A DNA stretch of 64,000 nucleotides from Catalinimonas alkaloidigena (GTDB lineage Bacteria > Bacteroidota > Bacteroidia > Cytophagales > Cyclobacteriaceae). Where the stretch lies: positions 7,164,001 through 7,228,000 of the forward strand of contig NZ_JAQFIL010000001.1 of assembly GCF_029504655.1 (NCBI RefSeq), given 5' to 3'. The position numbers and the translations under genes are program-made. Shown in pieces: positions 1 to 64,000 of this stretch (positions are counted from its first letter, which is position 1; each line of letters opens with the position of its first letter). Under the pieces are notes generated by a model, which was not told the origin of the DNA, made no database searches, and saw only the letters and a program-made list of their open reading frames with translations.

Positions 1-122
1 ATCTTGAGCAAAGACGACGCTGATTCAGAAAGATCCTTGTGCTACTGGTCAGAGACCGCAAGCTGATACAATAACTCAAATAATACCAAATTTTTTCACT
101 GCGAAAGAGCAATGAAATATAT

Positions 123-162
123 AACAACCTAAACACCAATGATGACTAACAACAACCTAAAC
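123..162. repeat. Direct repeat AACAACCTAAAC around the first gene start
   Basis: The 12-mer AACAACCTAAAC occurs at 123-134 and 151-162, flanking the start codon of the malate synthase gene. A third exact copy lies at 2090-2101, just before the next gene. It could be a regulator site or a small local duplication of the 5' end. No function is shown. Confidence 0.4.
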
Positions 163-2037
163 ATTCGGGACAACCTTAAGGAAGCGTATAGTGATGTGTA
201 TACGGCCGAGGCACTTTCTGCCCTTGCCTCCATGGCTCACTTTAACAGTGACATCAAAGCAGTAATGGCTTCCCGAATCCAGAGAAGAACAGAACGCCAG
301 CAAGCGAAAAAAAGGATTAGTTTCTTAGAGCCGGATAGTTTGATTCCCCGTACCCAGATCAAAGTGCAGGATGCCCGTGAGGGTAAGTTTGAAGGGGCTG
401 CTATTCCTCAGGACCTGCAAAGGCAGTGGATACAGGGTACCGGTCCGGCAGCAAAACCCAATGCTCCTGTAGAGAGCAGCATCCGTAATGTAGCTTATGC
501 ACTGCTCTCCGGAGCCGACGGCTGGATGTTTGATGGAGAAGATGCTCTGGGACAAACCCAAACCATGTCGCTGGACAATCAACGGAATTTGAAGCTCGCC
601 ATCAGCAAAGACCCGCTGTTCCTGAAAGTTGCTGGGCAGGTAGCCACAGAAATGAACCGCTGGGCACAGGGTTTCTTCGGCAGAGACATAGTCAAGGATT
701 GGGAAGAGCAACTCAATTTTACCACCAAAATATTCCGCGCCCGTGGCCTGCACCTGGATGACCGCCACATCAGAGATGCCGATGGTAATGCACTGGCAGC
801 CTCTATTGTAGACTTGACTTTATATGTGGTGAACAACCATGCCGCACTACAGAAAGCGGGTTCATCTATTGTGTTATACTTACCCAAAATTCAGACTGCC
901 GAAGAAGCTGCTGTGTGGAATGCGATGATGGATGCACTGGAAGAGCATATCAGTTTAGCAAAAGGAACCATCAAAGTGTATGTGCTGGTAGAGCAGTTAG
1001 AAGCCACTTATCAGCTCATGGAAATCAGAGCCGCCCTGGGAAAGCATTTTGTAGGATACAACACCGGGCGCTGGGATTACATCAACAGCGTTGCCGATGC
1101 TATGGCCTGGGATCAAAGTTTCATCAATCCTGACATAGAAGCCATTGGCATGACATATGGCTATATGCGCAATTATGAAGACCGCGTACGCCGGGCTGTC
1201 AATACGCCGGATCTAACTGGAAACTTTGCCCTATGGCAGGGAGGCATGGAACCTAATATTCCGGTAGGCTCGGAAGAAGGCGTATCGGCCAGCATGAAAA
1301 AAGCTCTGGCAGGGGCAGAACGCGAACAAGGGGAAGGTGCCAGCGGTAAATGGGTAGCCCACTGGAAAATGGTACACATCATCAGGCCGGTATGGGAAAA
1401 AGTAGATGAAGCAAATCAGTTGGGCAGAAAATTTCCTCCTCTTAATTACAGCCAGCAGGCGGCAGATGGGCTAATTCAACTGGAACCCGCGCCTACTACC
1501 ATCCGTGGAGCGCGTAACCTGATCAGTGTGGCTTTGCAATATGGCAATGCCTTTGGTCAAGGCATGCAGGCAGCAGCTTTGAAGCCGGCAGATTTTTTTG
1601 GCAATGATGACGTATTGTACCTGATGGAAGACATGGCTACCGGGGAAATCAGGGTGAGCATCCTCTGGGAGTGGATACACAAAGGGGCTGAGCTTACTGA
1701 AGATGACCCGGAGACCGGTACCAAAGCAGGAGACACATTCAGCAGACCCTTATTTGAGAAGCTGCTGGAGGAAGAATACCAAAAACTGCTGAATGCCCGG
1801 GATAAAGATGTATACGACTCTTCCAAAACGACTACGCTCCCCATTTCAAAAGAAATCGTGGAAGTATACACGCTCAGCGAAATAAAATTGCCCTGGTTCA
1901 TTGACCTGCTGAACATCAATCTCAACAATCAGGATTTGGATGTGGCAAAGCAGAGAATCAGACAGTACAAGGATGCTTTCGAAAAAGATGGCACCCGTAT
2001 TACGGAAAACCTTGACTTTATGCTGCCTGAGAAGTAG
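139..2037 (+). CDS. aceB: Malate synthase (AceB-type family)
   Basis: Predicted to condense glyoxylate with acetyl-CoA to give malate in the cytoplasm. The 632-residue product carries malate-synthase A landmarks: GWMFDGEDALGQTQTMSLDN near residue 130 (the family's D-F-E-D type substrate loop), YLPKIQTAEEA near 245, GTIKVYVLVEQLEATYQ near 275, and NTGRWDYINS near 310, matching the family signature around N-C-G-R-W-D-Y-I. The C-terminal third is more divergent and the protein is about 100 residues longer than enterobacterial AceB. ATG codons at 139 and 142 are both possible starts. The next gene follows 75 bases later and encodes a glycolate-oxidase-like protein, then a glycolate/lactate permease, so the likely role is assimilating glyoxylate made from glycolate. 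No isocitrate lyase gene is in the window. Confidence 0.85.
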   Translation: MMTNNNLNIRDNLKEAYSDVYTAEALSALASMAHFNSDIKAVMASRIQRRTERQQAKKRISFLEPDSLIPRTQIKVQDAREGKFEGAAIPQDLQRQWIQGTGPAAKPNAPVESSIRNVAYALLSGADGWMFDGEDALGQTQTMSLDNQRNLKLAISKDPLFLKVAGQVATEMNRWAQGFFGRDIVKDWEEQLNFTTKIFRARGLHLDDRHIRDADGNALAASIVDLTLYVVNNHAALQKAGSSIVLYLPKIQTAEEAAVWNAMMDALEEHISLAKGTIKVYVLVEQLEATYQLMEIRAALGKHFVGYNTGRWDYINSVADAMAWDQSFINPDIEAIGMTYGYMRNYEDRVRRAVNTPDLTGNFALWQGGMEPNIPVGSEEGVSASMKKALAGAEREQGEGASGKWVAHWKMVHIIRPVWEKVDEANQLGRKFPPLNYSQQAADGLIQLEPAPTTIRGARNLISVALQYGNAFGQGMQAAALKPADFFGNDDVLYLMEDMATGEIRVSILWEWIHKGAELTEDDPETGTKAGDTFSRPLFEKLLEEEYQKLLNARDKDVYDSSKTTTLPISKEIVEVYTLSEIKLPWFIDLLNINLNNQDLDVAKQRIRQYKDAFEKDGTRITENLDFMLPEK

Positions 2038-2112
2038 CGAATCAGTATATTCAGAAAACAGTGAGCGTTTTGATAGTGGGTTCACTGCAAACAACCTAAA
2101 CTACTTTACTTT

Positions 2113-5019
2113 ATGGATGGCAAACAAGCGGTGTTGTCACAGTTAAAAGCGTGCATCAAAGGGGATATTCTGGACGATGATTATTCTCTAGGCATGTACG
2201 CTACCGATGCCAGTATTTATCAGATCAAGCCCCTGCTCATCATCTTACCCAAAGATGAATCCGATGTTAAAAAGGCAGTAGAAATTGCGGCAAAACATAA
2301 AATTAAGTTGCTGCCCAGAGGTGGTGGAACCAGCCTGGCCGGACAGACCGTAGGCGAAGCGCTGGTGCTGGACTTCTCCAAGTATATGAACAAAATTCTG
2401 GAGATCAATACCGAGGAAAAATGGGTGAAGGTGCAGCCGGGTATGGTCAGGGATGAGCTCAATGAGGTGCTTTCAGCCTATAACTTGCACTTCGCTCCCG
2501 ATCCGGCTACTTCCAGCCGGGCCAATGTGGGGGGAATGGTGGGCAATAATTCTTCCGGTACCAAAAGCATTCTCTTCGGCAAAACGGTGGACCATGTCCT
2601 TGCTGCCAGAGTCTTGCTCGCTGATGGCACCGAGCTGTATCTGCATGAGCTAAGTTCTGAAGCCTATGCGGAGAAGGCACAGCAAAATGACAGGGAAGGG
2701 CAGATTTATCGTGGCTTCCGGGAAACCATTCAACAGCAGGAGGCTGAAATCAAAGCGCGCTTCCCCAAAGTGATGCGCAGGGTTGGGGGCTATAACCTGG
2801 ATGAATTTGTATACACTGACCGTTGGAATTTAGCCAAACTCATTAGCGGTAGCGAAGGTACACTGGCGATTTCCCTGGAGCTTAAACTCAATTTGGAGCC
2901 CCTTCCCAAATACAAATCAGTGGCCGTAGTGCATTTTTCAGAATTACCGGAAGCCATACAGGCGGTACAGCCCATGCTTCCCTTCCAGCCTTCGGCGATT
3001 GAGATTTTAGATGAGACCGTGCTGAAGCTGAGCAAAGAAAACCTTATGACCCAGCAGCATTGCCATTTCATTGAAAAAGAGCCTGCCGCCATCCTGATTG
3101 TAGAGTTTTTCGGAGAAACCTATGAAGATGTGATGCAGCGCCCTCAGGCGATGATTGAAGTGTTGAAAAGCAAGAAAATAGGTTATGCTTACCCGCTTTT
3201 CCCGGAAGGTAAAGAGTATGATGATGTGTGGATTGTACGAAAAAAAGGGCTGGGATTGATGCTGGGGATCAAAGGAGAAAAAAAGCCTTTGCCCTTTATT
3301 GAAGATGCCGGTATACCGGTAGCAGTACTGCCCGAGTATATTGACAAAGTACTGAAGATTTGTGAAAAACATCATACCCAAGTGGCTATGTATGCGCATG
3401 CCAGTGTGGGTGTAATTCACGTCAGGCCCATACTGGATCTGAGGCAGGAGCAGGATATAGAAAACCTGAAAAATATTGCCAACGAAACTTTTGAACTGGT
3501 GGTCAGCTATGGCGGCTCATGGAGTGGTGAGCATGGAGACGGATTGGTAAGAAGCGCCTTTAACGAGCACTTTTTTGGTGAGCAGCTCTATCAGGCGTTC
3601 AGGGAGATAAAAAAATTATTTGATCCGGAAAATGTCATGAACCCCGGCAAGATTGTAGAGGCCCAGACCATAGAGCATAACCTTCGCTACGGCACAAAAT
3701 ACGCTGATCAGCCCGTAAAGACTGAATTTCAATACCGCTTTGAGAACAGCTTCAGAGAGGCGGTACATATGTGTACGGGTGTGGGCGAATGCCGTAAGAT
3801 GCTGGGAGGCACCATGTGTCCCAGTTTTAAAGCCACCCGAGACGAAGAACACTCTACCCGGGGCAGGGCCAATGCCATGCGCCTGGCGATGTCCGGCCAA
3901 CTGGACCAGGAAGGGCTGGGCAGTAAACGTCTGCACCAGGTGCTGGATCTGTGTCTGTCCTGTAAAGCCTGCAAGTCAGAATGTCCCTCCAATGTGGATA
4001 TGGCAAAAATGAAAAGCGATGTGACCCAAATTTACTACGATGAACATGGGATTAGCTTACGCGATCGCCTGATCAGGGACTCTTCCAAAGCAGCGGCGCT
4101 TTTGTCAGGGACACTCTCCAAAGGTGTAAATACGATCCAGCAATCGGCTGTGTTCAGGTCTGCCATGCAAAGCCTGGCTGGTTTTGACAAGCGGAGAAGC
4201 TTACCCAAATATGCCCAAGAACCTTTTTACAAGTGGTTTGAAAAGAATAACCATAAAGACAAGCGCAGTAGTAGTAAAAAGGTTGTACTGTTTGCTGATA
4301 CATACCTTAATTTTCATGAACCACAGATCGGGATTTCCGCTCTGGAATTGCTCAACTCCTGCGGCTATGAAGTGATACTCGCCAATGTCGGTTGCTGCCA
4401 GCGGCCCAAAATCTCTCATGGCTTTCTAAGAGATGCCAAAAAGGAAGGTGCCGAAACTGTTAAAAAGCTGAAGCCTTACCTGGACCAGGGTTTAAACATA
4501 GTGGTATGCGAACCCAGCTGTGCCTCTGCCCTCAATGATGATCTGCCCGACCTGCTGGAGGATGAAGCCCTGGCTAAGCAACTCAAAACACAGGTGATGA
4601 TGATTGATGTGTTTTTGGCCAAAGAAATCGCCTCAGGAAACCTAAAGGTAAATTTTGAAGCTGTAGCCGGGGATATGCTCATTCACGGACACTGCCATCA
4701 GAAAGCGCTTTACAGTACCAAAGCCATGAAATCCATTTGCGAACATACAGGGCAAAAAGTAGGCGAAATACCTTCGGGCTGCTGTGGTATGGCGGGTTCT
4801 TTTGGCTACGAAAAAGAACATTATGACATATCTGAAAAAATCGGGGAGAGCATCCTTTTTCCCGCGGTAAGGGCTATGGAGGAAGGTAGCACGCTGGTAG
4901 CCAATGGATTTAGCTGTCGTCATCAGATTGAACATTTTACCGGTGTAAAGCCCAAACATTGGGTAGAGGTGATCAGGGCTGTTTCTCCCTCAGAGGAGGC
5001 AGAAAATTCAGAGAGTTAA
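2113..5019 (+). CDS. FAD-linked 2-hydroxyacid dehydrogenase fused to Fe-S subunit (GlcD-GlcF-like)
   Basis: Predicted membrane-associated glycolate or D-lactate dehydrogenase. The N-terminal half (about residues 20-470) is a VAO/PCMH-type FAD domain: LPRGGGTSLAGQTVG near residue 72, PDPATSSRANVGGMVGNNSS near 135, GSEGTLA near 245 and SGEHGDGLVRS near 475. It is followed by two [4Fe-4S] ferredoxin-like motifs (CTGVGEC...CP near 555; CLSCKACKSECP near 615). The C-terminal CCG-type heterodisulfide-reductase-like domains contain GCCQRP near 765, HGHCHQK near 855 and SGCCGMAGSFG near 890. This is a GlcD plus GlcF fusion, the architecture seen in YdiJ-type proteins. D-lactate or D-2-hydroxyglutarate are alternative substrates. 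Glycolate is favoured by the flanking malate synthase and permease. Confidence 0.85.
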   Translation: MDGKQAVLSQLKACIKGDILDDDYSLGMYATDASIYQIKPLLIILPKDESDVKKAVEIAAKHKIKLLPRGGGTSLAGQTVGEALVLDFSKYMNKILEINTEEKWVKVQPGMVRDELNEVLSAYNLHFAPDPATSSRANVGGMVGNNSSGTKSILFGKTVDHVLAARVLLADGTELYLHELSSEAYAEKAQQNDREGQIYRGFRETIQQQEAEIKARFPKVMRRVGGYNLDEFVYTDRWNLAKLISGSEGTLAISLELKLNLEPLPKYKSVAVVHFSELPEAIQAVQPMLPFQPSAIEILDETVLKLSKENLMTQQHCHFIEKEPAAILIVEFFGETYEDVMQRPQAMIEVLKSKKIGYAYPLFPEGKEYDDVWIVRKKGLGLMLGIKGEKKPLPFIEDAGIPVAVLPEYIDKVLKICEKHHTQVAMYAHASVGVIHVRPILDLRQEQDIENLKNIANETFELVVSYGGSWSGEHGDGLVRSAFNEHFFGEQLYQAFREIKKLFDPENVMNPGKIVEAQTIEHNLRYGTKYADQPVKTEFQYRFENSFREAVHMCTGVGECRKMLGGTMCPSFKATRDEEHSTRGRANAMRLAMSGQLDQEGLGSKRLHQVLDLCLSCKACKSECPSNVDMAKMKSDVTQIYYDEHGISLRDRLIRDSSKAAALLSGTLSKGVNTIQQSAVFRSAMQSLAGFDKRRSLPKYAQEPFYKWFEKNNHKDKRSSSKKVVLFADTYLNFHEPQIGISALELLNSCGYEVILANVGCCQRPKISHGFLRDAKKEGAETVKKLKPYLDQGLNIVVCEPSCASALNDDLPDLLEDEALAKQLKTQVMMIDVFLAKEIASGNLKVNFEAVAGDMLIHGHCHQKALYSTKAMKSICEHTGQKVGEIPSGCCGMAGSFGYEKEHYDISEKIGESILFPAVRAMEEGSTLVANGFSCRHQIEHFTGVKPKHWVEVIRAVSPSEEAENSES

Positions 5020-5066
5020 AGCCTGGCTTTCATCAAACCTTAGACTAACCATATCCAGATCAGACT

Positions 5067-6755
5067 ATGTCACTTTCTTTATTATCCTTTCTTGCCCTTT
5101 TGCCCATCATGGTGGTAGCTGTCCTCCTGGTAGGGTTTCGTCTTTCCGCCAGAACCAGCATGCCGCTGGGCTTTTTGCTCACGGCTGTAGTGGCATACCT
5201 GGCATGGGACTTTCCCCTCACCAGCATTTTAGCTTCCACCATTCAGGGGCTTTTCATCACCTTTGACATTCTTTACATCATATTTGGTGCTATTTTATTG
5301 CTTACCCTGCTCAACTATTCCGGAGCGATCAGGGTAATACGGCAGGGCTTCGCCGGTGTCAGCGAGGATCGGCGCGTGCAGGTGGTGATCATCGTCTGGC
5401 TGTTTGGCGCTTTTATTGAAGGGGCGGCAGGTTTTGGCACTCCGGCAGCGATTACCGCACCTTTGCTGGTGGCTATGGGTTTTCCTTCTATGGCTGCCGT
5501 GATGTTAGGGATGATGGTACAGAGTACTCCGGTGACCTTTGGAGCCGTGGGTACGCCCATATTGGTAGGTGTAAGAGGTGGATTGGAAGGAGCTTATGTG
5601 GAAGGTCAACTTCAGGCGGCAAGTCTTAGCTTTTTAGATTATATTCAGTTAGTCACTACCCACGCAGCGGTTTTACACGCTATCACCGGTACGCTGATCC
5701 CTTTATTTATGATCTGCATGATGACGCGCTTTTTCGGCGCAAAGAAAAGCTGGAAGGAAGGGCTTGCCCTATTTCCCTTCGCACTGTTTGGAGGATTATC
5801 CTTCACAATTCCTTATGTGCTGACCGGAATTTTCCTGGGGCCGGAGTTTCCATCTCTGTTAGGATCCTTAGTGGGAATGCTGATCGTGGTGACCGCTGCC
5901 AAAAGAGGCTTTCTGCTGCCCAAAGAAAGCTGGGACTTCCCGGAGAGAAAAAGCTGGCCCAGCTTATGGATGGGCACCCTGGATATCCAGCTGGACGATG
6001 AAAAGAAGCAAGCTTCATTATCACTGATCACCGCCTGGGCACCTTACCTCTTTGTAGCCGGGCTGCTGGTCTTAAGTCGCCTTCCTCAGTTACCTTTTAA
6101 AAACCTCCTGACCAGCGTAGCCATCAGCTATGAAGAAATTCTGGGCACCGCCATTTCGGCCAGCAGTACGCCTCTGTATTTGCCGGGGACTATCCTTTTG
6201 GTGGTAGGGTTAATTACCCTCTTCCTGCACCACATGAAACTGCCGGACGTCAGAGCTGCTTTATCAGAAAGTGGCAGAATGGTGCTGGGGGCGGGATTTG
6301 TATTGATTTTCACCGTGCCCATGGTGCGTATCTATATAAATTCCGGTATCAATCCGCTGGATATCCCGGGTATGCCTATCGTGATGGCAGAATGGGTAGC
6401 CTCTCATGTAGGACAGGTATATCCTTTGTTTGCGCCTTCCATCGGTGCCTTGGGAGCTTTTATCGCAGGGAGCAATACCGTAAGCAATCTTATGTTCAGC
6501 TTCTTCCAGTTTGGCGTAGCAGAGAGGTTAGCCATGCCTACCACCCTCATCGTCGCAATGCAGGCAGTAGGCGCGGCAGCAGGAAATATGATTGCCATAC
6601 ACAATGTAGTAGCAGCTTCTGCTACAGTAGGTTATTTGGGCAAGGAAGGGCTTATACTTCGGAAAACCATTATTCCCACCTTGTATTATGTGGTTGTCGT
6701 TGGACTTCTGGGACTGATTTTCTTAAGTTTTGTTAGAGGTATGCAAACCCTTTGA
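5067..6755 (+). CDS. L-lactate/glycolate permease (LctP/GlcA family)
   Basis: A 562-residue inner-membrane transporter with at least a dozen hydrophobic segments. It has the LctP-family signatures [19 protein letters not shown] near residue 116 and [12 protein letters not shown] near 155, and a C-terminal [20 protein letters not shown] near 470, a block strongly conserved in lactate and glycolate permeases. It takes up 2-hydroxymonocarboxylates together with protons. It starts 47 bases after the dehydrogenase gene on the same strand, so the three genes probably form one operon for glycolate use. Lactate cannot be excluded as the real substrate. Confidence 0.85.
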
Positions 6756-6960
6756 CTGAAGGTTTGAGAAAAGCACAATGACAGCAAATATTTACAGCTA
6801 GTTGGAGGAGAATACTACCCGAAATTGAAAAAGTAATGCTAAGCTGATAAAATTTTAAAAAAATAAAGTTTTGCGTTCCGGGTTGACCACCCCCGTTTCA
6901 GTTATCTATTAATCAACGTCAATAAGCCTCTCCGGTGAGAATTCAAAAGGTGAATGAAAT

Positions 6961-6978
6961 AGCGGCCCGAAAGCCGCT
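6961..6978 (-). terminator. Hairpin between convergent transcription units
   Basis: AGCGGC (6961-6966) and GCCGCT (6973-6978) form a GC-rich stem with a 6-base loop, 18 bases beyond the stop of the leftward Gfo/Idh gene. The following T-run is weak. It probably serves the leftward operon. The rest of 6756-6995 holds no gene I can support. Confidence 0.45.
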
Positions 6979-6995
6979 TTCAACGGTAGGGATTT

Positions 6996-8090
6996 TTAAG
7001 AAATTGCTACCTTATCATTCTGTTCTACCGATCTATAAATAGCTTCTACGACTCGAATATCTTTCAAGCCTTCTTCGCCGGGAACGAGTACGGGCTTGTT
7101 GTTGAGGATCGCCAGGGCGTCATCGTCCATCTGCTTGGCCTGCTGCATATTGGGCAGCTTTTCATTTAGTTTCTTACCATCACTGGTTTCACCCTGTATC
7201 CCATTATAGGCCTGAAAAGGCTCCAGCTTGTACCAGCCTTTGCTGCAGTTGACCATCAGGCTATTCATGCTTTTGCCAAAACTGGTGATACAATCCGCCG
7301 TGACACCCCCGGGAAACTCCAGGTCGAACTCCATGGTCTCCTCCACTTCGTGGTAAATCTCAGGGCGGGTAGTAGAAGCGCGGGCAGTTACGGCAATGGG
7401 TTCCATTTGCGTAGAATAACGAGCTGCATTCAGAGGGTACACGCCCATATCGTACATGGCTCCACCACCCATGGCTTTCTTCTGCTTCCAGTGGTCGGTT
7501 CTGCCTTCACGGTACCCGGCAGCGGCGCTCACATCTTCTACCTTTCCGTAAGTTTTATTTTTGGTAAACTGAATAATCTGCTGCGTATTAGGTTCATGTT
7601 GCACACGATAACCAATACTGAGCTTGGTTTTATTTTTATTGCAGGCATCTATCATATTCTGGCATTCTTCTTCCGTCATAGCCATGGGCTTTTCGCACCA
7701 GACATGCTTACCCGCTTCCGCTGCTTTGATGCTGTATTCGGCATGCATGGAGGGAGGCAGCACGATGTAGATCACATCTATATCCGGATTGTTGGCTACC
7801 TCATCCATGGTTTCGTAATTGTAGATATTCTTATCAGGAAGGTTGTATTGGGCTTTCCATCGCTCTGCTTTGGCGGGTGTACCGGTTACAATGCCTCTCA
7901 GTTCGCAGTGCTCAGTCTGCTGCAATGCTGGCGCTAGCAAATCAGTACTGTAATAGCCCAGCCCCACCAGGGCTACGCCTAATTTTCTGTTTTGAGCGGG
8001 AATGATGATGTTTGAAAAAGCGGAAGTGCTGAGCGCCAGCCCTGACATTCCGGCTAAACTTTGTCCTAAAAATTTCCTGCGGTTGATCAT
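6996..8090 (-). CDS. Tat-exported Gfo/Idh/MocA family oxidoreductase
   Basis: NAD(P)-dependent sugar-type oxidoreductase of the glucose-fructose oxidoreductase family, 364 residues. The N-terminus has a twin-arginine signal (INRRKFLGQSLAG), then a Rossmann entry VALVGLGYYS near residue 39 and the EKPMAMTEEEC segment near 133 that carries the catalytic EKP motif. The C-terminal dimerisation sheet begins around GGGAMYDMGVYPLNAARY near 208. Folded export to the periplasm is expected. The gene overlaps the end of the upstream aldo/keto reductase gene by 4 bases (ATGA), so the two are translationally coupled. The substrate is unknown; a cyclic sugar or sugar acid is likely. Confidence 0.88.
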   Translation of the reverse strand: MINRRKFLGQSLAGMSGLALSTSAFSNIIIPAQNRKLGVALVGLGYYSTDLLAPALQQTEHCELRGIVTGTPAKAERWKAQYNLPDKNIYNYETMDEVANNPDIDVIYIVLPPSMHAEYSIKAAEAGKHVWCEKPMAMTEEECQNMIDACNKNKTKLSIGYRVQHEPNTQQIIQFTKNKTYGKVEDVSAAAGYREGRTDHWKQKKAMGGGAMYDMGVYPLNAARYSTQMEPIAVTARASTTRPEIYHEVEETMEFDLEFPGGVTADCITSFGKSMNSLMVNCSKGWYKLEPFQAYNGIQGETSDGKKLNEKLPNMQQAKQMDDDALAILNNKPVLVPGEEGLKDIRVVEAIYRSVEQNDKVAIS

Positions 8091-9022
8091 TGTGTATGTT
8101 GGTTATAGTATGTAGTCATTTTTTTTCTGGTAAGAGCATCGGGCAGCGGTGCGTATCCGGCAGCCATATTTTCCTTTACATGCGCCACCTGCGTGGTAGC
8201 AGGAATGGTACAGCTCACATGCGGATTGGAGATGATATATTTTAAAAAGAAAGAGGCCCAGTTGGGCATGTCCCACTCTCCGGCCCAGGGAGGAAGCGGC
8301 ACGCCCCCGACTGTACGAAAAAGCGCTTTGGTCTCAAAAGGCTGGTTGATGATCACGGCTACACCTTTATCGGCTGCTAGTGGCAAGAGATAATCTTCAG
8401 CAGCAGTGCCCCGTACAGAAAGATTGATTTGTATAAAATCCAAAGGCTCGCTACGTATCAGTTTAGCCAGCTCATCATGAGCAGCATCCACATAATGGGT
8501 AACACCCACATATTTGAGTTTCCCTTTATCCTTGAGCTCTCTCAGCGTACGGATGTGTGTCTTGGAATCCCGGATATTATGTACCTGCTCTAATGCAGGC
8601 CATTTATGAAAGAGACTGACTGATTCGTCAATCTGGGATTTTCCTGCCTGTTCCCCATTAGTCCAGACTTTGGTAGCTACCCAGAGTTTATCCTTTACAC
8701 CTAACTCTTCTGCTAATGCTCCAATCACCTTTTGAGAACTGCCATACATGGGCGAACTGTCAATCACGCCTCCGCCTAAGTCGGCAAAAGTGCGTAAAAC
8801 CTTTCGCATGGGAGCACGCTCGCTCTCCGAGCTGCCTACATCAAAGGTAAGCCAGGAACCCATACCGATAGCTGGGATACGTTCACCCGTAGAGGGAATG
8901 GTACGAAAGATGCGCTCTTTGTTCTCAAAAGCAGCTATATCCGGCATCAGACACAAGCCTGACAGCGAGGCAGTGGTAGTTTTTAAAAAATCTCTACGTG
9001 GCAAATATGCTACAGGCTTCAT
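8087..9022 (-). CDS. Tat-exported aldo/keto reductase
   Basis: A 311-residue aldo/keto reductase with a twin-arginine signal (LPRRDFLKTTTASLSG) at the N-terminus. Family marks are IGMGSWLTF near residue 52, GGGVIDSSPMYGSS near 88 (catalytic Asp and Tyr of the AKR tetrad), the LWVATKVW segment with the catalytic Lys near 117, and KYVGVTHY near 163. The usual catalytic His segment is shortened (LEQVHNIRD). It is the first gene of a two-gene unit with the Gfo/Idh oxidoreductase, and both have Tat signals, so the pair probably acts on one sugar-derived substrate in the periplasm. Regulation is not visible. Confidence 0.85.
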   Translation of the reverse strand: MKPVAYLPRRDFLKTTTASLSGLCLMPDIAAFENKERIFRTIPSTGERIPAIGMGSWLTFDVGSSESERAPMRKVLRTFADLGGGVIDSSPMYGSSQKVIGALAEELGVKDKLWVATKVWTNGEQAGKSQIDESVSLFHKWPALEQVHNIRDSKTHIRTLRELKDKGKLKYVGVTHYVDAAHDELAKLIRSEPLDFIQINLSVRGTAAEDYLLPLAADKGVAVIINQPFETKALFRTVGGVPLPPWAGEWDMPNWASFFLKYIISNPHVSCTIPATTQVAHVKENMAAGYAPLPDALTRKKMTTYYNQHTQ

Positions 9023-9251
9023 CCGGTTAACGTATTGCTTATCAATTGCTTTGTATTTCTAATATAAAAAAATCTGACGGCTTGTGCTTATGTGAACTTA
9101 GCCTTCTAAGTAATAGTTTTTAAACCGTAATTGCACACAGCTTTAATTCATTAGATGAAATGCGTCCATTAAAATCTTTTCTGATCAAATGATATTGTTT
9201 AGATTGAACGCTCTGAATTTTTGTCTGTAGCTTCACACTTTACGACCTACA

Positions 9252-10367
9252 ATGAACTCTGAAATGAATATCACAAAATTCCCTATCCTATTCGCGATTT
9301 TATTGTTTGCAGTTTCCTGCAATCAGGACTCTCAAACTACTACGACAGAAGAACAAACTAAAACGACTTCCAGCACTTCCTCTGACCCAGCTAAGCCCAT
9401 GCCCGGCGAACAGCCTGAAGGCATGGTGTGGATACCAGGAGGTAAATTTACGATGGGTAGTGAAGATGAATCTGCTACCCGTGTGGAAGGTCCTGAATAC
9501 CTGGTAGAAGTTTCGGGATTCTGGATGGATACGCATGAAGTGACCAATGCAGAGTTTAGAGCGTTTGTGGAAGCTACCGGCTACCAGACGATTGCGGAAC
9601 GCCCGGTAGACTGGGAAGAACTGAAGAAACAGCTTCCTCCCGGAACGCCCCGTCCTCCAGAAGAAGCCTTGCAACCGGGCTCGCTGGTATTTGCTCCTCC
9701 TCATCAGGCGGTTCCTTTAGATGATTACTCCCGCTGGTGGAGCTGGCAGACCGGTGCCGACTGGCAGCACCCTCATGGACCAGGAAGCAGTATTGAGGGC
9801 AAAGACAACTATCCGGTAGTGCATATCGCTTACGAAGACGCCCAGGCTTACGCTGAGTGGGCAGGCAAGCGCCTACCTACTGAGGCGGAATGGGAATATG
9901 CTGCCCGGGGGGGGAATGGCAATGAAGCTTTTGCCTGGGGAGACGAACTGATGCCCAATGGCAGATACCTGGCTAACTTTTTTCAGGGAAATTTCCCTTA
10001 CAACAACAGCGGACAGGATGGGTTTGCTGGTGCTGCACCTATCAAAAGTTTCAAGCCTAATGGCTATGGACTTTATGATATGATCGGCAATGTGTGGGAG
10101 TGGAGCTCCGACTGGTATCGCCCGGATACACATGCCCGTAACCAACTGGCAGGAATGGCCGCTTGTAAAAACCCGACAGGTCCGGAATCCAGTTATGACC
10201 CCACTGAGCCATATGCTGAAAAGCGGGTGATCAAAGGAGGCTCTTTCTTATGTAGTGAGCAGTATTGCAGTAACTATCGCCCCAGTGCCCGTATGGCTAC
10301 CTCTATAGACTCAGGCCAGGAGCATTTGGGCTTTCGCTGTGTCAAAGATGCTAATGCGCAGATGTAA
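9252..10367 (+). CDS. Lipoprotein formylglycine-generating-enzyme (SUMF1/FGE) homologue
   Basis: A 371-residue lipoprotein: the signal peptide ends in a lipobox (LLFAVSC near residue 23) followed by a Ser/Thr-rich linker. The rest is an FGE-sulfatase domain: MVWIPGGKFTMGS near 58, HEVTNAEFRAF near 95, KRLPTEAEWEYAARGG near 205, MIGNVWEWSSDWY near 277, and RVIKGGSFLCSEQYCSNYRP near 325. The last block keeps the C-x4-C pair that in known FGEs forms the copper/thiol active site, whereas many bacterial SUMF1-like proteins lack it. So it may oxidise a cysteine of a periplasmic or surface sulfatase to formylglycine. No sulfatase with the C/S-x-P-x-R motif lies nearby. Starts at 9252 and 9264 are both possible. 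Confidence 0.8.
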   Translation: MNSEMNITKFPILFAILLFAVSCNQDSQTTTTEEQTKTTSSTSSDPAKPMPGEQPEGMVWIPGGKFTMGSEDESATRVEGPEYLVEVSGFWMDTHEVTNAEFRAFVEATGYQTIAERPVDWEELKKQLPPGTPRPPEEALQPGSLVFAPPHQAVPLDDYSRWWSWQTGADWQHPHGPGSSIEGKDNYPVVHIAYEDAQAYAEWAGKRLPTEAEWEYAARGGNGNEAFAWGDELMPNGRYLANFFQGNFPYNNSGQDGFAGAAPIKSFKPNGYGLYDMIGNVWEWSSDWYRPDTHARNQLAGMAACKNPTGPESSYDPTEPYAEKRVIKGGSFLCSEQYCSNYRPSARMATSIDSGQEHLGFRCVKDANAQM

Positions 10368-10435
10368 TGACAGTATGCGCTGTCAGATCTGATTAATGTA
10401 GCTCACATATTTCCTTATTCAGTACACTTTTGCTC

Positions 10436-10469
10436 AAGCGTGTTTAGCTATTAGCTCTTCACGCTTTTT
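10436..10469 (+). terminator. Intrinsic terminator after the FGE-like gene
   Basis: AAGCGTG (10436-10442) pairs with CACGCTT (10460-10466), followed by a T-rich run. It lies about 70 bases after the stop. A smaller hairpin (TGACAG/CTGTCA, 10368-10385) directly follows the stop codon but lacks a T-run. Confidence 0.5.
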
Positions 10470-10534
10470 GCTTTTATAGCTTCGCCTCCAGCCCCTCTAC
10501 ACAAATAATTTCTGGTTTCCCATAAAAATAAATA

Positions 10535-10590
10535 TGACTGCATGGTCACATTTATTATGCATTTTCCTTATCTTTATGACCATGCAGTCA
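10535..10590. promoter_or_regulatory. Paired operator for the adjacent TetR-type regulator
   Basis: TGACTGCATGGTCA (10535-10548) and its exact reverse complement TGACCATGCAGTCA (10577-10590) lie 28 bases apart. Each arm is itself nearly palindromic (TGAC...GTCA). The second arm ends 13 bases before the TetR start codon at 10604, which suggests autoregulation of the regulator and exporter operon. Confidence 0.75.
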
Positions 10591-10603
10591 CATTATGCTG
10601 TTT

Positions 10604-11275
10604 ATGCCTAGAGAAACCTTTCATAAACTCAAAGAAGAAAAGAAAAAAAAGCTGATAGATGGCTTTCTGAGGGAATTTAGCATCAAAACCTACGATGAAG
10701 CATCGCTTAGCTCAGCAGTCAAATCACTGGGCATAGCCAAGGGAAGTATCTATCAGTACTTTGACAACAAGCTGGACCTCTTTCTTTTTCTGGTGGGGGA
10801 ATGTAGCGCGGTGAAGCAAACATACATTGGTCACCTGAAAAGAGAAGATTTTCCTGATTTCTGGACGTATTTCAAAGCTTTGTATGAAGAAGGAGTGAAA
10901 TTTGACCTGGAAAATCCGCTGCAAAGCCATTTTCTGCACAGCCTGGCAAAAAATATCAACTCCCCTTCTATCCAGGAGATCAATGATAAATTTCAGGAGC
11001 AGACCATTGCAGCTTTTGCCGAGATGATCCGCTATGAAGTGACACATGGACATTTCAGAGATGATCTTCCACTGAGCACCATGGCATTCTTTCTCTATAA
11101 AACCAGCCTGAGTATCAATGATCATATGCAGCTATTCTATGATGTAAATCCGGAAGTAAGTATCCAAAAAAAGATGGCTGTGTATGCGGATCAGAAAGAC
11201 CAGCTGCTTATGAAAACTGTAGACGAATATGTTCATCTGCTTCGTCAGGCATTTGACCCCCAGTCCAATGATTAA
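10604..11275 (+). CDS. TetR/AcrR-family transcriptional regulator
   Basis: A 223-residue regulator with an N-terminal TetR helix-turn-helix; SLGIAKGSIYQYFDNKLDLF (residues about 42-61) is the classic recognition-helix and YFxNKxDL block. The helical C-terminal half is the likely ligand-binding and dimer domain. I chose the ATG at 10604 (PRETFHKLKEE...) over 10595, because the earlier one lies only 5 bases from the operator arm. The perfect inverted operator just upstream points to autorepression. The gene overlaps the ABC ATPase gene by 8 bases, so loss of repression by an unknown ligand would induce the exporter. Confidence 0.88.
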   Translation: MPRETFHKLKEEKKKKLIDGFLREFSIKTYDEASLSSAVKSLGIAKGSIYQYFDNKLDLFLFLVGECSAVKQTYIGHLKREDFPDFWTYFKALYEEGVKFDLENPLQSHFLHSLAKNINSPSIQEINDKFQEQTIAAFAEMIRYEVTHGHFRDDLPLSTMAFFLYKTSLSINDHMQLFYDVNPEVSIQKKMAVYADQKDQLLMKTVDEYVHLLRQAFDPQSND

Positions 11276-12119
11276 AGTCAACAACCTTTCATTTACTTAT
11301 CCCGGCAGTACTAAAGCAGTATTGAAAGAGCTGAATTTTGAGATCAGTCAGGGAGAGATATTCGGTTTCCTGGGACCATCGGGAGCCGGAAAAAGTACCA
11401 CACAAAAGATCCTCTACAAGATACTGCATGGTTTTGAAGGAGAAGTACTGATAGAGGACAAGCCCGTAAACCAATGGGGCAAAGAGTATCAGGAACGCAT
11501 AGGTGTGGGCTTTGAGTTGCCCAACCATTACCTCAAGCTCAGCGGAAAGGAAAACCTGGAGCTGTTTGCCACTTTCTACAAGAAGGAAAAACTACTGCCT
11601 ATTCCTGATTTATTTACGATGGTAGATCTGGCGGACAGCATGGACAAAAAAGTGGAAGCTTACTCTAAAGGGATGAAGGTGCGCCTCAACTTTATCCGGG
11701 CTATCATGCATAGTCCGGATATTCTTTTTTTTGACGAACCTACGGCCGGCCTGGACCCCGTTAATGCGTATAAAATCAAAGCGCACATCCTGAAAATGAG
11801 AGAGGAAGGGAAGACCATTTTTATCACCACCCACAACATGAGTACTGCCGATGAACTCTGCGACCGGGTAGCTTTTATCGTAGACGGACAATTACGGGTA
11901 ACCGAAAAACCTTCCGTACTGAAGCATCAGCATGGCAAAAATGTAGTAAAGGTAGAGCGAAAGGATGCGCGGACAGCAGAGTTTCCTATGGAGCAGCTAG
12001 GGGCGAATGAATCCTTTTTAAGCTTTATCAGGCAGGATGAATTACTAAGAATCAATACCCTGGAGGCTACCCTGGAGGAAGTGTTTATTCAGGTTACCGG
12101 AAAAGCACTAAAGGCATGA
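11268..12119 (+). CDS. ABC transporter ATP-binding protein (exporter type)
   Basis: A 283-residue nucleotide-binding subunit with Walker A GPSGAGKST near residue 36, signature YSKGMKVRLN near 135, Walker B DILFFDEPTAGLDP near 155 and the H-loop TTHNMSTADELC near 190. The start at ATG 11268 overlaps the TetR stop; the longer reading frame from 11229 would lie inside the regulator gene. Its C-terminus overlaps the first permease by 4 bases. The arrangement of one ATPase and two six-helix permeases resembles drug or bacteriocin-type exporters, including the fluoroquinolone-export type. The substrate is not known. Confidence 0.88.
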   Translation: MIKVNNLSFTYPGSTKAVLKELNFEISQGEIFGFLGPSGAGKSTTQKILYKILHGFEGEVLIEDKPVNQWGKEYQERIGVGFELPNHYLKLSGKENLELFATFYKKEKLLPIPDLFTMVDLADSMDKKVEAYSKGMKVRLNFIRAIMHSPDILFFDEPTAGLDPVNAYKIKAHILKMREEGKTIFITTHNMSTADELCDRVAFIVDGQLRVTEKPSVLKHQHGKNVVKVERKDARTAEFPMEQLGANESFLSFIRQDELLRINTLEATLEEVFIQVTGKALKA

Positions 12120-12817
12120 AAGCATTGATACAACAGATGAAATGGCAGTTCATGATCATGAGCCGCAACAATATCATCTCCATCAGCATAGTGGTCACTG
12201 TGATTTACGCACTCATGTTCTTTGCCCTGAAAGGATTAGAGAATATGGATAAAGTACTTACCCTGCTGATCCTGAATGATCCGGCCATCATCGGTATGTT
12301 TTTTATCGGGCTGTCGGTAATTATGGAGAGGAATCAGCAGGTCCTTTCTGCTTTGTTTGTGACCCCCATCAATCATCATATCTACCTGCTCTCACGTATA
12401 CTTGCTTTGTCCATTGTAGGCTGGCTGTGTGCGTTGGGCATGGCCCTGGCAGCCGTAGGTACTTCTTTTCATTTCTTACACTTTTCTGTCGGGACTTTCG
12501 GGATTTGTATACTTGCCTGCCTGGCGGGTTTGTATCTGGTCTGCTACACTTCAGAATTTATGCACTTTACGCTACGGTCCATCCCCCTGCTGATGATCTT
12601 TGTCAACCTGCCCCTGCTTAATTATTTTGGGGTAACCGACATCTGGTTTTTCCGGCTCATGCCTTCTTATGGCAGCCTGAACCTTATTGCCAATGCTCAT
12701 CAAGGCCCACTCGCATGGCCTGAGCTAATCTTTAGCTATGGGGTCCTCGTAGGATGGTCAGCCTTGCTGTATTGGGGAGTGTACCGCCTCTTTATGTCCA
12801 AAATTGTAAATGCCTGA
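12116..12817 (+). CDS. ABC exporter permease subunit 1
   Basis: A 233-residue integral membrane protein with about six hydrophobic segments (near residues 20-40, 55-70, 93-112, 120-143, 150-175 and 205-225). It begins inside the ATPase stop codon (ATGA overlap) and is followed 3 bases later by a second permease. No soluble domain is present. It forms the membrane channel with the ATPase and the second permease. Confidence 0.75.
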   Translation: MKALIQQMKWQFMIMSRNNIISISIVVTVIYALMFFALKGLENMDKVLTLLILNDPAIIGMFFIGLSVIMERNQQVLSALFVTPINHHIYLLSRILALSIVGWLCALGMALAAVGTSFHFLHFSVGTFGICILACLAGLYLVCYTSEFMHFTLRSIPLLMIFVNLPLLNYFGVTDIWFFRLMPSYGSLNLIANAHQGPLAWPELIFSYGVLVGWSALLYWGVYRLFMSKIVNA

Positions 12818-12820
12818 GTT

Positions 12821-13531
12821 ATGCATCAGTTGATTAAGGTTTCCCTCAGTGATTTTAAGCTGATCTTCAGAGATGCTTCGCTACGGGTTTTTCTGTTTTT
12901 GCCCGGCCTGATTTACCTCTTGATCAATCTGTTTCTACCCTGGCTGGTCAGTCGTTTTGAAGGTGTAAGCGAATATGTGCCCTATGTGCTAATCGTAGCC
13001 ACGATTGAAAACACCCAGATGTTTGGCTTCATTTACAGCATGGTGCTGATTGACGAAAAAGAGACAGAAGTGGCTAAGGTCTATGGGGTTTTGCCAGTGT
13101 CTAAAATAGGTTTTATCCTTTTCCGCCTGATCATCCCTTGTCTGCTGACGGTCCTGCTCACCTGGATACTGCTGATCATACAGCCCTTCTATGTGCTTTC
13201 TTTATGGGCAGCTTTCTTGTTTTCCATCCTGGCGGGGCTGATCGTTCCGGTCTATGCGCTGGGCATATCCATATTGTCCAAAAACAAAATGGAAGGCATG
13301 GTGTGGATCAAGATATTCAACATTGCTGTAGTGCTTCCGGTAGTAGCCTTTTTTGTACCGGAGACTTTTAGCTTTCTCTTTGGTATATTTCCTACCCACT
13401 GGGCTTTTCAGGGCTTGAACCAATTGATTGGCGGGGAGGCTTATGCCTGGTGCATGCTGGCAGGCTTTGTATACTTTTTGGTCCTGCTGCTATTTGCCGC
13501 CCGCAAGTTTAGCAAAGTACATTTTGCTTAA
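12821..13531 (+). CDS. ABC exporter permease subunit 2
   Basis: A 236-residue membrane protein with six likely transmembrane helices and a cytoplasmic loop containing an E-K-E-T-E-V-A-K-V-Y-G segment near residue 87, a pattern common in ABC-2-type permeases. It is the last gene of the TetR-regulated operon. It ends 27 bases before the convergent phosphodiesterase gene, and no hairpin is evident in that gap. Confidence 0.75.
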   Translation: MHQLIKVSLSDFKLIFRDASLRVFLFLPGLIYLLINLFLPWLVSRFEGVSEYVPYVLIVATIENTQMFGFIYSMVLIDEKETEVAKVYGVLPVSKIGFILFRLIIPCLLTVLLTWILLIIQPFYVLSLWAAFLFSILAGLIVPVYALGISILSKNKMEGMVWIKIFNIAVVLPVVAFFVPETFSFLFGIFPTHWAFQGLNQLIGGEAYAWCMLAGFVYFLVLLLFAARKFSKVHFA

Positions 13532-13558
13532 GGTTTGTTGCTTACTTACTTCTAAGTA

Positions 13559-14812
13559 TTATTTTTTGATAATAGACTGTAACACAGCTCCCCTGCCATC
13601 AATGTCTTTGGGGACACTTAGCCCCAGTAGTTGGGCTACCAGCGGGTACACATGTATATTTCTGAAGGCCGGCAGTCGTTTCCCTGCCTTGATCTGGGGG
13701 CCATGGGCATAAAAAATACCACCCATTTCATCCACCACATCCGGATCATAGCCATGTACTCCTGCATAAGCAGGCTGGGCATACCTTTTTCTTATCTCCT
13801 CCTGGGACAGATTTTTAAAGTAGAAGCCGGGCTTTGCCGTCAGTAACAAATCTCCGGCGGCAGTATGCTCATAATGCCAGTCTTCCGGAAACTGCTGGCG
13901 GGTGTAAATATCATAAGCGCCTTTATCAGCTTTCAGTATTTGATATATGTTTTCTGCCTGCGCCTGGTCTTTGGTATAGATGTGCAATTGTGAGCCTCCA
14001 TTCGCCGCTTTAATATCCGCATCCGCTAACTTTTCTGTAATCGCCTGGCTAGAAATAATTGTCTGTACCGATTCTTCCATGGTATACATGCCATGATCAG
14101 AAACCACAATTACATTGACCGGCAGAGAAATATGTTGAAGCTTTTCCATAATACTGCCCAGGAGTGCATCTGCTTCTTGCAAAGCTTCCGCGATTTCTTC
14201 TGACTCCCCTCCATATTGATGTCCCTGTGTATCAATAAATGAAAAATACAGGCTGATCAGGCGGGGCCTTTCTGCTTCGGGCAGACGGAGCCATTCCATG
14301 ACCTGATCTACCCGCTCCTTGTTTGGTACATCCTCATCATAACGGTAGTAATAATCCGGATACATGCCCTGTATAGGGGCTTCAGAGCCTACCCAAAAGT
14401 AAGACGCTGCTTTCAAACCCTGAGACTGTGCCAGTTGCCAAAGAGGAGTGCCTCCATAAAAGTTTGGGTTTTCAACTGCTTCTCGATTGCTGACCGCATA
14501 TCCTTTCTCTAAATCGGGGCAGTAAAAAGTATTGTCTACCAGCCCATGACGCCCCGGATACATGCCTGTAACCAATGTATAATGATTAGGAAATGTTTTG
14601 CTGGGAAAGGACGGGAGCAGGCGCTCAGCGGAAGCTCCGGTTTCAATAAACTCTTCAAAATGAGGCATGTCATGGTCCTGCACATAATCATACCTGAAGC
14701 CATCAAAAGAGATCATCAGCACATAGGGCTGGACATCCTGGATCAATGCTTTATTGCAGCCCGCCAGTAGTAGCATGGCAGGAGATAGCAGGAGCAGTAA
14801 AGAACGTGTCAT
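13559..14812 (-). CDS. Ectonucleotide pyrophosphatase/phosphodiesterase (NPP family, lipoprotein)
   Basis: A 417-residue secreted phosphodiesterase of the alkaline-phosphatase superfamily. The start at 14812 gives a lipoprotein signal ending LLLAGC; the longer frame lacks a sensible signal. The active site is readable: metal-binding Asp in MISFDGFRYDY near residue 33, the Thr nucleophile in PSFPSKTFPNHYTLVTGMYP near 68, FIDTQGHQYGG near 190 with metal-ligand Asp and His, VSDHGM near 235, and a late His in YAGVHGYDPD near 368. It would hydrolyse nucleotides or other phosphodiesters in the periplasm or at the surface, probably to scavenge phosphate or nucleosides. The nucleophile is Thr, so it does not need formylglycine maturation. 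Confidence 0.85.
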   Translation of the reverse strand: MTRSLLLLLSPAMLLLAGCNKALIQDVQPYVLMISFDGFRYDYVQDHDMPHFEEFIETGASAERLLPSFPSKTFPNHYTLVTGMYPGRHGLVDNTFYCPDLEKGYAVSNREAVENPNFYGGTPLWQLAQSQGLKAASYFWVGSEAPIQGMYPDYYYRYDEDVPNKERVDQVMEWLRLPEAERPRLISLYFSFIDTQGHQYGGESEEIAEALQEADALLGSIMEKLQHISLPVNVIVVSDHGMYTMEESVQTIISSQAITEKLADADIKAANGGSQLHIYTKDQAQAENIYQILKADKGAYDIYTRQQFPEDWHYEHTAAGDLLLTAKPGFYFKNLSQEEIRKRYAQPAYAGVHGYDPDVVDEMGGIFYAHGPQIKAGKRLPAFRNIHVYPLVAQLLGLSVPKDIDGRGAVLQSIIKK

Positions 14813-14859
14813 GCAGTCATCAGTTTCAATAAAAATTAACTTATAAGAATGAGTAGCGG

Positions 14860-14884
14860 AACAGGCTTGTACAGCCTGTTTTTT
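14860..14884 (+). terminator. Hairpin with T-run in plus orientation
   Basis: AACAGGC (14860-14866) and GCCTGTT (14874-14880) form a stem with a 7-base loop, followed by TTTT to 14884. It sits between two leftward genes, so the T-run is in the antisense direction. It may act bidirectionally on the transcript of the upstream secreted-protein gene. Confidence 0.4.
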
Positions 14885-14978
14885 GGGCTGAGGTATTAAA
14901 AAAAGACTTATAAAGGTTGTATTCGCCACGCAAAGCTAATATAGTGCAACTACATTTACTACAAATTATACTGAAAGC

Positions 14979-15593
14979 TCAAGGCATGATGGAAGAGGCA
15001 CATTGCGTATTATAATAATTGATAACTTCAAAAGGAAGCTTAAAAAAACCTGATTCCAACTTACGCTGTAGTTCCGGGCAGTCTGAAAAATAAGCGCGCA
15101 GCACTTTCTTCTTCAAGCCAAAAATACCCTGCGTGGCACGAACCATCATCTTTTCATCGGCACGTTTGAAGAGAGGGAAGCTGGAAACATAATCGTCAGT
15201 TCCATCAATCCATTCATATTCATATAGGCACAACGGACCTTCTTTCAGTACCCTCAAAAATGTTTCTTCACCTCCATAAGGCACAACCTGGTAATAACTG
15301 TTCAGTATGCTAAAGGCTTGTGCTTCTTCCAAGCGGTATTTTCGGTATGTTTCGTTGCCTGCTTTATATGCACTAAGGCTAGATAATGCGTACTTCTTCC
15401 GTTTACCCTCTGTATCCCAATATCTGATTTTGTTTAAAAACTTTAGTCCGCCAAAAGTTTGCTTGAGTCTCTGTACCTGTCCATAGAGCGTGTCTCCATT
15501 GGCAAGCACCACGTATCCTTCCTGAGCCAGTTCCTGGCAATATGCAGAAGATATCAAAATTAAACTTAGCAGGAGTGTAAACAGATATGGCAT
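14979..15593 (-). CDS. Secreted protein of unknown function
   Basis: A 204-residue protein that begins with a signal peptide (hydrophobic core then SSAYCQE). I chose the ATG at 15593 over an upstream GTG because it places the signal peptide at the N-terminus. The mature part starts with a G-Y-V-V-L-A-N-G-D-T-L-Y-G-Q-V segment, a pattern common in Bacteroidota secreted proteins of unknown function. The rest is mixed charged and aromatic with two cysteines near the C-terminus. No catalytic motif was recognised. It is a single gene with gaps on both sides. Confidence 0.65.
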   Translation of the reverse strand: MPYLFTLLLSLILISSAYCQELAQEGYVVLANGDTLYGQVQRLKQTFGGLKFLNKIRYWDTEGKRKKYALSSLSAYKAGNETYRKYRLEEAQAFSILNSYYQVVPYGGEETFLRVLKEGPLCLYEYEWIDGTDDYVSSFPLFKRADEKMMVRATQGIFGLKKKVLRAYFSDCPELQRKLESGFFKLPFEVINYYNTQCASSIMP

Positions 15594-15822
15594 AAGAACA
15601 ATGAAGTATTTGAGAAAGCACACATATTTTTAAAGAACTTCAAATTTCATGCTGATCAGGATTAATGTAGAAAAAGCCAAAGGTATTTTCTGGCTGGGAA
15701 GAGGCAGGGGGTTAGCTAGGCGCAGGGCAGCATGACATTTACCTGATTGGGGACTTCGCTATTTGTTCTTCCTGCAGCTTGATGAATAACTTAGGTAATC
15801 CTTAGCATTACGAAAGATGCCC

Positions 15823-17331
15823 TTAATTTTGAGTTTTTTGTGGTATATCATCATTCATCATAGATACCATGTGTTTGGAAATATCAGGCTCATCGTAAAT
15901 TTGCTTTACCAATTTCGTGTACAATTTGGTAAACGACTGCTTATCAATCAGGTCTCCAAAGATTTCATCCAATCTCAAAAAACTCAACACATCCTGGCTT
16001 GTGCCTCGGGCTGCTTCATGAAGCTGCTCTTGCATTGCATCCATAATCTCCAGCGGCTCATTGTTTCGGTTGACCTGCCGGTCGCTGTAGTAACACCACG
16101 CAGCAAGTACCAGGGTAGCATAGCGGATGCTTCCTCCATTTTGTATATTCTCCTGAAGGGTAGGAATGAGAAACTTCGGGAGTTTGGCCGAGCTTTCTGA
16201 GCAAATACGTGCTACACTGTCTTTAATATTAGGGTTGGAGAAGCGCTCCTCCAATGTATTTTTATACTTTTTTAAGTCAATACCTGCCACAGGATCCAGC
16301 ACCGGTGTAGCTTCCTCATCCATAAATTTTCGCATGAAAGAGGCAAAAACAGTGTCGTCCATACAAGCATTGATGGTAGGGTGACCATAAATCGCCCCGG
16401 GAAGCCCCAGTACTGAATGTCCTGCATTTAGCAACCTCAGCTTCATTTTTTCATAAGGAGTGACGTCAGGTACAAAATGAACCCCTACCATTTCAAAAGC
16501 GGGTCGCCCGTTGGAAAAAGTGTCCTCTATGACCCACTGGATAAAGGGTTCGCAGGTGACCGGCCATTCATCTTTCACCCCATATGAATCGCTTAAATAG
16601 TCAATATCCTGTTGTGTAGTGACCGGGGTAATTCGGTCTACCATGGAATTGGGAAAACAGACATTCTCTTTAATCCAGCCGGCCAGCTCCGGATCCTGTT
16701 TTTCGACAAACGCCAGCAAAACATACTTCGCCACATCTCCGTTGTGCTCGACATTGTCGCAGGACATGAGGGTAAAAGCAGGGAGCTGATCCTCCTGACG
16801 TTTTTTCAAAGCTGCAGCAAGAAATCCGAATACGGTTTTGGGATTTTCGGGATGCTTCAGATCGTGTTGAACGTCTGCATTATTGAAATCAAATTTGCCC
16901 GAAGCCTTGGTGTTATATCCTCCTTCAGTTATTGTTAAAGAAACAATTTTTGTGTCAACGTGCGCCATTTTCTGTATGGCCTGCCGGGGTTGATCCACAG
17001 CCAGAATAAACTCGTTAATAGACCCGATAACCCGGCTCTCAGTGTCTCCCTTCGGGGATTTACTTATGAGGGTGTACAGACAGTCCTGCCGCTCAAAAAC
17101 CTCAGCTATCTTTCGGTCAGCCTCGCGTAAACCAATGCCACAAATGCCCCATTCCCGGGCATGAAATTTCTCCAGCAGTTCATCGGTATAGAAGGCTTCA
17201 TGCGAGCGGTGAAACCCTCCCACTCCAATGTGGACAATCCCGCAACGCACTTGCTCTCGATTATAGCTAGGACATTGGATCTGTTCTGAAATATACTTAA
17301 GATTTTTTTGATTCAGTTGAATGGTTTTCAT
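15823..17331 (-). CDS. Mannitol dehydrogenase family protein (polyol/hexuronate type)
   Basis: A 502-residue long-chain polyol dehydrogenase. It shows the N-terminal nucleotide-binding entry VHIGVGGFHRSHEAFY near residue 33 and the family signature MKLRLLNAGHSVLGLPG near 295, with the catalytic Lys, Asn and His that hold the substrate. The length is typical of mannitol 2-dehydrogenase, fructuronate reductase and tagaturonate reductase. It would interconvert a polyol or hexonate and a ketose with NAD(P). The permease gene lies 15 bases upstream on the same strand, so uptake and oxidation of the substrate are probably co-expressed. Substrate identity is not determined by these motifs. Confidence 0.85.
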   Translation of the reverse strand: MKTIQLNQKNLKYISEQIQCPSYNREQVRCGIVHIGVGGFHRSHEAFYTDELLEKFHAREWGICGIGLREADRKIAEVFERQDCLYTLISKSPKGDTESRVIGSINEFILAVDQPRQAIQKMAHVDTKIVSLTITEGGYNTKASGKFDFNNADVQHDLKHPENPKTVFGFLAAALKKRQEDQLPAFTLMSCDNVEHNGDVAKYVLLAFVEKQDPELAGWIKENVCFPNSMVDRITPVTTQQDIDYLSDSYGVKDEWPVTCEPFIQWVIEDTFSNGRPAFEMVGVHFVPDVTPYEKMKLRLLNAGHSVLGLPGAIYGHPTINACMDDTVFASFMRKFMDEEATPVLDPVAGIDLKKYKNTLEERFSNPNIKDSVARICSESSAKLPKFLIPTLQENIQNGGSIRYATLVLAAWCYYSDRQVNRNNEPLEIMDAMQEQLHEAARGTSQDVLSFLRLDEIFGDLIDKQSFTKLYTKLVKQIYDEPDISKHMVSMMNDDIPQKTQN

Positions 17332-17346
17332 GCGCTTATAATTTAA

Positions 17347-19062
17347 CTACACCTTCAATGATTTTCCACGCTTCATCGCCCAGTAAGCGGTTGCGAAATA
17401 CACGACAGTGCAAATGAATCCAAAGAAATAGAAAGTCTCTCTTTTTACTTCATAGGAACGCATATCCGAGCTTCCAAACAGTACGTTTCCGGCCAAGATG
17501 AGCGTAAGCAGTAGTGCAACAATAGCTACCGCATTCAGGATTTTGGACAAAACCGACTTATCTTTTATCGGGTGACTTTCCTGACGTGCTTTGTATTGCT
17601 GAAATTGTTCAATTTTCTCATTTTTTTCAATCTCTTTTGCTTCCGCCTCCGGGTATTTTTCTTTTGCACCATACTGTCCGGCTAAGAAAGTATATAGGAG
17701 AACAGTAAATAACCAGGTTGGGATGAACAGGTAATAAAAGGACATGATGCCTAACACATTCAATCCAAAGCCCAGTGCCAGTCCGGCCCCCCAAGATATG
17801 ATAGCGGGAGCGCTACCTGCTAGCTGGTTATAGGAACGCCAGTATCGGGTATAGCCGATTCTTGGAAATATCTGATGTTCAGCAAAGACAATGGCACCAA
17901 CGGGTACTACCAGGAGGCCGGCATAGGTGAGCAGAGGTAGTATTTGGGAGAAAACGAAAGGGAAGCATCCGATGATGACCATTGCTATACCAACAAACAA
18001 GGTAGTCTTCCTTCGGGACAAGCTAGTAAATATAGATTGTGCGGCCAGGCCAGCACGATATAAATTGGTGATAGCAGTGGTCCAGCCTGCTACAATGACA
18101 ATCACAAAACCAGACCATCCCAGGGCATAATAAGCCACATCTCCCGGATCAAGTTCAACTATTGTTTTGCCTACTATTACTGCTGCTCCGGCACCCATGA
18201 TTCCAGCGGAGATCCAGGCAATGTAGTGTCCAAACATCATTCCGGTACTGGTAGCTAATCCGTAGATCTTTTTCTTGGCAAAACGAAGCAGGGCCATGTC
18301 TATGAGGCCAAAATGGGTAATAGTATTGGCTGCCCAGGCAAAGCCCATCACCTCCACTAAGCCGATGCCCGCTTCTCCTTCACTATTGATGCCGGTCCAA
18401 ATGGATTGATCCCCCATACTGATAAACTCCGACCATGAAGTGGGCAGGGGTTTTCCCAACACGTCCAATGCTAAGGCAGGCAATAATACACATGCCCCAC
18501 TGAGAAACATGGTGAATAGCCAGGGAGCACAAATTCCTGAGAATTCTGTCACCGCATTAAAACCGTAAATGGCTACCGCAACCACTACCATACCAACAAT
18601 AATCACCACCAATATGAACCATACATTTGTGGGGTACCAGTTCAACTGAGCAGGAATACCAAATAAAAACCGAACGGCCGTTGCCGAAACAGTGACCATA
18701 GCGGCTGAAATCACCGTAAAAATAATCACATTTACCCAGTCATACAGTTTAGACATGGAGTCGCCAGCGATCTTGTTGAGGTATGCATAAAGACTGAGGC
18801 GGGTATCCACCGCAATGGGAGAAGTAATCAGGGTCCAACTCAGGACGGCAAGGATATTACCGATGAGCAACCCCAAAAGAATATCCGCGGTTTTGGCTCC
18901 CAAAGCCACAAAAGTAGCTCCAATGACAAACTCAGTGGCCGCTACGTGCTCTGCCGCATATAGTCCTGCAAAATGTGTCCAATTGTGTAGTTTATGTTTG
19001 GGTACCGGCAGCTGCTCTTCGTGTATTTTTTCAAGTTCAGAGATATCAGTAGTATCGATCAT
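17347..19062 (-). CDS. NCS1-type (purine-cytosine permease-like) transporter
   Basis: A 571-residue protein with about twelve transmembrane segments in residues 40-540. The N-terminal H-N-W-T-H-F-A-G-L-Y-A-A-E-H-V-A-A-T segment and G-F-N-A-V-T-E-F-S-G near residue 170 resemble the NCS1 nucleobase:cation symporter fold. It has an extra charged loop (KYPEAEAKEIEKNEK) before the last helices. Known family members carry nucleobases, allantoin or hydantoins. The coupled dehydrogenase suggests instead a polyol or sugar acid, which would be a non-classical substrate. It is the first gene of the two-gene unit. Confidence 0.7.
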   Translation of the reverse strand: MIDTTDISELEKIHEEQLPVPKHKLHNWTHFAGLYAAEHVAATEFVIGATFVALGAKTADILLGLLIGNILAVLSWTLITSPIAVDTRLSLYAYLNKIAGDSMSKLYDWVNVIIFTVISAAMVTVSATAVRFLFGIPAQLNWYPTNVWFILVVIIVGMVVVAVAIYGFNAVTEFSGICAPWLFTMFLSGACVLLPALALDVLGKPLPTSWSEFISMGDQSIWTGINSEGEAGIGLVEVMGFAWAANTITHFGLIDMALLRFAKKKIYGLATSTGMMFGHYIAWISAGIMGAGAAVIVGKTIVELDPGDVAYYALGWSGFVIVIVAGWTTAITNLYRAGLAAQSIFTSLSRRKTTLFVGIAMVIIGCFPFVFSQILPLLTYAGLLVVPVGAIVFAEHQIFPRIGYTRYWRSYNQLAGSAPAIISWGAGLALGFGLNVLGIMSFYYLFIPTWLFTVLLYTFLAGQYGAKEKYPEAEAKEIEKNEKIEQFQQYKARQESHPIKDKSVLSKILNAVAIVALLLTLILAGNVLFGSSDMRSYEVKRETFYFFGFICTVVYFATAYWAMKRGKSLKV

Positions 19063-19069
19063 AGGCTAG

Positions 19070-20061
19070 TTTTTTTTAATCATTGCTCCCGGATGCACTA
19101 CAAATATTAGGTATCAGACATGGGCTGCAGCGAAGCGATGGGGGCGGCCTGTACAATATTGTTTTAGGTTTAATTCATTTTTAATCTCTAATGAAAAATG
19201 ATGATATCAGAATAGGAGCTTCTCCAGTTTCAAGCTGCTGCAATTTACGAAAGCTGTTCATTCTATTGCTGAATTGTACATGTCAGGGCATCTTTTTTTA
19301 AGTTATCCATGTTTTTCAATTCCAAAAACCTTTTGGAAGTTAGCATGCAATGAACTGTAAGCCTTAATCTTAGGAGTCTGGATTTACATGAAATTCATTT
19401 TCAGGACTATTTAATGTGCACACCAACATCCGAATAAGCATTACTCCCTCCTATTAATTTAACTTTTACACGCTCAAGCTAAGGGGCTTTCTATACTTTT
19501 AACCTGTAATATATAAAAATGGAGGGATTTATGTCTTTTCCCTTCTTAGACTTTGGCATCACACATATGAAGAGTAGTCCATCAGGGCAAAACGGATTAC
19601 AAGCTTGTCCAGCATGCTCTTGCATGTATTGTGATCAAATCAAAAAAGTCATCCTAAGTGGCGGAAATGATGCTTAAGTAAGTTGAGGTACAAGGGACAT
19701 CTTTCAAAGATGTAAGGGGACTACTAAGGAAAGCAGGCCTGACTCAAAAAAATGAACATAGTATCCCTAAGGAAGTATGTCCATATCTCAGGGATGAAAA
19801 GTGACTTTAAAGCAAGATATGCTCGCTGGTCAACATTGACACGTATTTCTTATATGCAAACCCAGTCTTTTTGTACGATTATAGACTGAAAATGAAGTAA
19901 GTATTGAGCGGTACAAGCTGTCATTTGGCAGCAAGGCACAGGGGGCGACCAGGAAGATAAGCTGAATTCCTGTAGGGTAAAGGTCCCTGAGTGATGACTA
20001 AACTGCTAGTTTTTGTTGGCTGATGGCAAAATCGGGATAATAATTAAAAGCTGCTTCTTTG
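19070..20061. other. Intergenic region of about 1 kb without a supported gene
   Basis: No reading frame of credible length or composition appears on either strand, and no clear RNA gene or insertion-sequence ends were recognised. It separates two leftward units. It might hold a decayed gene or regulatory RNA, but I see no positive evidence for either. Confidence 0.5.
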
Positions 20062-21087
20062 TTAATACTCTTCATCCACCAGGATCACAATCTTTCCGAT
20101 AGCTTTGCCGGATTCCAGGATACGGTGTGCTTCTTTGAGATTTTCTACTGTGAGGCCGTTCATGGTTTTGTTGAGTGTGGTTTTCAGAATTTCCTGATCC
20201 ATCAGGTCCGCTACAGAATTGAGGATATGATGCTGCTCTACCATATCTTCTGTCTGGAACATGGGGCGGGTAAACATCAACTCCCAGGAGAAGGAGATAC
20301 TTTTGGATCGAATCGCCCGCATATCCAGTTCTTCCTTATTTTCTACGATGGAACAGATGCGTCCCTGCGGCTTGATCAGCTCGGCCATAGCATGCCAGTG
20401 TCCGTCGGTGTCAGCGAAGTTAAGGATGTAATCTACGTTTTGAATGCCGCTAGCCCGTACAGACTCCACAAGCTTATGATGATCGGCGACCTCATCGGCT
20501 CCAAACCGAAGGCACCAATCTCTGGTTTCATCACGTGATGCGGTAGCAATTACTTTGAGTTGGGTCATCTGCTTCAGCATCTGTATGGCGATAGAACCCA
20601 CTCCACCAGCCCCACCAATGATCAGAATAGTCTGGTCTTTGCCCTTTTGTCGCTGGATATGCAGGCGATCGAAGATGGCTTCCCAGGCGGTAAGTGAAGT
20701 CAAAGGCAAAGCTGCTGCTTCGGCATAGCTTAGTGCGCTGGGCTTTTTTCCGACTATGCGTTCATCCACACATTGGTACTCCGCATTGCTACCCGAGCGG
20801 GTGATCACTCCTGCATAATACACTTCTTCTCCGACTTCAAACAGGCTTACCTTATCGCCTACGGCTTCTACCACACCTACGGCATCCCAACCCAGTATCT
20901 TGGGTGGGTCTAAGGTCTTATCTACAGCGCTGTTTTTTCGCACTTTATAATCTACCGGATTTACAGCAATGGCTTTGACTTTTACCAGCAGATCATGGCC
21001 TTCAGGGTTGGGTTTGGGGGCTTCAAACGCAATAAAGTTTTCTGCTTCTTCAATGGGTAAGGAGGTTTTGATGCCAATGGCTTTCAT
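20062..21087 (-). CDS. Quinone-oxidoreductase-like MDR protein (zinc-independent alcohol dehydrogenase family)
   Basis: A 341-residue medium-chain dehydrogenase/reductase. The GroES-like N-terminal domain includes VNPVDYKVR near residue 42, followed by GWDAVGVVEAVGD near 66. The Rossmann domain has LIIGGAGGVGSIAIQMLKQ near 152. The catalytic-zinc cysteine of true alcohol dehydrogenases is absent at the D-Y-K-V-R position, as in NADPH:quinone oxidoreductases. It likely reduces quinones or enones with NADPH in the cytoplasm. It stands alone between two gaps. Confidence 0.85.
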   Translation of the reverse strand: MKAIGIKTSLPIEEAENFIAFEAPKPNPEGHDLLVKVKAIAVNPVDYKVRKNSAVDKTLDPPKILGWDAVGVVEAVGDKVSLFEVGEEVYYAGVITRSGSNAEYQCVDERIVGKKPSALSYAEAAALPLTSLTAWEAIFDRLHIQRQKGKDQTILIIGGAGGVGSIAIQMLKQMTQLKVIATASRDETRDWCLRFGADEVADHHKLVESVRASGIQNVDYILNFADTDGHWHAMAELIKPQGRICSIVENKEELDMRAIRSKSISFSWELMFTRPMFQTEDMVEQHHILNSVADLMDQEILKTTLNKTMNGLTVENLKEAHRILESGKAIGKIVILVDEEY

Positions 21088-21242
21088 ATTGCTGAATTAA
21101 AAATTTTTTTAACAATCCAATCAAATTAGTAAGAGAGAAGATTCTTGGATTGTTTGCTGTTTTTAGCAATTTTCTACGATGATCCAACTTCAAAAGTTAT
21201 TTTGAATACTACCTTACGAAGGTTTGGCTAAAATGTGTCCAC

Positions 21243-23432
21243 TTAGTTTTCCAGATAGTCTTTCACTTCAGCAAAGCTAAACTCCAGACGCCTGCGGTCG
21301 GATAGCTTCGCCTGTACCCACTCACTGGCCCTGACGATAGTACCTTTGTTTCTAAAAGTATGATGCTGTTGTCTCAATAACTGGTAATAGCGAATCATCT
21401 CTTGGATCTGCGTGTCATTGAGTATAGCTGTAAATTTGCTGGTATCCAGTGGTAAGATTACCGGATCGCCATTGAAAACAAAATACAGTGAATCAGCCTG
21501 TAGGCCATTTTCGGATTGAGCTAAAATATGTTTGTTAATGAAATGCTCAGGAGAAATGTTCAGGCTTTGCATCACATCTGCGGGCTCGTCATTATACACC
21601 CACGTAAGATGATGACTTGCTGCAAGAGTGGTATCTTTTGTAGAAGAAACCTGCGCTCCTAATAAGGCCCGGGATCGGATGAAGTTCGTGAAAGTATCTT
21701 TCTGATAGTGAAAAGGATGCAGCTGACCCAGCAGGTATTGAAGTTTGGTGATGCTATCGTTTCGGGATAAGCTCAACTGCAAACTATCTCCCAGCCAGGT
21801 TGTATCCAGCACGGTATAAGCAGTGTCTACATCTTCTCTCCACGTTATACTATCATCCGGCACAAAGACGGTGTCCCTGATACTTTCTATCCATTTGCTT
21901 TTCTCCATCAGGTAGCTCAGCGTGGCATTGTACTCCATCATAAAACTAAGGCTATCCTCGTACCATAAGCTCAGGGAGAGGGTATCTTTTTTGTGCTGAA
22001 GATTATTCCAGCGGACCTGCTCCAGTGTTTTGCGTTCCTGCGGGTCAAGTGTTTGGTCAAGGGCCATGCGATAGCCAGCAGCAGAATAGTAACCGAAGGG
22101 AGTATCCATATCTTCAAAGGGCAGGTTTCTTAGCCTGCCGATGGTAGATTTCAGCAGGTTTTGCTTCACCTGTATCTTTTGCAGATTATTGGTGCGGTTG
22201 AAACGCGTATCTCGTAAAGAATCGATCAGGCGGATCTCTTCCGTGATCAATGAATCCAGCAGCATAGCTTCGTAATAGTTGACAAATTCATCCTGAGCTA
22301 TTTCATCCGCTATCTGCACCAGCTTGTCATGATGGAAATGCACCTGCTTCACTTCCTTACCGGTCAGCAGGGAGAAAAAGCTTTTCAGGGTTTCCTCTCC
22401 CTGCTTTTGCGCATTGCTCAGAATATCCGCCCGATGGGCATAAAGCGTAAGCTTGTGGATACAGTGCTCTTTTACCTTTTTTGCATCTTTGAAGCTAATC
22501 CTGCCATTGTAATCAATAATCTCAAAACCAGGAATACCTTTTTCAGGGATAAACCAGGGATTGATATCCGCATTCAGAATCTTGGGTTCAAAGCCAAAGA
22601 AGTGCAGCTCCGAAGATTCTTCATGAAAGTAGAAAGACTGTTCGTCTAAATTAGCAAAATCAAAGCCCGCTTTCACCCAGCCCCGGCCCACCATGGCCAG
22701 TTTTTTCTTTTGCTCTACTTTAGGCAGTTCGGAGGTGAAATCCTCGTTGTAGAAGGCAATGAAATCCTGTGCATTCTCAAATCCTTCGCTCAGATATACC
22801 TGTAAGCCTGCCGAATTAGCTTTTGAAGTTTGTGCCACATTAGTGTACAGCATAAAAAGTACTTGTTCTTCATGCCGTTCTTTCACATCCCAGCTTTCAC
22901 TTTCGTCATTACCCATTTGCTCACGCCAGAGGTATTCTATCACTTCTCCGTATAGGTTGGTTTGCCGGAAATCAGGATTGTGGTGCTCTAGTTTATCCAG
23001 AATATTTTTCCGGTCTACATCCTGCTTAAAAATTCTGCCCCAGTTGAGAAAGTTGAGGTGAGGATATAAGTCTTTGTTCTCTTTATACTCCCGTATCCTT
23101 TCTTCTCTTGGAATCTGTTGAAACTGATAAAGATTATATAAAGCCAGCTTAAGATCGGCATACATGAGATTGGCCCGCTGATCTATTGAATCCCGCTTTA
23201 TCAGACTGAGCCGGGACTCATCAATAGAGGCAATCACTTCACCATAATACTCAGCAGTAACAAGCTGGCCAATCTCCCTGATCTCAGTCACCATATTGGT
23301 GGTAGTGCCCAGTTTCAACCCTCCGCCGAATATCCCGAAAGGATTCCACAGGAATACCAACAGCACCAATGCTATGATCAGGACAGCATCCAGTATAAAC
23401 CTCCAGTTTTTGAGTATCAGGCTAATCATCAT
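21243..23432 (-). CDS. Large membrane-anchored protein of unknown function in the envelope operon
   Basis: A 729-residue protein with one N-terminal transmembrane helix (residues about 12-30) preceded by basic residues, so most of it should be periplasmic. The segment after the helix (V-T-E-I-R-E-I-G-Q-L-V-T-A-E-Y-Y-G-E-V) resembles the start of DUF4230 proteins, but the long helical, charged remainder was not recognised. Its start overlaps the end of the preceding DUF4230-like lipoprotein gene by 11 bases, and it is the last of four overlapping genes. The operon context (peptidoglycan hydrolase, DUF5675) suggests an envelope role. No catalytic motif is seen. Confidence 0.7.
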   Translation of the reverse strand: MMISLILKNWRFILDAVLIIALVLLVFLWNPFGIFGGGLKLGTTTNMVTEIREIGQLVTAEYYGEVIASIDESRLSLIKRDSIDQRANLMYADLKLALYNLYQFQQIPREERIREYKENKDLYPHLNFLNWGRIFKQDVDRKNILDKLEHHNPDFRQTNLYGEVIEYLWREQMGNDESESWDVKERHEEQVLFMLYTNVAQTSKANSAGLQVYLSEGFENAQDFIAFYNEDFTSELPKVEQKKKLAMVGRGWVKAGFDFANLDEQSFYFHEESSELHFFGFEPKILNADINPWFIPEKGIPGFEIIDYNGRISFKDAKKVKEHCIHKLTLYAHRADILSNAQKQGEETLKSFFSLLTGKEVKQVHFHHDKLVQIADEIAQDEFVNYYEAMLLDSLITEEIRLIDSLRDTRFNRTNNLQKIQVKQNLLKSTIGRLRNLPFEDMDTPFGYYSAAGYRMALDQTLDPQERKTLEQVRWNNLQHKKDTLSLSLWYEDSLSFMMEYNATLSYLMEKSKWIESIRDTVFVPDDSITWREDVDTAYTVLDTTWLGDSLQLSLSRNDSITKLQYLLGQLHPFHYQKDTFTNFIRSRALLGAQVSSTKDTTLAASHHLTWVYNDEPADVMQSLNISPEHFINKHILAQSENGLQADSLYFVFNGDPVILPLDTSKFTAILNDTQIQEMIRYYQLLRQQHHTFRNKGTIVRASEWVQAKLSDRRRLEFSFAEVKDYLEN

Positions 23433-24054
23433 CTTCTGAACTTTCCTCTGCCGATAGCAGATTTACCTGGTCAATCACGAGTTTATTACTTTTGAACGTG
23501 ATATAAATTTCCTCATAGTCCAAAGCTTTGAGCAACTGCCTGAGTAAAGTGCGGGTATGCTCCTGCGTGGTCTCTACGATGCCCATGTATTCCAGATTGC
23601 TGCGGATGTCCAGCTCAGCCTGCCGAAAAAATTCTTCCTGATCTTCTATACTGATGGTATTCAGAAAGGCACGGGTATCAGAAATCAGCGAATCTTCCAC
23701 GAAGCTGGAAGGGGGATAAGAGAAGTTAATTACCTCCACCGGGGGCAGTTGCAGGCTAATACGTTTACCTTCTATTACTATATCTTCCTGCTCAATCTTA
23801 CTTAGGTCTATGCCCGATTTAATTTTGGCCTGTGAATAAGCCAGGAAGCGGGCTTCACTCAGCTTGATAAACCAGGAAAGCTTACGGGTTTTGGTGCCAT
23901 GCACAATTTTGTCTACCGTAAATTCCGTAGTAGCCAGGTCACTGGCATTCTGAATTTTACCGACTACCAATCCCCGTTTATCCTGTTGGCATGCTGACAG
24001 GCAGAGGAACCCAACAAAAAGCCAGGAGATCATATGGTAACTTGTTGTCCGCAT
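23422..24054 (-). CDS. DUF4230-like lipoprotein
   Basis: A 210-residue lipoprotein with a signal ending FLCLSAC near residue 21. The mature part matches the DUF4230 pattern: LATTEFTVDKIV near 40, then I-D-L-S-K-I-E-Q-E-D-I-V-I-E-G and I-S-L-Q-L-P-P-V-E-V near 95. The acidic C-terminus (EESSEDDD) overlaps the next gene's start. Its start codon shares one base with the stop of the muramidase-amidase gene. The function of the family is unknown; a periplasmic or outer-membrane location is expected. Confidence 0.72.
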   Translation of the reverse strand: MRTTSYHMISWLFVGFLCLSACQQDKRGLVVGKIQNASDLATTEFTVDKIVHGTKTRKLSWFIKLSEARFLAYSQAKIKSGIDLSKIEQEDIVIEGKRISLQLPPVEVINFSYPPSSFVEDSLISDTRAFLNTISIEDQEEFFRQAELDIRSNLEYMGIVETTQEHTRTLLRQLLKALDYEEIYITFKSNKLVIDQVNLLSAEESSEDDD

Positions 24055-26441
24055 CAGGCATGGAATTTATAGTGGATCTCCCTGACGATATTGAACAGGC
24101 AACGGGCGATTCTTCTTTGCCCCTGCGTGCTCAACAAAAACTCCGCTTCCAGCCGGTTATCGTAAAACAGATTTTCCACCAAAAAGGCCGGACACCTGGT
24201 TTTCCGAAGTACGTAGAAAGTCTCAGACTGTTCTTCTTTTTCTTTGTCCTCGTCGCCGTCGCTCATATCCTGTCTGAATTTGAATTCGGGAAAATCATGC
24301 TTATACCATTTGGCAGCGATACTGGCTAAGGCATCACTTTTGGTCTCCCCTACGCTGGTCCATACTTCAAAGCCCCGGGCATGATTGCCCTCCCCTTCCA
24401 ATGCTTTGGTAGACGAGTTGCTATGGATGGAAAGAAAATAACAGTTAGGGTTCTTTGCGAACAAGGTATTGGCCTGGTCAACTCTCTCCTTCAAGCTTAC
24501 ATCTTCTACTGTGTCTACGGTCAGGTCGTGACAAGCGATGCCCGCCTCTCTCAGCATTTCTATCAGAATTTTACCAATCTTACGGTTGATCTCTCCTTCG
24601 TAGATCTGGGTGCCATCCGAAAACTTATAGCGTTTCCCAACCGAAGCAGGGGTGGTATATTTTCCGTTTTTAAGCCCGCCGTGCCCGGCATCTATGATGG
24701 GAATAAAGCCTCCTCTATGTAGAGGGGTGGTCGTTGTCCCATACTGGATTACGTACTTTTCGTAAGCAGCCTTTAGCCGTACATCATATTTGTTCTCTTT
24801 GTAGCCCCTGCCATTGTAGCCATAAGCGAAAGTAGCCCAGTCATAATTACCCTGATTGTCCTCAGAGATGTAGTCAATCAGGCGTTTGCCCCGGGCGGTT
24901 TTGGTTTTGATGAATTCCAGAAAGTCCAGAAAATGATAGTATTCTGAAACCTCCTGCTTTTTCTCAAAGTCAAACACATCTTTATAAAAGTATGGGTTAC
25001 CTTCCGCTACTTTATCGGGCTGAACTCTCCCTCGGATATAATGCTCCAGGTTCTCACCCAGTATCTGAAAAAGCCCCCAGGAAGCAGAGTAAATGGCTGC
25101 TCGCTGGATATTTTTATCATCTTTACCATTGATTTCTTTGGCCTCTTTTAAACGATCATATTCACCTGTGCCACCTTTATAATGTTTGGTGGTCCATTTT
25201 TCGTAAATGATATCAGGATGCTCTGCCTCCAGTAGCTTAGGATTTATCTCTGCTTTCTCCAGCCATTGCCAGAATTTATGCCCTTCAAACAATATCTTAG
25301 GCTTACCGTCAGGCAGGTGTCCTCTGCCGGAAGATTCTACAGCGATGATAGCCTTTACTACCGGCATGGAGAGTTTGACCTGTTCATCTTTCTCCAGGTG
25401 CAGCAGAGCTTTTTCTATTTCCTCATCACTGAGCACCCTGCTGAAAAGATTGTCCCTGATCTGCACAAACATCCCCCTGGGTTTGTCTTCATCCTTTACT
25501 GGTGCTTTTACCGACAAAGCCTCCCGCATTTTGCCTAGGAACGGACGCTTCTCCTCATCCTCGCTATGAGAAAATGAACGCTCTTCCTCTACAAAATCCA
25601 TGTCATCCTCATCCAGCTGATTGGTAAAAGGCCGTGGCTGTTGCTGTTCATCGGAGGGGCCTCCCTGAGCAGCCGGCGAAGCAGGGCGACTCCATCTTTT
25701 TTGCAGGTATTTCAATGATTTATCGCCAAAGTAAAAGGCAATCATCATCAGGAAGGCGGTTTCAAAAAACTCAAACTGCTGCCGTACCAAAGCCAGTTCG
25801 TTAGCCGTATATTCACTGCCAAAGCTTACTATGAGTAGCGAAAGGCCGCCAAAGAGCAAGGTAAAGGCGATCATCCCCCGCACTGTGCCGGGCGGCAGGC
25901 CAAAGGTCTGGCTACGGTAAGGATTTTTGTCAGGACCTTCCATTTCCCCAGGGTTCACCGGATAACCCATCTTTGCCATCTCTCGGGCTTCAAAAATCTT
26001 ATCCCAGTCTTTGTCCGTAAGGCCGTAATTAATATTGTAATTGTAAACCGCCCACATAAAGTACCTCAGAAATACAGCAATCCAGATGATGGACACCACC
26101 AGCCCTACTGCCTGAAAGAGGTTACCATGTTCTATGTAAATAAACAACCCCCCGAATATGCCGATCACTGTGAGCAGGAGGGTAAGGACATTCGTACCGG
26201 CAAAGAAGAATTTATGATAAGGATTGCCGCTCTCAGTCTTTCCTTTTACTTCAGTACTGAAGTATTTGAACACTGCACTGTAGATCAGGCTGATGCCAAC
26301 CACCACCACTATGCCTACCGGCAATAATACGTTTGAAGCTTCAGCCCCACTGCCCCAAAAGATAAAGAGGACTATTGCCAGCACGATGAGAGCAATGAAG
26401 ATGATATGCGTCCACATAAGGGTTCTGGAGGAGGCTTTCAT
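24054..26441 (-). CDS. Membrane-anchored dual peptidoglycan hydrolase (muramidase plus Amidase_3)
   Basis: A 795-residue protein. The N-terminal third has about six hydrophobic helices (near 12-30, 38-58, 78-102, 110-132, 188-206 and 225-240), then an acidic linker. Residues about 355-570 resemble the N-acetylmuramidase (DUF3380-type) domain: VVKAIIAVESSGRGHLPDGK and SASWGLFQILGEN. Residues about 590-790 are an N-acetylmuramoyl-L-alanine amidase: IPIIDAGHGG with a zinc His, E in YEGEINRKIG, SIHSNSS with a zinc His, and FLVENLFYDN with the catalytic Glu. It would cut both glycan and stem peptide bonds. The positive-inside rule puts the C-terminus in the cytoplasm, which is odd for such enzymes. 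It overlaps its upstream neighbour by 4 bases and its downstream neighbour by 1. Confidence 0.8.
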   Translation of the reverse strand: MKASSRTLMWTHIIFIALIVLAIVLFIFWGSGAEASNVLLPVGIVVVVGISLIYSAVFKYFSTEVKGKTESGNPYHKFFFAGTNVLTLLLTVIGIFGGLFIYIEHGNLFQAVGLVVSIIWIAVFLRYFMWAVYNYNINYGLTDKDWDKIFEAREMAKMGYPVNPGEMEGPDKNPYRSQTFGLPPGTVRGMIAFTLLFGGLSLLIVSFGSEYTANELALVRQQFEFFETAFLMMIAFYFGDKSLKYLQKRWSRPASPAAQGGPSDEQQQPRPFTNQLDEDDMDFVEEERSFSHSEDEEKRPFLGKMREALSVKAPVKDEDKPRGMFVQIRDNLFSRVLSDEEIEKALLHLEKDEQVKLSMPVVKAIIAVESSGRGHLPDGKPKILFEGHKFWQWLEKAEINPKLLEAEHPDIIYEKWTTKHYKGGTGEYDRLKEAKEINGKDDKNIQRAAIYSASWGLFQILGENLEHYIRGRVQPDKVAEGNPYFYKDVFDFEKKQEVSEYYHFLDFLEFIKTKTARGKRLIDYISEDNQGNYDWATFAYGYNGRGYKENKYDVRLKAAYEKYVIQYGTTTTPLHRGGFIPIIDAGHGGLKNGKYTTPASVGKRYKFSDGTQIYEGEINRKIGKILIEMLREAGIACHDLTVDTVEDVSLKERVDQANTLFAKNPNCYFLSIHSNSSTKALEGEGNHARGFEVWTSVGETKSDALASIAAKWYKHDFPEFKFRQDMSDGDEDKEKEEQSETFYVLRKTRCPAFLVENLFYDNRLEAEFLLSTQGQRRIARCLFNIVREIHYKFHA

Positions 26442-27265
26442 GTTGTTTGGAGTTTACTGCGCTCAAACCAGTCCTCATCCATTATGCTGATCCGCACCTC
26501 TTCACCCGACTTAAGTAGCGCGCCGATGGTTTTATAAAATCTTTCGTAAGCTTTTCTTGAATAAGTTATCATTTTTGAAGTGCTGGCTGCATCAATGCCG
26601 TCGGCAATCAGCAGGCAGCCTTCCGTATCTTTATGGGTATTGCCCACATGCAAATAGACATTCTGAAAATCCGGTATGTTTTTGATTTCCAGGTGATAAT
26701 CAAACCAGGGGCGGCTCTTTTGGTACTGCCTGGTCAGCGGCGTGAGGTTTTTGTTAAAATCCAGAGGGTACACCCCTTCCGGGACTCTGGTCTTTCCCGC
26801 AATTTTTTCTTTCCGAAAGGTATCCTCCAAAGTATAGGCAAAGAATTTCTTGCGCAGGAACAGCAAGCCCAGTGTAGACTCTCCGTCATCTATGTAGCGC
26901 AAGACCGTCAGGGTATTGGCAGATAGAGAGGCATAAGCACTTTCTCCGGCATTCAGTTGTTGTTCAAGCTGGGCAATTTTTTGTTGTAGCTGATCTATTT
27001 TGGGATGTGTTTCGCCGGATGGCTTAGTGCTATCTACAACAGGGGGAGGAATATTTATATTCTTCTTTTCTTTATCCTGACCAACGGTTTCACGCTTGAA
27101 TAACTCTTTTACAGATTGAAAGCCTTTCTGGACCAGCGCTATGATGTAGCCGATAAAACCTATGATCCATAACCAAACCTCTTCCAGCAACTCAGGATTA
27201 GTGAGAAATAGTAAAATAGCGACCGTGAGAAGCGCTATAAATAATAATGCCGCGAGGCGTGTCAA
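26438..27265 (-). CDS. DUF5675 family membrane protein, first gene of the envelope operon
   Basis: A 275-residue protein with two N-terminal hydrophobic helices (about residues 5-24 and 30-48), a coiled-coil-like Gln/Glu-rich stretch near 90-110, and a C-terminal DUF5675 domain. Recognisable blocks are STLGLLFLRKKFFAYTLEDT near 130, GKTRVPEGVYPLDF near 155 and VYLHVGNTHKDTEGCLLIAD near 203. The last block, with His and Gly-Cys, recalls L,D-transpeptidase-like active sites, but that relation is only my inference. It is followed by the peptidoglycan hydrolase gene with a 4-base overlap. DUF5675 domains are also found in phages. Confidence 0.75.
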   Translation of the reverse strand: MTRLAALLFIALLTVAILLFLTNPELLEEVWLWIIGFIGYIIALVQKGFQSVKELFKRETVGQDKEKKNINIPPPVVDSTKPSGETHPKIDQLQQKIAQLEQQLNAGESAYASLSANTLTVLRYIDDGESTLGLLFLRKKFFAYTLEDTFRKEKIAGKTRVPEGVYPLDFNKNLTPLTRQYQKSRPWFDYHLEIKNIPDFQNVYLHVGNTHKDTEGCLLIADGIDAASTSKMITYSRKAYERFYKTIGALLKSGEEVRISIMDEDWFERSKLQTT

Positions 27266-27293
27266 GGTGGATAGTTTAGGTCGATAGTCTATC

Positions 27294-27301
27294 CAAAGTT
27301 A
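27294..27301 (-). promoter_or_regulatory. Candidate -7 box for the four-gene envelope operon
   Basis: TAACTTTG on the minus strand matches the Bacteroidota -7 consensus TAnnTTTG and lies 28 bases before the DUF5675 start codon. No clear -33 TTTG is seen at the expected distance. Confidence 0.4.
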
Positions 27302-27469
27302 TAAAAAATAGTGGGATTTGAAAGTTTTCACTAGGTATTATTTCCCATTCATAAATGCTTAGGCAGCCGACTAATAAGTCAGTTTGTCGCAATGAAATTG
27401 TCGTAATGAAGTTATCGCAATGAAATGGCCGTGGTATCTAAGCGTATAATCTGCTATTGGGTTCTGCAC

Positions 27470-28129
27470 CTAAACACTGCCATTCCATTCCTGGTAAAAC
27501 TCCTCAAGAAAAGCTTCCATAAATTGATGTCTATGTTCGGCCATCTTTTTGCCAGTTGAGGTATTCATCCTTTCTTTAAGTAGCAGAAGTTTCTCGTAGA
27601 AATGATTGATGGTAGGGGCCTTGCTCTGCTTATACTCTTCCCTAGTCATAGTAAAGTTAGGCTTTATCTCAGGATTGTAGATTTCCCTGTTTTTATATCC
27701 TCCGTAATTGAAGGTCCTGGCTATACCAATGGCTCCCATGGCATCCAGCCGGTCAGCATCCTGGATGACATCCAGTTCCGGGGATTTGAATTGCTGAGGG
27801 GCTCTACCCCCTTTGAAGGAAATGTTCGCAATGATATTTTCAACCTGCGTAATTATGGCTTCTTCAACATTCAGCGTACTTAAAAATTCTCTTGCCTTGG
27901 GAGGGCCAATTTCTTCATCACCATCATGGAATTTTGAGTCCGCTATATCATGAAGTAGAGCGCCCAGTTCAACCACAAACATATCAACATCTTCCGTTTG
28001 GGCGATGTGCTTTGAGAGGTTCCAAACACGAAAAATATGCCACCAGTCATGCCCCCCTTCAGCATCAGATAAGGTCTCTTTCACAAAATCTATGGTCTTT
28101 TGAATTACAGTTTCCTGATCTACAAGCAT
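27470..28129 (-). CDS. HD-domain phosphohydrolase (YedJ/YpgQ-like)
   Basis: A 219-residue metal-dependent hydrolase. The HD motif residues are visible: H in EGGHDWWHIFRVW near residue 30, HD in GALLHDIADSKFHDGDEE near 65, and the downstream D in VIQDADRLDAMGAIGIARTF near 125. This pattern fits the small HD family that hydrolyses nucleotides or related phosphates. I chose the ATG at 28129 (LVDQETV...) over a longer frame. It is downstream of the PepSY gene by 54 bases and may be read through from it. Confidence 0.82.
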   Translation of the reverse strand: MLVDQETVIQKTIDFVKETLSDAEGGHDWWHIFRVWNLSKHIAQTEDVDMFVVELGALLHDIADSKFHDGDEEIGPPKAREFLSTLNVEEAIITQVENIIANISFKGGRAPQQFKSPELDVIQDADRLDAMGAIGIARTFNYGGYKNREIYNPEIKPNFTMTREEYKQSKAPTINHFYEKLLLLKERMNTSTGKKMAEHRHQFMEAFLEEFYQEWNGSV

Positions 28130-28183
28130 TATTACATTATAGGTTTTTGCTGAGTTGGCAGGCAGCACACCAGTCGTTCAAGC

Positions 28184-29377
28184 TTAGGCTGAAGTAGTGA
28201 CTGCTTTTCGTCTGCTTTGCTTTTTTTTCGCTTTTTTCTTCAGCTTATTAATCCAGATTATCACTCCCGTAATAGGCAGGGAAGTAGCCACGAGGCAGGC
28301 AACAAAATAGATTATCTTGGAAAAGGTACCGTACACATAGCCCATATGCAAAGGCTTGATGGAGGCAGCAATCCTTTCGTTGAAGGGCTTCTCGGCAAAA
28401 ATCTCACTAGCCAGAACTTCCCCACTATACTGGTCTAGCTGTAGCCTGTCAGTAGCTGAAGGAGCAAAAAAGCCGGTTTTATGTTTGGAGATAGAAACTG
28501 TTCCAACTGAATCTTTAGGCAGAGAAATCTGATGATCTCCTTTATAAGGAAGCGTTTCGTTGCTGATGTGCATAAGCTCTGCTACTGTCAAAGGAGTCGC
28601 ATTTTGAACGGGTAAGGTTGAACTCAGGGGTTCTCCTCCCCCTCCTCTTCTCCCAAATACCTGCGTCCCCAACACTTCTCCCAAACCATCTCTATACCAT
28701 TCAAAAGACCAGCAGAGGCCGGTAAGGGCCATAATGAGCAAAAGTATGGAAGAATAAAGGCCCAATGAATTGTGCAAATCATGATTGATTCTCTTCCAGT
28801 TCGCATTCCATTTGATTTTGAGCCCTTGTTTCCATGATTTTACTTTTTGCGGAACCCAGATTACCAAACCACTGAGAATAAGAAAAACAAAAATGAGGGT
28901 GGCAACTCCCACGATGGGTCGGCCAATAGCACTATCCAGGAGCAACCAACGATGTAGCCTGAACATAAACATAAAGAAACCGGCAGCCGGACTGTCGGAT
29001 GTTCCAAGTACTGTGGCCGTATAAGGATTAACAAAATAGGTAGTTCCCCTACGTTCTTCTTCTGATTTTTTGATACTTACCGCATAAGGCTCATCCTCTG
29101 CATGAGGTATGCTAATGGAAGCAATGATCCCTCCGGGCTGCTGCTGTAATTGTTCTATAATGGCTTCAGCAGTCATGGGTTCCGCATCTTCCGGCACATC
29201 TATGCTGTATTTTTCGGGTTCAATCAGCATTTCTACCTCTTCCCGAAAGGTATAGATGGTTCCACTCAGGCAAACTAAAAACAGGATAAGGCCACTGCCT
29301 ATTCCCATCCAAAGGTGAATGTCGTTAAAAAGTTTTCTGGTGCGCTTCCAGCCGGATGAGTTCTTTACTTTTGCCAT
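28184..29377 (-). CDS. PepSY-associated membrane protein (iron-regulated type)
   Basis: A 397-residue inner-membrane protein of the PepSY_TM family with about four helices: residues 23-43, near 150-172, near 205-225 and near 355-378. The first helix lies in IHLWMGIGSGLILFLVCLSG. The His residues in D-I-H-L-W, FRLHRWLL and DLHNSLGLYSS are typical of the haem-binding type positions in this family. Relatives often accompany TonB-dependent siderophore receptors and may act as ferric-siderophore reductases. No receptor is next to it here. A palindromic operator directly overlaps its promoter, consistent with metal control. Confidence 0.82.
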   Translation of the reverse strand: MAKVKNSSGWKRTRKLFNDIHLWMGIGSGLILFLVCLSGTIYTFREEVEMLIEPEKYSIDVPEDAEPMTAEAIIEQLQQQPGGIIASISIPHAEDEPYAVSIKKSEEERRGTTYFVNPYTATVLGTSDSPAAGFFMFMFRLHRWLLLDSAIGRPIVGVATLIFVFLILSGLVIWVPQKVKSWKQGLKIKWNANWKRINHDLHNSLGLYSSILLLIMALTGLCWSFEWYRDGLGEVLGTQVFGRRGGGGEPLSSTLPVQNATPLTVAELMHISNETLPYKGDHQISLPKDSVGTVSISKHKTGFFAPSATDRLQLDQYSGEVLASEIFAEKPFNERIAASIKPLHMGYVYGTFSKIIYFVACLVATSLPITGVIIWINKLKKKAKKKQSRRKAVTTSA

Positions 29378-29388
29378 AGTAATGCAGA

Positions 29389-29415
29389 GTCTAAATTTTA
29401 TTTAGACCAAAAATA
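29389..29415 (-). promoter_or_regulatory. -7 box plus palindromic operator of the PepSY gene
   Basis: Read on the minus strand, TATTTTTG (29408-29415) matches TAnnTTTG and is followed at once by the perfect inverted repeat GTCTAAAT-AAA-ATTTAGAC (29389-29407), 11 bases before the start codon at 29377. A repressor bound there would cover the transcription start. The form resembles palindromic iron-responsive operators; the regulator is not known. Confidence 0.62.
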
Positions 29416-29583
29416 AATAGCAAAACACTTTTGTTACAAACAATCTCTAAAGAAATTTCACGGAAATCTACAAAAGCAGGAATTCTCCCTATCAAATTCT
29501 ATAAACTCACTACGATTTCCCGGACTGAGGAATCAGGGTGTTTATAAATTTGTGTCCTAATCAACAAGTTTGCTCTCATTCGC

Positions 29584-30636
29584 TTAACGGAAGGAGGCAT
29601 TGATCTTGTCCAAAGCTTGTTGGCCGGGCATCAGGTCTTTTTCTCTCAAACTATTGAGCGGTTGCTCTACGGTATCCAGTATCTTGTGCAAATCTTTGCT
29701 TTTGGGGTCAATATAAAGCAGGCCAGTAAGGATTTCACCCTTAGCTTTAGCTTCCTGCAAACGGTTTACCGCAGAATCCCGATTCGTAGGGTTCCAGTGA
29801 GGGCTAAGCTTACTGAGTTGTATCAGGGAACCATCGTGCATGACTACTGAGGATGAAGTCCCCTCCTCATAATCTATGGTGATTTCATCTTTCTCCGGCA
29901 CATAGTCCACAGTAGAAGTAGCCTCAATATGATCTCTTACAAAATCATAAGACTTGGTAGAACCATTATTGTTATTGAAGGTAACACAGGGAGAAAGCAC
30001 ATCTAATAAGGCAAAGCCGGGATGAGACATAGCCGCTTTGATAAGGGGGACCAGCTGTGTCTTATCGCCTGAAAAGCTACGCGCGACAAAGCTTGCGCCC
30101 AGTTCAAGTGAAAGACCTACCAGATCAATAGGCTCAAAAGGATTGACTGAACCGGCTTTACTCACTGAACCTAAATCTGCAGTGGCTGAATCCTGTCCTT
30201 TGGTAAGGCCATAGCAGCCATTGTTCATCACAATGTACATCATGTTCAGATTGCGTCGGAGTACATGGCAAAACTGTCCTAAGCCAATAGAAGCGGTATC
30301 TCCATCACCCGATACGCCCAGGTAGATCAGATCACGATTGGCCATATTGGCCCCGGTAGCGATAGAAGGCATGCGCCCATGTACCGAATTGAAGCCGTGT
30401 GAGTTGCCCAGAAAATAAGTCGGCGTTTTGGAAGAACAGCCAATCCCTGACAGTTTAGCTAATTTGTGCGGTTCCACGCCCATCTCATAGCAAGCCTGGA
30501 TAATGGCTCCGCTGATAGAATCGTGGCCGCAACCGGCACAGAGGGTAGAGATAGCCCCCTCGTAATCGGCTTTACGAAAACCGATTTTATTTTTGGGGAG
30601 TCCGGGATGACGAAAGGCAGGTTTTACGAAAGTCAT
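29584..30636 (-). CDS. korB: 2-oxoacid:ferredoxin oxidoreductase beta subunit
   Basis: A 350-residue thiamine-diphosphate-binding subunit. It has the early motif LCAGCGHDSISGAIIQA near residue 32, the diphosphate/Mg motif GVSGDGDTASIGLGQFCHVL near 107, and NNGCYGLTKGQ near 138, all characteristic of beta subunits of 2-oxoglutarate or related 2-oxoacid ferredoxin oxidoreductases. With the alpha subunit it decarboxylates a 2-oxoacid to its CoA thioester and reduces ferredoxin. Its start overlaps the alpha gene's stop by 4 bases. 2-Oxoglutarate is the likeliest substrate by family; the motifs do not prove it. Confidence 0.88.
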   Translation of the reverse strand: MTFVKPAFRHPGLPKNKIGFRKADYEGAISTLCAGCGHDSISGAIIQACYEMGVEPHKLAKLSGIGCSSKTPTYFLGNSHGFNSVHGRMPSIATGANMANRDLIYLGVSGDGDTASIGLGQFCHVLRRNLNMMYIVMNNGCYGLTKGQDSATADLGSVSKAGSVNPFEPIDLVGLSLELGASFVARSFSGDKTQLVPLIKAAMSHPGFALLDVLSPCVTFNNNNGSTKSYDFVRDHIEATSTVDYVPEKDEITIDYEEGTSSSVVMHDGSLIQLSKLSPHWNPTNRDSAVNRLQEAKAKGEILTGLLYIDPKSKDLHKILDTVEQPLNSLREKDLMPGQQALDKINASFR

Positions 30637-32483
30637 AATGTTTTGCTTTTGTGGTTATTGGTGCTGATCAGCGGGGCGGTAGCCGGTAACTTTTTCATGA
30701 TCTGCTGAATAATGGCATCTGCCGTAATCGGCATACCTCCGTAGTTTAAAATAGGCGTTAGTTTTTTGGGAGAGACTTCCAGTTCGTTGACCAGCAATGC
30801 ACGAAACTGCTTATCGCGGTTTTGTTCAATCACAAATACTTCTTCATGGGAATCTACAAAGTCTGCTACCGTACTATTAAAAGGAAAGGCTTTGATGCGC
30901 ATGGCATCCAGCACAATGCCTTTTTGCTTGAGCAAATCCATGGCTTCCAGGGCTGCATAAGAAGAAGTGCCGAAGAAAATGATGCCTCGCTCATTCTGAT
31001 TACTTTGCTGAAAAAGCTCAGGAGCAGGTATATAGCTTTTAGTGGTCTCCCACTTTTTTGCCAGTCTATCCACGATGCGTTCATATACATCACTGTCTTC
31101 TGAATAGCGGGCGTACTCATCACGGGAAGTACCCCGCGTAAAGAAAGAACCTTTGGTGGGATGCGTACCGGGAATGGTTCGGTAGCAAATACCATCATCA
31201 TCCACATCCAGATAACGGCCATATTTTTCAATCTTCTCCAGCTCATCCGCACTGAGCACTTTACCCAAATCATATTTACGCACATCGTTCCACTTTAGCG
31301 GGGGCGACATATGGCTGTTCATCCCTAAATCCAGGTCAGACATCATAATGATGGGTGTTTGCAGCTGGTCGGCCAGATCAAAGGCAGTAGCCGACATCTC
31401 AAAACATTCTGCCGGAGTGCTGGGAAAAAGCAGCACATGCTTGGTATCGCCATGCGAGGCATAAGCCGAAGATAAAATATCAGACTGCTGCGTACGGGTA
31501 GGCATACCGGTAGAAGGTCCTCCCCGCTGTACATTGACCAGTACCACCGGAATTTCGGCAAAATAAGCCAGTCCGATAAACTCACTCATGAGCGAAACTC
31601 CCGGCCCGCTGGTGGCGGTAAAGGCACGGGCACCATTCCAGGTGGCCCCGATCACCATGCCCATCGCTGCCAGTTCATCTTCAGCCTGAACGATGGCGTA
31701 TTTTTTCTTCCCCGTTTCAGGGTCAGTGCGCAGCTTTTTGGCATAGGTTTCAAAGGCTTTGACCACTGAAGTAGAAGGCGTAATCGGGTACCAGGCGGCT
31801 ACGGTAGCCCCGGCATAGATTGCTCCCAGGGCGGTAGCGGCGTTACCGTCTATCATGATGGAATCTCCTACATGATCACGACGCTCCAGCCGGATGTCCA
31901 GCGGGCAGCTGTAATGTGCTTTGGCATACTGATAACCCAGGTCCAGCGCTTTGAAGTTAGGGGGAATCAGCTTTTCTTTTCTGCTGAACTGCGCACGGAT
32001 GATGTTTTGTATCACTTCCATCTCAATAACCAAGAGTGCTGCCAGTGCACCTACATAGACAATATTCTTGAAAAGCTGCTGATGCCGGGGATTTTCATAA
32101 TGCTCCATACACATCTGCATCATGGGGATGCCGATGTAGTGCACGCCTTCGCGTATAAAGTCATCGTGCAGCCTCTTGGTGCTGTCATAAACAAAATAGC
32201 CCCCTTCTTTGATGGAGGCTATATCTTTAGCATAGCTCTGGGGGTTTACGCCCACCAGCAAATCCACACCATCCCTTCTTCCCAGATATCCCTGCTCGCT
32301 GACGCGGACTTCGTACCAGGTAGGCAAGCCCTGGATGTTTGAAGGAAAAATATTTTTGGGAGAAACAGGTATGCCCATCCTGAAAATTGCTTTGGCAAAC
32401 ATCTCATTGGCACTTGCCGAACCCGTTCCATTTACATTGGCAAAACGAATCACCATATCGTTAACCGCACTCACTGTCATCAT
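30633..32483 (-). CDS. korA: 2-oxoacid:ferredoxin oxidoreductase gamma-alpha fusion subunit
   Basis: A 616-residue protein. The N-terminal 190 residues form the gamma domain (FANVNGTGSASANEMFAKAI near 13). The alpha domains follow with GNAATALGAIYAGATVAAWY near 213, ITPSTSVVKAFE, and EDELAAMGMVIGATWNGARA near 260, and the FTATSGPGVSLMSEF block near 280. I placed the start at ATG 32483, which overlaps the upstream stop as ATGA; the longer frame lies inside the neighbour. The alpha subunit binds CoA and substrate and pairs with KorB. The upstream GltD-like ferredoxin protein probably exchanges the electrons. Confidence 0.88.
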   Translation of the reverse strand: MMTVSAVNDMVIRFANVNGTGSASANEMFAKAIFRMGIPVSPKNIFPSNIQGLPTWYEVRVSEQGYLGRRDGVDLLVGVNPQSYAKDIASIKEGGYFVYDSTKRLHDDFIREGVHYIGIPMMQMCMEHYENPRHQQLFKNIVYVGALAALLVIEMEVIQNIIRAQFSRKEKLIPPNFKALDLGYQYAKAHYSCPLDIRLERRDHVGDSIMIDGNAATALGAIYAGATVAAWYPITPSTSVVKAFETYAKKLRTDPETGKKKYAIVQAEDELAAMGMVIGATWNGARAFTATSGPGVSLMSEFIGLAYFAEIPVVLVNVQRGGPSTGMPTRTQQSDILSSAYASHGDTKHVLLFPSTPAECFEMSATAFDLADQLQTPIIMMSDLDLGMNSHMSPPLKWNDVRKYDLGKVLSADELEKIEKYGRYLDVDDDGICYRTIPGTHPTKGSFFTRGTSRDEYARYSEDSDVYERIVDRLAKKWETTKSYIPAPELFQQSNQNERGIIFFGTSSYAALEAMDLLKQKGIVLDAMRIKAFPFNSTVADFVDSHEEVFVIEQNRDKQFRALLVNELEVSPKKLTPILNYGGMPITADAIIQQIMKKLPATAPLISTNNHKSKTL

Positions 32484-34264
32484 AACACCTTGGTAGCTTT
32501 GGTTACATTGTATAAATATTTTTGCATGTCCCAGGCTGTGGTGGGGCAGCGCTCTGCACAGAGGCCGCAGTGGAGACAAACGTCTTCATCTTTGACCATC
32601 ACTCTTTTGGTAGGGAGTATGTCAGAAACATATAAGTCCTGGGAGGTATTTTCTGCGGGAGCGTTCAGTCTGGAACGAAGGTCATCCTCCTCACCATTAT
32701 CTGTAAAAGTGATACAACTGGTCGGGCAGATATCTACGCAGGCATCGCATTCTATGCAGGCATCTTCGGTGAAGACAGTCTGCACATCACAGTTGAGACA
32801 GCGTTGCGCTTCCTTATAGCCGGTAGGCTCATCAAAGCCCAATTCTACTTCAATCTTGCGATTGGTCAGTGTGATCGTTTTCTGCGCATGCGGCACCGGA
32901 TAACGCTTGTCTATCACCACCGGACTGTCATAACTCCACTCATGGATACCCATCTTCTGCCGGATCAGGTTGGTCATCGGCGCGGGGCGGTCCATCACAT
33001 CTTTTCCCTGACAATACTGATGCATAGAAATCGCTGCCTGATGGCCGTGGGCAGCTGCCGTAATAATATTCTCCGGACCAAAAGCAGCATCACCGCCGAA
33101 GAAAACCTGGGGTAAAGTAGACTGAAAAGTAGTCTTGTCCAGTACCGGAATATCCCATTTGCCGAACTCAATGCCCAGGTCTCTTTCTATCCAGGGAAAA
33201 GCATTATCCTGTCCGATGGCAATGATCACATCATCGGCCTCAATAAACTCATCCGGCTCTCCGGTAGGGATAAGCTTACGTTTTCCGTTCTCATCATATT
33301 CTGCTCTCACCTTACCGAAGATGACTCCTTTGAGTTTGCCATCTTCTATCACAAACTCTTTGGGAGGCATGTTATTCAGAATAGGAATGTCCTCTGCCTG
33401 CGCATCAGATATCTCCCAGGGCGAAGCTTTCATTTCATTGAAAGGGCTACGCACCACTACTTTTACCTCATCTCCACCCAGCCGGCGAGAGGTACGGCAG
33501 CAGTCCATCGCGGTATTACCACCGCCTAATACGATTACTTTTTTACCGATCTTATCCACATGACCAAAGGCGACACTGGCCAGAAACTCTATGCCGATAT
33601 GAATATTCTTGGCAGCTTTTTCACTACCAGGCAGCTTGAGGTCACGACCTTTGGGAGCACCAGTGCCTACAAACACCGCATCATAGTCTTTATCCAGTAT
33701 CTCTTTCATGCTAGACACATAATGGTTGAAGTGGGTATGTATACCCATATCAATGATGTAGTTCACCTCCTCGTCCAGCACCTCTTCGGGCAGGCGAAAG
33801 GCGGGAATCTGGGTGCGCATCATGCCTCCGCCTTTGTGCCATTCGTCGTAGAGATGAATCTCATAGCCGAGCGGAGCTAGGTCGCGGGCTACGGTGAGCG
33901 AAGCTGGTCCACCACCGATCAGGGCGACTTTTTTACCATTTTTCTGCTCAGGAGCCTTAGGCATTCGATGTTTGACTTCTCCTTTGTTGTCAGCCGCTAC
34001 GCGCTTGAGGCGGCAGATGGCTACCGGCTCTTCCTCTTCCGCCAGGCGTCCACGGCGGCAGGCCGGTTCACAGGGGCGGTCGCAGGTACGGCCCAGTATG
34101 CCGGGAAAGACATTAGACTCCCAGTTGACCATATAGGCATCGGTATATCGCTCGGCAGCGATCAGGCGGATGTACTCGGGAACGGGAGTGTGAGCCGGGC
34201 AGGCATATTGACAATCCACCACTTTGTGGAAGTACTCGGGGTTGCTCGTATCAGTAGGTCTCAA
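32480..34264 (-). CDS. GltD/NfnB-like FAD oxidoreductase with C-terminal 2[4Fe-4S] ferredoxin domain
   Basis: A 594-residue protein. The N-terminal region has an Fe-S motif (CQYACPAHTPVPEYI near 18; CDRPCEPACRRG near 60). The middle carries FAD binding VALIGGGPASLTVARDLAP near 112, a second dinucleotide site VIVLGGGNTAMDCCRTSRRL near 245, and FGGDAAFGPENIITAAAHG near 385. The C-terminus has two ferredoxin clusters, CIECDACVDICPTSC and CLHCGLCAERCPTTAW near 510-575. This is a glutamate-synthase-small-subunit-type NAD(P)H:ferredoxin oxidoreductase. It is the first gene of the Kor operon and may recycle the ferredoxin reduced by KorAB. Confidence 0.85.
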   Translation of the reverse strand: MRPTDTSNPEYFHKVVDCQYACPAHTPVPEYIRLIAAERYTDAYMVNWESNVFPGILGRTCDRPCEPACRRGRLAEEEEPVAICRLKRVAADNKGEVKHRMPKAPEQKNGKKVALIGGGPASLTVARDLAPLGYEIHLYDEWHKGGGMMRTQIPAFRLPEEVLDEEVNYIIDMGIHTHFNHYVSSMKEILDKDYDAVFVGTGAPKGRDLKLPGSEKAAKNIHIGIEFLASVAFGHVDKIGKKVIVLGGGNTAMDCCRTSRRLGGDEVKVVVRSPFNEMKASPWEISDAQAEDIPILNNMPPKEFVIEDGKLKGVIFGKVRAEYDENGKRKLIPTGEPDEFIEADDVIIAIGQDNAFPWIERDLGIEFGKWDIPVLDKTTFQSTLPQVFFGGDAAFGPENIITAAAHGHQAAISMHQYCQGKDVMDRPAPMTNLIRQKMGIHEWSYDSPVVIDKRYPVPHAQKTITLTNRKIEVELGFDEPTGYKEAQRCLNCDVQTVFTEDACIECDACVDICPTSCITFTDNGEEDDLRSRLNAPAENTSQDLYVSDILPTKRVMVKDEDVCLHCGLCAERCPTTAWDMQKYLYNVTKATKVL

Positions 34265-34460
34265 ATCATTATGTTTTAAATCAACAAAGCCAAGCGTTAC
34301 ATCTGGCTTAGGAAATACTAAAGAAACTTACAAAATATAAGCAAACTTTGCCAAAATTAAGAAAAAACAAAGCTTAAAAATGAAATCGGTAATTTTACGC
34401 GCTGTGCTTGTTCTATGTTCCGCATTAAAAAATTAACACATGGAATAAGAGGTTGGGTTA

Positions 34461-34504
34461 AACAAAAAAAATGCAACTATCCATCACCTGACGGTTAGTT
34501 GCAT
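34461..34504 (-). terminator. Leftward intrinsic terminator between tRNA-Arg and the Kor operon
   Basis: ATGCAACTA (34471-34479) pairs with TAGTTGCAT (34496-34504), and on the minus strand the stem is followed by T8. No leftward gene ends here now: the nearest to the right ends at 35930 beyond the tRNA. It insulates the Kor operon. The rest of 34265-34766 holds nothing I recognise. Confidence 0.6.
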
Positions 34505-34766
34505 TACTGTTGTCGAATGAAGTCTCCTCCAATTCGGCTATGCTGATTTGTTCTCAAATTAAGTATTTTTGTTGCTTGAAAAAAGTATTATCACCAATTA
34601 AATATACTATTGATACATTTTCTTTAAAGCTTTATATGGTTTTGGAAAATTGTTATAATGAGCGATGATCAGGGAGACGGGCATAGTAACTAAGCTCGCT
34701 CAATCAAGTGAGCTCTAATGGGGCTATATTCCTTAATGTAATCCTGAGTTTTTGAAAATTCATTCG

Positions 34767-34794
34767 TTGGAGTCAGACTATTCTTTTATCTTTG
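34767..34794 (+). promoter_or_regulatory. Promoter of the tRNA-Arg gene
   Basis: TTG (34767-34769) and TATCTTTG (34787-34794) match the Bacteroidota -33 and TAnnTTTG -7 elements with a 17-base gap. The -7 box ends 6 bases before the mature tRNA 5' end. Confidence 0.65.
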
Positions 34795-34800
34795 CGCCAT

Positions 34801-34872
34801 GGTTCCGTAGTAGAATGGATACTACGTGGGTCTCCGGAACCCAAGATGCAGGTTCGATTCCTGCCGGAACCA
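34801..34872 (+). tRNA. tRNA-Arg (anticodon CCG)
   Basis: A full cloverleaf can be folded: acceptor GGTTCCG/CGGAACC, D-stem GTAG/CTAC, anticodon stem TGGGT/ACCCA with loop CTCCGGA (anticodon CCG at 34834-34836), T-stem GCAGG/CCTGC with loop TTCGATT, and discriminator A. The CCA end is not encoded. AT-rich phage DNA begins right after it, so its 3' end is the likely integration site. The other copy of the attachment repeat should lie beyond the right edge. Confidence 0.93.
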
Positions 34873-34878
34873 TTAAAT

Positions 34879-34919
34879 AAACCTCCATACGCTGTTTAAA
34901 CGCAGATTTGGAGGTTTTT
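34879..34919 (+). terminator. Intrinsic terminator of the tRNA-Arg transcript
   Basis: AAACCTCCA (34879-34887) pairs with TGGAGGTTT (34909-34917) and runs into TTTTT. It begins 7 bases after the tRNA. Confidence 0.75.
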
Positions 34920-34961
34920 CCTTCTAATTCAATACATATTCGATACACGGACATAAACCTC

Positions 34962-35702
34962 TTGACAGTGGAAGGAGAAAAAATTACCTACATCTATGTT
35001 CTAAAAAATCCCTTTTCAAACGAGATTTTTTACATAGGAAAGACAATTCAACACGATAGAAGACTAAGAGATCATATTCAGGATGCTAGATTAGACAGAT
35101 ATTCTACTCCTGAGATGAGAAAATATATCAGGGATATACTAGCATTAGGTAGTAAACCTCGATTTGAAGTAGTCTATACTGTAAAACCTGATCAAAAATG
35201 GTGGGATGTAGAAAGGGACTTTATTAGAGAGTATAGAAAGAAATATAAACTTTTTAATGTGTGCGATGGTGGCTTTGGTGGTGCATCTTATAATAGGTTA
35301 TCTGAAAAAGGAATGCTTAAGCTTCAGAAAAGATTTTCAAAAGCTGTACTCTGTTATGATGCTAAAACAGGTGAATTTATACAGGAATATATATCTGCTA
35401 GAGAAGCAGCACGACAACTAAATCTTTTTTCAAATCAGGTAACACAAGTTTGTAAAGGTAAATTTGCCCATACCGGAGGATTTATTTTTAGATACAAAAA
35501 GAAGTATGCAAAAAATAAAATAGCACCTGCAAAAGGTAGAGGTAAAAAAATTCTTCAATATGATTTAAACGGGAATCTATTAAGAGAATGGCCTAACCCT
35601 TATCAAGTAAAGAAAGAATTAAAAATACATGATACTTCTGTACTAAGATGTTGTAAAGGTGAACAAAAAACTAGTTACGGTTTTGTCTGGAAATTTGCCT
35701 GA
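34962..35702 (+). CDS. GIY-YIG homing-type endonuclease with NUMOD-like DNA-binding repeats
   Basis: A GIY-YIG nuclease: TYIYVLKNPFSNEIFYIGKT at the N-terminus supplies the two motif halves, a following R-R-L-R-D-H supplies the Arg and His, the catalytic Glu is in WDVERDFIREY, and NVCDGG holds the conserved Asn. Two C-terminal repeats follow (SAREAARQLNLFSNQVTQVC and NPYQVKKELKIHDTSVLRCC), which look like NUMOD1-type helix-turn-helix DNA-binding units. The start is uncertain: TTG 34962 or GTG 34968 are possible, and a TTG at 34908 would lie in the tRNA terminator. The gene reads against the late operon and stands next to the probable attachment site. It is probably a selfish or anti-competitor nuclease; it is not an integrase. 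Confidence 0.78.
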   Translation: MTVEGEKITYIYVLKNPFSNEIFYIGKTIQHDRRLRDHIQDARLDRYSTPEMRKYIRDILALGSKPRFEVVYTVKPDQKWWDVERDFIREYRKKYKLFNVCDGGFGGASYNRLSEKGMLKLQKRFSKAVLCYDAKTGEFIQEYISAREAARQLNLFSNQVTQVCKGKFAHTGGFIFRYKKKYAKNKIAPAKGRGKKILQYDLNGNLLREWPNPYQVKKELKIHDTSVLRCCKGEQKTSYGFVWKFA

Positions 35703-35929
35703 ATCAATAACACATTAACAAAGCATCATATTTGAATAGTACAAGAAAATAATTTTAATCAAATATTTGTATTATTCAATTTCGTTTCTGTTCAAAGATC
35801 ATATTTTTTTCAATACAGTATATCAGAAAAGCTTTTCATTGCTCAGAAAGGCTTATTTTGCCTGAAAATACTATTATAATTTCTGTACAATCTGTTAGGT
35901 ATTATTTTCTATTTCTTTGTTTTGTGCAA

Positions 35930-36400
35930 TTAATAGAAATATATCCCAGAAATGTTGTCTCTGTTACTTACTTGATCGGTTGAGTTATTTGTCTTTTTGT
36001 TATACAACTCATAACTACTTTCTTCCAAGTGTCTGATCAATATAGCTGTAAATTCCTTTGCATATTCTCTTATTTCTGATCTGAAAAATTTGAAGTCTTC
36101 ACCACTAATGTTTTCAGCATATTCAGAAGTACGTTTTACAAGTCCCTTATTTGTCATGCGAAGCCATAAGAATAAAGCAGATTCATAATATACCCAAAAC
36201 GCTAAGGGAGTTTTGATTTGCTCGTAAAGTTCAGGGTAATTAGCAGGGTTTTCTATAAGTGCATTATACAAGTCTTTTCCCAAAATCGGTTTTATATGTT
36301 TTTCCTGTGCGATAGAAATCTGAGGAAAGATTAAATCATCGCTAAGATTCTGTTCTATTGTTGTAAGCTGTTTGACTTCACTTGCTGTAATTAGATTCAT
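35930..36400 (-). CDS. Phage head-tail connector-like protein (DUF6712-type)
   Basis: A 156-residue protein with the pattern ITASEVKQLTTIEQNLSDDL then AQEKHIKPILGKDLYNAL near 30, typical of small helical head-tail adaptor proteins in Bacteroidota phages. It is the last gene of the late operon. Its ATG shares one base with the portal stop codon, so the two are translationally coupled, which fits a protein bound to the portal. No T-rich hairpin was clear in 35703-35929. Confidence 0.65.
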   Translation of the reverse strand: MNLITASEVKQLTTIEQNLSDDLIFPQISIAQEKHIKPILGKDLYNALIENPANYPELYEQIKTPLAFWVYYESALFLWLRMTNKGLVKRTSEYAENISGEDFKFFRSEIREYAKEFTAILIRHLEESSYELYNKKTNNSTDQVSNRDNISGIYFY

Positions 36401-37629
36401 TATGCTGTAGGTTGTTCTGTAGTAGGTTGATTATTTTGATTTGATACTGGTACAGGTGGTAGACCGAATAACATTTCCCTTCTTTCATCCTGAGTAAGAT
36501 TTTGTAATAGGGTTTCAGGATATAACTGTATAGGTAGTTCTGTTTTCAAATCTATAGTACCCAAACCATTCACAGATAAAATTTTGTTTATTCCATCTAT
36601 CAGTAATTTTTGTAAACTGTTTGTAACGTTGTTTTTGAATAAATTGTAGGCTATGAACAACTTATTCGCATCACCTCCCAAATCACTACCTTTTGTCGAT
36701 ATCCCTGCAAGTTCCTGTGATGATCTATGTCCGGTAGAAATTTTGCTGATAGTTGTATCTGTTAAATGTTGAAATAAATCGGGATTATTATTAGCCTGTA
36801 CTGGTAAAATCTCAACTCTATATTCATCAGCACTGTAATTAAATACAACTTTAGAAGTATTATGACTTCCAGTAAATGAATTTAAAAATTGATCTTTGAA
36901 CCACTTTTTTTGTTCCTCGCTAGGACTACCATATACATTAATTATTGCTGAAGAAAAGAAACCGTTTGAAATGCTTGCCAAATGAAAAGTGCTTAACTCT
37001 TTTTCAATATCTACATAGTTCAAAATGCTGTTGTAGCTCGGAATTGTGATGTACGGATTACCTGGGGAGTATCTTCTTATTTCTAATATCTGTGTGTATT
37101 CCTCTTCTCCATTTTCGTCTTGACTACCTTTCGTTGAAAAGGCTGGATAGGTAGTGTACTTCTTGAATTTATTTTTATTATACCCTTTTTTCAAAGATTT
37201 TTCAGTAACTGCATACCTACTCACTTTTCCGTATTCATCCGACTCGATAGGTGTAACACAAGTACGATCTAAGAAATCAAATTCAACTATTTTTGTCCGG
37301 TCAATATTCCAGTTGACTTGAATATATGCTGTTTCAAACAGAGAGAGATCAAAAGATAACTTATCAATTAATTCATTGATATTGTTGCTGTTAAGAAATC
37401 GAAGGGTTTCACCTGATTTTTCATTTGTTACAATTTCACCTGCTATAAGGTCTTTCTTCAGGTTGATAAAGTTGCTGTGAGTTGCAGAATTGTAGTGATA
37501 TTTTTCAACTAAAAGATCGAAATAATCAGCACCTGATTTTGTTTGAAGAGTGATTAGACCATTACGGTTTACAGTTTCAGTTGCAACTGTTTGCTCAATA
37601 TTAGAGAGGTTAATTATTATACTTTCCAA
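36400..37629 (-). CDS. Phage portal protein
   Basis: A 409-residue protein with blocks seen in portal proteins of Bacteroidota phages: RRYSPGNPYITIPSYNSILN near residue 185, IEKELSTFHLASISNGFFSS near 210, a following I-N-V-Y-G-S-P-S-E-E-Q region, and ISTGHRSSQELAGIST near 295. It would form the dodecameric DNA gate of the capsid. The start is TTG at 37629; no in-frame ATG is available near the N-terminus. The phage motif CTATTTATA lies 12 bases upstream within a short inverted repeat. Its place near the end of the late operon, far from terminase, is unusual. Confidence 0.8.
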   Translation of the reverse strand: MESIIINLSNIEQTVATETVNRNGLITLQTKSGADYFDLLVEKYHYNSATHSNFINLKKDLIAGEIVTNEKSGETLRFLNSNNINELIDKLSFDLSLFETAYIQVNWNIDRTKIVEFDFLDRTCVTPIESDEYGKVSRYAVTEKSLKKGYNKNKFKKYTTYPAFSTKGSQDENGEEEYTQILEIRRYSPGNPYITIPSYNSILNYVDIEKELSTFHLASISNGFFSSAIINVYGSPSEEQKKWFKDQFLNSFTGSHNTSKVVFNYSADEYRVEILPVQANNNPDLFQHLTDTTISKISTGHRSSQELAGISTKGSDLGGDANKLFIAYNLFKNNVTNSLQKLLIDGINKILSVNGLGTIDLKTELPIQLYPETLLQNLTQDERREMLFGLPPVPVSNQNNQPTTEQPTA

Positions 37630-37641
37630 AAGCTATTTTAT

Positions 37642-37650
37642 TATAAATAG
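37642..37650 (-). promoter_or_regulatory. CTATTTATA motif before the portal gene
   Basis: Exact CTATTTATA on the coding strand, 12 bases before the TTG start. The flanks AGCTATTT and AAATAGCT (37633-37652) can form a hairpin just before the start codon. Confidence 0.6.
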
Positions 37651-37677
37651 CTTCCTTTCAGTTATCTGTCGTTTGTA

Positions 37678-37809
37678 TTAACCCAGTGGACCACCCATCA
37701 CATAAGGCATTCCTGCATAATATATCTGTGAATATTCTGCACTACTATTTTCTGAAAACTTCTTAATTTTTACTGGTTGTCTCTTAATGTAAAATTTGTA
37801 TCTCTTCAT
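37678..37809 (-). CDS. Small basic phage protein (43 aa)
   Basis: ATG at 37809 to TAA at 37678. The product begins MKRYKFYIKRQPVKIKKF and ends in a Gly/Pro-rich tail. Its ATG shares a base with the stop of the 44-residue gene just upstream (TAATG), a sign of coupled translation. The two small proteins share a basic N-terminus and may be paralogues. No known family was recognised. Confidence 0.55.
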   Translation of the reverse strand: MKRYKFYIKRQPVKIKKFSENSSAEYSQIYYAGMPYVMGGPLG

Positions 37810-37943
37810 TATCTATATTCTGTATAGTCGTATTCGTCTGAATATTCTTGATTATATGTGTTATGCTTCGTGAATTTTTTCAACGTTATAACCTTTGCTA
37901 CCTGCTTAATACAGAACTTTCTGACTTGCTTTTTCTTATCCAT
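37809..37943 (-). CDS. Small basic phage protein (44 aa)
   Basis: ATG at 37943 to TAA at 37809. The N-terminus MDKKKQVRKFCIKQVAKV is basic and the C-terminus is rich in Tyr, Asp and Glu. It starts 2 bases after the stop of the 129-residue gene and is coupled by TAATG to the next small gene. Its position between fibre-region and portal genes suggests a minor structural or assembly role, but there is no motif evidence. Confidence 0.55.
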   Translation of the reverse strand: MDKKKQVRKFCIKQVAKVITLKKFTKHNTYNQEYSDEYDYTEYR

Positions 37944-37945
37944 AA

Positions 37946-38335
37946 TTAACTAGGAAAACCAGCAGGGAATGAATAAGGGAATCCTTCACCAGAATCGACA
38001 GTATAAGCTATGTCTTGTAATACCTGTAATTTTCCTCCAAAAGCCGTAAAAGGTTCACCTTCAGGTGAAATAAATTGTAATTGAAATTGATACAAATCAG
38101 CAGGAATAACAGTAAACGATGAAGGAATAATAATTACTCCTGTATTAGGTCCGGTAAATGTCACTCCTGTTTGATTCAGTCCGTAAGATGCTGATATTAT
38201 TGCTTCACTGTAAGTATACTTTCGTACCTGAAAAAGCGCACCCCATCCTGCTGTAAGTACGATATCGTCATCGAGTATTTGAAAAGGTATTTCTAATTGA
38301 TCTCCCTGAACTAACTTTATATTTTCACTAAGCAA
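37946..38335 (-). CDS. Phage protein with predicted beta-sandwich (baseplate or fibre accessory)
   Basis: A 129-residue protein made largely of beta-strand-like segments: VQGDQLEIPFQILDDD at the N-terminus, then FQVRKYTYSEAI and Y-Q-F-Q-L-Q-F-I-S-P-E-G. The start resembles the N-terminal domain of baseplate-upper-protein-type polypeptides, which carry a Q-G-D-x-x-x-x-P-F pattern, but this is a weak likeness. The start is TTG at 38335, 13 bases after a CTATTTATA motif. It follows the tail fibre gene, so a role in the fibre or baseplate is plausible. Confidence 0.55.
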   Translation of the reverse strand: MLSENIKLVQGDQLEIPFQILDDDIVLTAGWGALFQVRKYTYSEAIISASYGLNQTGVTFTGPNTGVIIIPSSFTVIPADLYQFQLQFISPEGEPFTAFGGKLQVLQDIAYTVDSGEGFPYSFPAGFPS

Positions 38336-38348
38336 AGTCTTTCTTTTT

Positions 38349-38357
38349 TATAAATAG
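38349..38357 (-). promoter_or_regulatory. CTATTTATA motif before the 129-aa gene
   Basis: Exact motif 13 bases before a TTG start codon. It lies in the 23-base gap after the tail fibre gene. Confidence 0.6.
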
Positions 38358-38358
38358 T

Positions 38359-40650
38359 TTAAGCTACTTTTATAGCTGTCATAGAGTATCTTGTAACAAA
38401 AGCATTAGAATTCCCTCCTGTGCTAGTTCCATACAGGTAAAAATTAATATTATTTGTACTTCCAGTTCTGAATGTTGTAGAAACATTAAATATTTTTTGA
38501 GGATGTTCAGAAGCTGTTATAACATCTTGATGCGATTGTGCTAATACACCTGTATTACTTGAATCTAGTACACAATATATTCTAGTATCTACAGCTGAAA
38601 GCCTTTCAAATGAAACACTACAAGTAACTGTCACTATGTATTCACCTGTAGATACTGCATAATCCTGATCTACTAGTGTTGTTTGTGTAGTAGTAACTGT
38701 AGTATCGTTTGAAGCACCTATTTCATAATATGAATTAATAGAACCACCACCTGCACCAGTACTATATCTTCCATCAAGATCAACAGTTAACGTACTTAAT
38801 CCTGATCTACCTAATGATAATATTCCTGTACCTGTATCAAAACTGAGAGAATTAGCATAGTTATTAGTATCAGTTGTTGAATATCTACCATCAAGATCAA
38901 CGGTAACACTTCCATTTTGTCTGTTCAGAGTTAATACACCTGTTCCGGTATTGAATGTACTTCCAGTTACATAATTATTACCATCAGCACCACCTCCTGA
39001 AGGGATTGATTGTACACTAAGAGTTCCATCAGGTAATGCTACAACCATTCTTGTACCTGTCCCAGCAAGATTAGATATAAGTACATCTTTGCTTGTAGAG
39101 ATTAGACTACTTGAAAAATTTTCAAAAGGTTTATTAAATAAATCGTTATAATTTTCACTGAATCGAGGAATACTAACCGTTACATTTCCGTTTTGTCTAT
39201 TCAGGGTTAAAATACTTCCGCTATATGTAGCACCTGTTATGTAATTGTCTGTATTCTGAAAACTTGGAATGTCCTGAGTAGTAATCAGATTATTTGTACC
39301 AAGTACCAACATTTTCGTACTAGCTAAATTTTTATCCCATCTGACAGAATCCGGTAAAATAAGTTGATCACTATTAATCTGAGTAAATCCGGTACTGACT
39401 GTCATTACAGATTGTCCATTAGTACGCATCTGAATTGAATCTGAATTAATAGCTACTTCACCAGCTAATGCGCTATTTTCTGATGATAATTTTAAGGTTG
39501 ATGAGTTACCAAATACCCTAGTATTGACCTGAATGTTATTATTGAAAACAACAGTGTTGTTTGTAGTAGCTCCTACATCTGTCACTTGTTGTAAAGTAGG
39601 TGTACCAGCATCGTTAGTAGTACCTGTAATGGTAATTACATTGTTCTCAATTGCTATACCCTGACCAAGTGTCAATTCTCCTAGATATCCATCATTTGAA
39701 AACCCTGCTATAGTTGTTCCTGTAATTTGTCGGTTACTGAACTTTGTCAATCCGTTGTAATCCATCTGAATATACCCTGTACTACCAGATAGATATAATT
39801 CAGATGCTGTTTTGATAATTAAGCTTTGAGGCGCACCACCTCCGCTAAGGTCTTTTTGATGTATTAATCCGTTTTTTATTTCAAGTACTCCTGCTATATA
39901 TTTACTTCCTTCAAACTCACCAAAATTGTTAACTGATGCTATATCATGAAAATGAATTATATCTTCTTCTATCCTGAATTGATCATTATTTGAATTGAAT
40001 GCATTGAAAATATATCCGCTATTACCATTATCAAACTTGAAGTAGTCAGCAGGTAGACTTACAATAGTTACACCTGATTCAGTGTACTGAGTATATGTAT
40101 TACTAATATATCCTGTATAACTTTCACCTCCCTGAATAAAGTTATCAAAAACAGTAGTAGATGCTGAACCACCTTGTACAATTCCGTTTTCAAATTCAAC
40201 AGTAACCGCTGTTCCTCCTGAAATTAGATATTGAAACCCTCCAACGCTTGTTTTTGATTCAAAGTATTTTGCTTGAATATGGTTTGTAGTAGTGTTTCCT
40301 TCATCAGTAACACTTTGAAGATCCTGTAAACCTTCGTATTCAGAAGCTAAAAGGTATCTTCCATCAAGATCAACTGTTAAGCTGGGTAATTCATTTCTAT
40401 TCAATGTCAGTGTACCATCAGCAGTATTGAAGGATACACTTGTCACATAATTATTTGTACCTCCTGATGTTTCACCACTCAAATTTAGATCACTCAAATC
40501 TACTATAAGTGCATCAGAATTATTTTTCACCAGAATTAACTGACTGTAACTATTCAGATATGCATCTATTATTGTCTCATCGATAGCACTGTTTGTATTT
40601 TTTACAAGTGTAGATACTTTGTCGGTTGATAATATTCGTTCTAATGCCAT
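38359..40650 (-). CDS. Phage tail fibre/receptor-binding protein with sequence repeats
   Basis: A 763-residue Gly/Ser/Thr/Asn-rich protein. A repeat unit of the form N-Y-V-T-x-x-x-F-N-T-x-x-G-x-L-T-L-N-R, followed by S-x-T-V-D-L-D-G-R-Y, recurs near residues 65, 520, 585 and 625, with a degenerate copy near 490. The last ~120 residues form a compact C-terminal domain ending T-R-Y-S-M-T-A-I-K-V-A, the probable receptor-binding tip or trimer cap. The ATG shares one base with the stop of the upstream tail-tube-like gene. The repeats and composition fit a trimeric tail fibre that sets host range. Confidence 0.75.
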   Translation of the reverse strand: MALERILSTDKVSTLVKNTNSAIDETIIDAYLNSYSQLILVKNNSDALIVDLSDLNLSGETSGGTNNYVTSVSFNTADGTLTLNRNELPSLTVDLDGRYLLASEYEGLQDLQSVTDEGNTTTNHIQAKYFESKTSVGGFQYLISGGTAVTVEFENGIVQGGSASTTVFDNFIQGGESYTGYISNTYTQYTESGVTIVSLPADYFKFDNGNSGYIFNAFNSNNDQFRIEEDIIHFHDIASVNNFGEFEGSKYIAGVLEIKNGLIHQKDLSGGGAPQSLIIKTASELYLSGSTGYIQMDYNGLTKFSNRQITGTTIAGFSNDGYLGELTLGQGIAIENNVITITGTTNDAGTPTLQQVTDVGATTNNTVVFNNNIQVNTRVFGNSSTLKLSSENSALAGEVAINSDSIQMRTNGQSVMTVSTGFTQINSDQLILPDSVRWDKNLASTKMLVLGTNNLITTQDIPSFQNTDNYITGATYSGSILTLNRQNGNVTVSIPRFSENYNDLFNKPFENFSSSLISTSKDVLISNLAGTGTRMVVALPDGTLSVQSIPSGGGADGNNYVTGSTFNTGTGVLTLNRQNGSVTVDLDGRYSTTDTNNYANSLSFDTGTGILSLGRSGLSTLTVDLDGRYSTGAGGGSINSYYEIGASNDTTVTTTQTTLVDQDYAVSTGEYIVTVTCSVSFERLSAVDTRIYCVLDSSNTGVLAQSHQDVITASEHPQKIFNVSTTFRTGSTNNINFYLYGTSTGGNSNAFVTRYSMTAIKVA

Positions 40651-41717
40651 TAGTTAAAATCTGATATTCTTGCATCTGCAATCGTAGGAATTGCAATATT
40701 ATTTGTAGCGAAGTCGCTCATAGAGAAGTCATCGTACAGGGAACTTACTGTATATGTATTGTTTAATATCTCTGTGATATGATTTTCTGATATTTCTTTC
40801 ATGTTATGTCTACTATATCCTGAAAATTCTAATTCATATGCTTGATTATCAGTAGATGCACCGTATTTCTTCAACCTAATTGATCTATCTAATCCAGCTA
40901 CCCACCAGTGTGAGTTCTCATCTTTCACCACTACCAGTAAATTTTTCAGCTTAATAATATTTGTGATTTGTTCTCTTCTCAGTGCAGACAGATTGATTAT
41001 GTTGAAAGTAAAGTTTTGTTGAAAAAGAATTCCTTCGGGACCTAGTTCTAAAGATTCAGATAATTCTGTTGATTCAGGATCTACATCGAATTGATTAAAT
41101 AATAAATCTACTCCCTCTATTTTTGTAACTACATTGTTATTACTTATATCAAGTGCATATCTCAAATCAGCAGGATAATTCCCTATCCAAAGCTGATCAA
41201 TTCCTGCAATACTGTATTCACAATTACTAATCAATGTATTACCAGAAAGGTACTGTGCAGCATATGTAAGGCTTACTTCCTGAAACCTTATCCTGTTTGT
41301 TCCCTCTAAAGTTAGATCATACCTGTTTTCACCTGTAGCATTTCCGGTACTACTTTCAAAAGCTGAGATTTTCAAACCTTTATCGATGCCAGCTATCCAA
41401 CACTGATTTGAATAATCTTGTACCATCACTAACAATCTACTTTTTGTGAGTAGTTGTAATTCTTTCAGTTTACTTGCAGCTATGTGAAGATATTTCAGTG
41501 AAATGTTTTGTGTATAAGTTTTTCCTGCTGGGGTACGGTTCAAACTTTCTGACAAATTCACTTCATCAGAATCAACGTCAAAACTTAACCAAGAAAGTGA
41601 TTCCGGTATATCTTCAATAGTGTGAAAATCATTATTGAGATAAAGAGGATTGATTTTTTTGTGAGAAGCTATCAAAAGTTTTTTGACACCTGGAATATTA
41701 AAGTCGATACAATTCAA
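40650..41717 (-). CDS. Tandem tail-tube-like domain protein
   Basis: About 355 residues built from two copies of the domain found once in the adjacent major tail protein. Copies begin near DFNIPGVKKLLIASHK and EYSIAGIDQLWIGNYPADL and both continue with a D-x-x-E-L-S-E-S-L-type strand, then NFTFNIINLSALRREQ and LLVVVKDENSHWWVAGLD type segments. It probably forms a special ring at the tail tube end or a distal tail element. The ATG at 41747 lies upstream of the CTATTTATA motif, so I prefer the in-frame TTG at 41717, 14 bases after it, as in neighbouring genes. Confidence 0.6.
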   Translation of the reverse strand: MNCIDFNIPGVKKLLIASHKKINPLYLNNDFHTIEDIPESLSWLSFDVDSDEVNLSESLNRTPAGKTYTQNISLKYLHIAASKLKELQLLTKSRLLVMVQDYSNQCWIAGIDKGLKISAFESSTGNATGENRYDLTLEGTNRIRFQEVSLTYAAQYLSGNTLISNCEYSIAGIDQLWIGNYPADLRYALDISNNNVVTKIEGVDLLFNQFDVDPESTELSESLELGPEGILFQQNFTFNIINLSALRREQITNIIKLKNLLVVVKDENSHWWVAGLDRSIRLKKYGASTDNQAYELEFSGYSRHNMKEISENHITEILNNTYTVSSLYDDFSMSDFATNNIAIPTIADARISDFN

Positions 41718-41731
41718 TAGAGTTGCTTTTC

Positions 41732-41740
41732 TATAAATAG
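41732..41740 (-). promoter_or_regulatory. CTATTTATA motif before the tandem tail-tube-like gene
   Basis: Exact motif 14 bases before TTG 41717. It lies just downstream of the terminator of the major tail gene, which fits a new transcription or translation start here. Confidence 0.6.
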
Positions 41741-41750
41741 CCACCATCCC

Positions 41751-41785
41751 AAATAAAAAAGTCCCTAACTGTAAGCTAAGGACTT
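41751..41785 (-). terminator. Intrinsic terminator after the major tail gene
   Basis: On the minus strand AAGTCC (41785-41780) pairs with GGACTT (41764-41759), followed by a T-rich run ending at 41751. It lies about 40 bases after the stop of the 169-residue tail gene. Confidence 0.7.
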
Positions 41786-41827
41786 AGTAAAAATTATGAA
41801 AAGCGGATTATTAATTGATTAGTATTA

Positions 41828-42337
41828 TTAAGGTATTAATGCTTCTGCTACTGCTGAATCAACTATCTGATATCTACCCAGATTAGGACCTGATAGAGTT
41901 ACAATAGTTGTGTGTCCATCACCGAAAGCTGTACCACTGTCATCAGTCATTGCTGTTACAGAAAGTCCAGTACCTTTCAAGCCGAATCCGTACCACGTAC
42001 CTGTTTTATGTTTTACAAGCACTGTTAATTTTTTCATACGTGCTAGTGTTTCAAGTTCTGTATACTCTTCATCACTTAATGCAGAAAGTGTTAAATTAAC
42101 GGTCTGGGTAAAATATGTATTAGTACCTTTGACAAGTTCTTGAGTAAAGTTTGCTGTCTGTTCCTGAGAATCGTATTCAAAAAATACTCCGTCCATTGCA
42201 TCTACAGTACCACCAGTTGTTTCTGTCATTCCACTAATCAGATTGTAATCACCAATCAGAATATTATCTACCCCTCCAAAACTGAACTCAGTACACCCAG
42301 AAGATTTTTTTATGCTTTTACTTAATGTACAAGACAT
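41828..42337 (-). CDS. Major tail (tube) protein
   Basis: A 169-residue protein with one tube-like domain: CTEFSFGGVDNILIGDYNLI near the N-terminus, TYFTQTVNLTLSALSDEEYT near 85, and KKLTVLVKHKTGTWYGFGLK near 108. The same domain occurs twice in the next gene. Small size, position after the capsid gene, and a dedicated terminator downstream fit the abundant tail tube subunit of a siphovirus. It starts with ATG and has no nearby CTATTTATA motif. Confidence 0.65.
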   Translation of the reverse strand: MSCTLSKSIKKSSGCTEFSFGGVDNILIGDYNLISGMTETTGGTVDAMDGVFFEYDSQEQTANFTQELVKGTNTYFTQTVNLTLSALSDEEYTELETLARMKKLTVLVKHKTGTWYGFGLKGTGLSVTAMTDDSGTAFGDGHTTIVTLSGPNLGRYQIVDSAVAEALIP

Positions 42338-42375
42338 TTAGTTATATTTTTATTCAATGTTCTTTATGAAATATG

Positions 42376-42396
42376 ATCCCCCATTAATAGGGGGAT
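42376..42396 (-). terminator. Hairpin between capsid and tail tube genes
   Basis: ATCCCCC (42376-42382) and GGGGGAT (42390-42396) form a stem with a 7-base loop, 10 bases after the capsid stop. The T-run is poor, so it may attenuate or protect the capsid mRNA 3' end rather than fully terminate. Confidence 0.5.
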
Positions 42397-42405
42397 ATAT
42401 TAGTT

Positions 42406-43320
42406 TTATGCAGGGTTATATCTGTATACAACCTCTTCAGGATAAGCGATTTTAGTATCTACAGAACCATCTAAACGGAATGATATAATATCATCCTGAG
42501 TAGTTTCGCTGTGATCTACTACACGTACCTGATTATAATCGCTAACTAAGTCAGTACCTAGATAGAAATTATCTTTCATACCTGCGATAATACTATCATC
42601 ATCTATTGCATGAGACTCAAACAAGCTCATTCCTAGATAAGTGAAAGGTTGATCAGCTGTAAATGTCTGCATCATTTGACCGCTACCTGCAATTTTATAT
42701 AGTGCCATAGCTTTACGGCTCATATAGATAGCAGCTTCAGAAGGTTCAATTTCTAATTCGTGCAATGCTTCATATACTTTTGCTAATTCATCAGCAATAT
42801 TTGAAGCAGTAAGAGTAGAACCTGTGATTTTAACAGCTTCAGTAGTACCTGCTGAACTCGATAGAATAGTTTCATATCCGTTAATCGCATCCATTACATT
42901 AGTAGTAGTTCCGGTTGTTTTAGTTGCAGACCAGATAGCTTTTTCTATCTTTTTGCTAACCATTTTACCCATTCTTTCTACTAACCATTCATCGAAAGTA
43001 AAATCGGTATTCTGAGCGCCTGGGGTCATCTTTTCAGCTTCCCACGTCTGGATTAATGCTCTTTTCTCTTCTTCTATGTGAACTGTAAAATTCCAAGGTT
43101 CCAGAACAAATTCTGAGTAAGAGAATTTTGAAGTACCTGAAAATTTTGCTTGATAAGGTTTAAGGTCAAAGTCTTCAAGTGACCTTTTCCCGATATTCGT
43201 TTTGTATTTGATGTTAGGCAGAATCTGCACCATCTGTGTATCGAGAGTAGGTGCGCCTAAGATTGCTTTTGAAATGTAAGGTGTAGCTAATGTTCCTACA
43301 TAATTACTAGTAATTGACAA
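42406..43320 (-). CDS. Major capsid protein (HK97-fold type)
   Basis: A 304-residue protein typical in size and layout of short phage capsid proteins: an N-terminal arm, FSYSEFVLEPWNFTVHIEEE near 67 with E-loop-like position, then VERMGKMVSKKIEKAIWSAT near 115. The central region is helix-rich (L-A-K-V-Y-E-A-L-H-E-L), and the end reads KIAYPEEVVYRYNP. It follows the protease-scaffold and an SH3-like gene. The start is TTG at 43320; an out-of-frame ATG is just upstream. A weak variant of the phage motif (CTATTTAAG) lies 65 bases before the start. Confidence 0.75.
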   Translation of the reverse strand: MSITSNYVGTLATPYISKAILGAPTLDTQMVQILPNIKYKTNIGKRSLEDFDLKPYQAKFSGTSKFSYSEFVLEPWNFTVHIEEEKRALIQTWEAEKMTPGAQNTDFTFDEWLVERMGKMVSKKIEKAIWSATKTTGTTTNVMDAINGYETILSSSAGTTEAVKITGSTLTASNIADELAKVYEALHELEIEPSEAAIYMSRKAMALYKIAGSGQMMQTFTADQPFTYLGMSLFESHAIDDDSIIAGMKDNFYLGTDLVSDYNQVRVVDHSETTQDDIISFRLDGSVDTKIAYPEEVVYRYNPA

Positions 43321-43385
43321 TTCATGAATGTTTTCTTTTTGTTGTTATTGATAGCGCAAAGGCTAATATTTTTTTGTTCTTTATT

Positions 43386-43394
43386 CTTAAATAG
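43386..43394 (-). promoter_or_regulatory. Variant CTATTTAAG motif upstream of the capsid gene
   Basis: A degenerate copy of the phage motif in the 104-base gap before the capsid gene. Its spacing to the TTG start (65 bases) is unlike the other copies, so it may be chance. Confidence 0.3.
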
Positions 43395-43424
43395 TAAGTA
43401 TTTCAAAAAATTGATTTTCCCCTG

Positions 43425-43907
43425 TTATGAATTCGCATTATCAGGGTTAAGTGCTGCAATTCTTGTTATATAAGCAGCGTATTCAGCAGGAGACATAGAA
43501 CTGATTTTGTCAAACTCATCTAAGTCTGTTGTCCAGCGATTTTTTTCAACACTGAATACTTCTGTGAGTATTACTATATTATCCCTTCTGAAAGAACGCC
43601 ATCCGGCCCTGTTAAAGTCATAGAACCTAACGGTGCTAGTATCTGAATTACGGGATCTGGGATGTTTGCTAATAGGGACTATAGAAAGATTTGTTGTAGC
43701 TGTTCGTGTTGCTGAAATGTTTCCTGCTCTTCCTCTGTCACGATTGTATTCGTTATTAGCATACCGGAAAATGAATCTGACTTTTGTAAGTTTTGAATAC
43801 TTCTGAAAATCTGAAAGTGTACTAAGGGCAATCCTTTCTAATTCAATAGGATCACCCTCTACACTATCTATTTTTTTCAACGTTTCATGTACTTTTTTAC
43901 TGAACAT
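43425..43907 (-). CDS. Phage protein, SH3-like/WYL_2-type candidate
   Basis: A 160-residue basic protein. The block TVRFYDFNRAGWRSFRRDNI near residue 90 resembles the small SH3-barrel (WYL_2-type) proteins of phages, where a W-R-S-F-R segment is common. The likeness is short and tentative. It lies 1 base after the protease-scaffold gene and before the major capsid gene, so a head-assembly role is possible. Confidence 0.5.
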   Translation of the reverse strand: MFSKKVHETLKKIDSVEGDPIELERIALSTLSDFQKYSKLTKVRFIFRYANNEYNRDRGRAGNISATRTATTNLSIVPISKHPRSRNSDTSTVRFYDFNRAGWRSFRRDNIVILTEVFSVEKNRWTTDLDEFDKISSMSPAEYAAYITRIAALNPDNANS

Positions 43908-43908
43908 T

Positions 43909-45207
43909 CTAGTTCTGTGAGATTGTTTTTAAAGCATGGTAAGCATACTTTTCAGCTGTAGATAGTTTAGTGTAATCTTCAGTATCAGATTTTAAGCTTT
44001 GAGTAACTATTTTCTTCCCTGCTGGTAACTTACTAAGCTTAGTTTCAAGCTCTGTCTTTTCATTTTTCAGCTTTTCAATTTCAGATTTTGCTGTAGAAAG
44101 TTCAGCTTGTAACGCTTCTATCTGTCTACTCATTTCCATTTCAGGAGTTACAACTTCTACAAGTCTACTTTCTGCAATTACCATCGTTCTACCATCTTCA
44201 AGGGTATAAGAACCATCTTCAACCGATTCAGTTACTACATTTCCTTCTCCATCAATTTCAATTACATCTCCATTATCGAGTATATAAGATTCACCTGTAG
44301 ATTCTTCTGGATCACTGTCTTCTGTCTCATCGATTATTTCTGCATCTGCAATTTCTGAAGCAATGTCTGCTACATCTTCGGTTGATTCAGCTGGGGTAAA
44401 TGTTGCTACACCTTCTGCTACTACTAATGTTCCACCTTCTACAGGATATTCACCATCTTGTACACCTTCACTTATTACAGTTCCGGTTTCGTCATCAACC
44501 TCGATTGTCATTTCTCCTGAAACGTACGTAGCTAATTTGACTTCTTTTTCTTGTAATTCAGTTTCTGATTCTGATTCATACTCTACAAATAACGTTTTAA
44601 GTGCAGATAAGAATTTTGAAAATTTTGATTCTTCTTTTTTCATATTAGATTTTTTGGGTTTAGGTTGTTGTTCTGGGATAGGTATGTTGATATCTAGCAT
44701 TGCTTCAATACTAAATCCGTTAAGTTCTCCTGATAATACTTTGCTGAATACTTCCTGATCAGGTACTTTATAAGACATTACCCAACTTCCTGCTGGTAAT
44801 TTTTCAAGTCCGATAACCTGACTTTTATCTTTTTCAGAATCGCTTACTATCCAAGATTCCACGACATACATATCTGATCTTGAAAGTGCTTCTTTATGCT
44901 CAATATTAGTTTGATCACTACGTTTCTCTCTCTGAAATTTATCACGTAGCTTTTCAATTTGATCACTACTGAATGATAGATAATAAGGGAATCCTTCAGC
45001 ACTATATCTGATAATCTTTTTATCTGGGATAAGTACAGCACCTGTAACAATCTGTTTGTGTTTATTAAATTTGAAAGCTTGATTCTGTTGCTTATTAAGT
45101 GCTACAAAATTTGACTCTATTGCAGGATCATTTACAAAGCTAACTGTCTGTACTCCTGAAAGCTCATCTTCATCATTAAGTTGAATACTATATACTGGAA
45201 TTTCCAA
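43909..45207 (-). CDS. Prohead protease fused to scaffold (XkdF-like)
   Basis: A 432-residue protein. Residues about 1-185 resemble XkdF-type phage proteases: the likely catalytic His is in SDQTNIEHKEALSRSD near 102 and the likely Ser in LNGFSIEAMLDI near 172, with WVMSYKVPDQEVF between them. The middle has two copies of a beta motif (EDGSYTLEDGRTMVIAES and QDGEYPVEGGTLVVAEG), and the C-terminus is a coiled coil (EIEKLKNEKTELETKLSKLP) fit for scaffolding. It lies two genes before the major capsid gene, as expected. The start is TTG 45207 with CTATTTATA 13 bases upstream. Confidence 0.75.
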   Translation of the reverse strand: MEIPVYSIQLNDEDELSGVQTVSFVNDPAIESNFVALNKQQNQAFKFNKHKQIVTGAVLIPDKKIIRYSAEGFPYYLSFSSDQIEKLRDKFQREKRSDQTNIEHKEALSRSDMYVVESWIVSDSEKDKSQVIGLEKLPAGSWVMSYKVPDQEVFSKVLSGELNGFSIEAMLDINIPIPEQQPKPKKSNMKKEESKFSKFLSALKTLFVEYESESETELQEKEVKLATYVSGEMTIEVDDETGTVISEGVQDGEYPVEGGTLVVAEGVATFTPAESTEDVADIASEIADAEIIDETEDSDPEESTGESYILDNGDVIEIDGEGNVVTESVEDGSYTLEDGRTMVIAESRLVEVVTPEMEMSRQIEALQAELSTAKSEIEKLKNEKTELETKLSKLPAGKKIVTQSLKSDTEDYTKLSTAEKYAYHALKTISQN

Positions 45208-45220
45208 AACTGATTTTTTA

Positions 45221-45229
45221 TATAAATAG
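45221..45229 (-). promoter_or_regulatory. CTATTTATA motif before the protease-scaffold gene
   Basis: Exact motif 13 bases before the TTG start codon, within the 38-base gap after the tape measure gene. Confidence 0.6.
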
Positions 45230-45245
45230 GTAGTGTTTATAAATC

Positions 45246-47393
45246 TTACAGGGATGCAGTTCTTTCAAGTTCCTTCACTCGATTATTAGTCCTGTTGAAT
45301 TCGTTGATACCTACATTCACCTTTATATCCTTTTGATCACCTGTAGAAATTCCAGAACTCAAACTGTTATTAATAGTCTGGAAATCAGGTTCGTTTAATC
45401 CACCATCAGCATATATTTTGAATTTTTTCCTTTTACCTTCTCTGTTAATCCTGTCAAGTATATGCAGGTTGTTTGCAGTAGCTTGTCTATTAATGAAATA
45501 CTCTTCCCCTTCTGCTTCTACCATCTGTCCAGAATTAGTATTAATTACATTTATCCCACCTTCACGATGAGATTTTCCCTTCAGCAAACCACCCTTAGCA
45601 AATTTCTGTTTAGCAATGATTCCGGTTTGTACAGCACCCATTGCACCCACTATTGCAGCAAGTACTACGTTAGGAAGTGCCTGAGTAACGCCAACTGCTG
45701 TGTTGATGATAGAACTACTTATCGCACGAATTTTATCAGCAATAGCTCTCTTTTTCTCAGCTTCCTGAATTTTCTTTTCTTGTTCAATCTTCTGCTTTGC
45801 TAGAAACTCTTCTCTTTTTCTCTCCTTATCGATCAGACCGATTATTTGATCTTTTCTAGCACCCTTCGCTGCATCCGCTTGCTGTTCCAGTGCTGTTATT
45901 TTCTGGATTGACTGACTTTGACTTTCTGTAAGTTGATCTAATTTTCTAGTACTTCTTTCTATCTGTCTATCAAGACTTGTAGTAATTGCACTAGCTATCT
46001 GATCATAACCTTCCAAAACTTTTGTACCTATTGCTGCTATTTTGTCTTCTAATTCAGCATCTTCTGATACTCCGAATAATCCTTCCAGCAAACTGGGTGT
46101 ATCTTCATCTTCAGATAAGGTTTCATTATTTTTCTTAACAATTTCCTTAAGTCCTGGAAGAAATTTATCCTGCATCAATTTATTTAATTTCTGAAGTCTG
46201 GGATCTATCTCTTTTTCATCAGGAATACCGAAAATATCAGGTAGATCAGAACCTTCACTAAGCACTTTTTTAGTGTTTTCAGCATTCTTTTTTAACTCAT
46301 CCAGTCTTTTTTGATCAGCAGTATTAATTGCATCTATACGGGCTTGTTCCTGCTCAATCAGGAATATTGTTTTATCCGTTTCTACCTGCTTATATTCATC
46401 AGAATCGGCCTTATACAAGGACTTTTTTAGCTCAAAAATTTCTAATTGAAGCTTTTCAACATCTTTTTTCTTAGCTTTTTCTATAGAAAGAATGCGTTCT
46501 TTTTCCTTTATAGCGGATTCTATAGACTCTTTTCTTAGTTTTTCATCGTGTTTGTACTGTTCCTCACGCATTTTCCTGAGTTCAGCAGCACGATTTTGGG
46601 CAACTCTTGTAATTTGTTTATCAATTGCTGCCTGAGAATCTGAAGATATTTCCTGAATTTCCTCAATGGCCTGTTTGAACTCCCCACGAACAAGTGCTAA
46701 TGCAGCTTCACCTATGTTTTTGAAAACAGCTTTGGCAATTTCCCCTGCAATTTTGAATGCTCCACTGATACCACCTACACGATCAGAGAATTCTTTAAGA
46801 GGTTTTATACTGTCTGTAATCCATTTTGTAAGATCTTCCCAGTATGCCACCACAGCACCCAACGCAACTACAAACAAACCGATCCCAGTTGCAGCAAGTG
46901 CGATTCTGGTAGTAGTAGAAAAGGACTTTGCACCAACACCAGCTAACTTAAAATTTGCTAATGCTGATTGTCCGAATAATTTGTAAGCAGATGTAGCACC
47001 TTCTGTTATCTTTTTTACACCATCTAAAGCAACTACAAGATTCAATGCAGTTGCTTGTGCTTTCTGTATTTGTTCCGCTGTTTTCTCTCCGAATGCTGAA
47101 CTTGCCACTGTAGCAATTGCAAAACCACCTGCTAAACCTTCACCAATTTTGAACAAGTTTTCAGCACGTTCAGCACTAGACATTGTAGTAAGAGATTCAT
47201 CTATCTTACCTATCTCTCCCCGTGTTTGTACTAATTGTTTGCGAAGTTTTTCAAAATTATCAGAACCTAACTCTGAGGTTTCTAATTGTGCTTCAAGTTC
47301 TTTTGCAGTTTCCTGAAGTTGAGACATCGATTTGATTTCCTTATCCAGTCCATCAATCTTAATGCTATATATTTTTTGATTTTGTGTAGCCAA
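45246..47393 (-). CDS. Tail tape measure protein
   Basis: A 715-residue largely helical protein: coiled coil at residues 15-75, hydrophobic segments near 85-105, 170-190 and 580-605, long charged coiled coils between, and a C-terminal GKSHREGGINVINTNSGQMV, typical of phage tape measure proteins, where a G-x-S-H-x-x-G-G-I motif recurs. It sets tail length; at about 1.5 angstrom per residue the tail would be near 100 nm (a family rule, not measured). The start is TTG 47393 with CTATTTATA 16 bases upstream. Confidence 0.82.
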   Translation of the reverse strand: MATQNQKIYSIKIDGLDKEIKSMSQLQETAKELEAQLETSELGSDNFEKLRKQLVQTRGEIGKIDESLTTMSSAERAENLFKIGEGLAGGFAIATVASSAFGEKTAEQIQKAQATALNLVVALDGVKKITEGATSAYKLFGQSALANFKLAGVGAKSFSTTTRIALAATGIGLFVVALGAVVAYWEDLTKWITDSIKPLKEFSDRVGGISGAFKIAGEIAKAVFKNIGEAALALVRGEFKQAIEEIQEISSDSQAAIDKQITRVAQNRAAELRKMREEQYKHDEKLRKESIESAIKEKERILSIEKAKKKDVEKLQLEIFELKKSLYKADSDEYKQVETDKTIFLIEQEQARIDAINTADQKRLDELKKNAENTKKVLSEGSDLPDIFGIPDEKEIDPRLQKLNKLMQDKFLPGLKEIVKKNNETLSEDEDTPSLLEGLFGVSEDAELEDKIAAIGTKVLEGYDQIASAITTSLDRQIERSTRKLDQLTESQSQSIQKITALEQQADAAKGARKDQIIGLIDKERKREEFLAKQKIEQEKKIQEAEKKRAIADKIRAISSSIINTAVGVTQALPNVVLAAIVGAMGAVQTGIIAKQKFAKGGLLKGKSHREGGINVINTNSGQMVEAEGEEYFINRQATANNLHILDRINREGKRKKFKIYADGGLNEPDFQTINNSLSSGISTGDQKDIKVNVGINEFNRTNNRVKELERTASL

Positions 47394-47409
47394 GTTGCTA
47401 TCTATTTCA

Positions 47410-47418
47410 TATAAATAG
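47410..47418 (-). promoter_or_regulatory. CTATTTATA motif before the tape measure gene
   Basis: Exact motif 16 bases before the TTG start. With the following AAATAG it forms a short inverted repeat (CTATTT-ATATG-AAATAG). Confidence 0.6.
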
Positions 47419-47444
47419 CACTGACATAGAAGGGTATAAGAATA

Positions 47445-49103
47445 TTATCTGATTCTCTTAACTATCAAACTTGCAATATTTTCTACAGGATCATAAGCAC
47501 GTATCTCTACAAGTCTCCAATCTACACCTTTATATCGTAAAGGGATATTAGGTTGACATTCTATCCAGTCTTTTTCTGACATATTCATATCAAATTCTAA
47601 TAGATGTCCTCTATCATTGTTGAAGTATTTTGACCTGTAAAATTTGTTGTACAGGTTATTTTCATCAGCAGAATTATATGAAAGATTTATAGTATTACCT
47701 GTACTACTTGTTCTAGTAGAATTCTCCTGATAATTACTCGTAAATGTCATTTTAACTTTCCCAACGCTTTCCCCCATATTGAGATAATACCAGTTCTCAC
47801 TGTCTGGGATAGTGGGTAATCCTTCATAATGTAAAATCCTAAGTCCAGAACCATAACTCATATTTTCAGCTACAGGAATTTCATCATAATAATGTGTTTC
47901 TTCACTTACCCTTTCCTGTTCAGTGATATAAGGAATAGAAAAAGGTCTGTTATTAGCAGATGTTTCAGCACCTGTAAGACTTCTTTTATTGTACCAAAAC
48001 ACAGGATTATAAATAGTTCCACTAAAAGGTAATGTAACCTTGTACCCTGAGTTCTGAGAGTTGAATTTTAGTGCCTGAGTACTGGAACTATCAGCAGTTT
48101 CCTTGAAGTTTACAGCAATATTCCTCTGATTATCTTCAAGTCTCTTTTCTATTACAGAATCAGCATAAACCTTTGATGTTATATTATAGCTATATTCAGA
48201 AGGGAGAATATAACTATCATATCTTTCCAAATACAAAGTATTCTGTTTCCCCAAAACTTGAAGGTTGAACATACTGATCAATCCTTTGATAAAATCAATC
48301 TGTTTTACATTATCAGGAAGGAATTCATGTAAATACAAAGTACCGTACTGATCAGCACGTTCCCATACATCAGCACTACCTGCATAAGGTAAAATAAGCT
48401 TGTTTATTTCAGCATCTTCTGCCCATGAACCTTTTAGTTTCCAGCCTATACCGGACAAAATTTTCTTTAATAGATTCACTACATAGAAGCTTGGAGGAAA
48501 ATAAAAGTAAGGTGTAAAATTCACTACTTCTGTATTTCCTGAATCTACATAACTATTATATATGTTGCTGTAAGTACCGTACTGATTTTGTTCAGGTGTT
48601 AATGTATATCCTGACTCAACAGAGAAGGTTTTATAGAAGATTAAAGGAAATTGATAATCAGTTTGAGAGTTATCATACCCTGCTTCATTGTGTGCTTTTA
48701 TAGTAGCTTCGTAGTTGTAACTAATAGGATCTATTTCTATATCTCTTAACGTTTTTTCTTCTAGTAGATCACTAAGAGAACCTAACTTACTATATAATAC
48801 TACTTCGTATTCATCACCTGTAATACTGTTCACTTTTAGATTTCCTTCAAGTATTTTTTCAGAGTTTACGAGTACTGTAATATCAAAAACAGAATAGAAC
48901 TTATCTATCACATAGAAATCATCTATAGAATTCAATACCAGATTATTCACCTTTGTTTTGGGAAGGTTGAAGGTATAAGAGAAGTCATTGAAACGTTTTT
49001 CAGGATTATTAAGATCTTCTACTATCCTGTTAAGTAAAATATTCAATGAATCTTCAGGAAGATCAAGTACAGTATTGTTACATATAAGAGTAAGAACGTT
49101 CAT
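47445..49103 (-). CDS. Phage minor tail protein
   Basis: A 552-residue protein with the pattern common in Bacteroidota phage tail proteins that follow the tape measure: RIVEDLNNPEKRFNDFSYTF near residue 28, then LPKTKVNNLVLNSI and LFYVIDKF-like beta segments. The C-terminus reads WRLVEIRAYDPVENIASLIV. It probably forms the distal tail or baseplate hub region. Its ATG overlaps the stop of the 728-residue gene, so it is translationally coupled, and it has no CTATTTATA motif. Confidence 0.65.
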   Translation of the reverse strand: MNVLTLICNNTVLDLPEDSLNILLNRIVEDLNNPEKRFNDFSYTFNLPKTKVNNLVLNSIDDFYVIDKFYSVFDITVLVNSEKILEGNLKVNSITGDEYEVVLYSKLGSLSDLLEEKTLRDIEIDPISYNYEATIKAHNEAGYDNSQTDYQFPLIFYKTFSVESGYTLTPEQNQYGTYSNIYNSYVDSGNTEVVNFTPYFYFPPSFYVVNLLKKILSGIGWKLKGSWAEDAEINKLILPYAGSADVWERADQYGTLYLHEFLPDNVKQIDFIKGLISMFNLQVLGKQNTLYLERYDSYILPSEYSYNITSKVYADSVIEKRLEDNQRNIAVNFKETADSSSTQALKFNSQNSGYKVTLPFSGTIYNPVFWYNKRSLTGAETSANNRPFSIPYITEQERVSEETHYYDEIPVAENMSYGSGLRILHYEGLPTIPDSENWYYLNMGESVGKVKMTFTSNYQENSTRTSSTGNTINLSYNSADENNLYNKFYRSKYFNNDRGHLLEFDMNMSEKDWIECQPNIPLRYKGVDWRLVEIRAYDPVENIASLIVKRIR

Positions 49104-51289
49104 TATTGACTGATACTATTTTCAGGAATGCTTTCAGTTATTGATAGCGATATGCTATAGAAGTCTTCATCAGTACTTTTCTCATACCTGACATTTGAAG
49201 TAGTAACAGATACCCAAGAATCATTTTTGTTAATATATATCTGTGATGACTTAATTAGTTCTTTTAACCAATTAAATGTTTCTGTACTGACAATTCCGCT
49301 ATTGAGTTCATACACATTTTGTACAACTACCTTTTTAGTACTGGTGATGCTGTCAGATGTAGACAATTTACCGTAGTAACTTCTATTGTAATTGCTAACG
49401 GTCCGAGTAATTGAATCTGTTACTTCTCCTACAAAACGGAATGATTCAAAAGCACCAAGTGAGTTTTGGAATAAGACATCAAAACCTGTATCACTTTCTT
49501 CTACAGATAATTCATAAGTCTGTACCTGATTAAATTCAGAACCACCAGTTTGTAATTTCACTTCAATTTTCCAAACGCTTTTTGGTTCACTACTTATTGA
49601 AAATACTGATGGACTAGATTCAAAGTAATATACACCACTACCTGTAATTGATTCTGTACTTAGTGTTCTCCATTGTGTTTGAGTATGATCAAAGAAATAA
49701 AATCTGTATTTGATAGATACATCTGTTACTCCATTGGTAGTAACAAAATATAAATAATCCTTTTGTTCCGAATGTACAGGCTTTAAATCAGGTGCATTAC
49801 TTAGAAAAGGTCCCTGATTATAAACTGATAATGTATTCTGTACAGGTAATGGTAAAGATGCATTCAATACATACTTTGTAATTCCGCTAGTTTCAAAAGG
49901 GTATTGAAATTTATACCCACCTGTAGATTTAGCGTACAATTCACCTAAATCATAATCATACTTTTTAAGATGGTTAGTACTTTTAGTGAATCCTGTGCTT
50001 TGATAACTGGGAACATATGTGTTTACATAATTCTTAAGTATTCCGGCTAAGTCAAAGTGATTTCTAGGAAGTACATAAGGTTGTTCTATAGTTTTAATGT
50101 ACTCCAGTTCATCAGCTTCATTTTCTACATATATATTTACATAGTATCCGTAATCTGACTTTGTTTCAGCTACAAATTTTGAAGATCCACTTTGAATAAG
50201 GGTAGATGAAATTCCTGTACTATTATCTATAAGAGTATCACCTGGAATAAGCTCATATTTACTACCTACTTTTTTGCTAGTAACTGTTACAGTCGCACCT
50301 GATGAATTTGCATAATAAAGCTTGTTCAAAATAGGATGATCATTTATAGCGAACCTCAGAGAATTAGCTACATCTCCTAAAGTGTTTCCTGATGTTGTGA
50401 AGAATTCCGCAAATGAAGGATCATCTTTTGCAGTGAGTTTTATGTCTATATTGTTGCTTTTAAATTGTATATAATCACCATCACTGATATTATTTGAAAC
50501 TGTTATATCCGTTTTGGAATAACTAGGAGTATCATCAAGTATTTTAGAACTCAAACTTACCAGTATAGGATTCTCAGAAGCGGTTAATAATGCAGGTTGA
50601 GATTCTACAATAATATTATCTGTTGTAGTTGTTCCTGTATCACCTGTTGTACCTGAACTTGTACCTACCGTAGCAGTATCATTTGCAGTTGTACCAGATA
50701 CATTTCGTACAAAAACATCATAATCACCTGCTGCAAGTCCTGTAAACCCACTTGTCGAAAAATAAGTACTACCTGAATCAATACTGTATTCAATAGTATC
50801 AGGAGTAACATTTGTACTTGCTGAAATTGCTAAAGCACCATCTGTTGCACCTGAAGATGATACATCCGTTACTTCAATATTATCTATAGTAATTTCAGAT
50901 GCAGGTTCAGGAATTGATTGTTGATCAAGATAGAAATGTTCTCTGGTGATTTCAGAAGGATCATTGTATTCGTAGCAAACCTTATAAAAATCCTGAGGTA
51001 ACGTACTACCTGTATAAGTTAATTTGAAGTAGGTTTCACCAGTTATAACGCTGCTACCATCTCCCTGACTATCTACAGTCCAGAATTCTCTGAAATCAAT
51101 AGGAATACCTTCATCCTGATAAGTTGTTACTCCAGATGATACACTAATATCAAAATGTCGTAAACATTCATATGTAGATCCCGATCCGCAATTGTTATCA
51201 CAATCATCTATTTGAACAGATACGTTAACAGCATCTATTGTATTATCTGCTTTTCTATAAAAGTATTTTTTAGTGCTATATGAAGCCAT
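49103..51289 (-). CDS. Large phage tail protein with SprB-like repeat
   Basis: A 728-residue Ser/Thr-rich protein. Residues about 135-205 resemble a SprB-type repeat of Bacteroidota surface adhesins: VTDVSSSGATDGALAIS, then I-E-Y-S-I-D-S-G-S-T-Y-F, FTGLAAGDYDVFVRNVSGTT. Later blocks include an LPRNHFDLAGILKNYVN segment near 400 and a long beta-rich part. It is probably a tail-tip or adhesin-like component. It is coupled by shared start/stop bases to both neighbours and begins with ATG. Confidence 0.6.
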   Translation of the reverse strand: MASYSTKKYFYRKADNTIDAVNVSVQIDDCDNNCGSGSTYECLRHFDISVSSGVTTYQDEGIPIDFREFWTVDSQGDGSSVITGETYFKLTYTGSTLPQDFYKVCYEYNDPSEITREHFYLDQQSIPEPASEITIDNIEVTDVSSSGATDGALAISASTNVTPDTIEYSIDSGSTYFSTSGFTGLAAGDYDVFVRNVSGTTANDTATVGTSSGTTGDTGTTTTDNIIVESQPALLTASENPILVSLSSKILDDTPSYSKTDITVSNNISDGDYIQFKSNNIDIKLTAKDDPSFAEFFTTSGNTLGDVANSLRFAINDHPILNKLYYANSSGATVTVTSKKVGSKYELIPGDTLIDNSTGISSTLIQSGSSKFVAETKSDYGYYVNIYVENEADELEYIKTIEQPYVLPRNHFDLAGILKNYVNTYVPSYQSTGFTKSTNHLKKYDYDLGELYAKSTGGYKFQYPFETSGITKYVLNASLPLPVQNTLSVYNQGPFLSNAPDLKPVHSEQKDYLYFVTTNGVTDVSIKYRFYFFDHTQTQWRTLSTESITGSGVYYFESSPSVFSISSEPKSVWKIEVKLQTGGSEFNQVQTYELSVEESDTGFDVLFQNSLGAFESFRFVGEVTDSITRTVSNYNRSYYGKLSTSDSITSTKKVVVQNVYELNSGIVSTETFNWLKELIKSSQIYINKNDSWVSVTTSNVRYEKSTDEDFYSISLSITESIPENSISQ

Positions 51290-51771
51290 TATTTTTCGTT
51301 AAAGTATTGTGTTAATTCCGCTGTAATTGTATCAAGCAAATCAGCATCAATTGCAGTTTCAAATGTACGTTGTGCTGTATCATTGACAGCTTGTATAAAA
51401 TTCCTTCCTCTAATCCCGTTCAAATAAATAGACCTCTGTATTACCCAAGCAAGCTGATTCTGAGACATTTTTGAATCACGAGGTCTGATATTATATCTTC
51501 GTATCCATTCTAGTAAAGCTTTGTAAGGTACACGTTTTGTGAATTTTTTTCTTCCCTGGGATAAGTATTCATAATAGTAATTTGCGAACCATGCCAACTC
51601 GAACTGATCAGGGTTATAACTTGAGTTTACAGAGTTAACAAGCCTACTGTTTTTCGGTACATTTTTTTCCAGCATCACAAATTTTATCTGTTTCTCAATG
51701 CTAGCAGCTAGATCAGAAAGCATCTGAATCATTCGCTGCTGGGTAGATAGTTGTATAGAATTATTTGCCAT
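51289..51771 (-). CDS. Phage neck/tail completion-like protein
   Basis: A 160-residue basic helical protein with a block YYYEYLSQGRKKFTKRVPYK near residue 67 and IQRSIYLNGIRGRNFIQAVN near 110. Its size and position, between a tail-terminator-like gene and tail genes, resemble HK97 gp10-type neck proteins, in which Y-L-x-x-G segments recur, but I did not find a decisive motif. ATG start coupled to the upstream stop. Confidence 0.55.
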   Translation of the reverse strand: MANNSIQLSTQQRMIQMLSDLAASIEKQIKFVMLEKNVPKNSRLVNSVNSSYNPDQFELAWFANYYYEYLSQGRKKFTKRVPYKALLEWIRRYNIRPRDSKMSQNQLAWVIQRSIYLNGIRGRNFIQAVNDTAQRTFETAIDADLLDTITAELTQYFNEK

Positions 51772-52217
51772 TACTCAGAAAGAAAGATTGTTGAATCGCA
51801 TGATTTATTTAGAACAGTGATTTCAAATTCTGCACGTACTCCATATGAACTATCTGTTGTGTGATTGATCAGGATTAGAGAAGAAAAAGAAAAAGGATTA
51901 CTGAATTGTATCGCTTTATTTTTCTTCAATTCAAAAATTATTTGCGATGCCCAATCTTCACACTCACTAATAATATCTATTCTTTGCTGATCTGTTATAG
52001 AGGAACTTTCAGGGAGTTGTGAGATTACCATACCTATTCTATACCGCTTAAATTTTTCATTTGTCTCAACGTTGAAAGGTAACTCAAGAAAACAACGGGG
52101 ATATACATCATTACCATAGATCGTTTCATCTTCTGACTCTCCGAATGAAAATGAATTAATGTGCTTATGCCTATCAGCTATCTGTTCAAATGCTTGTACT
52201 ATTTCTGAAATGCTCAA
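51771..52217 (-). CDS. Phage tail terminator-like protein
   Basis: A 148-residue protein with alternating alpha and beta segments: a helix near the N-terminus, PRCFLELPFNVE near 40, then a helix IISECEDWASQIIFELKKN near 82 and a final beta hairpin SYGVRAEFEITVLNKS. This layout and size fit tail terminator/completion proteins. The start is TTG 52217, 17 bases after CTATTTACA. It opens the tail gene block after a 930-base gap. Confidence 0.5.
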   Translation of the reverse strand: MSISEIVQAFEQIADRHKHINSFSFGESEDETIYGNDVYPRCFLELPFNVETNEKFKRYRIGMVISQLPESSSITDQQRIDIISECEDWASQIIFELKKNKAIQFSNPFSFSSLILINHTTDSSYGVRAEFEITVLNKSCDSTIFLSE

Positions 52218-52234
52218 AATGCTATCTACTTTAT

Positions 52235-52243
52235 TGTAAATAG
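52235..52243 (-). promoter_or_regulatory. CTATTTACA motif before the tail terminator-like gene
   Basis: One-base variant of the phage motif, 17 bases before the TTG start. The surrounding GCTAT...TAC and GTA...ATAGC can pair. Confidence 0.55.
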
Positions 52244-52680
52244 CAGATAGGTGAAATGAGTTTGTTTGCTACCGTTTCATTAAAGCAAAAGTAGTTTATT
52301 TAGGAAGCATAAAATCAATACCTATTTTTTAGATAATTTCAATACATAACAAAGCAATCAGTTTTTCAAAATTTTAAGAAGGTAATTTTTTGGAAAAATT
52401 CTTAATCACATATAATAATGAATAATTAATTGATTTTCAGATGTTTGTATTACTTTTTTTTAATATAAAATTTAAACATACGAACATTCGGATGACCTGA
52501 AAACATAAAATCGACTTTGTCTTCTTGATACAAATCACCACATTTGTTTAGAGACAAATAGAGAGGTTTTTAATAAAAAGCCAATAATGAAATATTTAAT
52601 TTTTGCTTTAGTATTTAGGAAGAATAATAAGCAATATAGAATTGCTTAAAAGATATGTGGTAGGATTCTATCCATACCAT

Positions 52681-52712
52681 AAAAAAACCCAACATGTTCT
52701 GACCATGCTGGG
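52681..52712 (-). terminator. Leftward terminator after the terminase transcript
   Basis: On the minus strand CCCAGCATG (52712-52704) pairs with CATGTTGGG (52696-52688), followed by T7. It ends the leftward transcript about 440 bases beyond the gene that stops at 53149, and separates it from the tail block. Confidence 0.7.
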
Positions 52713-52749
52713 CTATTTAAATTTTGTTTAACTTAAAATTATTCCGCCT

Positions 52750-52845
52750 ATGGAACAATTAACTAATGAGGATCTACAGCTGTTAATTGACGTTGCAGCT
52801 TTGATCGTATCAATTATCACGCTATATCGAGACAATGATGACTAG
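52750..52845 (+). CDS. 31-residue hydrophobic peptide gene
   Basis: ATG at 52750 to TAG at 52843-52845 encodes 31 residues: a short acidic start (MEQLTNEDLQ), one hydrophobic segment (LLIDVAALIVSIITLY) and a charged tail. A strong terminator follows 11 bases after the stop, and a leftward terminator precedes it, so it forms its own tiny transcription unit against the late genes. The layout recalls small holin-like or type I toxin peptides. That is inference; no family match was made. Confidence 0.5.
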   Translation: MEQLTNEDLQLLIDVAALIVSIITLYRDNDD

Positions 52846-52856
52846 CGTGAATCTTG

Positions 52857-52894
52857 AACAGCCCCTGGGTTTTACCTTGGGGTTGTTTTGTTTT
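52857..52894 (+). terminator. Terminator of the 31-residue peptide gene
   Basis: AACAGCCCC (52857-52865) pairs with GGGGTTGTT (52879-52887, one G-U pair), followed by TTGTTTT. The remainder of 52895-53148 has no gene I can support. Confidence 0.7.
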
Positions 52895-53148
52895 AATAGA
52901 CATTCTTAATAGTGTGTAAGACAAACATTATGTATGTATTACAAACGTATTACAGCCGTAAATGTGGTATAAATTTATTCCAAAATCAATATTAGCTGTC
53001 AGATTTTGTAATATTATCTTACAGTTTTTGTCTTAAATCTTACAACATGTAACTATAATAGACAAAATTAATACAATTTACTGCTGACTCTCTTCTCTAG
53101 TAATCTTTTCTAAATCCTTCATCATTTTTCCCTTCTCTATACTGTACA

Positions 53149-53853
53149 CTAAGAAGGAAAAGATTTCTGAAATGCTCGTTCTAAGTACACTAGATATCTG
53201 CGTAACATCTTCTTTTGCAATCGAAACCACTGTCCCGTACCAACCCATTGATGAAGCGAATTCCGAGTATCTTCGATCTTGTCTTGTACTTGAACCTGTA
53301 GCATTGAAGAGTAAAGGGTATTCAGAATCAAATCGTTGTTTCTCGACAAAAAAAAACTGGCAATGGATAATGCAGTGATACAGGGAATATTTTTAAAGTG
53401 TTCAGCACGTTGCATTGCATCGTAATCACCATAGCTTTCACCTTCACGTTTACACAACACTGCAAGTAGATAAGGGATGCTATTCAGTTGTCCGTGTTCT
53501 TTCAGGAAGTTGTCATAGTCTATATACTCTCCAAAACAACTACTGGAAAAGTCCTGATTGACATAGTATGTTTCACTTAAGTATTCAAATTCTGTAATAG
53601 AATCAAAACTGTCTATGTCAACTGAAAAAAGATAATCAAGTGATTCTAATAAAGGATTCACCAGTTCTGTACCTGTATCACGTAAAATATTTTCAGGGAT
53701 GGATGATAGATAACTGATTATCTGTAAATATTTGTTAAGGTTGCTTTCATCACTACTGATTATTTCCTGTACAATTAAGAATTGTTGAATAGTTATTTCT
53801 TCTAAGCTAGTAGGGAGAGAATACTTTTTATTATTGATTTCTATTTTCTTCAA
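53149..53853 (-). CDS. Phage protein of unknown function between terminase and tail genes
   Basis: A protein of 234 residues from the preferred TTG at 53853, in frame and 13 bases after a CTATTTATA motif; an upstream TTG near 53895 would add about 14 residues across the motif. It is acidic and helical, beginning with KKIEINNKKYSLPTSLEEIT and carrying a basic C-terminus (QKKMLRRYLVYLERAFQKS). Similar proteins occur beside tail genes of Bacteroidota phages, possibly as assembly chaperones, but I could not confirm a family. A second frame continues past its stop (see findings). Confidence 0.55.
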   Translation of the reverse strand: MKKIEINNKKYSLPTSLEEITIQQFLIVQEIISSDESNLNKYLQIISYLSSIPENILRDTGTELVNPLLESLDYLFSVDIDSFDSITEFEYLSETYYVNQDFSSSCFGEYIDYDNFLKEHGQLNSIPYLLAVLCKREGESYGDYDAMQRAEHFKNIPCITALSIASFFLSRNNDLILNTLYSSMLQVQVQDKIEDTRNSLHQWVGTGQWFRLQKKMLRRYLVYLERAFQKSFPS

Positions 53854-53866
53854 GATGCCATTTTTA

Positions 53867-53875
53867 TATAAATAG
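53867..53875 (-). promoter_or_regulatory. CTATTTATA motif before the 234-aa gene
   Basis: Exact motif 13 bases before TTG 53853. If this start is right, the motif is not coding. Confidence 0.6.
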
Positions 53876-53907
53876 CTATCTTCAAGATTCAACAACCTTT
53901 ACCAAAC

Positions 53908-54687
53908 TTGAAACATACTAAAGAATTTAAACAGTTATTTATAGGGTTTATAGTCTGCTTTTTGACAGTTGCTTTAATTGATACGGTATTATCTGATTGT
54001 CCAGAGACTTGGAAATATGGATATGAAACTGGTAGGATAGTATCCAATCTTGCACTGGCTTATATAGCAAGTTTTATCTTTTACTACTTTGTTGTTTACC
54101 GGAAAGAAAGGAAAGATAGATTAAAGTTAAACGAAGCGATCCAACACCGAAATTTTCTAATATATCATGCAGGTTTAGACGTGTACAGATATTTACACTT
54201 ATCTACAATTGAAGAAAATGAAAGAGGGGAAAACCTCTTCAAAGATTTATTAAATGTTCCTACTTCTCTAGATGATCTGGCTAAGGTTAGTAAAGATGAT
54301 ATTAACAGATTATGTAAAAACTCTAAGCCAGATGAAAGAACTGGTAGTATGTTTTCACTAGGAAAGTACTCACCATATAAAATTCCAGAAAATACTTTTA
54401 GAGAAAAAATTCTTGACTGTATTAATCGGGTTGAAGTCAACACCCAAAAATTATTGATTTTATCTTCTCATTTAGAGGTTGATCACATAAGAATATTAAC
54501 GGCTATTTTAGAAACTCAATTAATTACAAATAAGAAATATACTTCATATGATGGTTCTCTTTCAACATTTAAAGATTTATGGGAATGGTTCTACCTTTTT
54601 TTTGATAAGAATCGTGAACTAGTCATGTACCACAATGACCATATAAAACCTATGAAAAACGGAAATCCCAGACACCACTACTATTAG
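53908..54687 (+). CDS. Two-helix membrane protein inserted against the late operon (cargo candidate)
   Basis: A 259-residue protein with two N-terminal transmembrane helices (about residues 10-28 and 48-68) followed by a long, charged, helical cytoplasmic part. No nuclease, kinase or other motif was recognised. The start appears to be TTG 53908; the next in-frame Met is far downstream. It reads opposite to its neighbours, and its 3' end overlaps the 3' end of the large terminase gene by 38 bases. Such lone reversed genes in prophages are often lysogenic-conversion or superinfection-exclusion genes; this role is inferred from position and topology only. Confidence 0.6.
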   Translation: MKHTKEFKQLFIGFIVCFLTVALIDTVLSDCPETWKYGYETGRIVSNLALAYIASFIFYYFVVYRKERKDRLKLNEAIQHRNFLIYHAGLDVYRYLHLSTIEENERGENLFKDLLNVPTSLDDLAKVSKDDINRLCKNSKPDERTGSMFSLGKYSPYKIPENTFREKILDCINRVEVNTQKLLILSSHLEVDHIRILTAILETQLITNKKYTSYDGSLSTFKDLWEWFYLFFDKNRELVMYHNDHIKPMKNGNPRHHYY

Positions 54688-56128
54688 ATTTATCAATTGC
54701 AAATAACAGTGTATCAAGTCTATCATCATGTGGTGCTTTAGGAAATCCGCAAACCTCACTTAAGAAGTCATCTACATATAGACCTTCTACCAATATAACA
54801 CCACCGGACTCGATAAATGCAGACTTACTTACTGCTCTAGCTTCTTTAGATATTCTGGGTTTATCTAATTCAATAGTATTCAAACGTGTACCTGCATCAT
54901 CATTCCTTTGTAACTCAGAGATCATACTTTTACCTGGACCTGCACCTTCTATATAAACCCTGCTGTTACTTGTATACCTATTGTTCATGCAGAATTCCTT
55001 TATCCATTTTTTCAACTCTACAAATTCTTTCCAAGCAATTGCCACATTAAAAACGTATATGGTTTTATTGATACTGGTGTATGCAAGTATGGCACTGGGA
55101 TCATTCTTTTTATCACTGGTATAAGCTAAGTCACAGGTGAAGTTTACTGAGTAATTCTTTTCTCCAACGATTTCGTAAAACTCCTTTGTACTGATTACTT
55201 TGAACCATGATCTTTTTAAAATGATACCTTCAGATGGTACAGGGTTTTGCATGTACTGACCTGAGAATCCTACAGTACCTAATTCCTTTTTGTAGTAGTC
55301 CAGTATACCCTGATCTAATCGTACAGGATCGAATAAACCATCTACATAATGTTCTTTTAAGTGACTTGGAGTAACGCTATCATTACATATAGCAGGAAGA
55401 TTAATATGATACCATCTTTCAGGATTCCTTTCCAGCAAATACCCAGATAAATCTAAAGGATGTAACCGCTGTTGTAAGTTGATTATAATTCCATATCTGG
55501 GATCATTTAACCTGTTTGCAATAGTTTCAGAGAACTGGGTATTAACCTTTTCACGATAGATAGAACTGTTTGCTTGATCTTTGTCCTGAGCATCATCCAG
55601 AATTGTTATATCAGAATTAAAGCCCATGATACCACCTTCAATACCCACAGCTTTACGGGTCCCTCCCTTATCATTCATGTAGTTTGCCTTGCTGTTCTGA
55701 TCCTGTCGTATCTGAAATAGATCACCAAACAGCGATTTAAACCACTGGGATTCTATCAGGATTTTACTTTCATGAGAGTTACGTTCTGCAAGTGTAGCAG
55801 CATAAGAGATAGTTACAATATCAAGTGAAGGTGCTTTTATCCATGCCCATACCGGAAGGATTACAGATATGATTAATGTCTTTGTAGATCGGGGAGGAAC
55901 ATTTATACAGATATCTTTTTCCTTCCTTCTCTTAGCTATCATTCGCTCGATTTCTTCCTGAAGGGTATCACACAGGAACTTGATATGAAAGTTGTCTACA
56001 TACTCTATATCTGCTCTTAGTACTTTGAAAGCATCCTTAAAAAATGTGTGAAAAGAACGTTTGTATAATTCCCTCTGTACATCCTTTTTACTTACCCTTT
56101 TTTTAGTAACCTTTTTAGTCGTTGTCAA
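54650..56128 (-). CDS. terL: Terminase large subunit
   Basis: A 492-residue packaging ATPase-nuclease. The ATPase half has the Walker A-like VPPRSTKTLIIS near residue 77, Walker B ITILDDAQDKD near 173 and the coupling motif NLQQRLHPLDLSGYLL near 212. The nuclease half has metal-binding acids in TCDLAYTSDKKNDPSAI near 328, YIEGAGPGKS near 395 and APHDDRLDTLLFAID near 470. It drives DNA into the capsid through the portal. The start is TTG 56128, overlapping the end of the small subunit gene by 14 bases. Confidence 0.9.
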   Translation of the reverse strand: MTTTKKVTKKRVSKKDVQRELYKRSFHTFFKDAFKVLRADIEYVDNFHIKFLCDTLQEEIERMIAKRRKEKDICINVPPRSTKTLIISVILPVWAWIKAPSLDIVTISYAATLAERNSHESKILIESQWFKSLFGDLFQIRQDQNSKANYMNDKGGTRKAVGIEGGIMGFNSDITILDDAQDKDQANSSIYREKVNTQFSETIANRLNDPRYGIIINLQQRLHPLDLSGYLLERNPERWYHINLPAICNDSVTPSHLKEHYVDGLFDPVRLDQGILDYYKKELGTVGFSGQYMQNPVPSEGIILKRSWFKVISTKEFYEIVGEKNYSVNFTCDLAYTSDKKNDPSAILAYTSINKTIYVFNVAIAWKEFVELKKWIKEFCMNNRYTSNSRVYIEGAGPGKSMISELQRNDDAGTRLNTIELDKPRISKEARAVSKSAFIESGGVILVEGLYVDDFLSEVCGFPKAPHDDRLDTLLFAIDKSNSSGVWDFRFS

Positions 56129-56660
56129 TTACATCAGCATCTTCATAAGTTTGATTGTCATCGCTGCTGGATGCTGATTCCCCTAGTAACTTGATAAGCA
56201 TATCTGTAGGTAGCTGGGAAAGGTCTATAGTATCATCTTCAGATTGAGTATTGTTGATAATGTTCTGTTGTATCAGAGTAGTGTTATTCTTTCCTACAAT
56301 CGTTTCTATTCGCTTCCATCTACTATCCATTGCTTCACGTGCTTGTCGATAGTCAGAATCATTCATATGCTTTACTATCATGTCTTCCAACCTCTTAAGA
56401 TCAGAACCAAATACATACCCTATATCCAGACCGTTCTCGTCTTTAATAAGATCCTTTGCTCTCCTTATATCATAGCGTATAGTTCTATCTGAAATCTCCC
56501 CGAATTGCTTCTGCACAGCTGTTGTGATCTCTGATACTTGATTGATATTAGATAGTAGTAACTCCTTTACAAAGTGCGCTCTCTGTTCAACTATATCACT
56601 ACTCTGTCTACCTCCCCCAAACCTGTATCTGTCCTGATTTTGTTGTTGTAATTCCTCCAT
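56115..56660 (-). CDS. Terminase small subunit
   Basis: A 181-residue protein with an N-terminal helix-turn-helix-like stretch (VSEITTAVQKQFGEISDRTI near residue 42), a central coiled-coil region and an acidic C-terminus, the usual layout of DNA-recognising small terminases. It directly precedes and overlaps terL. ATG start at 56660; CTATTTACA lies 43 bases upstream. It probably opens the late operon. Confidence 0.75.
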   Translation of the reverse strand: MEELQQQNQDRYRFGGGRQSSDIVEQRAHFVKELLLSNINQVSEITTAVQKQFGEISDRTIRYDIRRAKDLIKDENGLDIGYVFGSDLKRLEDMIVKHMNDSDYRQAREAMDSRWKRIETIVGKNNTTLIQQNIINNTQSEDDTIDLSQLPTDMLIKLLGESASSSDDNQTYEDADVIDND

Positions 56661-56703
56661 AAAATTTTATTGCAACACGGCAATATTTGCAAGTGTCTTT
56701 TTA

Positions 56704-56712
56704 TGTAAATAG
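56704..56712 (-). promoter_or_regulatory. CTATTTACA motif upstream of the small terminase gene
   Basis: Variant motif 43 bases before the ATG start. A TTG 11 bases after it is out of frame with the terminase gene. Confidence 0.45.
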
Positions 56713-57212
56713 AAAGGATTCAGGAAGTGAAATATTAGACTGTTCTAGTGCAGAATCCAGTAAGGAAAATCTTGTAGGAATTGTACTGTGAATAGAATTA
56801 TGTATAGTTGTCATAACGATTATATAACACTTATGACTGTCAACAATATCTAAGTGTCACGTTAGAATTATTCCCTTTAAATACTTTAATCGTTAGAATA
56901 AAAAGTTACTTAGGATTATTTAAACCAAATATTATAAAATCTGATAAGTCTTTTTACTGATAATATTTTATTCTTTTGCTAATCTCCTAACACAAATTTG
57001 GCAACAAGGCAATTATTCAAAATGGTATTTAACATAATAGATGATATTGCACAAATAACGTGATCTATGTAATTACTGCAGGATTGTATTATTCCGATAT
57101 AAATACTTTTTGCAACAATATATTACGAAATAATTCGTAGTAAATAGAAGTGTTGGGGATGGTTGAAAGGGGAGGGAGTTAAGCAAGTTTACGGGTAAAT
57201 TTTTGGGGTGAT

Positions 57213-57244
57213 TTGTTCCTTTATTTTAAAGACAATATCTTTTG
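57213..57244 (+). promoter_or_regulatory. Candidate promoter of the 245-aa membrane protein gene
   Basis: TTG (57213-57215) and TATCTTTTG (57236-57244) approximate the Bacteroidota -33 and -7 elements with a 20-base gap. The start codon is 29 bases further on. Confidence 0.4.
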
Positions 57245-57273
57245 AATAAGATATTAATCCAGTTGAACCATAG

Positions 57274-58011
57274 ATGAGAAAACTTGCTGACTACTTAATA
57301 AAATATATACCTTTAATTACTAGTCTTTTAATCATACTTGGCACTATCAACCAAATTTCTTATTACAATAATTTTGAAATTTTAATAATTGATTACTTAG
57401 AAATATCAGAAATATTAATACTATTTTTCAATGATATAATAACAATCTCCAGTTCAATTGGGTTTTTATTACTAGCATTCATTTACGATTTTTTTAAAAA
57501 AAATAAATATAATAACAATATAAAAACAAGAAATACTAATTATTTTAATAAAAGTTATTTAAAATACAAGTGGATAATATCCTATTCGGATTACCTTTTT
57601 TTTGTATTATACTTAATAGTAATGGGGATATCACTTATCTATATTTACAATAATAAATCTGAAAGTGAAGAAAGGTTTTACTTAAACCTTGCTTTCTTTA
57701 GTGTGATAATAATATTGATCAGTAAGGGAAATAAACATTTAAACCCTACAAAAAATTTATTAATATATTCTGTAATAATTATCCTAATAACTAATTTAAT
57801 TAAAGCAAATGCCGATATTAAAGCTGATCGTGTAAAGGAAAGGGATCTATACCAATCCACTTTTTTCATTTTAGATGGTAAGCATTTGATTCAATCCGAT
57901 AGTACCTGTTACTATATTGGAAAGACTAAGAACTACCTCTTTTATTACGATGCTGATCAGGAAAGAACTACTGTTTATCCTATGAGTAGGGTTAGTCAAT
58001 TGACTCTTTAA
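57274..58011 (+). CDS. AT-rich multi-pass membrane protein (cargo candidate)
   Basis: A 245-residue protein with about five transmembrane helices (near residues 12-28, 42-70, 103-125, 135-152 and 160-178) and a soluble C-terminal domain of about 60 residues with beta-like segments (YYIGKTKNYLFYYDADQE). It is extremely rich in Ile, Asn, Tyr and Lys, even compared with the rest of the element. It reads rightward against the late genes and has its own putative promoter. Its stop codon abuts the stop of the converging HTH gene with no base between. No known family was recognised; a lysogeny-expressed membrane function is plausible. Confidence 0.6.
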   Translation: MRKLADYLIKYIPLITSLLIILGTINQISYYNNFEILIIDYLEISEILILFFNDIITISSSIGFLLLAFIYDFFKKNKYNNNIKTRNTNYFNKSYLKYKWIISYSDYLFFVLYLIVMGISLIYIYNNKSESEERFYLNLAFFSVIIILISKGNKHLNPTKNLLIYSVIIILITNLIKANADIKADRVKERDLYQSTFFILDGKHLIQSDSTCYYIGKTKNYLFYYDADQERTTVYPMSRVSQLTL

Positions 58012-59028
58012 TTATTTCATTCCCAAATTTTTTCTAATTGTAGTACCTGATACTCCGTATTTTTTTGCCAATTTTCTTGCAGATAATCCGCTATTTTTCA
58101 TTTCCTGAATCTGTTCCTGAGTAAAGAATATTTTTTGTGAGTTACTAGATTTTTTAGGATACTTCTTTTTAATGTTTTCTACCTTTTTAGGATCAGGAAT
58201 ATATACGGGACCTTCTTCACTTACTTTTTTTTCTTGTTTAGCATACTTAGTAGCACCGATAGAAATTTTGAAAAGTTTTGATAACTGATTTATAGTGAGT
58301 TGATCATAATTAAATTGAATGTACCGGATTTTGTCATCACTTAATGCTGAATCAGGTAGAATTACTTTTTCATTATCAATTACATGTTTATAGCTTAATC
58401 TTCTTTTTACTTTTCTTATAGTTTCTGAGCTAACTCCGTATTTTTCAGCTAATGCTATATCTGATTGATTGCTTTTTCTTATAATTAGTACCTGAGAAGG
58501 TGTAAGTGTACGTCTAGTGTTTTGACTGTATACAGACTTGTTTCTAATATCTTCAATTTCCTGAGGATCAGGTCTATATATAGATCCTTCTTCAGATACA
58601 TAATTACAAGTTCTTCTTTGTCTTATAGCATCTACAGCAGATATTGTAGTATCTAGTAATTGTGCTAATTCTCGCATTTTAAGTTGATCAGGATTCTTTC
58701 TTATGTACCTGATTTTGTCATCAGATATAGAAGATTTTCTATAGTTCTTTTCTTCAGGCTTCTTCTTTTTGTAGTAACTTTTTTTAGGTTTTGATTTTGT
58801 AGTCTTAGGAGTGTCTTCTGTATATATGTATTGATGCTTATTAACTACAAGACTACTCATTCTGCTTACTTCTGTATTACTTAGTCTTTGTATATACTTT
58901 ATAGTACTGACTGTTACCTTATACAGATTTGCTAAGTCTTCAAGCTTGTATAGGTCCTTTGAAGTGTGAATACTTTGAATATCATCTGCTAATAATATTT
59001 TCTTTTCCTGTAGTGTTTCTTCCATCAC
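58012..59028 (-). CDS. Tandem helix-turn-helix DNA-binding protein
   Basis: A 338-residue basic protein built from several HTH-like units: LEDLANLYKVTVSTIKYIQ near residue 30, MRELAQLLDTTISAVDAIRQ near 118, ALAEKYGVSSETIRKVKRR near 193, INQLSKLFKISIGATKYAK near 242 and ARKLAKKYGVSGTTIRKNLG at the C-terminus. Two larger repeats share SDDKIRYI and VSEEGxxYxPDP blocks. It could bind a long or repeated DNA site. The start is GTG 59028 or ATG 59025, close after a CTATTTATA motif. Role unknown: regulator, small-terminase-like or partition-type are all possible. Confidence 0.65.
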   Translation of the reverse strand: MMEETLQEKKILLADDIQSIHTSKDLYKLEDLANLYKVTVSTIKYIQRLSNTEVSRMSSLVVNKHQYIYTEDTPKTTKSKPKKSYYKKKKPEEKNYRKSSISDDKIRYIRKNPDQLKMRELAQLLDTTISAVDAIRQRRTCNYVSEEGSIYRPDPQEIEDIRNKSVYSQNTRRTLTPSQVLIIRKSNQSDIALAEKYGVSSETIRKVKRRLSYKHVIDNEKVILPDSALSDDKIRYIQFNYDQLTINQLSKLFKISIGATKYAKQEKKVSEEGPVYIPDPKKVENIKKKYPKKSSNSQKIFFTQEQIQEMKNSGLSARKLAKKYGVSGTTIRKNLGMK

Positions 59029-59029
59029 C

Positions 59030-59038
59030 TATAAATAG
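59030..59038 (-). promoter_or_regulatory. CTATTTATA motif before the HTH-array gene
   Basis: Exact motif, directly followed by GGTGATG, so the start codon is only 1-4 bases away, unlike the late genes. Confidence 0.45.
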
Positions 59039-59116
59039 AAATCCCCCACCAAATAATGATGAGGGACCTAAAAACGAATATTCAAATGCCAAAGCCAAAA
59101 AGAAATTTTGACCTCG

Positions 59117-59368
59117 TTATATACGCATCAATTCATTTATATTAATGTCTTTCAGATAAGATCGTAGTCTATCAGCATTCTCAAAAATATCTACACCTAC
59201 CGGTTCCCCTGTGCTTATCTCCCATGCTACTTCAAAATACTGTTTATTATATTCGTACAAGAAGTACACATATAATTTACCTGTCCTTTCTCCTATGAAT
59301 GTGCATTTAGTATTTATAAACCACACTTTCTCATCGAGCGAAAACTCTGCAAATCTTTCAGTAAACAT
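59117..59368 (-). CDS. Small phage protein of unknown function (83 aa)
   Basis: ATG at 59368 is preceded by AAAAGGAGATA, a clear Shine-Dalgarno-like sequence, unusual among the other starts here; this favours it over a longer frame from 59416. The product is a mixed, acidic, aromatic protein (FTERFAEFSLDEKVWFINTK at the N-terminus) with beta-rich character and no known motif. Confidence 0.5.
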   Translation of the reverse strand: MFTERFAEFSLDEKVWFINTKCTFIGERTGKLYVYFLYEYNKQYFEVAWEISTGEPVGVDIFENADRLRSYLKDININELMRI

Positions 59369-59482
59369 TATCTCCTTTTTTTTCCAAATATGGTAGGTAT
59401 TCAAAAAGAAAAACAATGCTCTTGAAATGAGTAGTTACATCGTAATACTCAAGTAGAAAAGACAGATAATAAGGGAATCCTT

Positions 59483-59698
59483 TTAACTTATTAAATCACC
59501 AATAAAAATTCCATCAGCTTTTTTATACTCTTCTTCTGTATTGCTAAAAGTCACAATTTTCGGTGATTTCTCTTTATTTTCAATCATAAAGAGTTGAGTA
59601 TCGTACTTTTTAACATATTCATTATACACTTTTTTTCTCGTAGAAAGTGTGTCATCTGAATGAAAAAAATAAGTGACTGGTAAATTTTTCTGTGACAT
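59483..59698 (-). CDS. Small phage protein of unknown function (71 aa)
   Basis: A 71-residue protein starting at ATG 59698 (MSQKNLPVTYFFHSDDTLST). It is polar and charged with no recognised motif. It lies downstream of the terminator of the preceding small operon, so it needs its own promoter, which I could not identify. Confidence 0.45.
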   Translation of the reverse strand: MSQKNLPVTYFFHSDDTLSTRKKVYNEYVKKYDTQLFMIENKEKSPKIVTFSNTEEEYKKADGIFIGDLIS

Positions 59699-59781
59699 GA
59701 AAAAATTGTTTAGTGATATAATACTCTATTATAGTGAATTATTACTTTTTTTCACACAAAAAAATCTATTAGACTGCAAAG

Positions 59782-59807
59782 AAAAACCCAGACTTGAACG
59801 GTCTGGG
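59782..59807 (-). terminator. Terminator of the 339/53/79-aa gene unit
   Basis: On the minus strand CCCAGAC (59807-59801) pairs with GTCTGGG (59793-59787), followed by TTTTTC. It lies about 50 bases beyond the stop of the 79-residue gene. Confidence 0.75.
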
Positions 59808-59844
59808 ATAAAAAGTTTAATGGCATCACCCTTTACTTTTTTAA

Positions 59845-59853
59845 TATAAATAG
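59845..59853 (-). promoter_or_regulatory. CTATTTATA motif after the 79-aa gene
   Basis: Exact motif just after a stop codon and before the terminator, followed like the copy at 59030 by GGTGATG some 18 bases on, with no credible gene there. It may be a relic or have a role other than translation. Confidence 0.4.
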
Positions 59854-59856
59854 TAG

Positions 59857-60096
59857 CTAGTTCAAATTGAGGTTTACAAAATTCTCTTCATAAAAGGTTG
59901 ATAGAAAAAAGTATTCTTCCTGATCAAAATTCATGATACCTGTCTTCAGCTTTTCTAAAATATCTACTATTACTTCTAAAGTATAATGCTCTTCTATATC
60001 TGTAGATATGTTTGACATATGTAAATGAGTATTCACTTTGAAGAAGGACAAATAGAATAGTAGATCAGAGTTTAATATATTGATACCGTTCATCAT
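59857..60096 (-). CDS. Small acidic phage protein (79 aa)
   Basis: A 79-residue acidic protein. Its first ATG (60096) overlaps the stop of the 53-residue gene by 4 bases (ATGA), so it is translationally coupled. It is helical and rich in Glu, Leu and Asn; no family recognised. It is the last gene of a three-gene unit closed by a terminator. Confidence 0.5.
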   Translation of the reverse strand: MMNGINILNSDLLFYLSFFKVNTHLHMSNISTDIEEHYTLEVIVDILEKLKTGIMNFDQEEYFFLSTFYEENFVNLNLN

Positions 60097-60254
60097 GACC
60101 GTGATATTATAGTGTAACCTTTTGCATACGGATAACTCTCTGTCAGAAGTCCGATTGCTACTAGATATTCACCTAGTCCATTACTTTCAATGTCTGTTAC
60201 ATCAACACATATTTGATGCACCTTACCTGCGATGTTTAATACATAATTAATCAT
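60093..60254 (-). CDS. Small phage protein (53 aa)
   Basis: ATG at 60254 overlaps the stop of the 339-residue gene (ATGA), and its TGA at 60093 overlaps the next ATG. The product begins MINYVLNIAGKVHQICVDVT and ends YTIISRS. The coupling on both sides is the main evidence that it is a real gene. No function recognised. Confidence 0.5.
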   Translation of the reverse strand: MINYVLNIAGKVHQICVDVTDIESNGLGEYLVAIGLLTESYPYAKGYTIISRS

Positions 60255-61270
60255 TTTGTAACCTCATTATAAATATGATATACGTGTACTACGAGATCAT
60301 TACAACTCTCAATCATACCCTTTTCTTCAAATGATGAATAGATATATGCAATATTATCGAATTGTAGTTCAAAGAGGTTTGTGTAGAAACCATTCTCAAC
60401 AATTCTTTCTCTCAATTCTGAAAAGGATCTTTTTAATAAAAATCTGTGAGCATATATAGCATCTGAAATAAACTCTGAGGTAACTTCATCAAGAGTAATA
60501 TAGTCTCCAGATATTTGGATGTTATTTATTCTCTTCTCCCATTTATTACTAAGCTCATCATATGATTTATGATTCTTATCTGGATTAGCATAAATAATAT
60601 CAGGGTTACGTGGAATATGTTCTGGTTCATTTTTATCCCACCAATCATAATAACTTTGGCTAGAATCAATTTCTAAATTCCTGACAAGTTTCGTTAACTC
60701 TTCATATGAAATGAACTCGCCATCAAAATCAGGCTTTTGCATTACAAATCTTCCATCTACTAAAAATAATTCGTTGGAAAATTTAGGCAAGAACTTTTCT
60801 ATTATTCTAGATTTAACTTCTTTTTTAGGTATGTTGAAGATTAGATTATCTACTATATGTCCATTGCCACCTAAGCTAAATTCTTCATATTCATCTTCAT
60901 AAAAAATCTCTTTAATAGTGCTAGCAAAAAGCCCTTCATACTCATCAATCTTTTCTATCAATAATTCTATATCTTCATCATCTGATAAATAGAAGCTAAT
61001 TTGATTTTCGTTATCATCTTCTAAATCCCAATTAACATCATTTCCTTGAGCGTTAACAAATCTCCTATAATCCCTTTCGTCAACTTTTGTGGCTTCGTCG
61101 TATGATTTTGATATAGAGAGGTAAATATCTTCGTGCCAATTATTTTTTGATGATACTAAATACATTATCTCAGTTTCGCCTTCAGGATAATTTTTTTGGT
61201 AATGATTCTCAGCTTCCCCGAGTGTCCATACTTTTTTGTCTTCGATAAATCTGTTTTCTACAGTTTTCAT
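60251..61270 (-). CDS. Acidic phage protein of unknown function (339 aa)
   Basis: A 339-residue, strongly acidic protein with many Glu and Asp clusters (SFYLSDDEDIELLIEKIDEY near residue 92) and aromatic residues. No enzymatic motif was recognised. Such acidic proteins in phages can be DNA mimics or inhibitors of host DNA-binding proteins, but this is speculation from composition. It is the first gene of a coupled three-gene unit. The ATG at 61270 is the clear start. Confidence 0.55.
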   Translation of the reverse strand: MKTVENRFIEDKKVWTLGEAENHYQKNYPEGETEIMYLVSSKNNWHEDIYLSISKSYDEATKVDERDYRRFVNAQGNDVNWDLEDDNENQISFYLSDDEDIELLIEKIDEYEGLFASTIKEIFYEDEYEEFSLGGNGHIVDNLIFNIPKKEVKSRIIEKFLPKFSNELFLVDGRFVMQKPDFDGEFISYEELTKLVRNLEIDSSQSYYDWWDKNEPEHIPRNPDIIYANPDKNHKSYDELSNKWEKRINNIQISGDYITLDEVTSEFISDAIYAHRFLLKRSFSELRERIVENGFYTNLFELQFDNIAYIYSSFEEKGMIESCNDLVVHVYHIYNEVTK

Positions 61271-61864
61271 GATAATTAAAATTTAAATTGATAAAAAATA
61301 TATTAATAAATAAAGTCCTTAGATACTTCTAGAATATCGTAAATACACACCATTTCCATGTCGCAGAAATACAGTTATCCCATATTTATTGCAGGTAGTA
61401 TTATAGAAGGTTAGTTAATTATTCTGCTGAATTGATAATGTAAATGTATGAGGTCTAACGGTAATTGTCAAGTAAGCGTTGTTAGAACTATTTTAATTAT
61501 ATATCAATTATTTTTGATATATGAGCTAATTGAATTGTACTTTTCTTCTTTTTTTAATTAAAAAAATCTCGTTGTTTTTCCAGAAATCGGCATAATTTTT
61601 AATTAAAAATTTTGAGATATGTGAATACATTCAGGAAACGCAGGTTTGTCGTTTTTTACTGTTGCGCTAGAAGTAAACTTTTGGTAAATGAATCCGAAAG
61701 TCGACAAATAGTCAATATTGGATTTTTTCTCCACTATATCTTTCGATTTCCAGTATAAAAAAAGTTGAAAAAATTTTAAAAAAAGTTTTGGCAGCACCCA
61801 TTTTTGGGTATAAAAAAACCTCCCCGTGATTAATCTGGGAGGTTTATAAAATCAGCAACTGATC
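61271..61864. other. AT-rich gap with a terminator at its right side
   Basis: About 590 bases with long A/T runs and short palindromes such as TTTTTAATTAAAAA. A 64-codon leftward frame from a GTG is low-complexity and not convincing. I see no supported gene besides the terminator at 61811-61845. Confidence 0.45.
61811..61845 (-). terminator. Terminator after the 84-aa gene
   Basis: On the minus strand AAACCTCCC (61845-61837) pairs with GGGAGGTTT (61824-61816) and continues into T-runs. It lies 20 bases beyond the stop at 61865. Confidence 0.75.
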
Positions 61865-62119
61865 TTATGGTATTTGATAAACTGTTACAAATCTTGAATC
61901 ATTCTCCTTAGTAGGATTATTTACGTTTCTACCTTGAAGTGATGATTGTATAGTATTCCAAATATCATCAGTTGAAGATGGGTCAATACTATATGATAAC
62001 ATGTTAATAGCATTAAAAGGAATAGAGGGTAAATTCTTAGTCAAATAACATTCCCACTTTAAATTATTGCTTTCATACTGATTGATATGAAAATAAACTA
62101 AAGCAACTGTGTAAATCAT
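61865..62119 (-). CDS. Small phage protein of unknown function (84 aa)
   Basis: An 84-residue protein starting at ATG 62119 (MIYTVALVYFHINQYESNNL), followed by a strong terminator, which supports it as a real single-gene unit. It is polar with Ser/Asn-rich parts; no motif recognised. Confidence 0.5.
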   Translation of the reverse strand: MIYTVALVYFHINQYESNNLKWECYLTKNLPSIPFNAINMLSYSIDPSSTDDIWNTIQSSLQGRNVNNPTKENDSRFVTVYQIP

Positions 62120-62332
62120 AAATTTTACTTTTTAATTAAATAATATGTCTCCCTTCAGAGTTGGCCAACATTAAAGATTAATCAGCTATACAAGATTTGG
62201 CAGGAATTCTAACAAGTTTTGCAGTATTTTGTTAAGGAAAAAGGGAAGGGATCTTTTAGAAAAGGTACGCTGATTTGTACTGAATAACTGTAGATTTAGG
62301 CTGAACATTTTTCAACTTTTTTTAAAGTCCAC

Positions 62333-62555
62333 ACAACCCACATAATAGGGTATCTAATAATAGCTCATATTCACAACCTTTAGACAACCTACATAATAGG
62401 GAGTTATTGAAAAGGCTTCTATATGACTTTTCATAGTGTCAAATAAGACAACCTACATAGTAGGGAAAATATAAAAGAATTATAAAAAGCCTTTTTTTGG
62501 TAGTATCAGGGTATTTTTTCTCAAATATTAAAATACAACCTACATATACCGTAGG
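62333..62555. repeat. Four palindromic repeats (iteron- or operator-like)
   Basis: Copies at 62333-62350 (ACAACCCACATAATAGGG), 62384-62401 (ACAACCTACATAATAGGG), 62448-62465 (ACAACCTACATAGTAGGG) and 62535-62555 (ACAACCTACATATACC then GTAGG). Each contains an inverted repeat CCTA-N5-TAGG or CCTAC-N7-GTAGG. A truncated copy starts at 62373. They lie in a gap of over 500 bases before a rightward promoter, a small gene and a polymerase-like gene, as expected for a replication origin or a repressor operator region. Confidence 0.65.
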
Positions 62556-62620
62556 TATCTCTTCTTATTAAATATTATATTATTCTTATAGTATATATAT
62601 ACTCTTACTAGTATATGTAA

Positions 62621-62651
62621 TTGTTACTCCTTATATAAAGAGTTATCTTTG
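62621..62651 (+). promoter_or_regulatory. Promoter of the 57-aa gene
   Basis: TTG (62621-62623) and TATCTTTG (62644-62651), the latter identical to the -7 box of the tRNA-Arg promoter. The start codon lies 18 bases downstream. The repeat array is just upstream. Confidence 0.55.
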
Positions 62652-62669
62652 TATTTATATATAAATGCT

Positions 62670-62843
62670 ATGATCAATAAAGAAATATTAAATAAAGTCT
62701 CTCTAAGATTAAGAAGAGAGGGTATACATAATTATCTGAAAGGTTCTCAGTTACTTGTTAAACCTGAACATAGAGAATATTCAAAGATTTTATACAATCA
62801 CTATGAGAACCAATATCTAAGAGAAAAATTAATATTAAATTAA
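62670..62843 (+). CDS. Small basic protein (57 aa)
   Basis: ATG at 62670; the upstream TTG at 62649 overlaps the -7 box and is unlikely. The product is helical and basic (INKEILNKVSLRLRREGIHN at the N-terminus) and could bind nucleic acid. It has its own promoter and terminator next to the repeat array, so a regulatory role at the array is possible. No family recognised. Confidence 0.5.
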   Translation: MINKEILNKVSLRLRREGIHNYLKGSQLLVKPEHREYSKILYNHYENQYLREKLILN

Positions 62844-62889
62844 TAACCTTTTCTTTTTCGGGATCGTCTATTTATTAGTGAAAGCTTTT

Positions 62890-62939
62890 AAAAGAACTCA
62901 GATAGGTTTCTCACACATTTCCCTTCTGAGTTCTTTTTT
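62890..62939 (+). terminator. Terminator between the 57-aa gene and the polymerase-like gene
   Basis: AAAGAACTCAG (62891-62901) pairs perfectly with CTGAGTTCTTT (62926-62936), followed by T-residues. Confidence 0.8.
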
Positions 62940-62988
62940 CACCTAAAAAAATGCTGTGTCCATAAAAGCCTTGCAGAAAAATGTGTGA

Positions 62989-64000
62989 ATGCAAATCAGC
63001 TTTAATAATGATTTTTATTTCTTTGCGCAAAGAGATATAATCAATTTTCTTAATCAGTCCCTACCGGACAATCTGAAGCCCTATAAGGATCGCTTTCTTT
63101 ACCCTATCCATTTACTTAATGTAAACCGTATACTTTCTACAAAGTACGAGCATTACGATTATATACCGTTAATGTCAGAGCTTTTACAAGATATGTTAGG
63201 AAGTAGTAAGTTAAAGAGTTTTGACAATAAAAAGCCCTATTCATTTATCCTGAATTACCTAAAAGATAATGGGATAATTGAACAGGATACTAATGTAAAA
63301 TACATTCCTGGTAAACGTGCTAAAGCATATAGGATTACAGAACAATACCGTTACTGTCAGATAAGACAGATAGAAATTGTAGATGATTACATGTTCTCTA
63401 AAGTTGTTAAATGGAAAGATAACCTATTTGATAGTTCAATCCCTTATCTAGCTGCTAATAGAATGAACTTGAATAGCCTTTCTATTGATGCGAATGCAGC
63501 TACTAAGTTTTTAGAGAAAAAGTATAGTATATCAGTTGATGATTATCTGTCTGGGGAATTAACTAATCAGGTACGTATCGATAAGGATCTAGCAGACAGA
63601 TACGGCAAGTTTGAGCAACAATATGCAGCTGTAAATAAAATATACTTTCTACCAGATTTTAGCCGTAGTAAAGCTAATAATAGAGTACATACCTCTTTAA
63701 CTTCCCTGTCTAAAAGCCTTCGTCAATTCCTGTACTTACCTGATGAAAAAGCTAGGTTATTCAGTATTGACTGCCGTAACTCGCAGCCATTAATTTTTAA
63801 TGTTTTGATCAAACAGTTTGCAGATAGGCAGGGAATTGAAATCGATGGTGATTTACTCCTGTATAAAAATCTTACCGAAGGTGGTAGGTTTTATGAATAT
63901 ATTGCCGATAAAGTAGGGTATAAGCTTACAGATGATAATAGATCAGAGTTTAAGAAGAAATGCTTCAGTAGCATCTTTTACAATGAGTTCTATTCTAAAG
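62989..64000 (+). CDS. Polymerase-like phage replication protein candidate (3' end beyond the window)
   Basis: An open frame from ATG 62989 (MQISFNNDFYFFAQRDIINF), preceded in frame by TGA, runs 337 codons to the edge without a stop. Residues about 55-105 resemble a winged helix. Further on, RVHTSLTSLSKSLRQFL then LFSIDCRNSQPLIFNVLI, and later FKKKCFSSIFYNEF, are laid out like the R-x-H-T region, motif A (D-Y-S-Q) and the O-helix motif B (R/K-x3-K-x6-Y-G) of family A polymerases. This is a distant, visual likeness. The repeat array upstream supports a role in replication. The gene is partial here. Confidence 0.6.
   Translation, partial: MQISFNNDFYFFAQRDIINFLNQSLPDNLKPYKDRFLYPIHLLNVNRILSTKYEHYDYIPLMSELLQDMLGSSKLKSFDNKKPYSFILNYLKDNGIIEQDTNVKYIPGKRAKAYRITEQYRYCQIRQIEIVDDYMFSKVVKWKDNLFDSSIPYLAANRMNLNSLSIDANAATKFLEKKYSISVDDYLSGELTNQVRIDKDLADRYGKFEQQYAAVNKIYFLPDFSRSKANNRVHTSLTSLSKSLRQFLYLPDEKARLFSIDCRNSQPLIFNVLIKQFADRQGIEIDGDLLLYKNLTEGGRFYEYIADKVGYKLTDDNRSEFKKKCFSSIFYNEFYSK

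Follow-up and report, generated by a model that had tools for sequence, protein, structure and literature searches.

A short motif ahead of TTG start codons as a probable late promoter in a Bacteroidetes prophage

In the 64,000-nt stretch of DNA analyzed here (the window), late genes of a prophage are preceded by a 14-nt core, CTATTTANRNNAAA, which probably serves as a phage-specific late promoter giving rise to near-leaderless mRNAs. The prophage covers 34.9-73.1 kb (38 kb, 0.5% of the genome) and extends past the window end; a 17-bp att-like repeat is found at the 3' end of tRNA-Arg (34856..34872, plus strand), with a second copy at L053:9199-9215, i.e. 73199 from the window start. The first-pass annotation had described the motif as CTATTTAYA and offered two readings, a promoter or a translation signal. 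The former was well supported by the genetic architecture and by related phages, whereas the latter was weakened by genes in which TTG and motif are separated and by ATG starts in the relatives.

By counting CTATTTAYA in the window we found 12 copies, all of them on the minus strand, against 2.30 expected and a largest count of 6 in 100 shuffles; the motif thereby withstood the comparison with shuffled sequence proposed in the first-pass annotation. The minus strand of the prophage has 11 copies, against an expectation of 1.3-1.5 from Markov models (orders 2-4; maximum 5), and the plus strand two. Copies with a TTG 12-17 nt further on number seven in the prophage, compared to 0.13-0.15 expected (Markov, largest 2). 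The extended core has 11 strong sites in the 38-kb prophage, all reading CTATTTANR. Genome-wide, the pattern CTATTTAYRNNAAA has 29 matches, 11 of which are in the prophage and 18 elsewhere in the 7.92-Mb genome; its reversed control matches 20 times in the whole genome. Such clustering in the phage, together with rarity in the host DNA, is what a phage-specific late promoter would be expected to show. A de novo search recovered the motif with a score not above shuffles (LLR 37.0, shuffle maximum 37.8), and in a leave-one-out scan the site of the tube-like gene scored 13.3 bits, with one coding match higher (14.6 bits). That the motif is a compositional accident might be suggested by the low GC content of the prophage (33%) and by the finding of CTATTTAYA plus a following TTG once each in many unrelated viral contigs, but the excess of copies, their strand bias, the longer core and the supporting site found beyond the window make this most improbable. 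Exact copies that lack the AAA block of the core (59038, 48016, 7042 and, outside the window, L053:1530) look like chance occurrences.

Seven genes had originally been listed with the motif 12-17 nt before an in-frame TTG, and all seven gaps, counted between the last base of the 9-mer and the TTG, fell within this range. The genes, all on the minus strand, are given here with the extent from TTG to motif: the portal gene (36400-37629; PHROG portal) with CTATTTATAATAAA and a gap of 12 (37629..37650), a 129-aa gene (37946-38335) with CTATTTATAAAAAA and a gap of 13 (38335..38357), the tube-like gene (40650-41717) with CTATTTATAGAAAA and a gap of 14 (41717..41740), the protease gene (43909-45207) with CTATTTATATAAAA and a gap of 13 (45207..45229), the tape-measure-like gene (45246-47393) with CTATTTATATGAAA and a gap of 16 (47393..47418), a 148-aa gene (51771-52217) with CTATTTACAATAAA and a gap of 17 (52217..52243), and a 234-aa gene (53149-53853), again with CTATTTATATAAAA and a gap of 13 (53853..53875). 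The labels tube-like and tape-measure-like are those of the first-pass annotation. An eighth gene, outside the window and on the opposite strand, encodes a 675-aa tail-fibre-like protein (TTG at L053:1994, gap 14); its motif CTATTTATG, at L053:1971, is one base off CTATTTAYA.

With genes and starts as assigned by us, an in-frame TTG at 12-17 nt was found in all eight motif-adjacent genes, compared to a TTG start in 2 of 22 other prophage genes (Fisher, 8e-6). The TTG is very probably the true start codon, since that of the protease coincides with the predicted starts of homologues in an N-terminus alignment and since several genes have no alternative start nearby; the 129-aa gene contains no ATG codon anywhere. 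Three genes that the first-pass annotation does not mention depart from this pattern. The terS-like 181-aa gene (56660..56712, minus strand) has the motif CTATTTACATAAAA at 56712, a nearby TTG out of frame, and an ATG start (56660) that lies past a stop. In the leader of the capsid-like gene (43320..43394, minus strand), the TTG at 43320 is accompanied by an imperfect motif, CTATTTAAGAATAAA (9.0 bits); an exact motif is missing, and the nearest likeness is CTATTTAAG, 65 nt upstream. A gap precedes the 169-aa gene, which starts with ATG and lacks the motif. Among late genes abutting the preceding stop, all six (160, 728, 552, 160b, 763 and 156 aa) start with ATG and are motif-free, while TerL, which overlaps its upstream gene, starts with TTG and has no adjacent motif, just as had been noted. 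TTG is thus not strictly tied to the motif. If the motif instead acted in the RNA, directing translation to begin at TTG in genes without upstream coupling, the gaps of 12-17 nt and the TTG in eight of eight adjacent genes, and the absence of the motif from the abutting ones, would follow. However, the terS-like gene combines the motif with ATG, and both the capsid-like gene and TerL have a TTG start but no adjacent motif. Several sites also lie where promoters are required, and one branch of related phages ties its box to an upstream element rather than to the start, so that we regard a translation signal as rather unlikely.

The placement of the sites argues for a promoter, because they occupy spots that require one: before the terS-like gene, past terminators and between divergent genes. 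The terS-like site is preceded by non-coding DNA, the motif of the 234-aa gene lies inside a 54-nt spacer to a divergent plus-strand ORF (53908-54687), and that of the tail-fibre-like gene inside a 78-nt spacer between divergent ORFs. Terminator-like hairpins (intrinsic; consensus scan, minus strand) precede the motifs of the tube-like gene (41759..41785, with a T run, directly upstream) and of the 148-aa gene (52686..52714, about 440 nt upstream). At a further site on the minus strand (59787..59853), CTATTTATATTAAA is followed by an intrinsic-terminator-like hairpin, and only a 24-codon ORF starts between them. If the motif is a promoter, the annotated starts upstream of it (ATG at 41747 and TTG at 53895) would be wrong, as first suggested.

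Alternatively, a phage activator or repressor could bind the motif as its operator, with the host sigma factor starting transcription at a nearby -7 box that includes the TTG. In four of nine gene-start sites TTTG is indeed read at the TTG, and a candidate regulator is encoded at 58012..59025 (minus strand), a 337-aa protein in which several helix-turn-helix segments are found. However, the distance between motif and TTG ranges over 5 nt, and the protease TTG is likely a translation start by homology and must therefore be transcribed. Nor did the 11 aligned sites reveal a second strong block, although 4 other columns had p < 0.02 (95 columns tested in all), and an operator is accordingly judged unlikely. 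As had been claimed, the motif does not match the host TAnnTTTG box: the first five positions fit, the TTTG does not.

In Bacteroidetes, Shine-Dalgarno sites are generally missing from mRNAs, and only a minority of the mRNAs are leaderless in the species studied. Under the promoter reading, where transcription start sites, reading factor, re-initiation and the reason for TTG use are all inferred, a phage-specific factor or a modified RNA polymerase would read CTATTTANRNNAAA as a single block, with no -35 element at a fixed distance. The RNA would begin within or directly after the AAA of the core, and leaders of uncoupled late genes would therefore be roughly 3-13 nt long. On these short-leader mRNAs translation would start at TTG, while late genes abutting the preceding gene may use ATG through re-initiation. 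No sigma-like gene was found in the prophage with a profile from three phage proteins (best E 6.6), a search that a diverged one could escape.

T4 late promoters consist of a single TATAAATA box. They resemble the prophage sites in being a single short AT-rich late box, and TATAAATA occurs in the reverse complement of CTATTTATA, but the orientation to the gene is opposite and no T4-type late sigma was identified here. Bacteroidetes sigmaA promoters, as described in PMC6847099, initiate 4-5 nt downstream of a -7 element, TAHHTTTG; here too TA heads an AT-rich box near the gene, and TATTTAYA fits TAHHT, but the prophage has AYA in place of TTTG and an extra conserved AAA block, and no -33 element was found. 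Leaderless (TA-led) genes were met in only one of 37 Bacteroidetes/Chlorobi genomes in the survey of PMC3160421. Like the eight genes here, where the gap is 12-17 nt, they have a promoter-like signal shortly ahead of the start codon (about 12 nt, or about 10-12 nt as a general criterion); TTG starts and a 14-nt core set the prophage apart. The late promoters of AR9, given as AACA-(6N)-TA/G in PMC5312081, are likewise short phage-specific boxes common to many late genes, but are attributed to a phage multisubunit polymerase and have leaders of 26-491 nt. According to the same paper, phage transcripts are often leaderless.

A motif scan had been advised for related phages as well as for the prophage, and whereas the prophage gave its 11 strong sites, relatives with the same late module (non-independent samples, compared without the DNA of the closest relatives, P0002 and P0003, whose proteases are 60-65% identical) carry other gap boxes, namely GTAATTATAT, TCATTATATA and CGTTATATA. 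Repeated k-mers were found in the gap windows of 12 of 54 loci, compared to 6 of 270 random control windows, at 1e-7. One relative, L219, has homologues of nine late proteins in unchanged order, and TAATTATAT occurs five times on its coding strand and never on the other, each time before a gene (gaps to the start of 5-38 nt). As in this prophage, boxes (two of the five) stand ahead of the tape-measure and protease homologues; box placement is only partly conserved, since a box precedes the homologue of the 728-aa gene, coupled in this prophage, and none precedes that of the 148-aa gene. Of 47 unique CGTTATATA sites, 39 have an ATG 3-6 nt downstream. RCAAA begins precisely 20 nt ahead of the box at 37 of the 39, its distance being constant with respect to the box rather than the start codon. 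No such upstream block was found in the 11 aligned prophage sites. The CGTTATATA boxes resemble the prophage motif in preceding uncoupled genes for homologous late proteins, with the start codon within a few bases, but differ in having two elements (RCAAA, 15 nt, CGTTATATA), ATG starts and, in some phages, a sigma-like gene; sigma-like matches were obtained in 4 of 10 relatives searched, one over the cut-off. In Nonlabens phage P12024L, gp35 is a candidate sigma factor for the CGTTAATATA box. ATG predominates as the start codon in relatives that carry other boxes, and of 87 readable protease homologues, 86 have one close by; the TTG rule, judged from these sequences, is not general among relatives.

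Most likely, these other AT-rich boxes fill the same role as the prophage motif, and the two-element promoter of one branch would probably be read by a phage-encoded sigma-like protein. A wider and more tentative proposal, which we hold at somewhat less than even, is that a lineage of Bacteroidetes phages places dedicated late promoters atop start codons, giving leaderless or nearly leaderless late mRNAs that are uncommon in the hosts. The boxes would have diverged in step with the factors recognizing them, namely small sigma-like proteins of the phages in one branch and a single-block reader here, and this prophage would also have fixed TTG as the start. If true, such phages, with late promoters a few bases from start codons, would be a natural test of start selection by the ribosomes of this phylum, and a natural system for TTG use and for the co-divergence of a phage promoter and its reading factor.

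The motif sites are enclosed in a 38-kb prophage flanked by copies of a 17-bp repeat, the first (34856-34872) at the 3' end of tRNA-Arg and the second at 73199-73215 in numbering continued past the window end, with an integrase at L053:7686-9005 (L053 and L055 coordinates refer to DNA reaching past that end). The prophage has a GC content of 33%; for host DNA within the window the figure is 46%. Profile matches included terminase, portal, protease, a capsid-like protein and tail-fibre-like proteins, while 'tape measure' and 'tube-like' are labels from the first-pass annotation, for which the profile search gave no match so named. A GIY-YIG/NUMOD homing-endonuclease-like ORF (34908-35702) is situated immediately inside the attachment site. 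Furthermore, a 561-aa protein (L055:11989-13674, from window position 62989 to past the end) has a family-A polymerase fold at residues 148-445, with conserved DxxNSQ, RxxxKxxxF and HDS; its homologue search returned itself and three distant homologues, and its motif A apparently lacks the usual steric-gate Glu.

The seven originally claimed CTATTTAYA sites were all found to be exact, with gaps of 12-17 nt to TTG, and the 9-mer was in excess over chance, with 11 copies on the prophage coding strand against 1.3-1.5 expected. Motif and TTG occurred as pairs seven times on this strand (0.13-0.15 expected). Alignment of the sites extended the core to CTATTTANRNNAAA, outside of which four of 95 tested columns reached p < 0.02, none of them strong. 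A matrix trained on nine sites, i.e. the seven plus those of the terS-like and fibre (675-aa tail-fibre-like) genes, gave 11 sites a score of at least 17.7 bits, every one inside the prophage and two of them untrained (59853 and L053:757). The next-best score was 14.6 bits, within a coding region, and the best in flanking host DNA (35 kb ahead of the prophage and 9 kb beyond it) was 10.6; leave-one-out scores ranged from 13.3 to 19.4. Genome-wide (7.92 Mb), CTATTTAYRNNAAA had 29 matches, 11 of them in the prophage, against 20 for a reversed control pattern.

Several features of site placement argue for a promoter. The motif precedes the terS-like gene although the start of this gene is an ATG past a stop; terminator-like hairpins precede the sites of the 148-aa gene (52714-52686) and the tube-like gene (41785-41759); and the sites of the 234-aa and fibre genes lie in spacers between divergent ORFs, of 54 and 78 nt, respectively. 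As had been proposed, late genes directly adjoining the stop of the gene before them begin with ATG and lack a site, TerL being the exception. At 59853 a terminator-like hairpin comes after the motif, and at L053:757 the motif is followed, 17 nt on, by the ATG of a 27-codon ORF, the stop of which overlaps with the 179-aa gene's start. One divergent ORF pair (53149-53853 and 53908-54687) is found between TerL and the 148-aa gene; its 234-aa member has homologues in the related phage contigs L219 and L268, and its 259-aa member, on the plus strand, had no PHROG match.

TTG starts were found in 8/8 genes with an adjacent motif and in 2/22 other prophage genes, start codons being picked by reading and the 22 excluding the 84-, 245- and 259-aa ORFs as well as further small frames without assignment. 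TTG is the first ATG/GTG/TTG of the open frame in the portal, 129-aa, protease, tape-measure-like, 148-aa and fibre genes; the 129-aa gene is devoid of ATG throughout, and the protease TTG coincides in alignment with the first residue predicted for two homologues of 60-65% identity. Since 86 of 88 protease-match loci offer an ATG no more than 15 codons from where the start is expected, under a rule preferring ATG wherever present (L219 has TTG only there and one locus is cut off), the TTG start is a trait of this phage and not of the family. The terS-like site retains a TTG 11 nt past the motif, yet this is not the start codon, which hints that TTG may be part of the initially transcribed sequence; being a single site, it proves nothing. 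The 728-aa late protein (49103-51289) has zero internal Met and the portal has one in 409 residues. A small ORF with ATG at 59368 is preceded by AAAAAAAAGGAGATA, which resembles a Shine-Dalgarno site and as such is unusual in Bacteroidetes.

Using tblastn with 17 late proteins, homologues were found in L219 in the order 234, 148, 160, 728 and 552-aa, tape-measure-like, protease, capsid-like and 169-aa. Here GTAATTATAT stands ahead of four genes and TTAATTATAT ahead of a fifth, with gaps to the start codon of 17 (ATG), 5 (ATG), 38 (GTG), 24 (TTG) and 8 nt (ATG). The pattern TAATTATAT occurs five times on the coding strand and never on the other (expected 0.15-0.27, largest 4), and GTAATTATAT with one mismatch has eight forward matches and one reverse match in the 18.9-kb contig. 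The boxes preceding the tape-measure and protease homologues agree with the placement in the window, whereas that preceding the 728-aa homologue differs from it, and no box stands ahead of the 148-aa homologue. Past the 169-aa homologue follow a hairpin with a T run (seen by eye), a box and a gene, the same arrangement as in the window, where hairpin, motif and tube-like gene follow the 169-aa gene. In L268 the coding strand carries five copies of TCATTATATA, where 0.01 would be expected.

Another box, CGTTATATA, has 60 copies across 81 loci, of which 43 fall in gap windows making up 1.9% of the sequence. Among its 47 unique sites (22 loci), 39 sit 3-6 nt ahead of an ATG whose frame either spans 55 codons or reaches the contig end, and RCAAA begins exactly 20 nt upstream in 37 of these 39; the eight sites without such a gene include four on the other strand. 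In Nonlabens phage P12024L, CGTTAATATA ends 2 nt ahead of the annotated starts of gp05, gp08 and gp42, with two further copies on the other strand, and gp35 matches Sigma70_r2 above the cut-off. Three CGTTATATA contigs match this domain below the cut-off; 6 of 10 records searched gave no match, the contigs being fragments. Small (~160 aa) sigma-like proteins occur in L310, L311, L312 and L313, from phages related through the late module. A profile from three of the four proteins matching Sigma70_r2 retrieved the fourth at 216 bits and had weaker matches in L233, L234, L267, L238 and L271; in the window prophage it gave no convincing match.

In Flavobacterium johnsoniae, sigmaA-dependent RNA starts 4-5 nt past the box (PMC6847099). 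By the same rule, CGTTATATA mRNAs would be leaderless and those from the window motif would have leaders about 8-13 nt long, or 3-8 nt when the end of its AAA is taken as the reference. Short leaders are a minority within the phylum Bacteroidetes: in B. thetaiotaomicron ~3.7% are shorter than 10 nt (PMC7366714), in F. psychrophilum 5.5% of transcripts are leaderless (PMC9723704), and in F. johnsoniae leaders are 10 nt or less in 13% and longer in 87% (PMC6847099). Leaderless phage transcripts are in themselves already known, being described as frequent in the AR9 paper (PMC5312081). Lastly, a 337-aa protein (58012-59025) with several helix-turn-helix segments is, by its content, a candidate reader of the motif; phrog_836, 'late transcriptional activator', matches it over one short stretch (7.6e-9).
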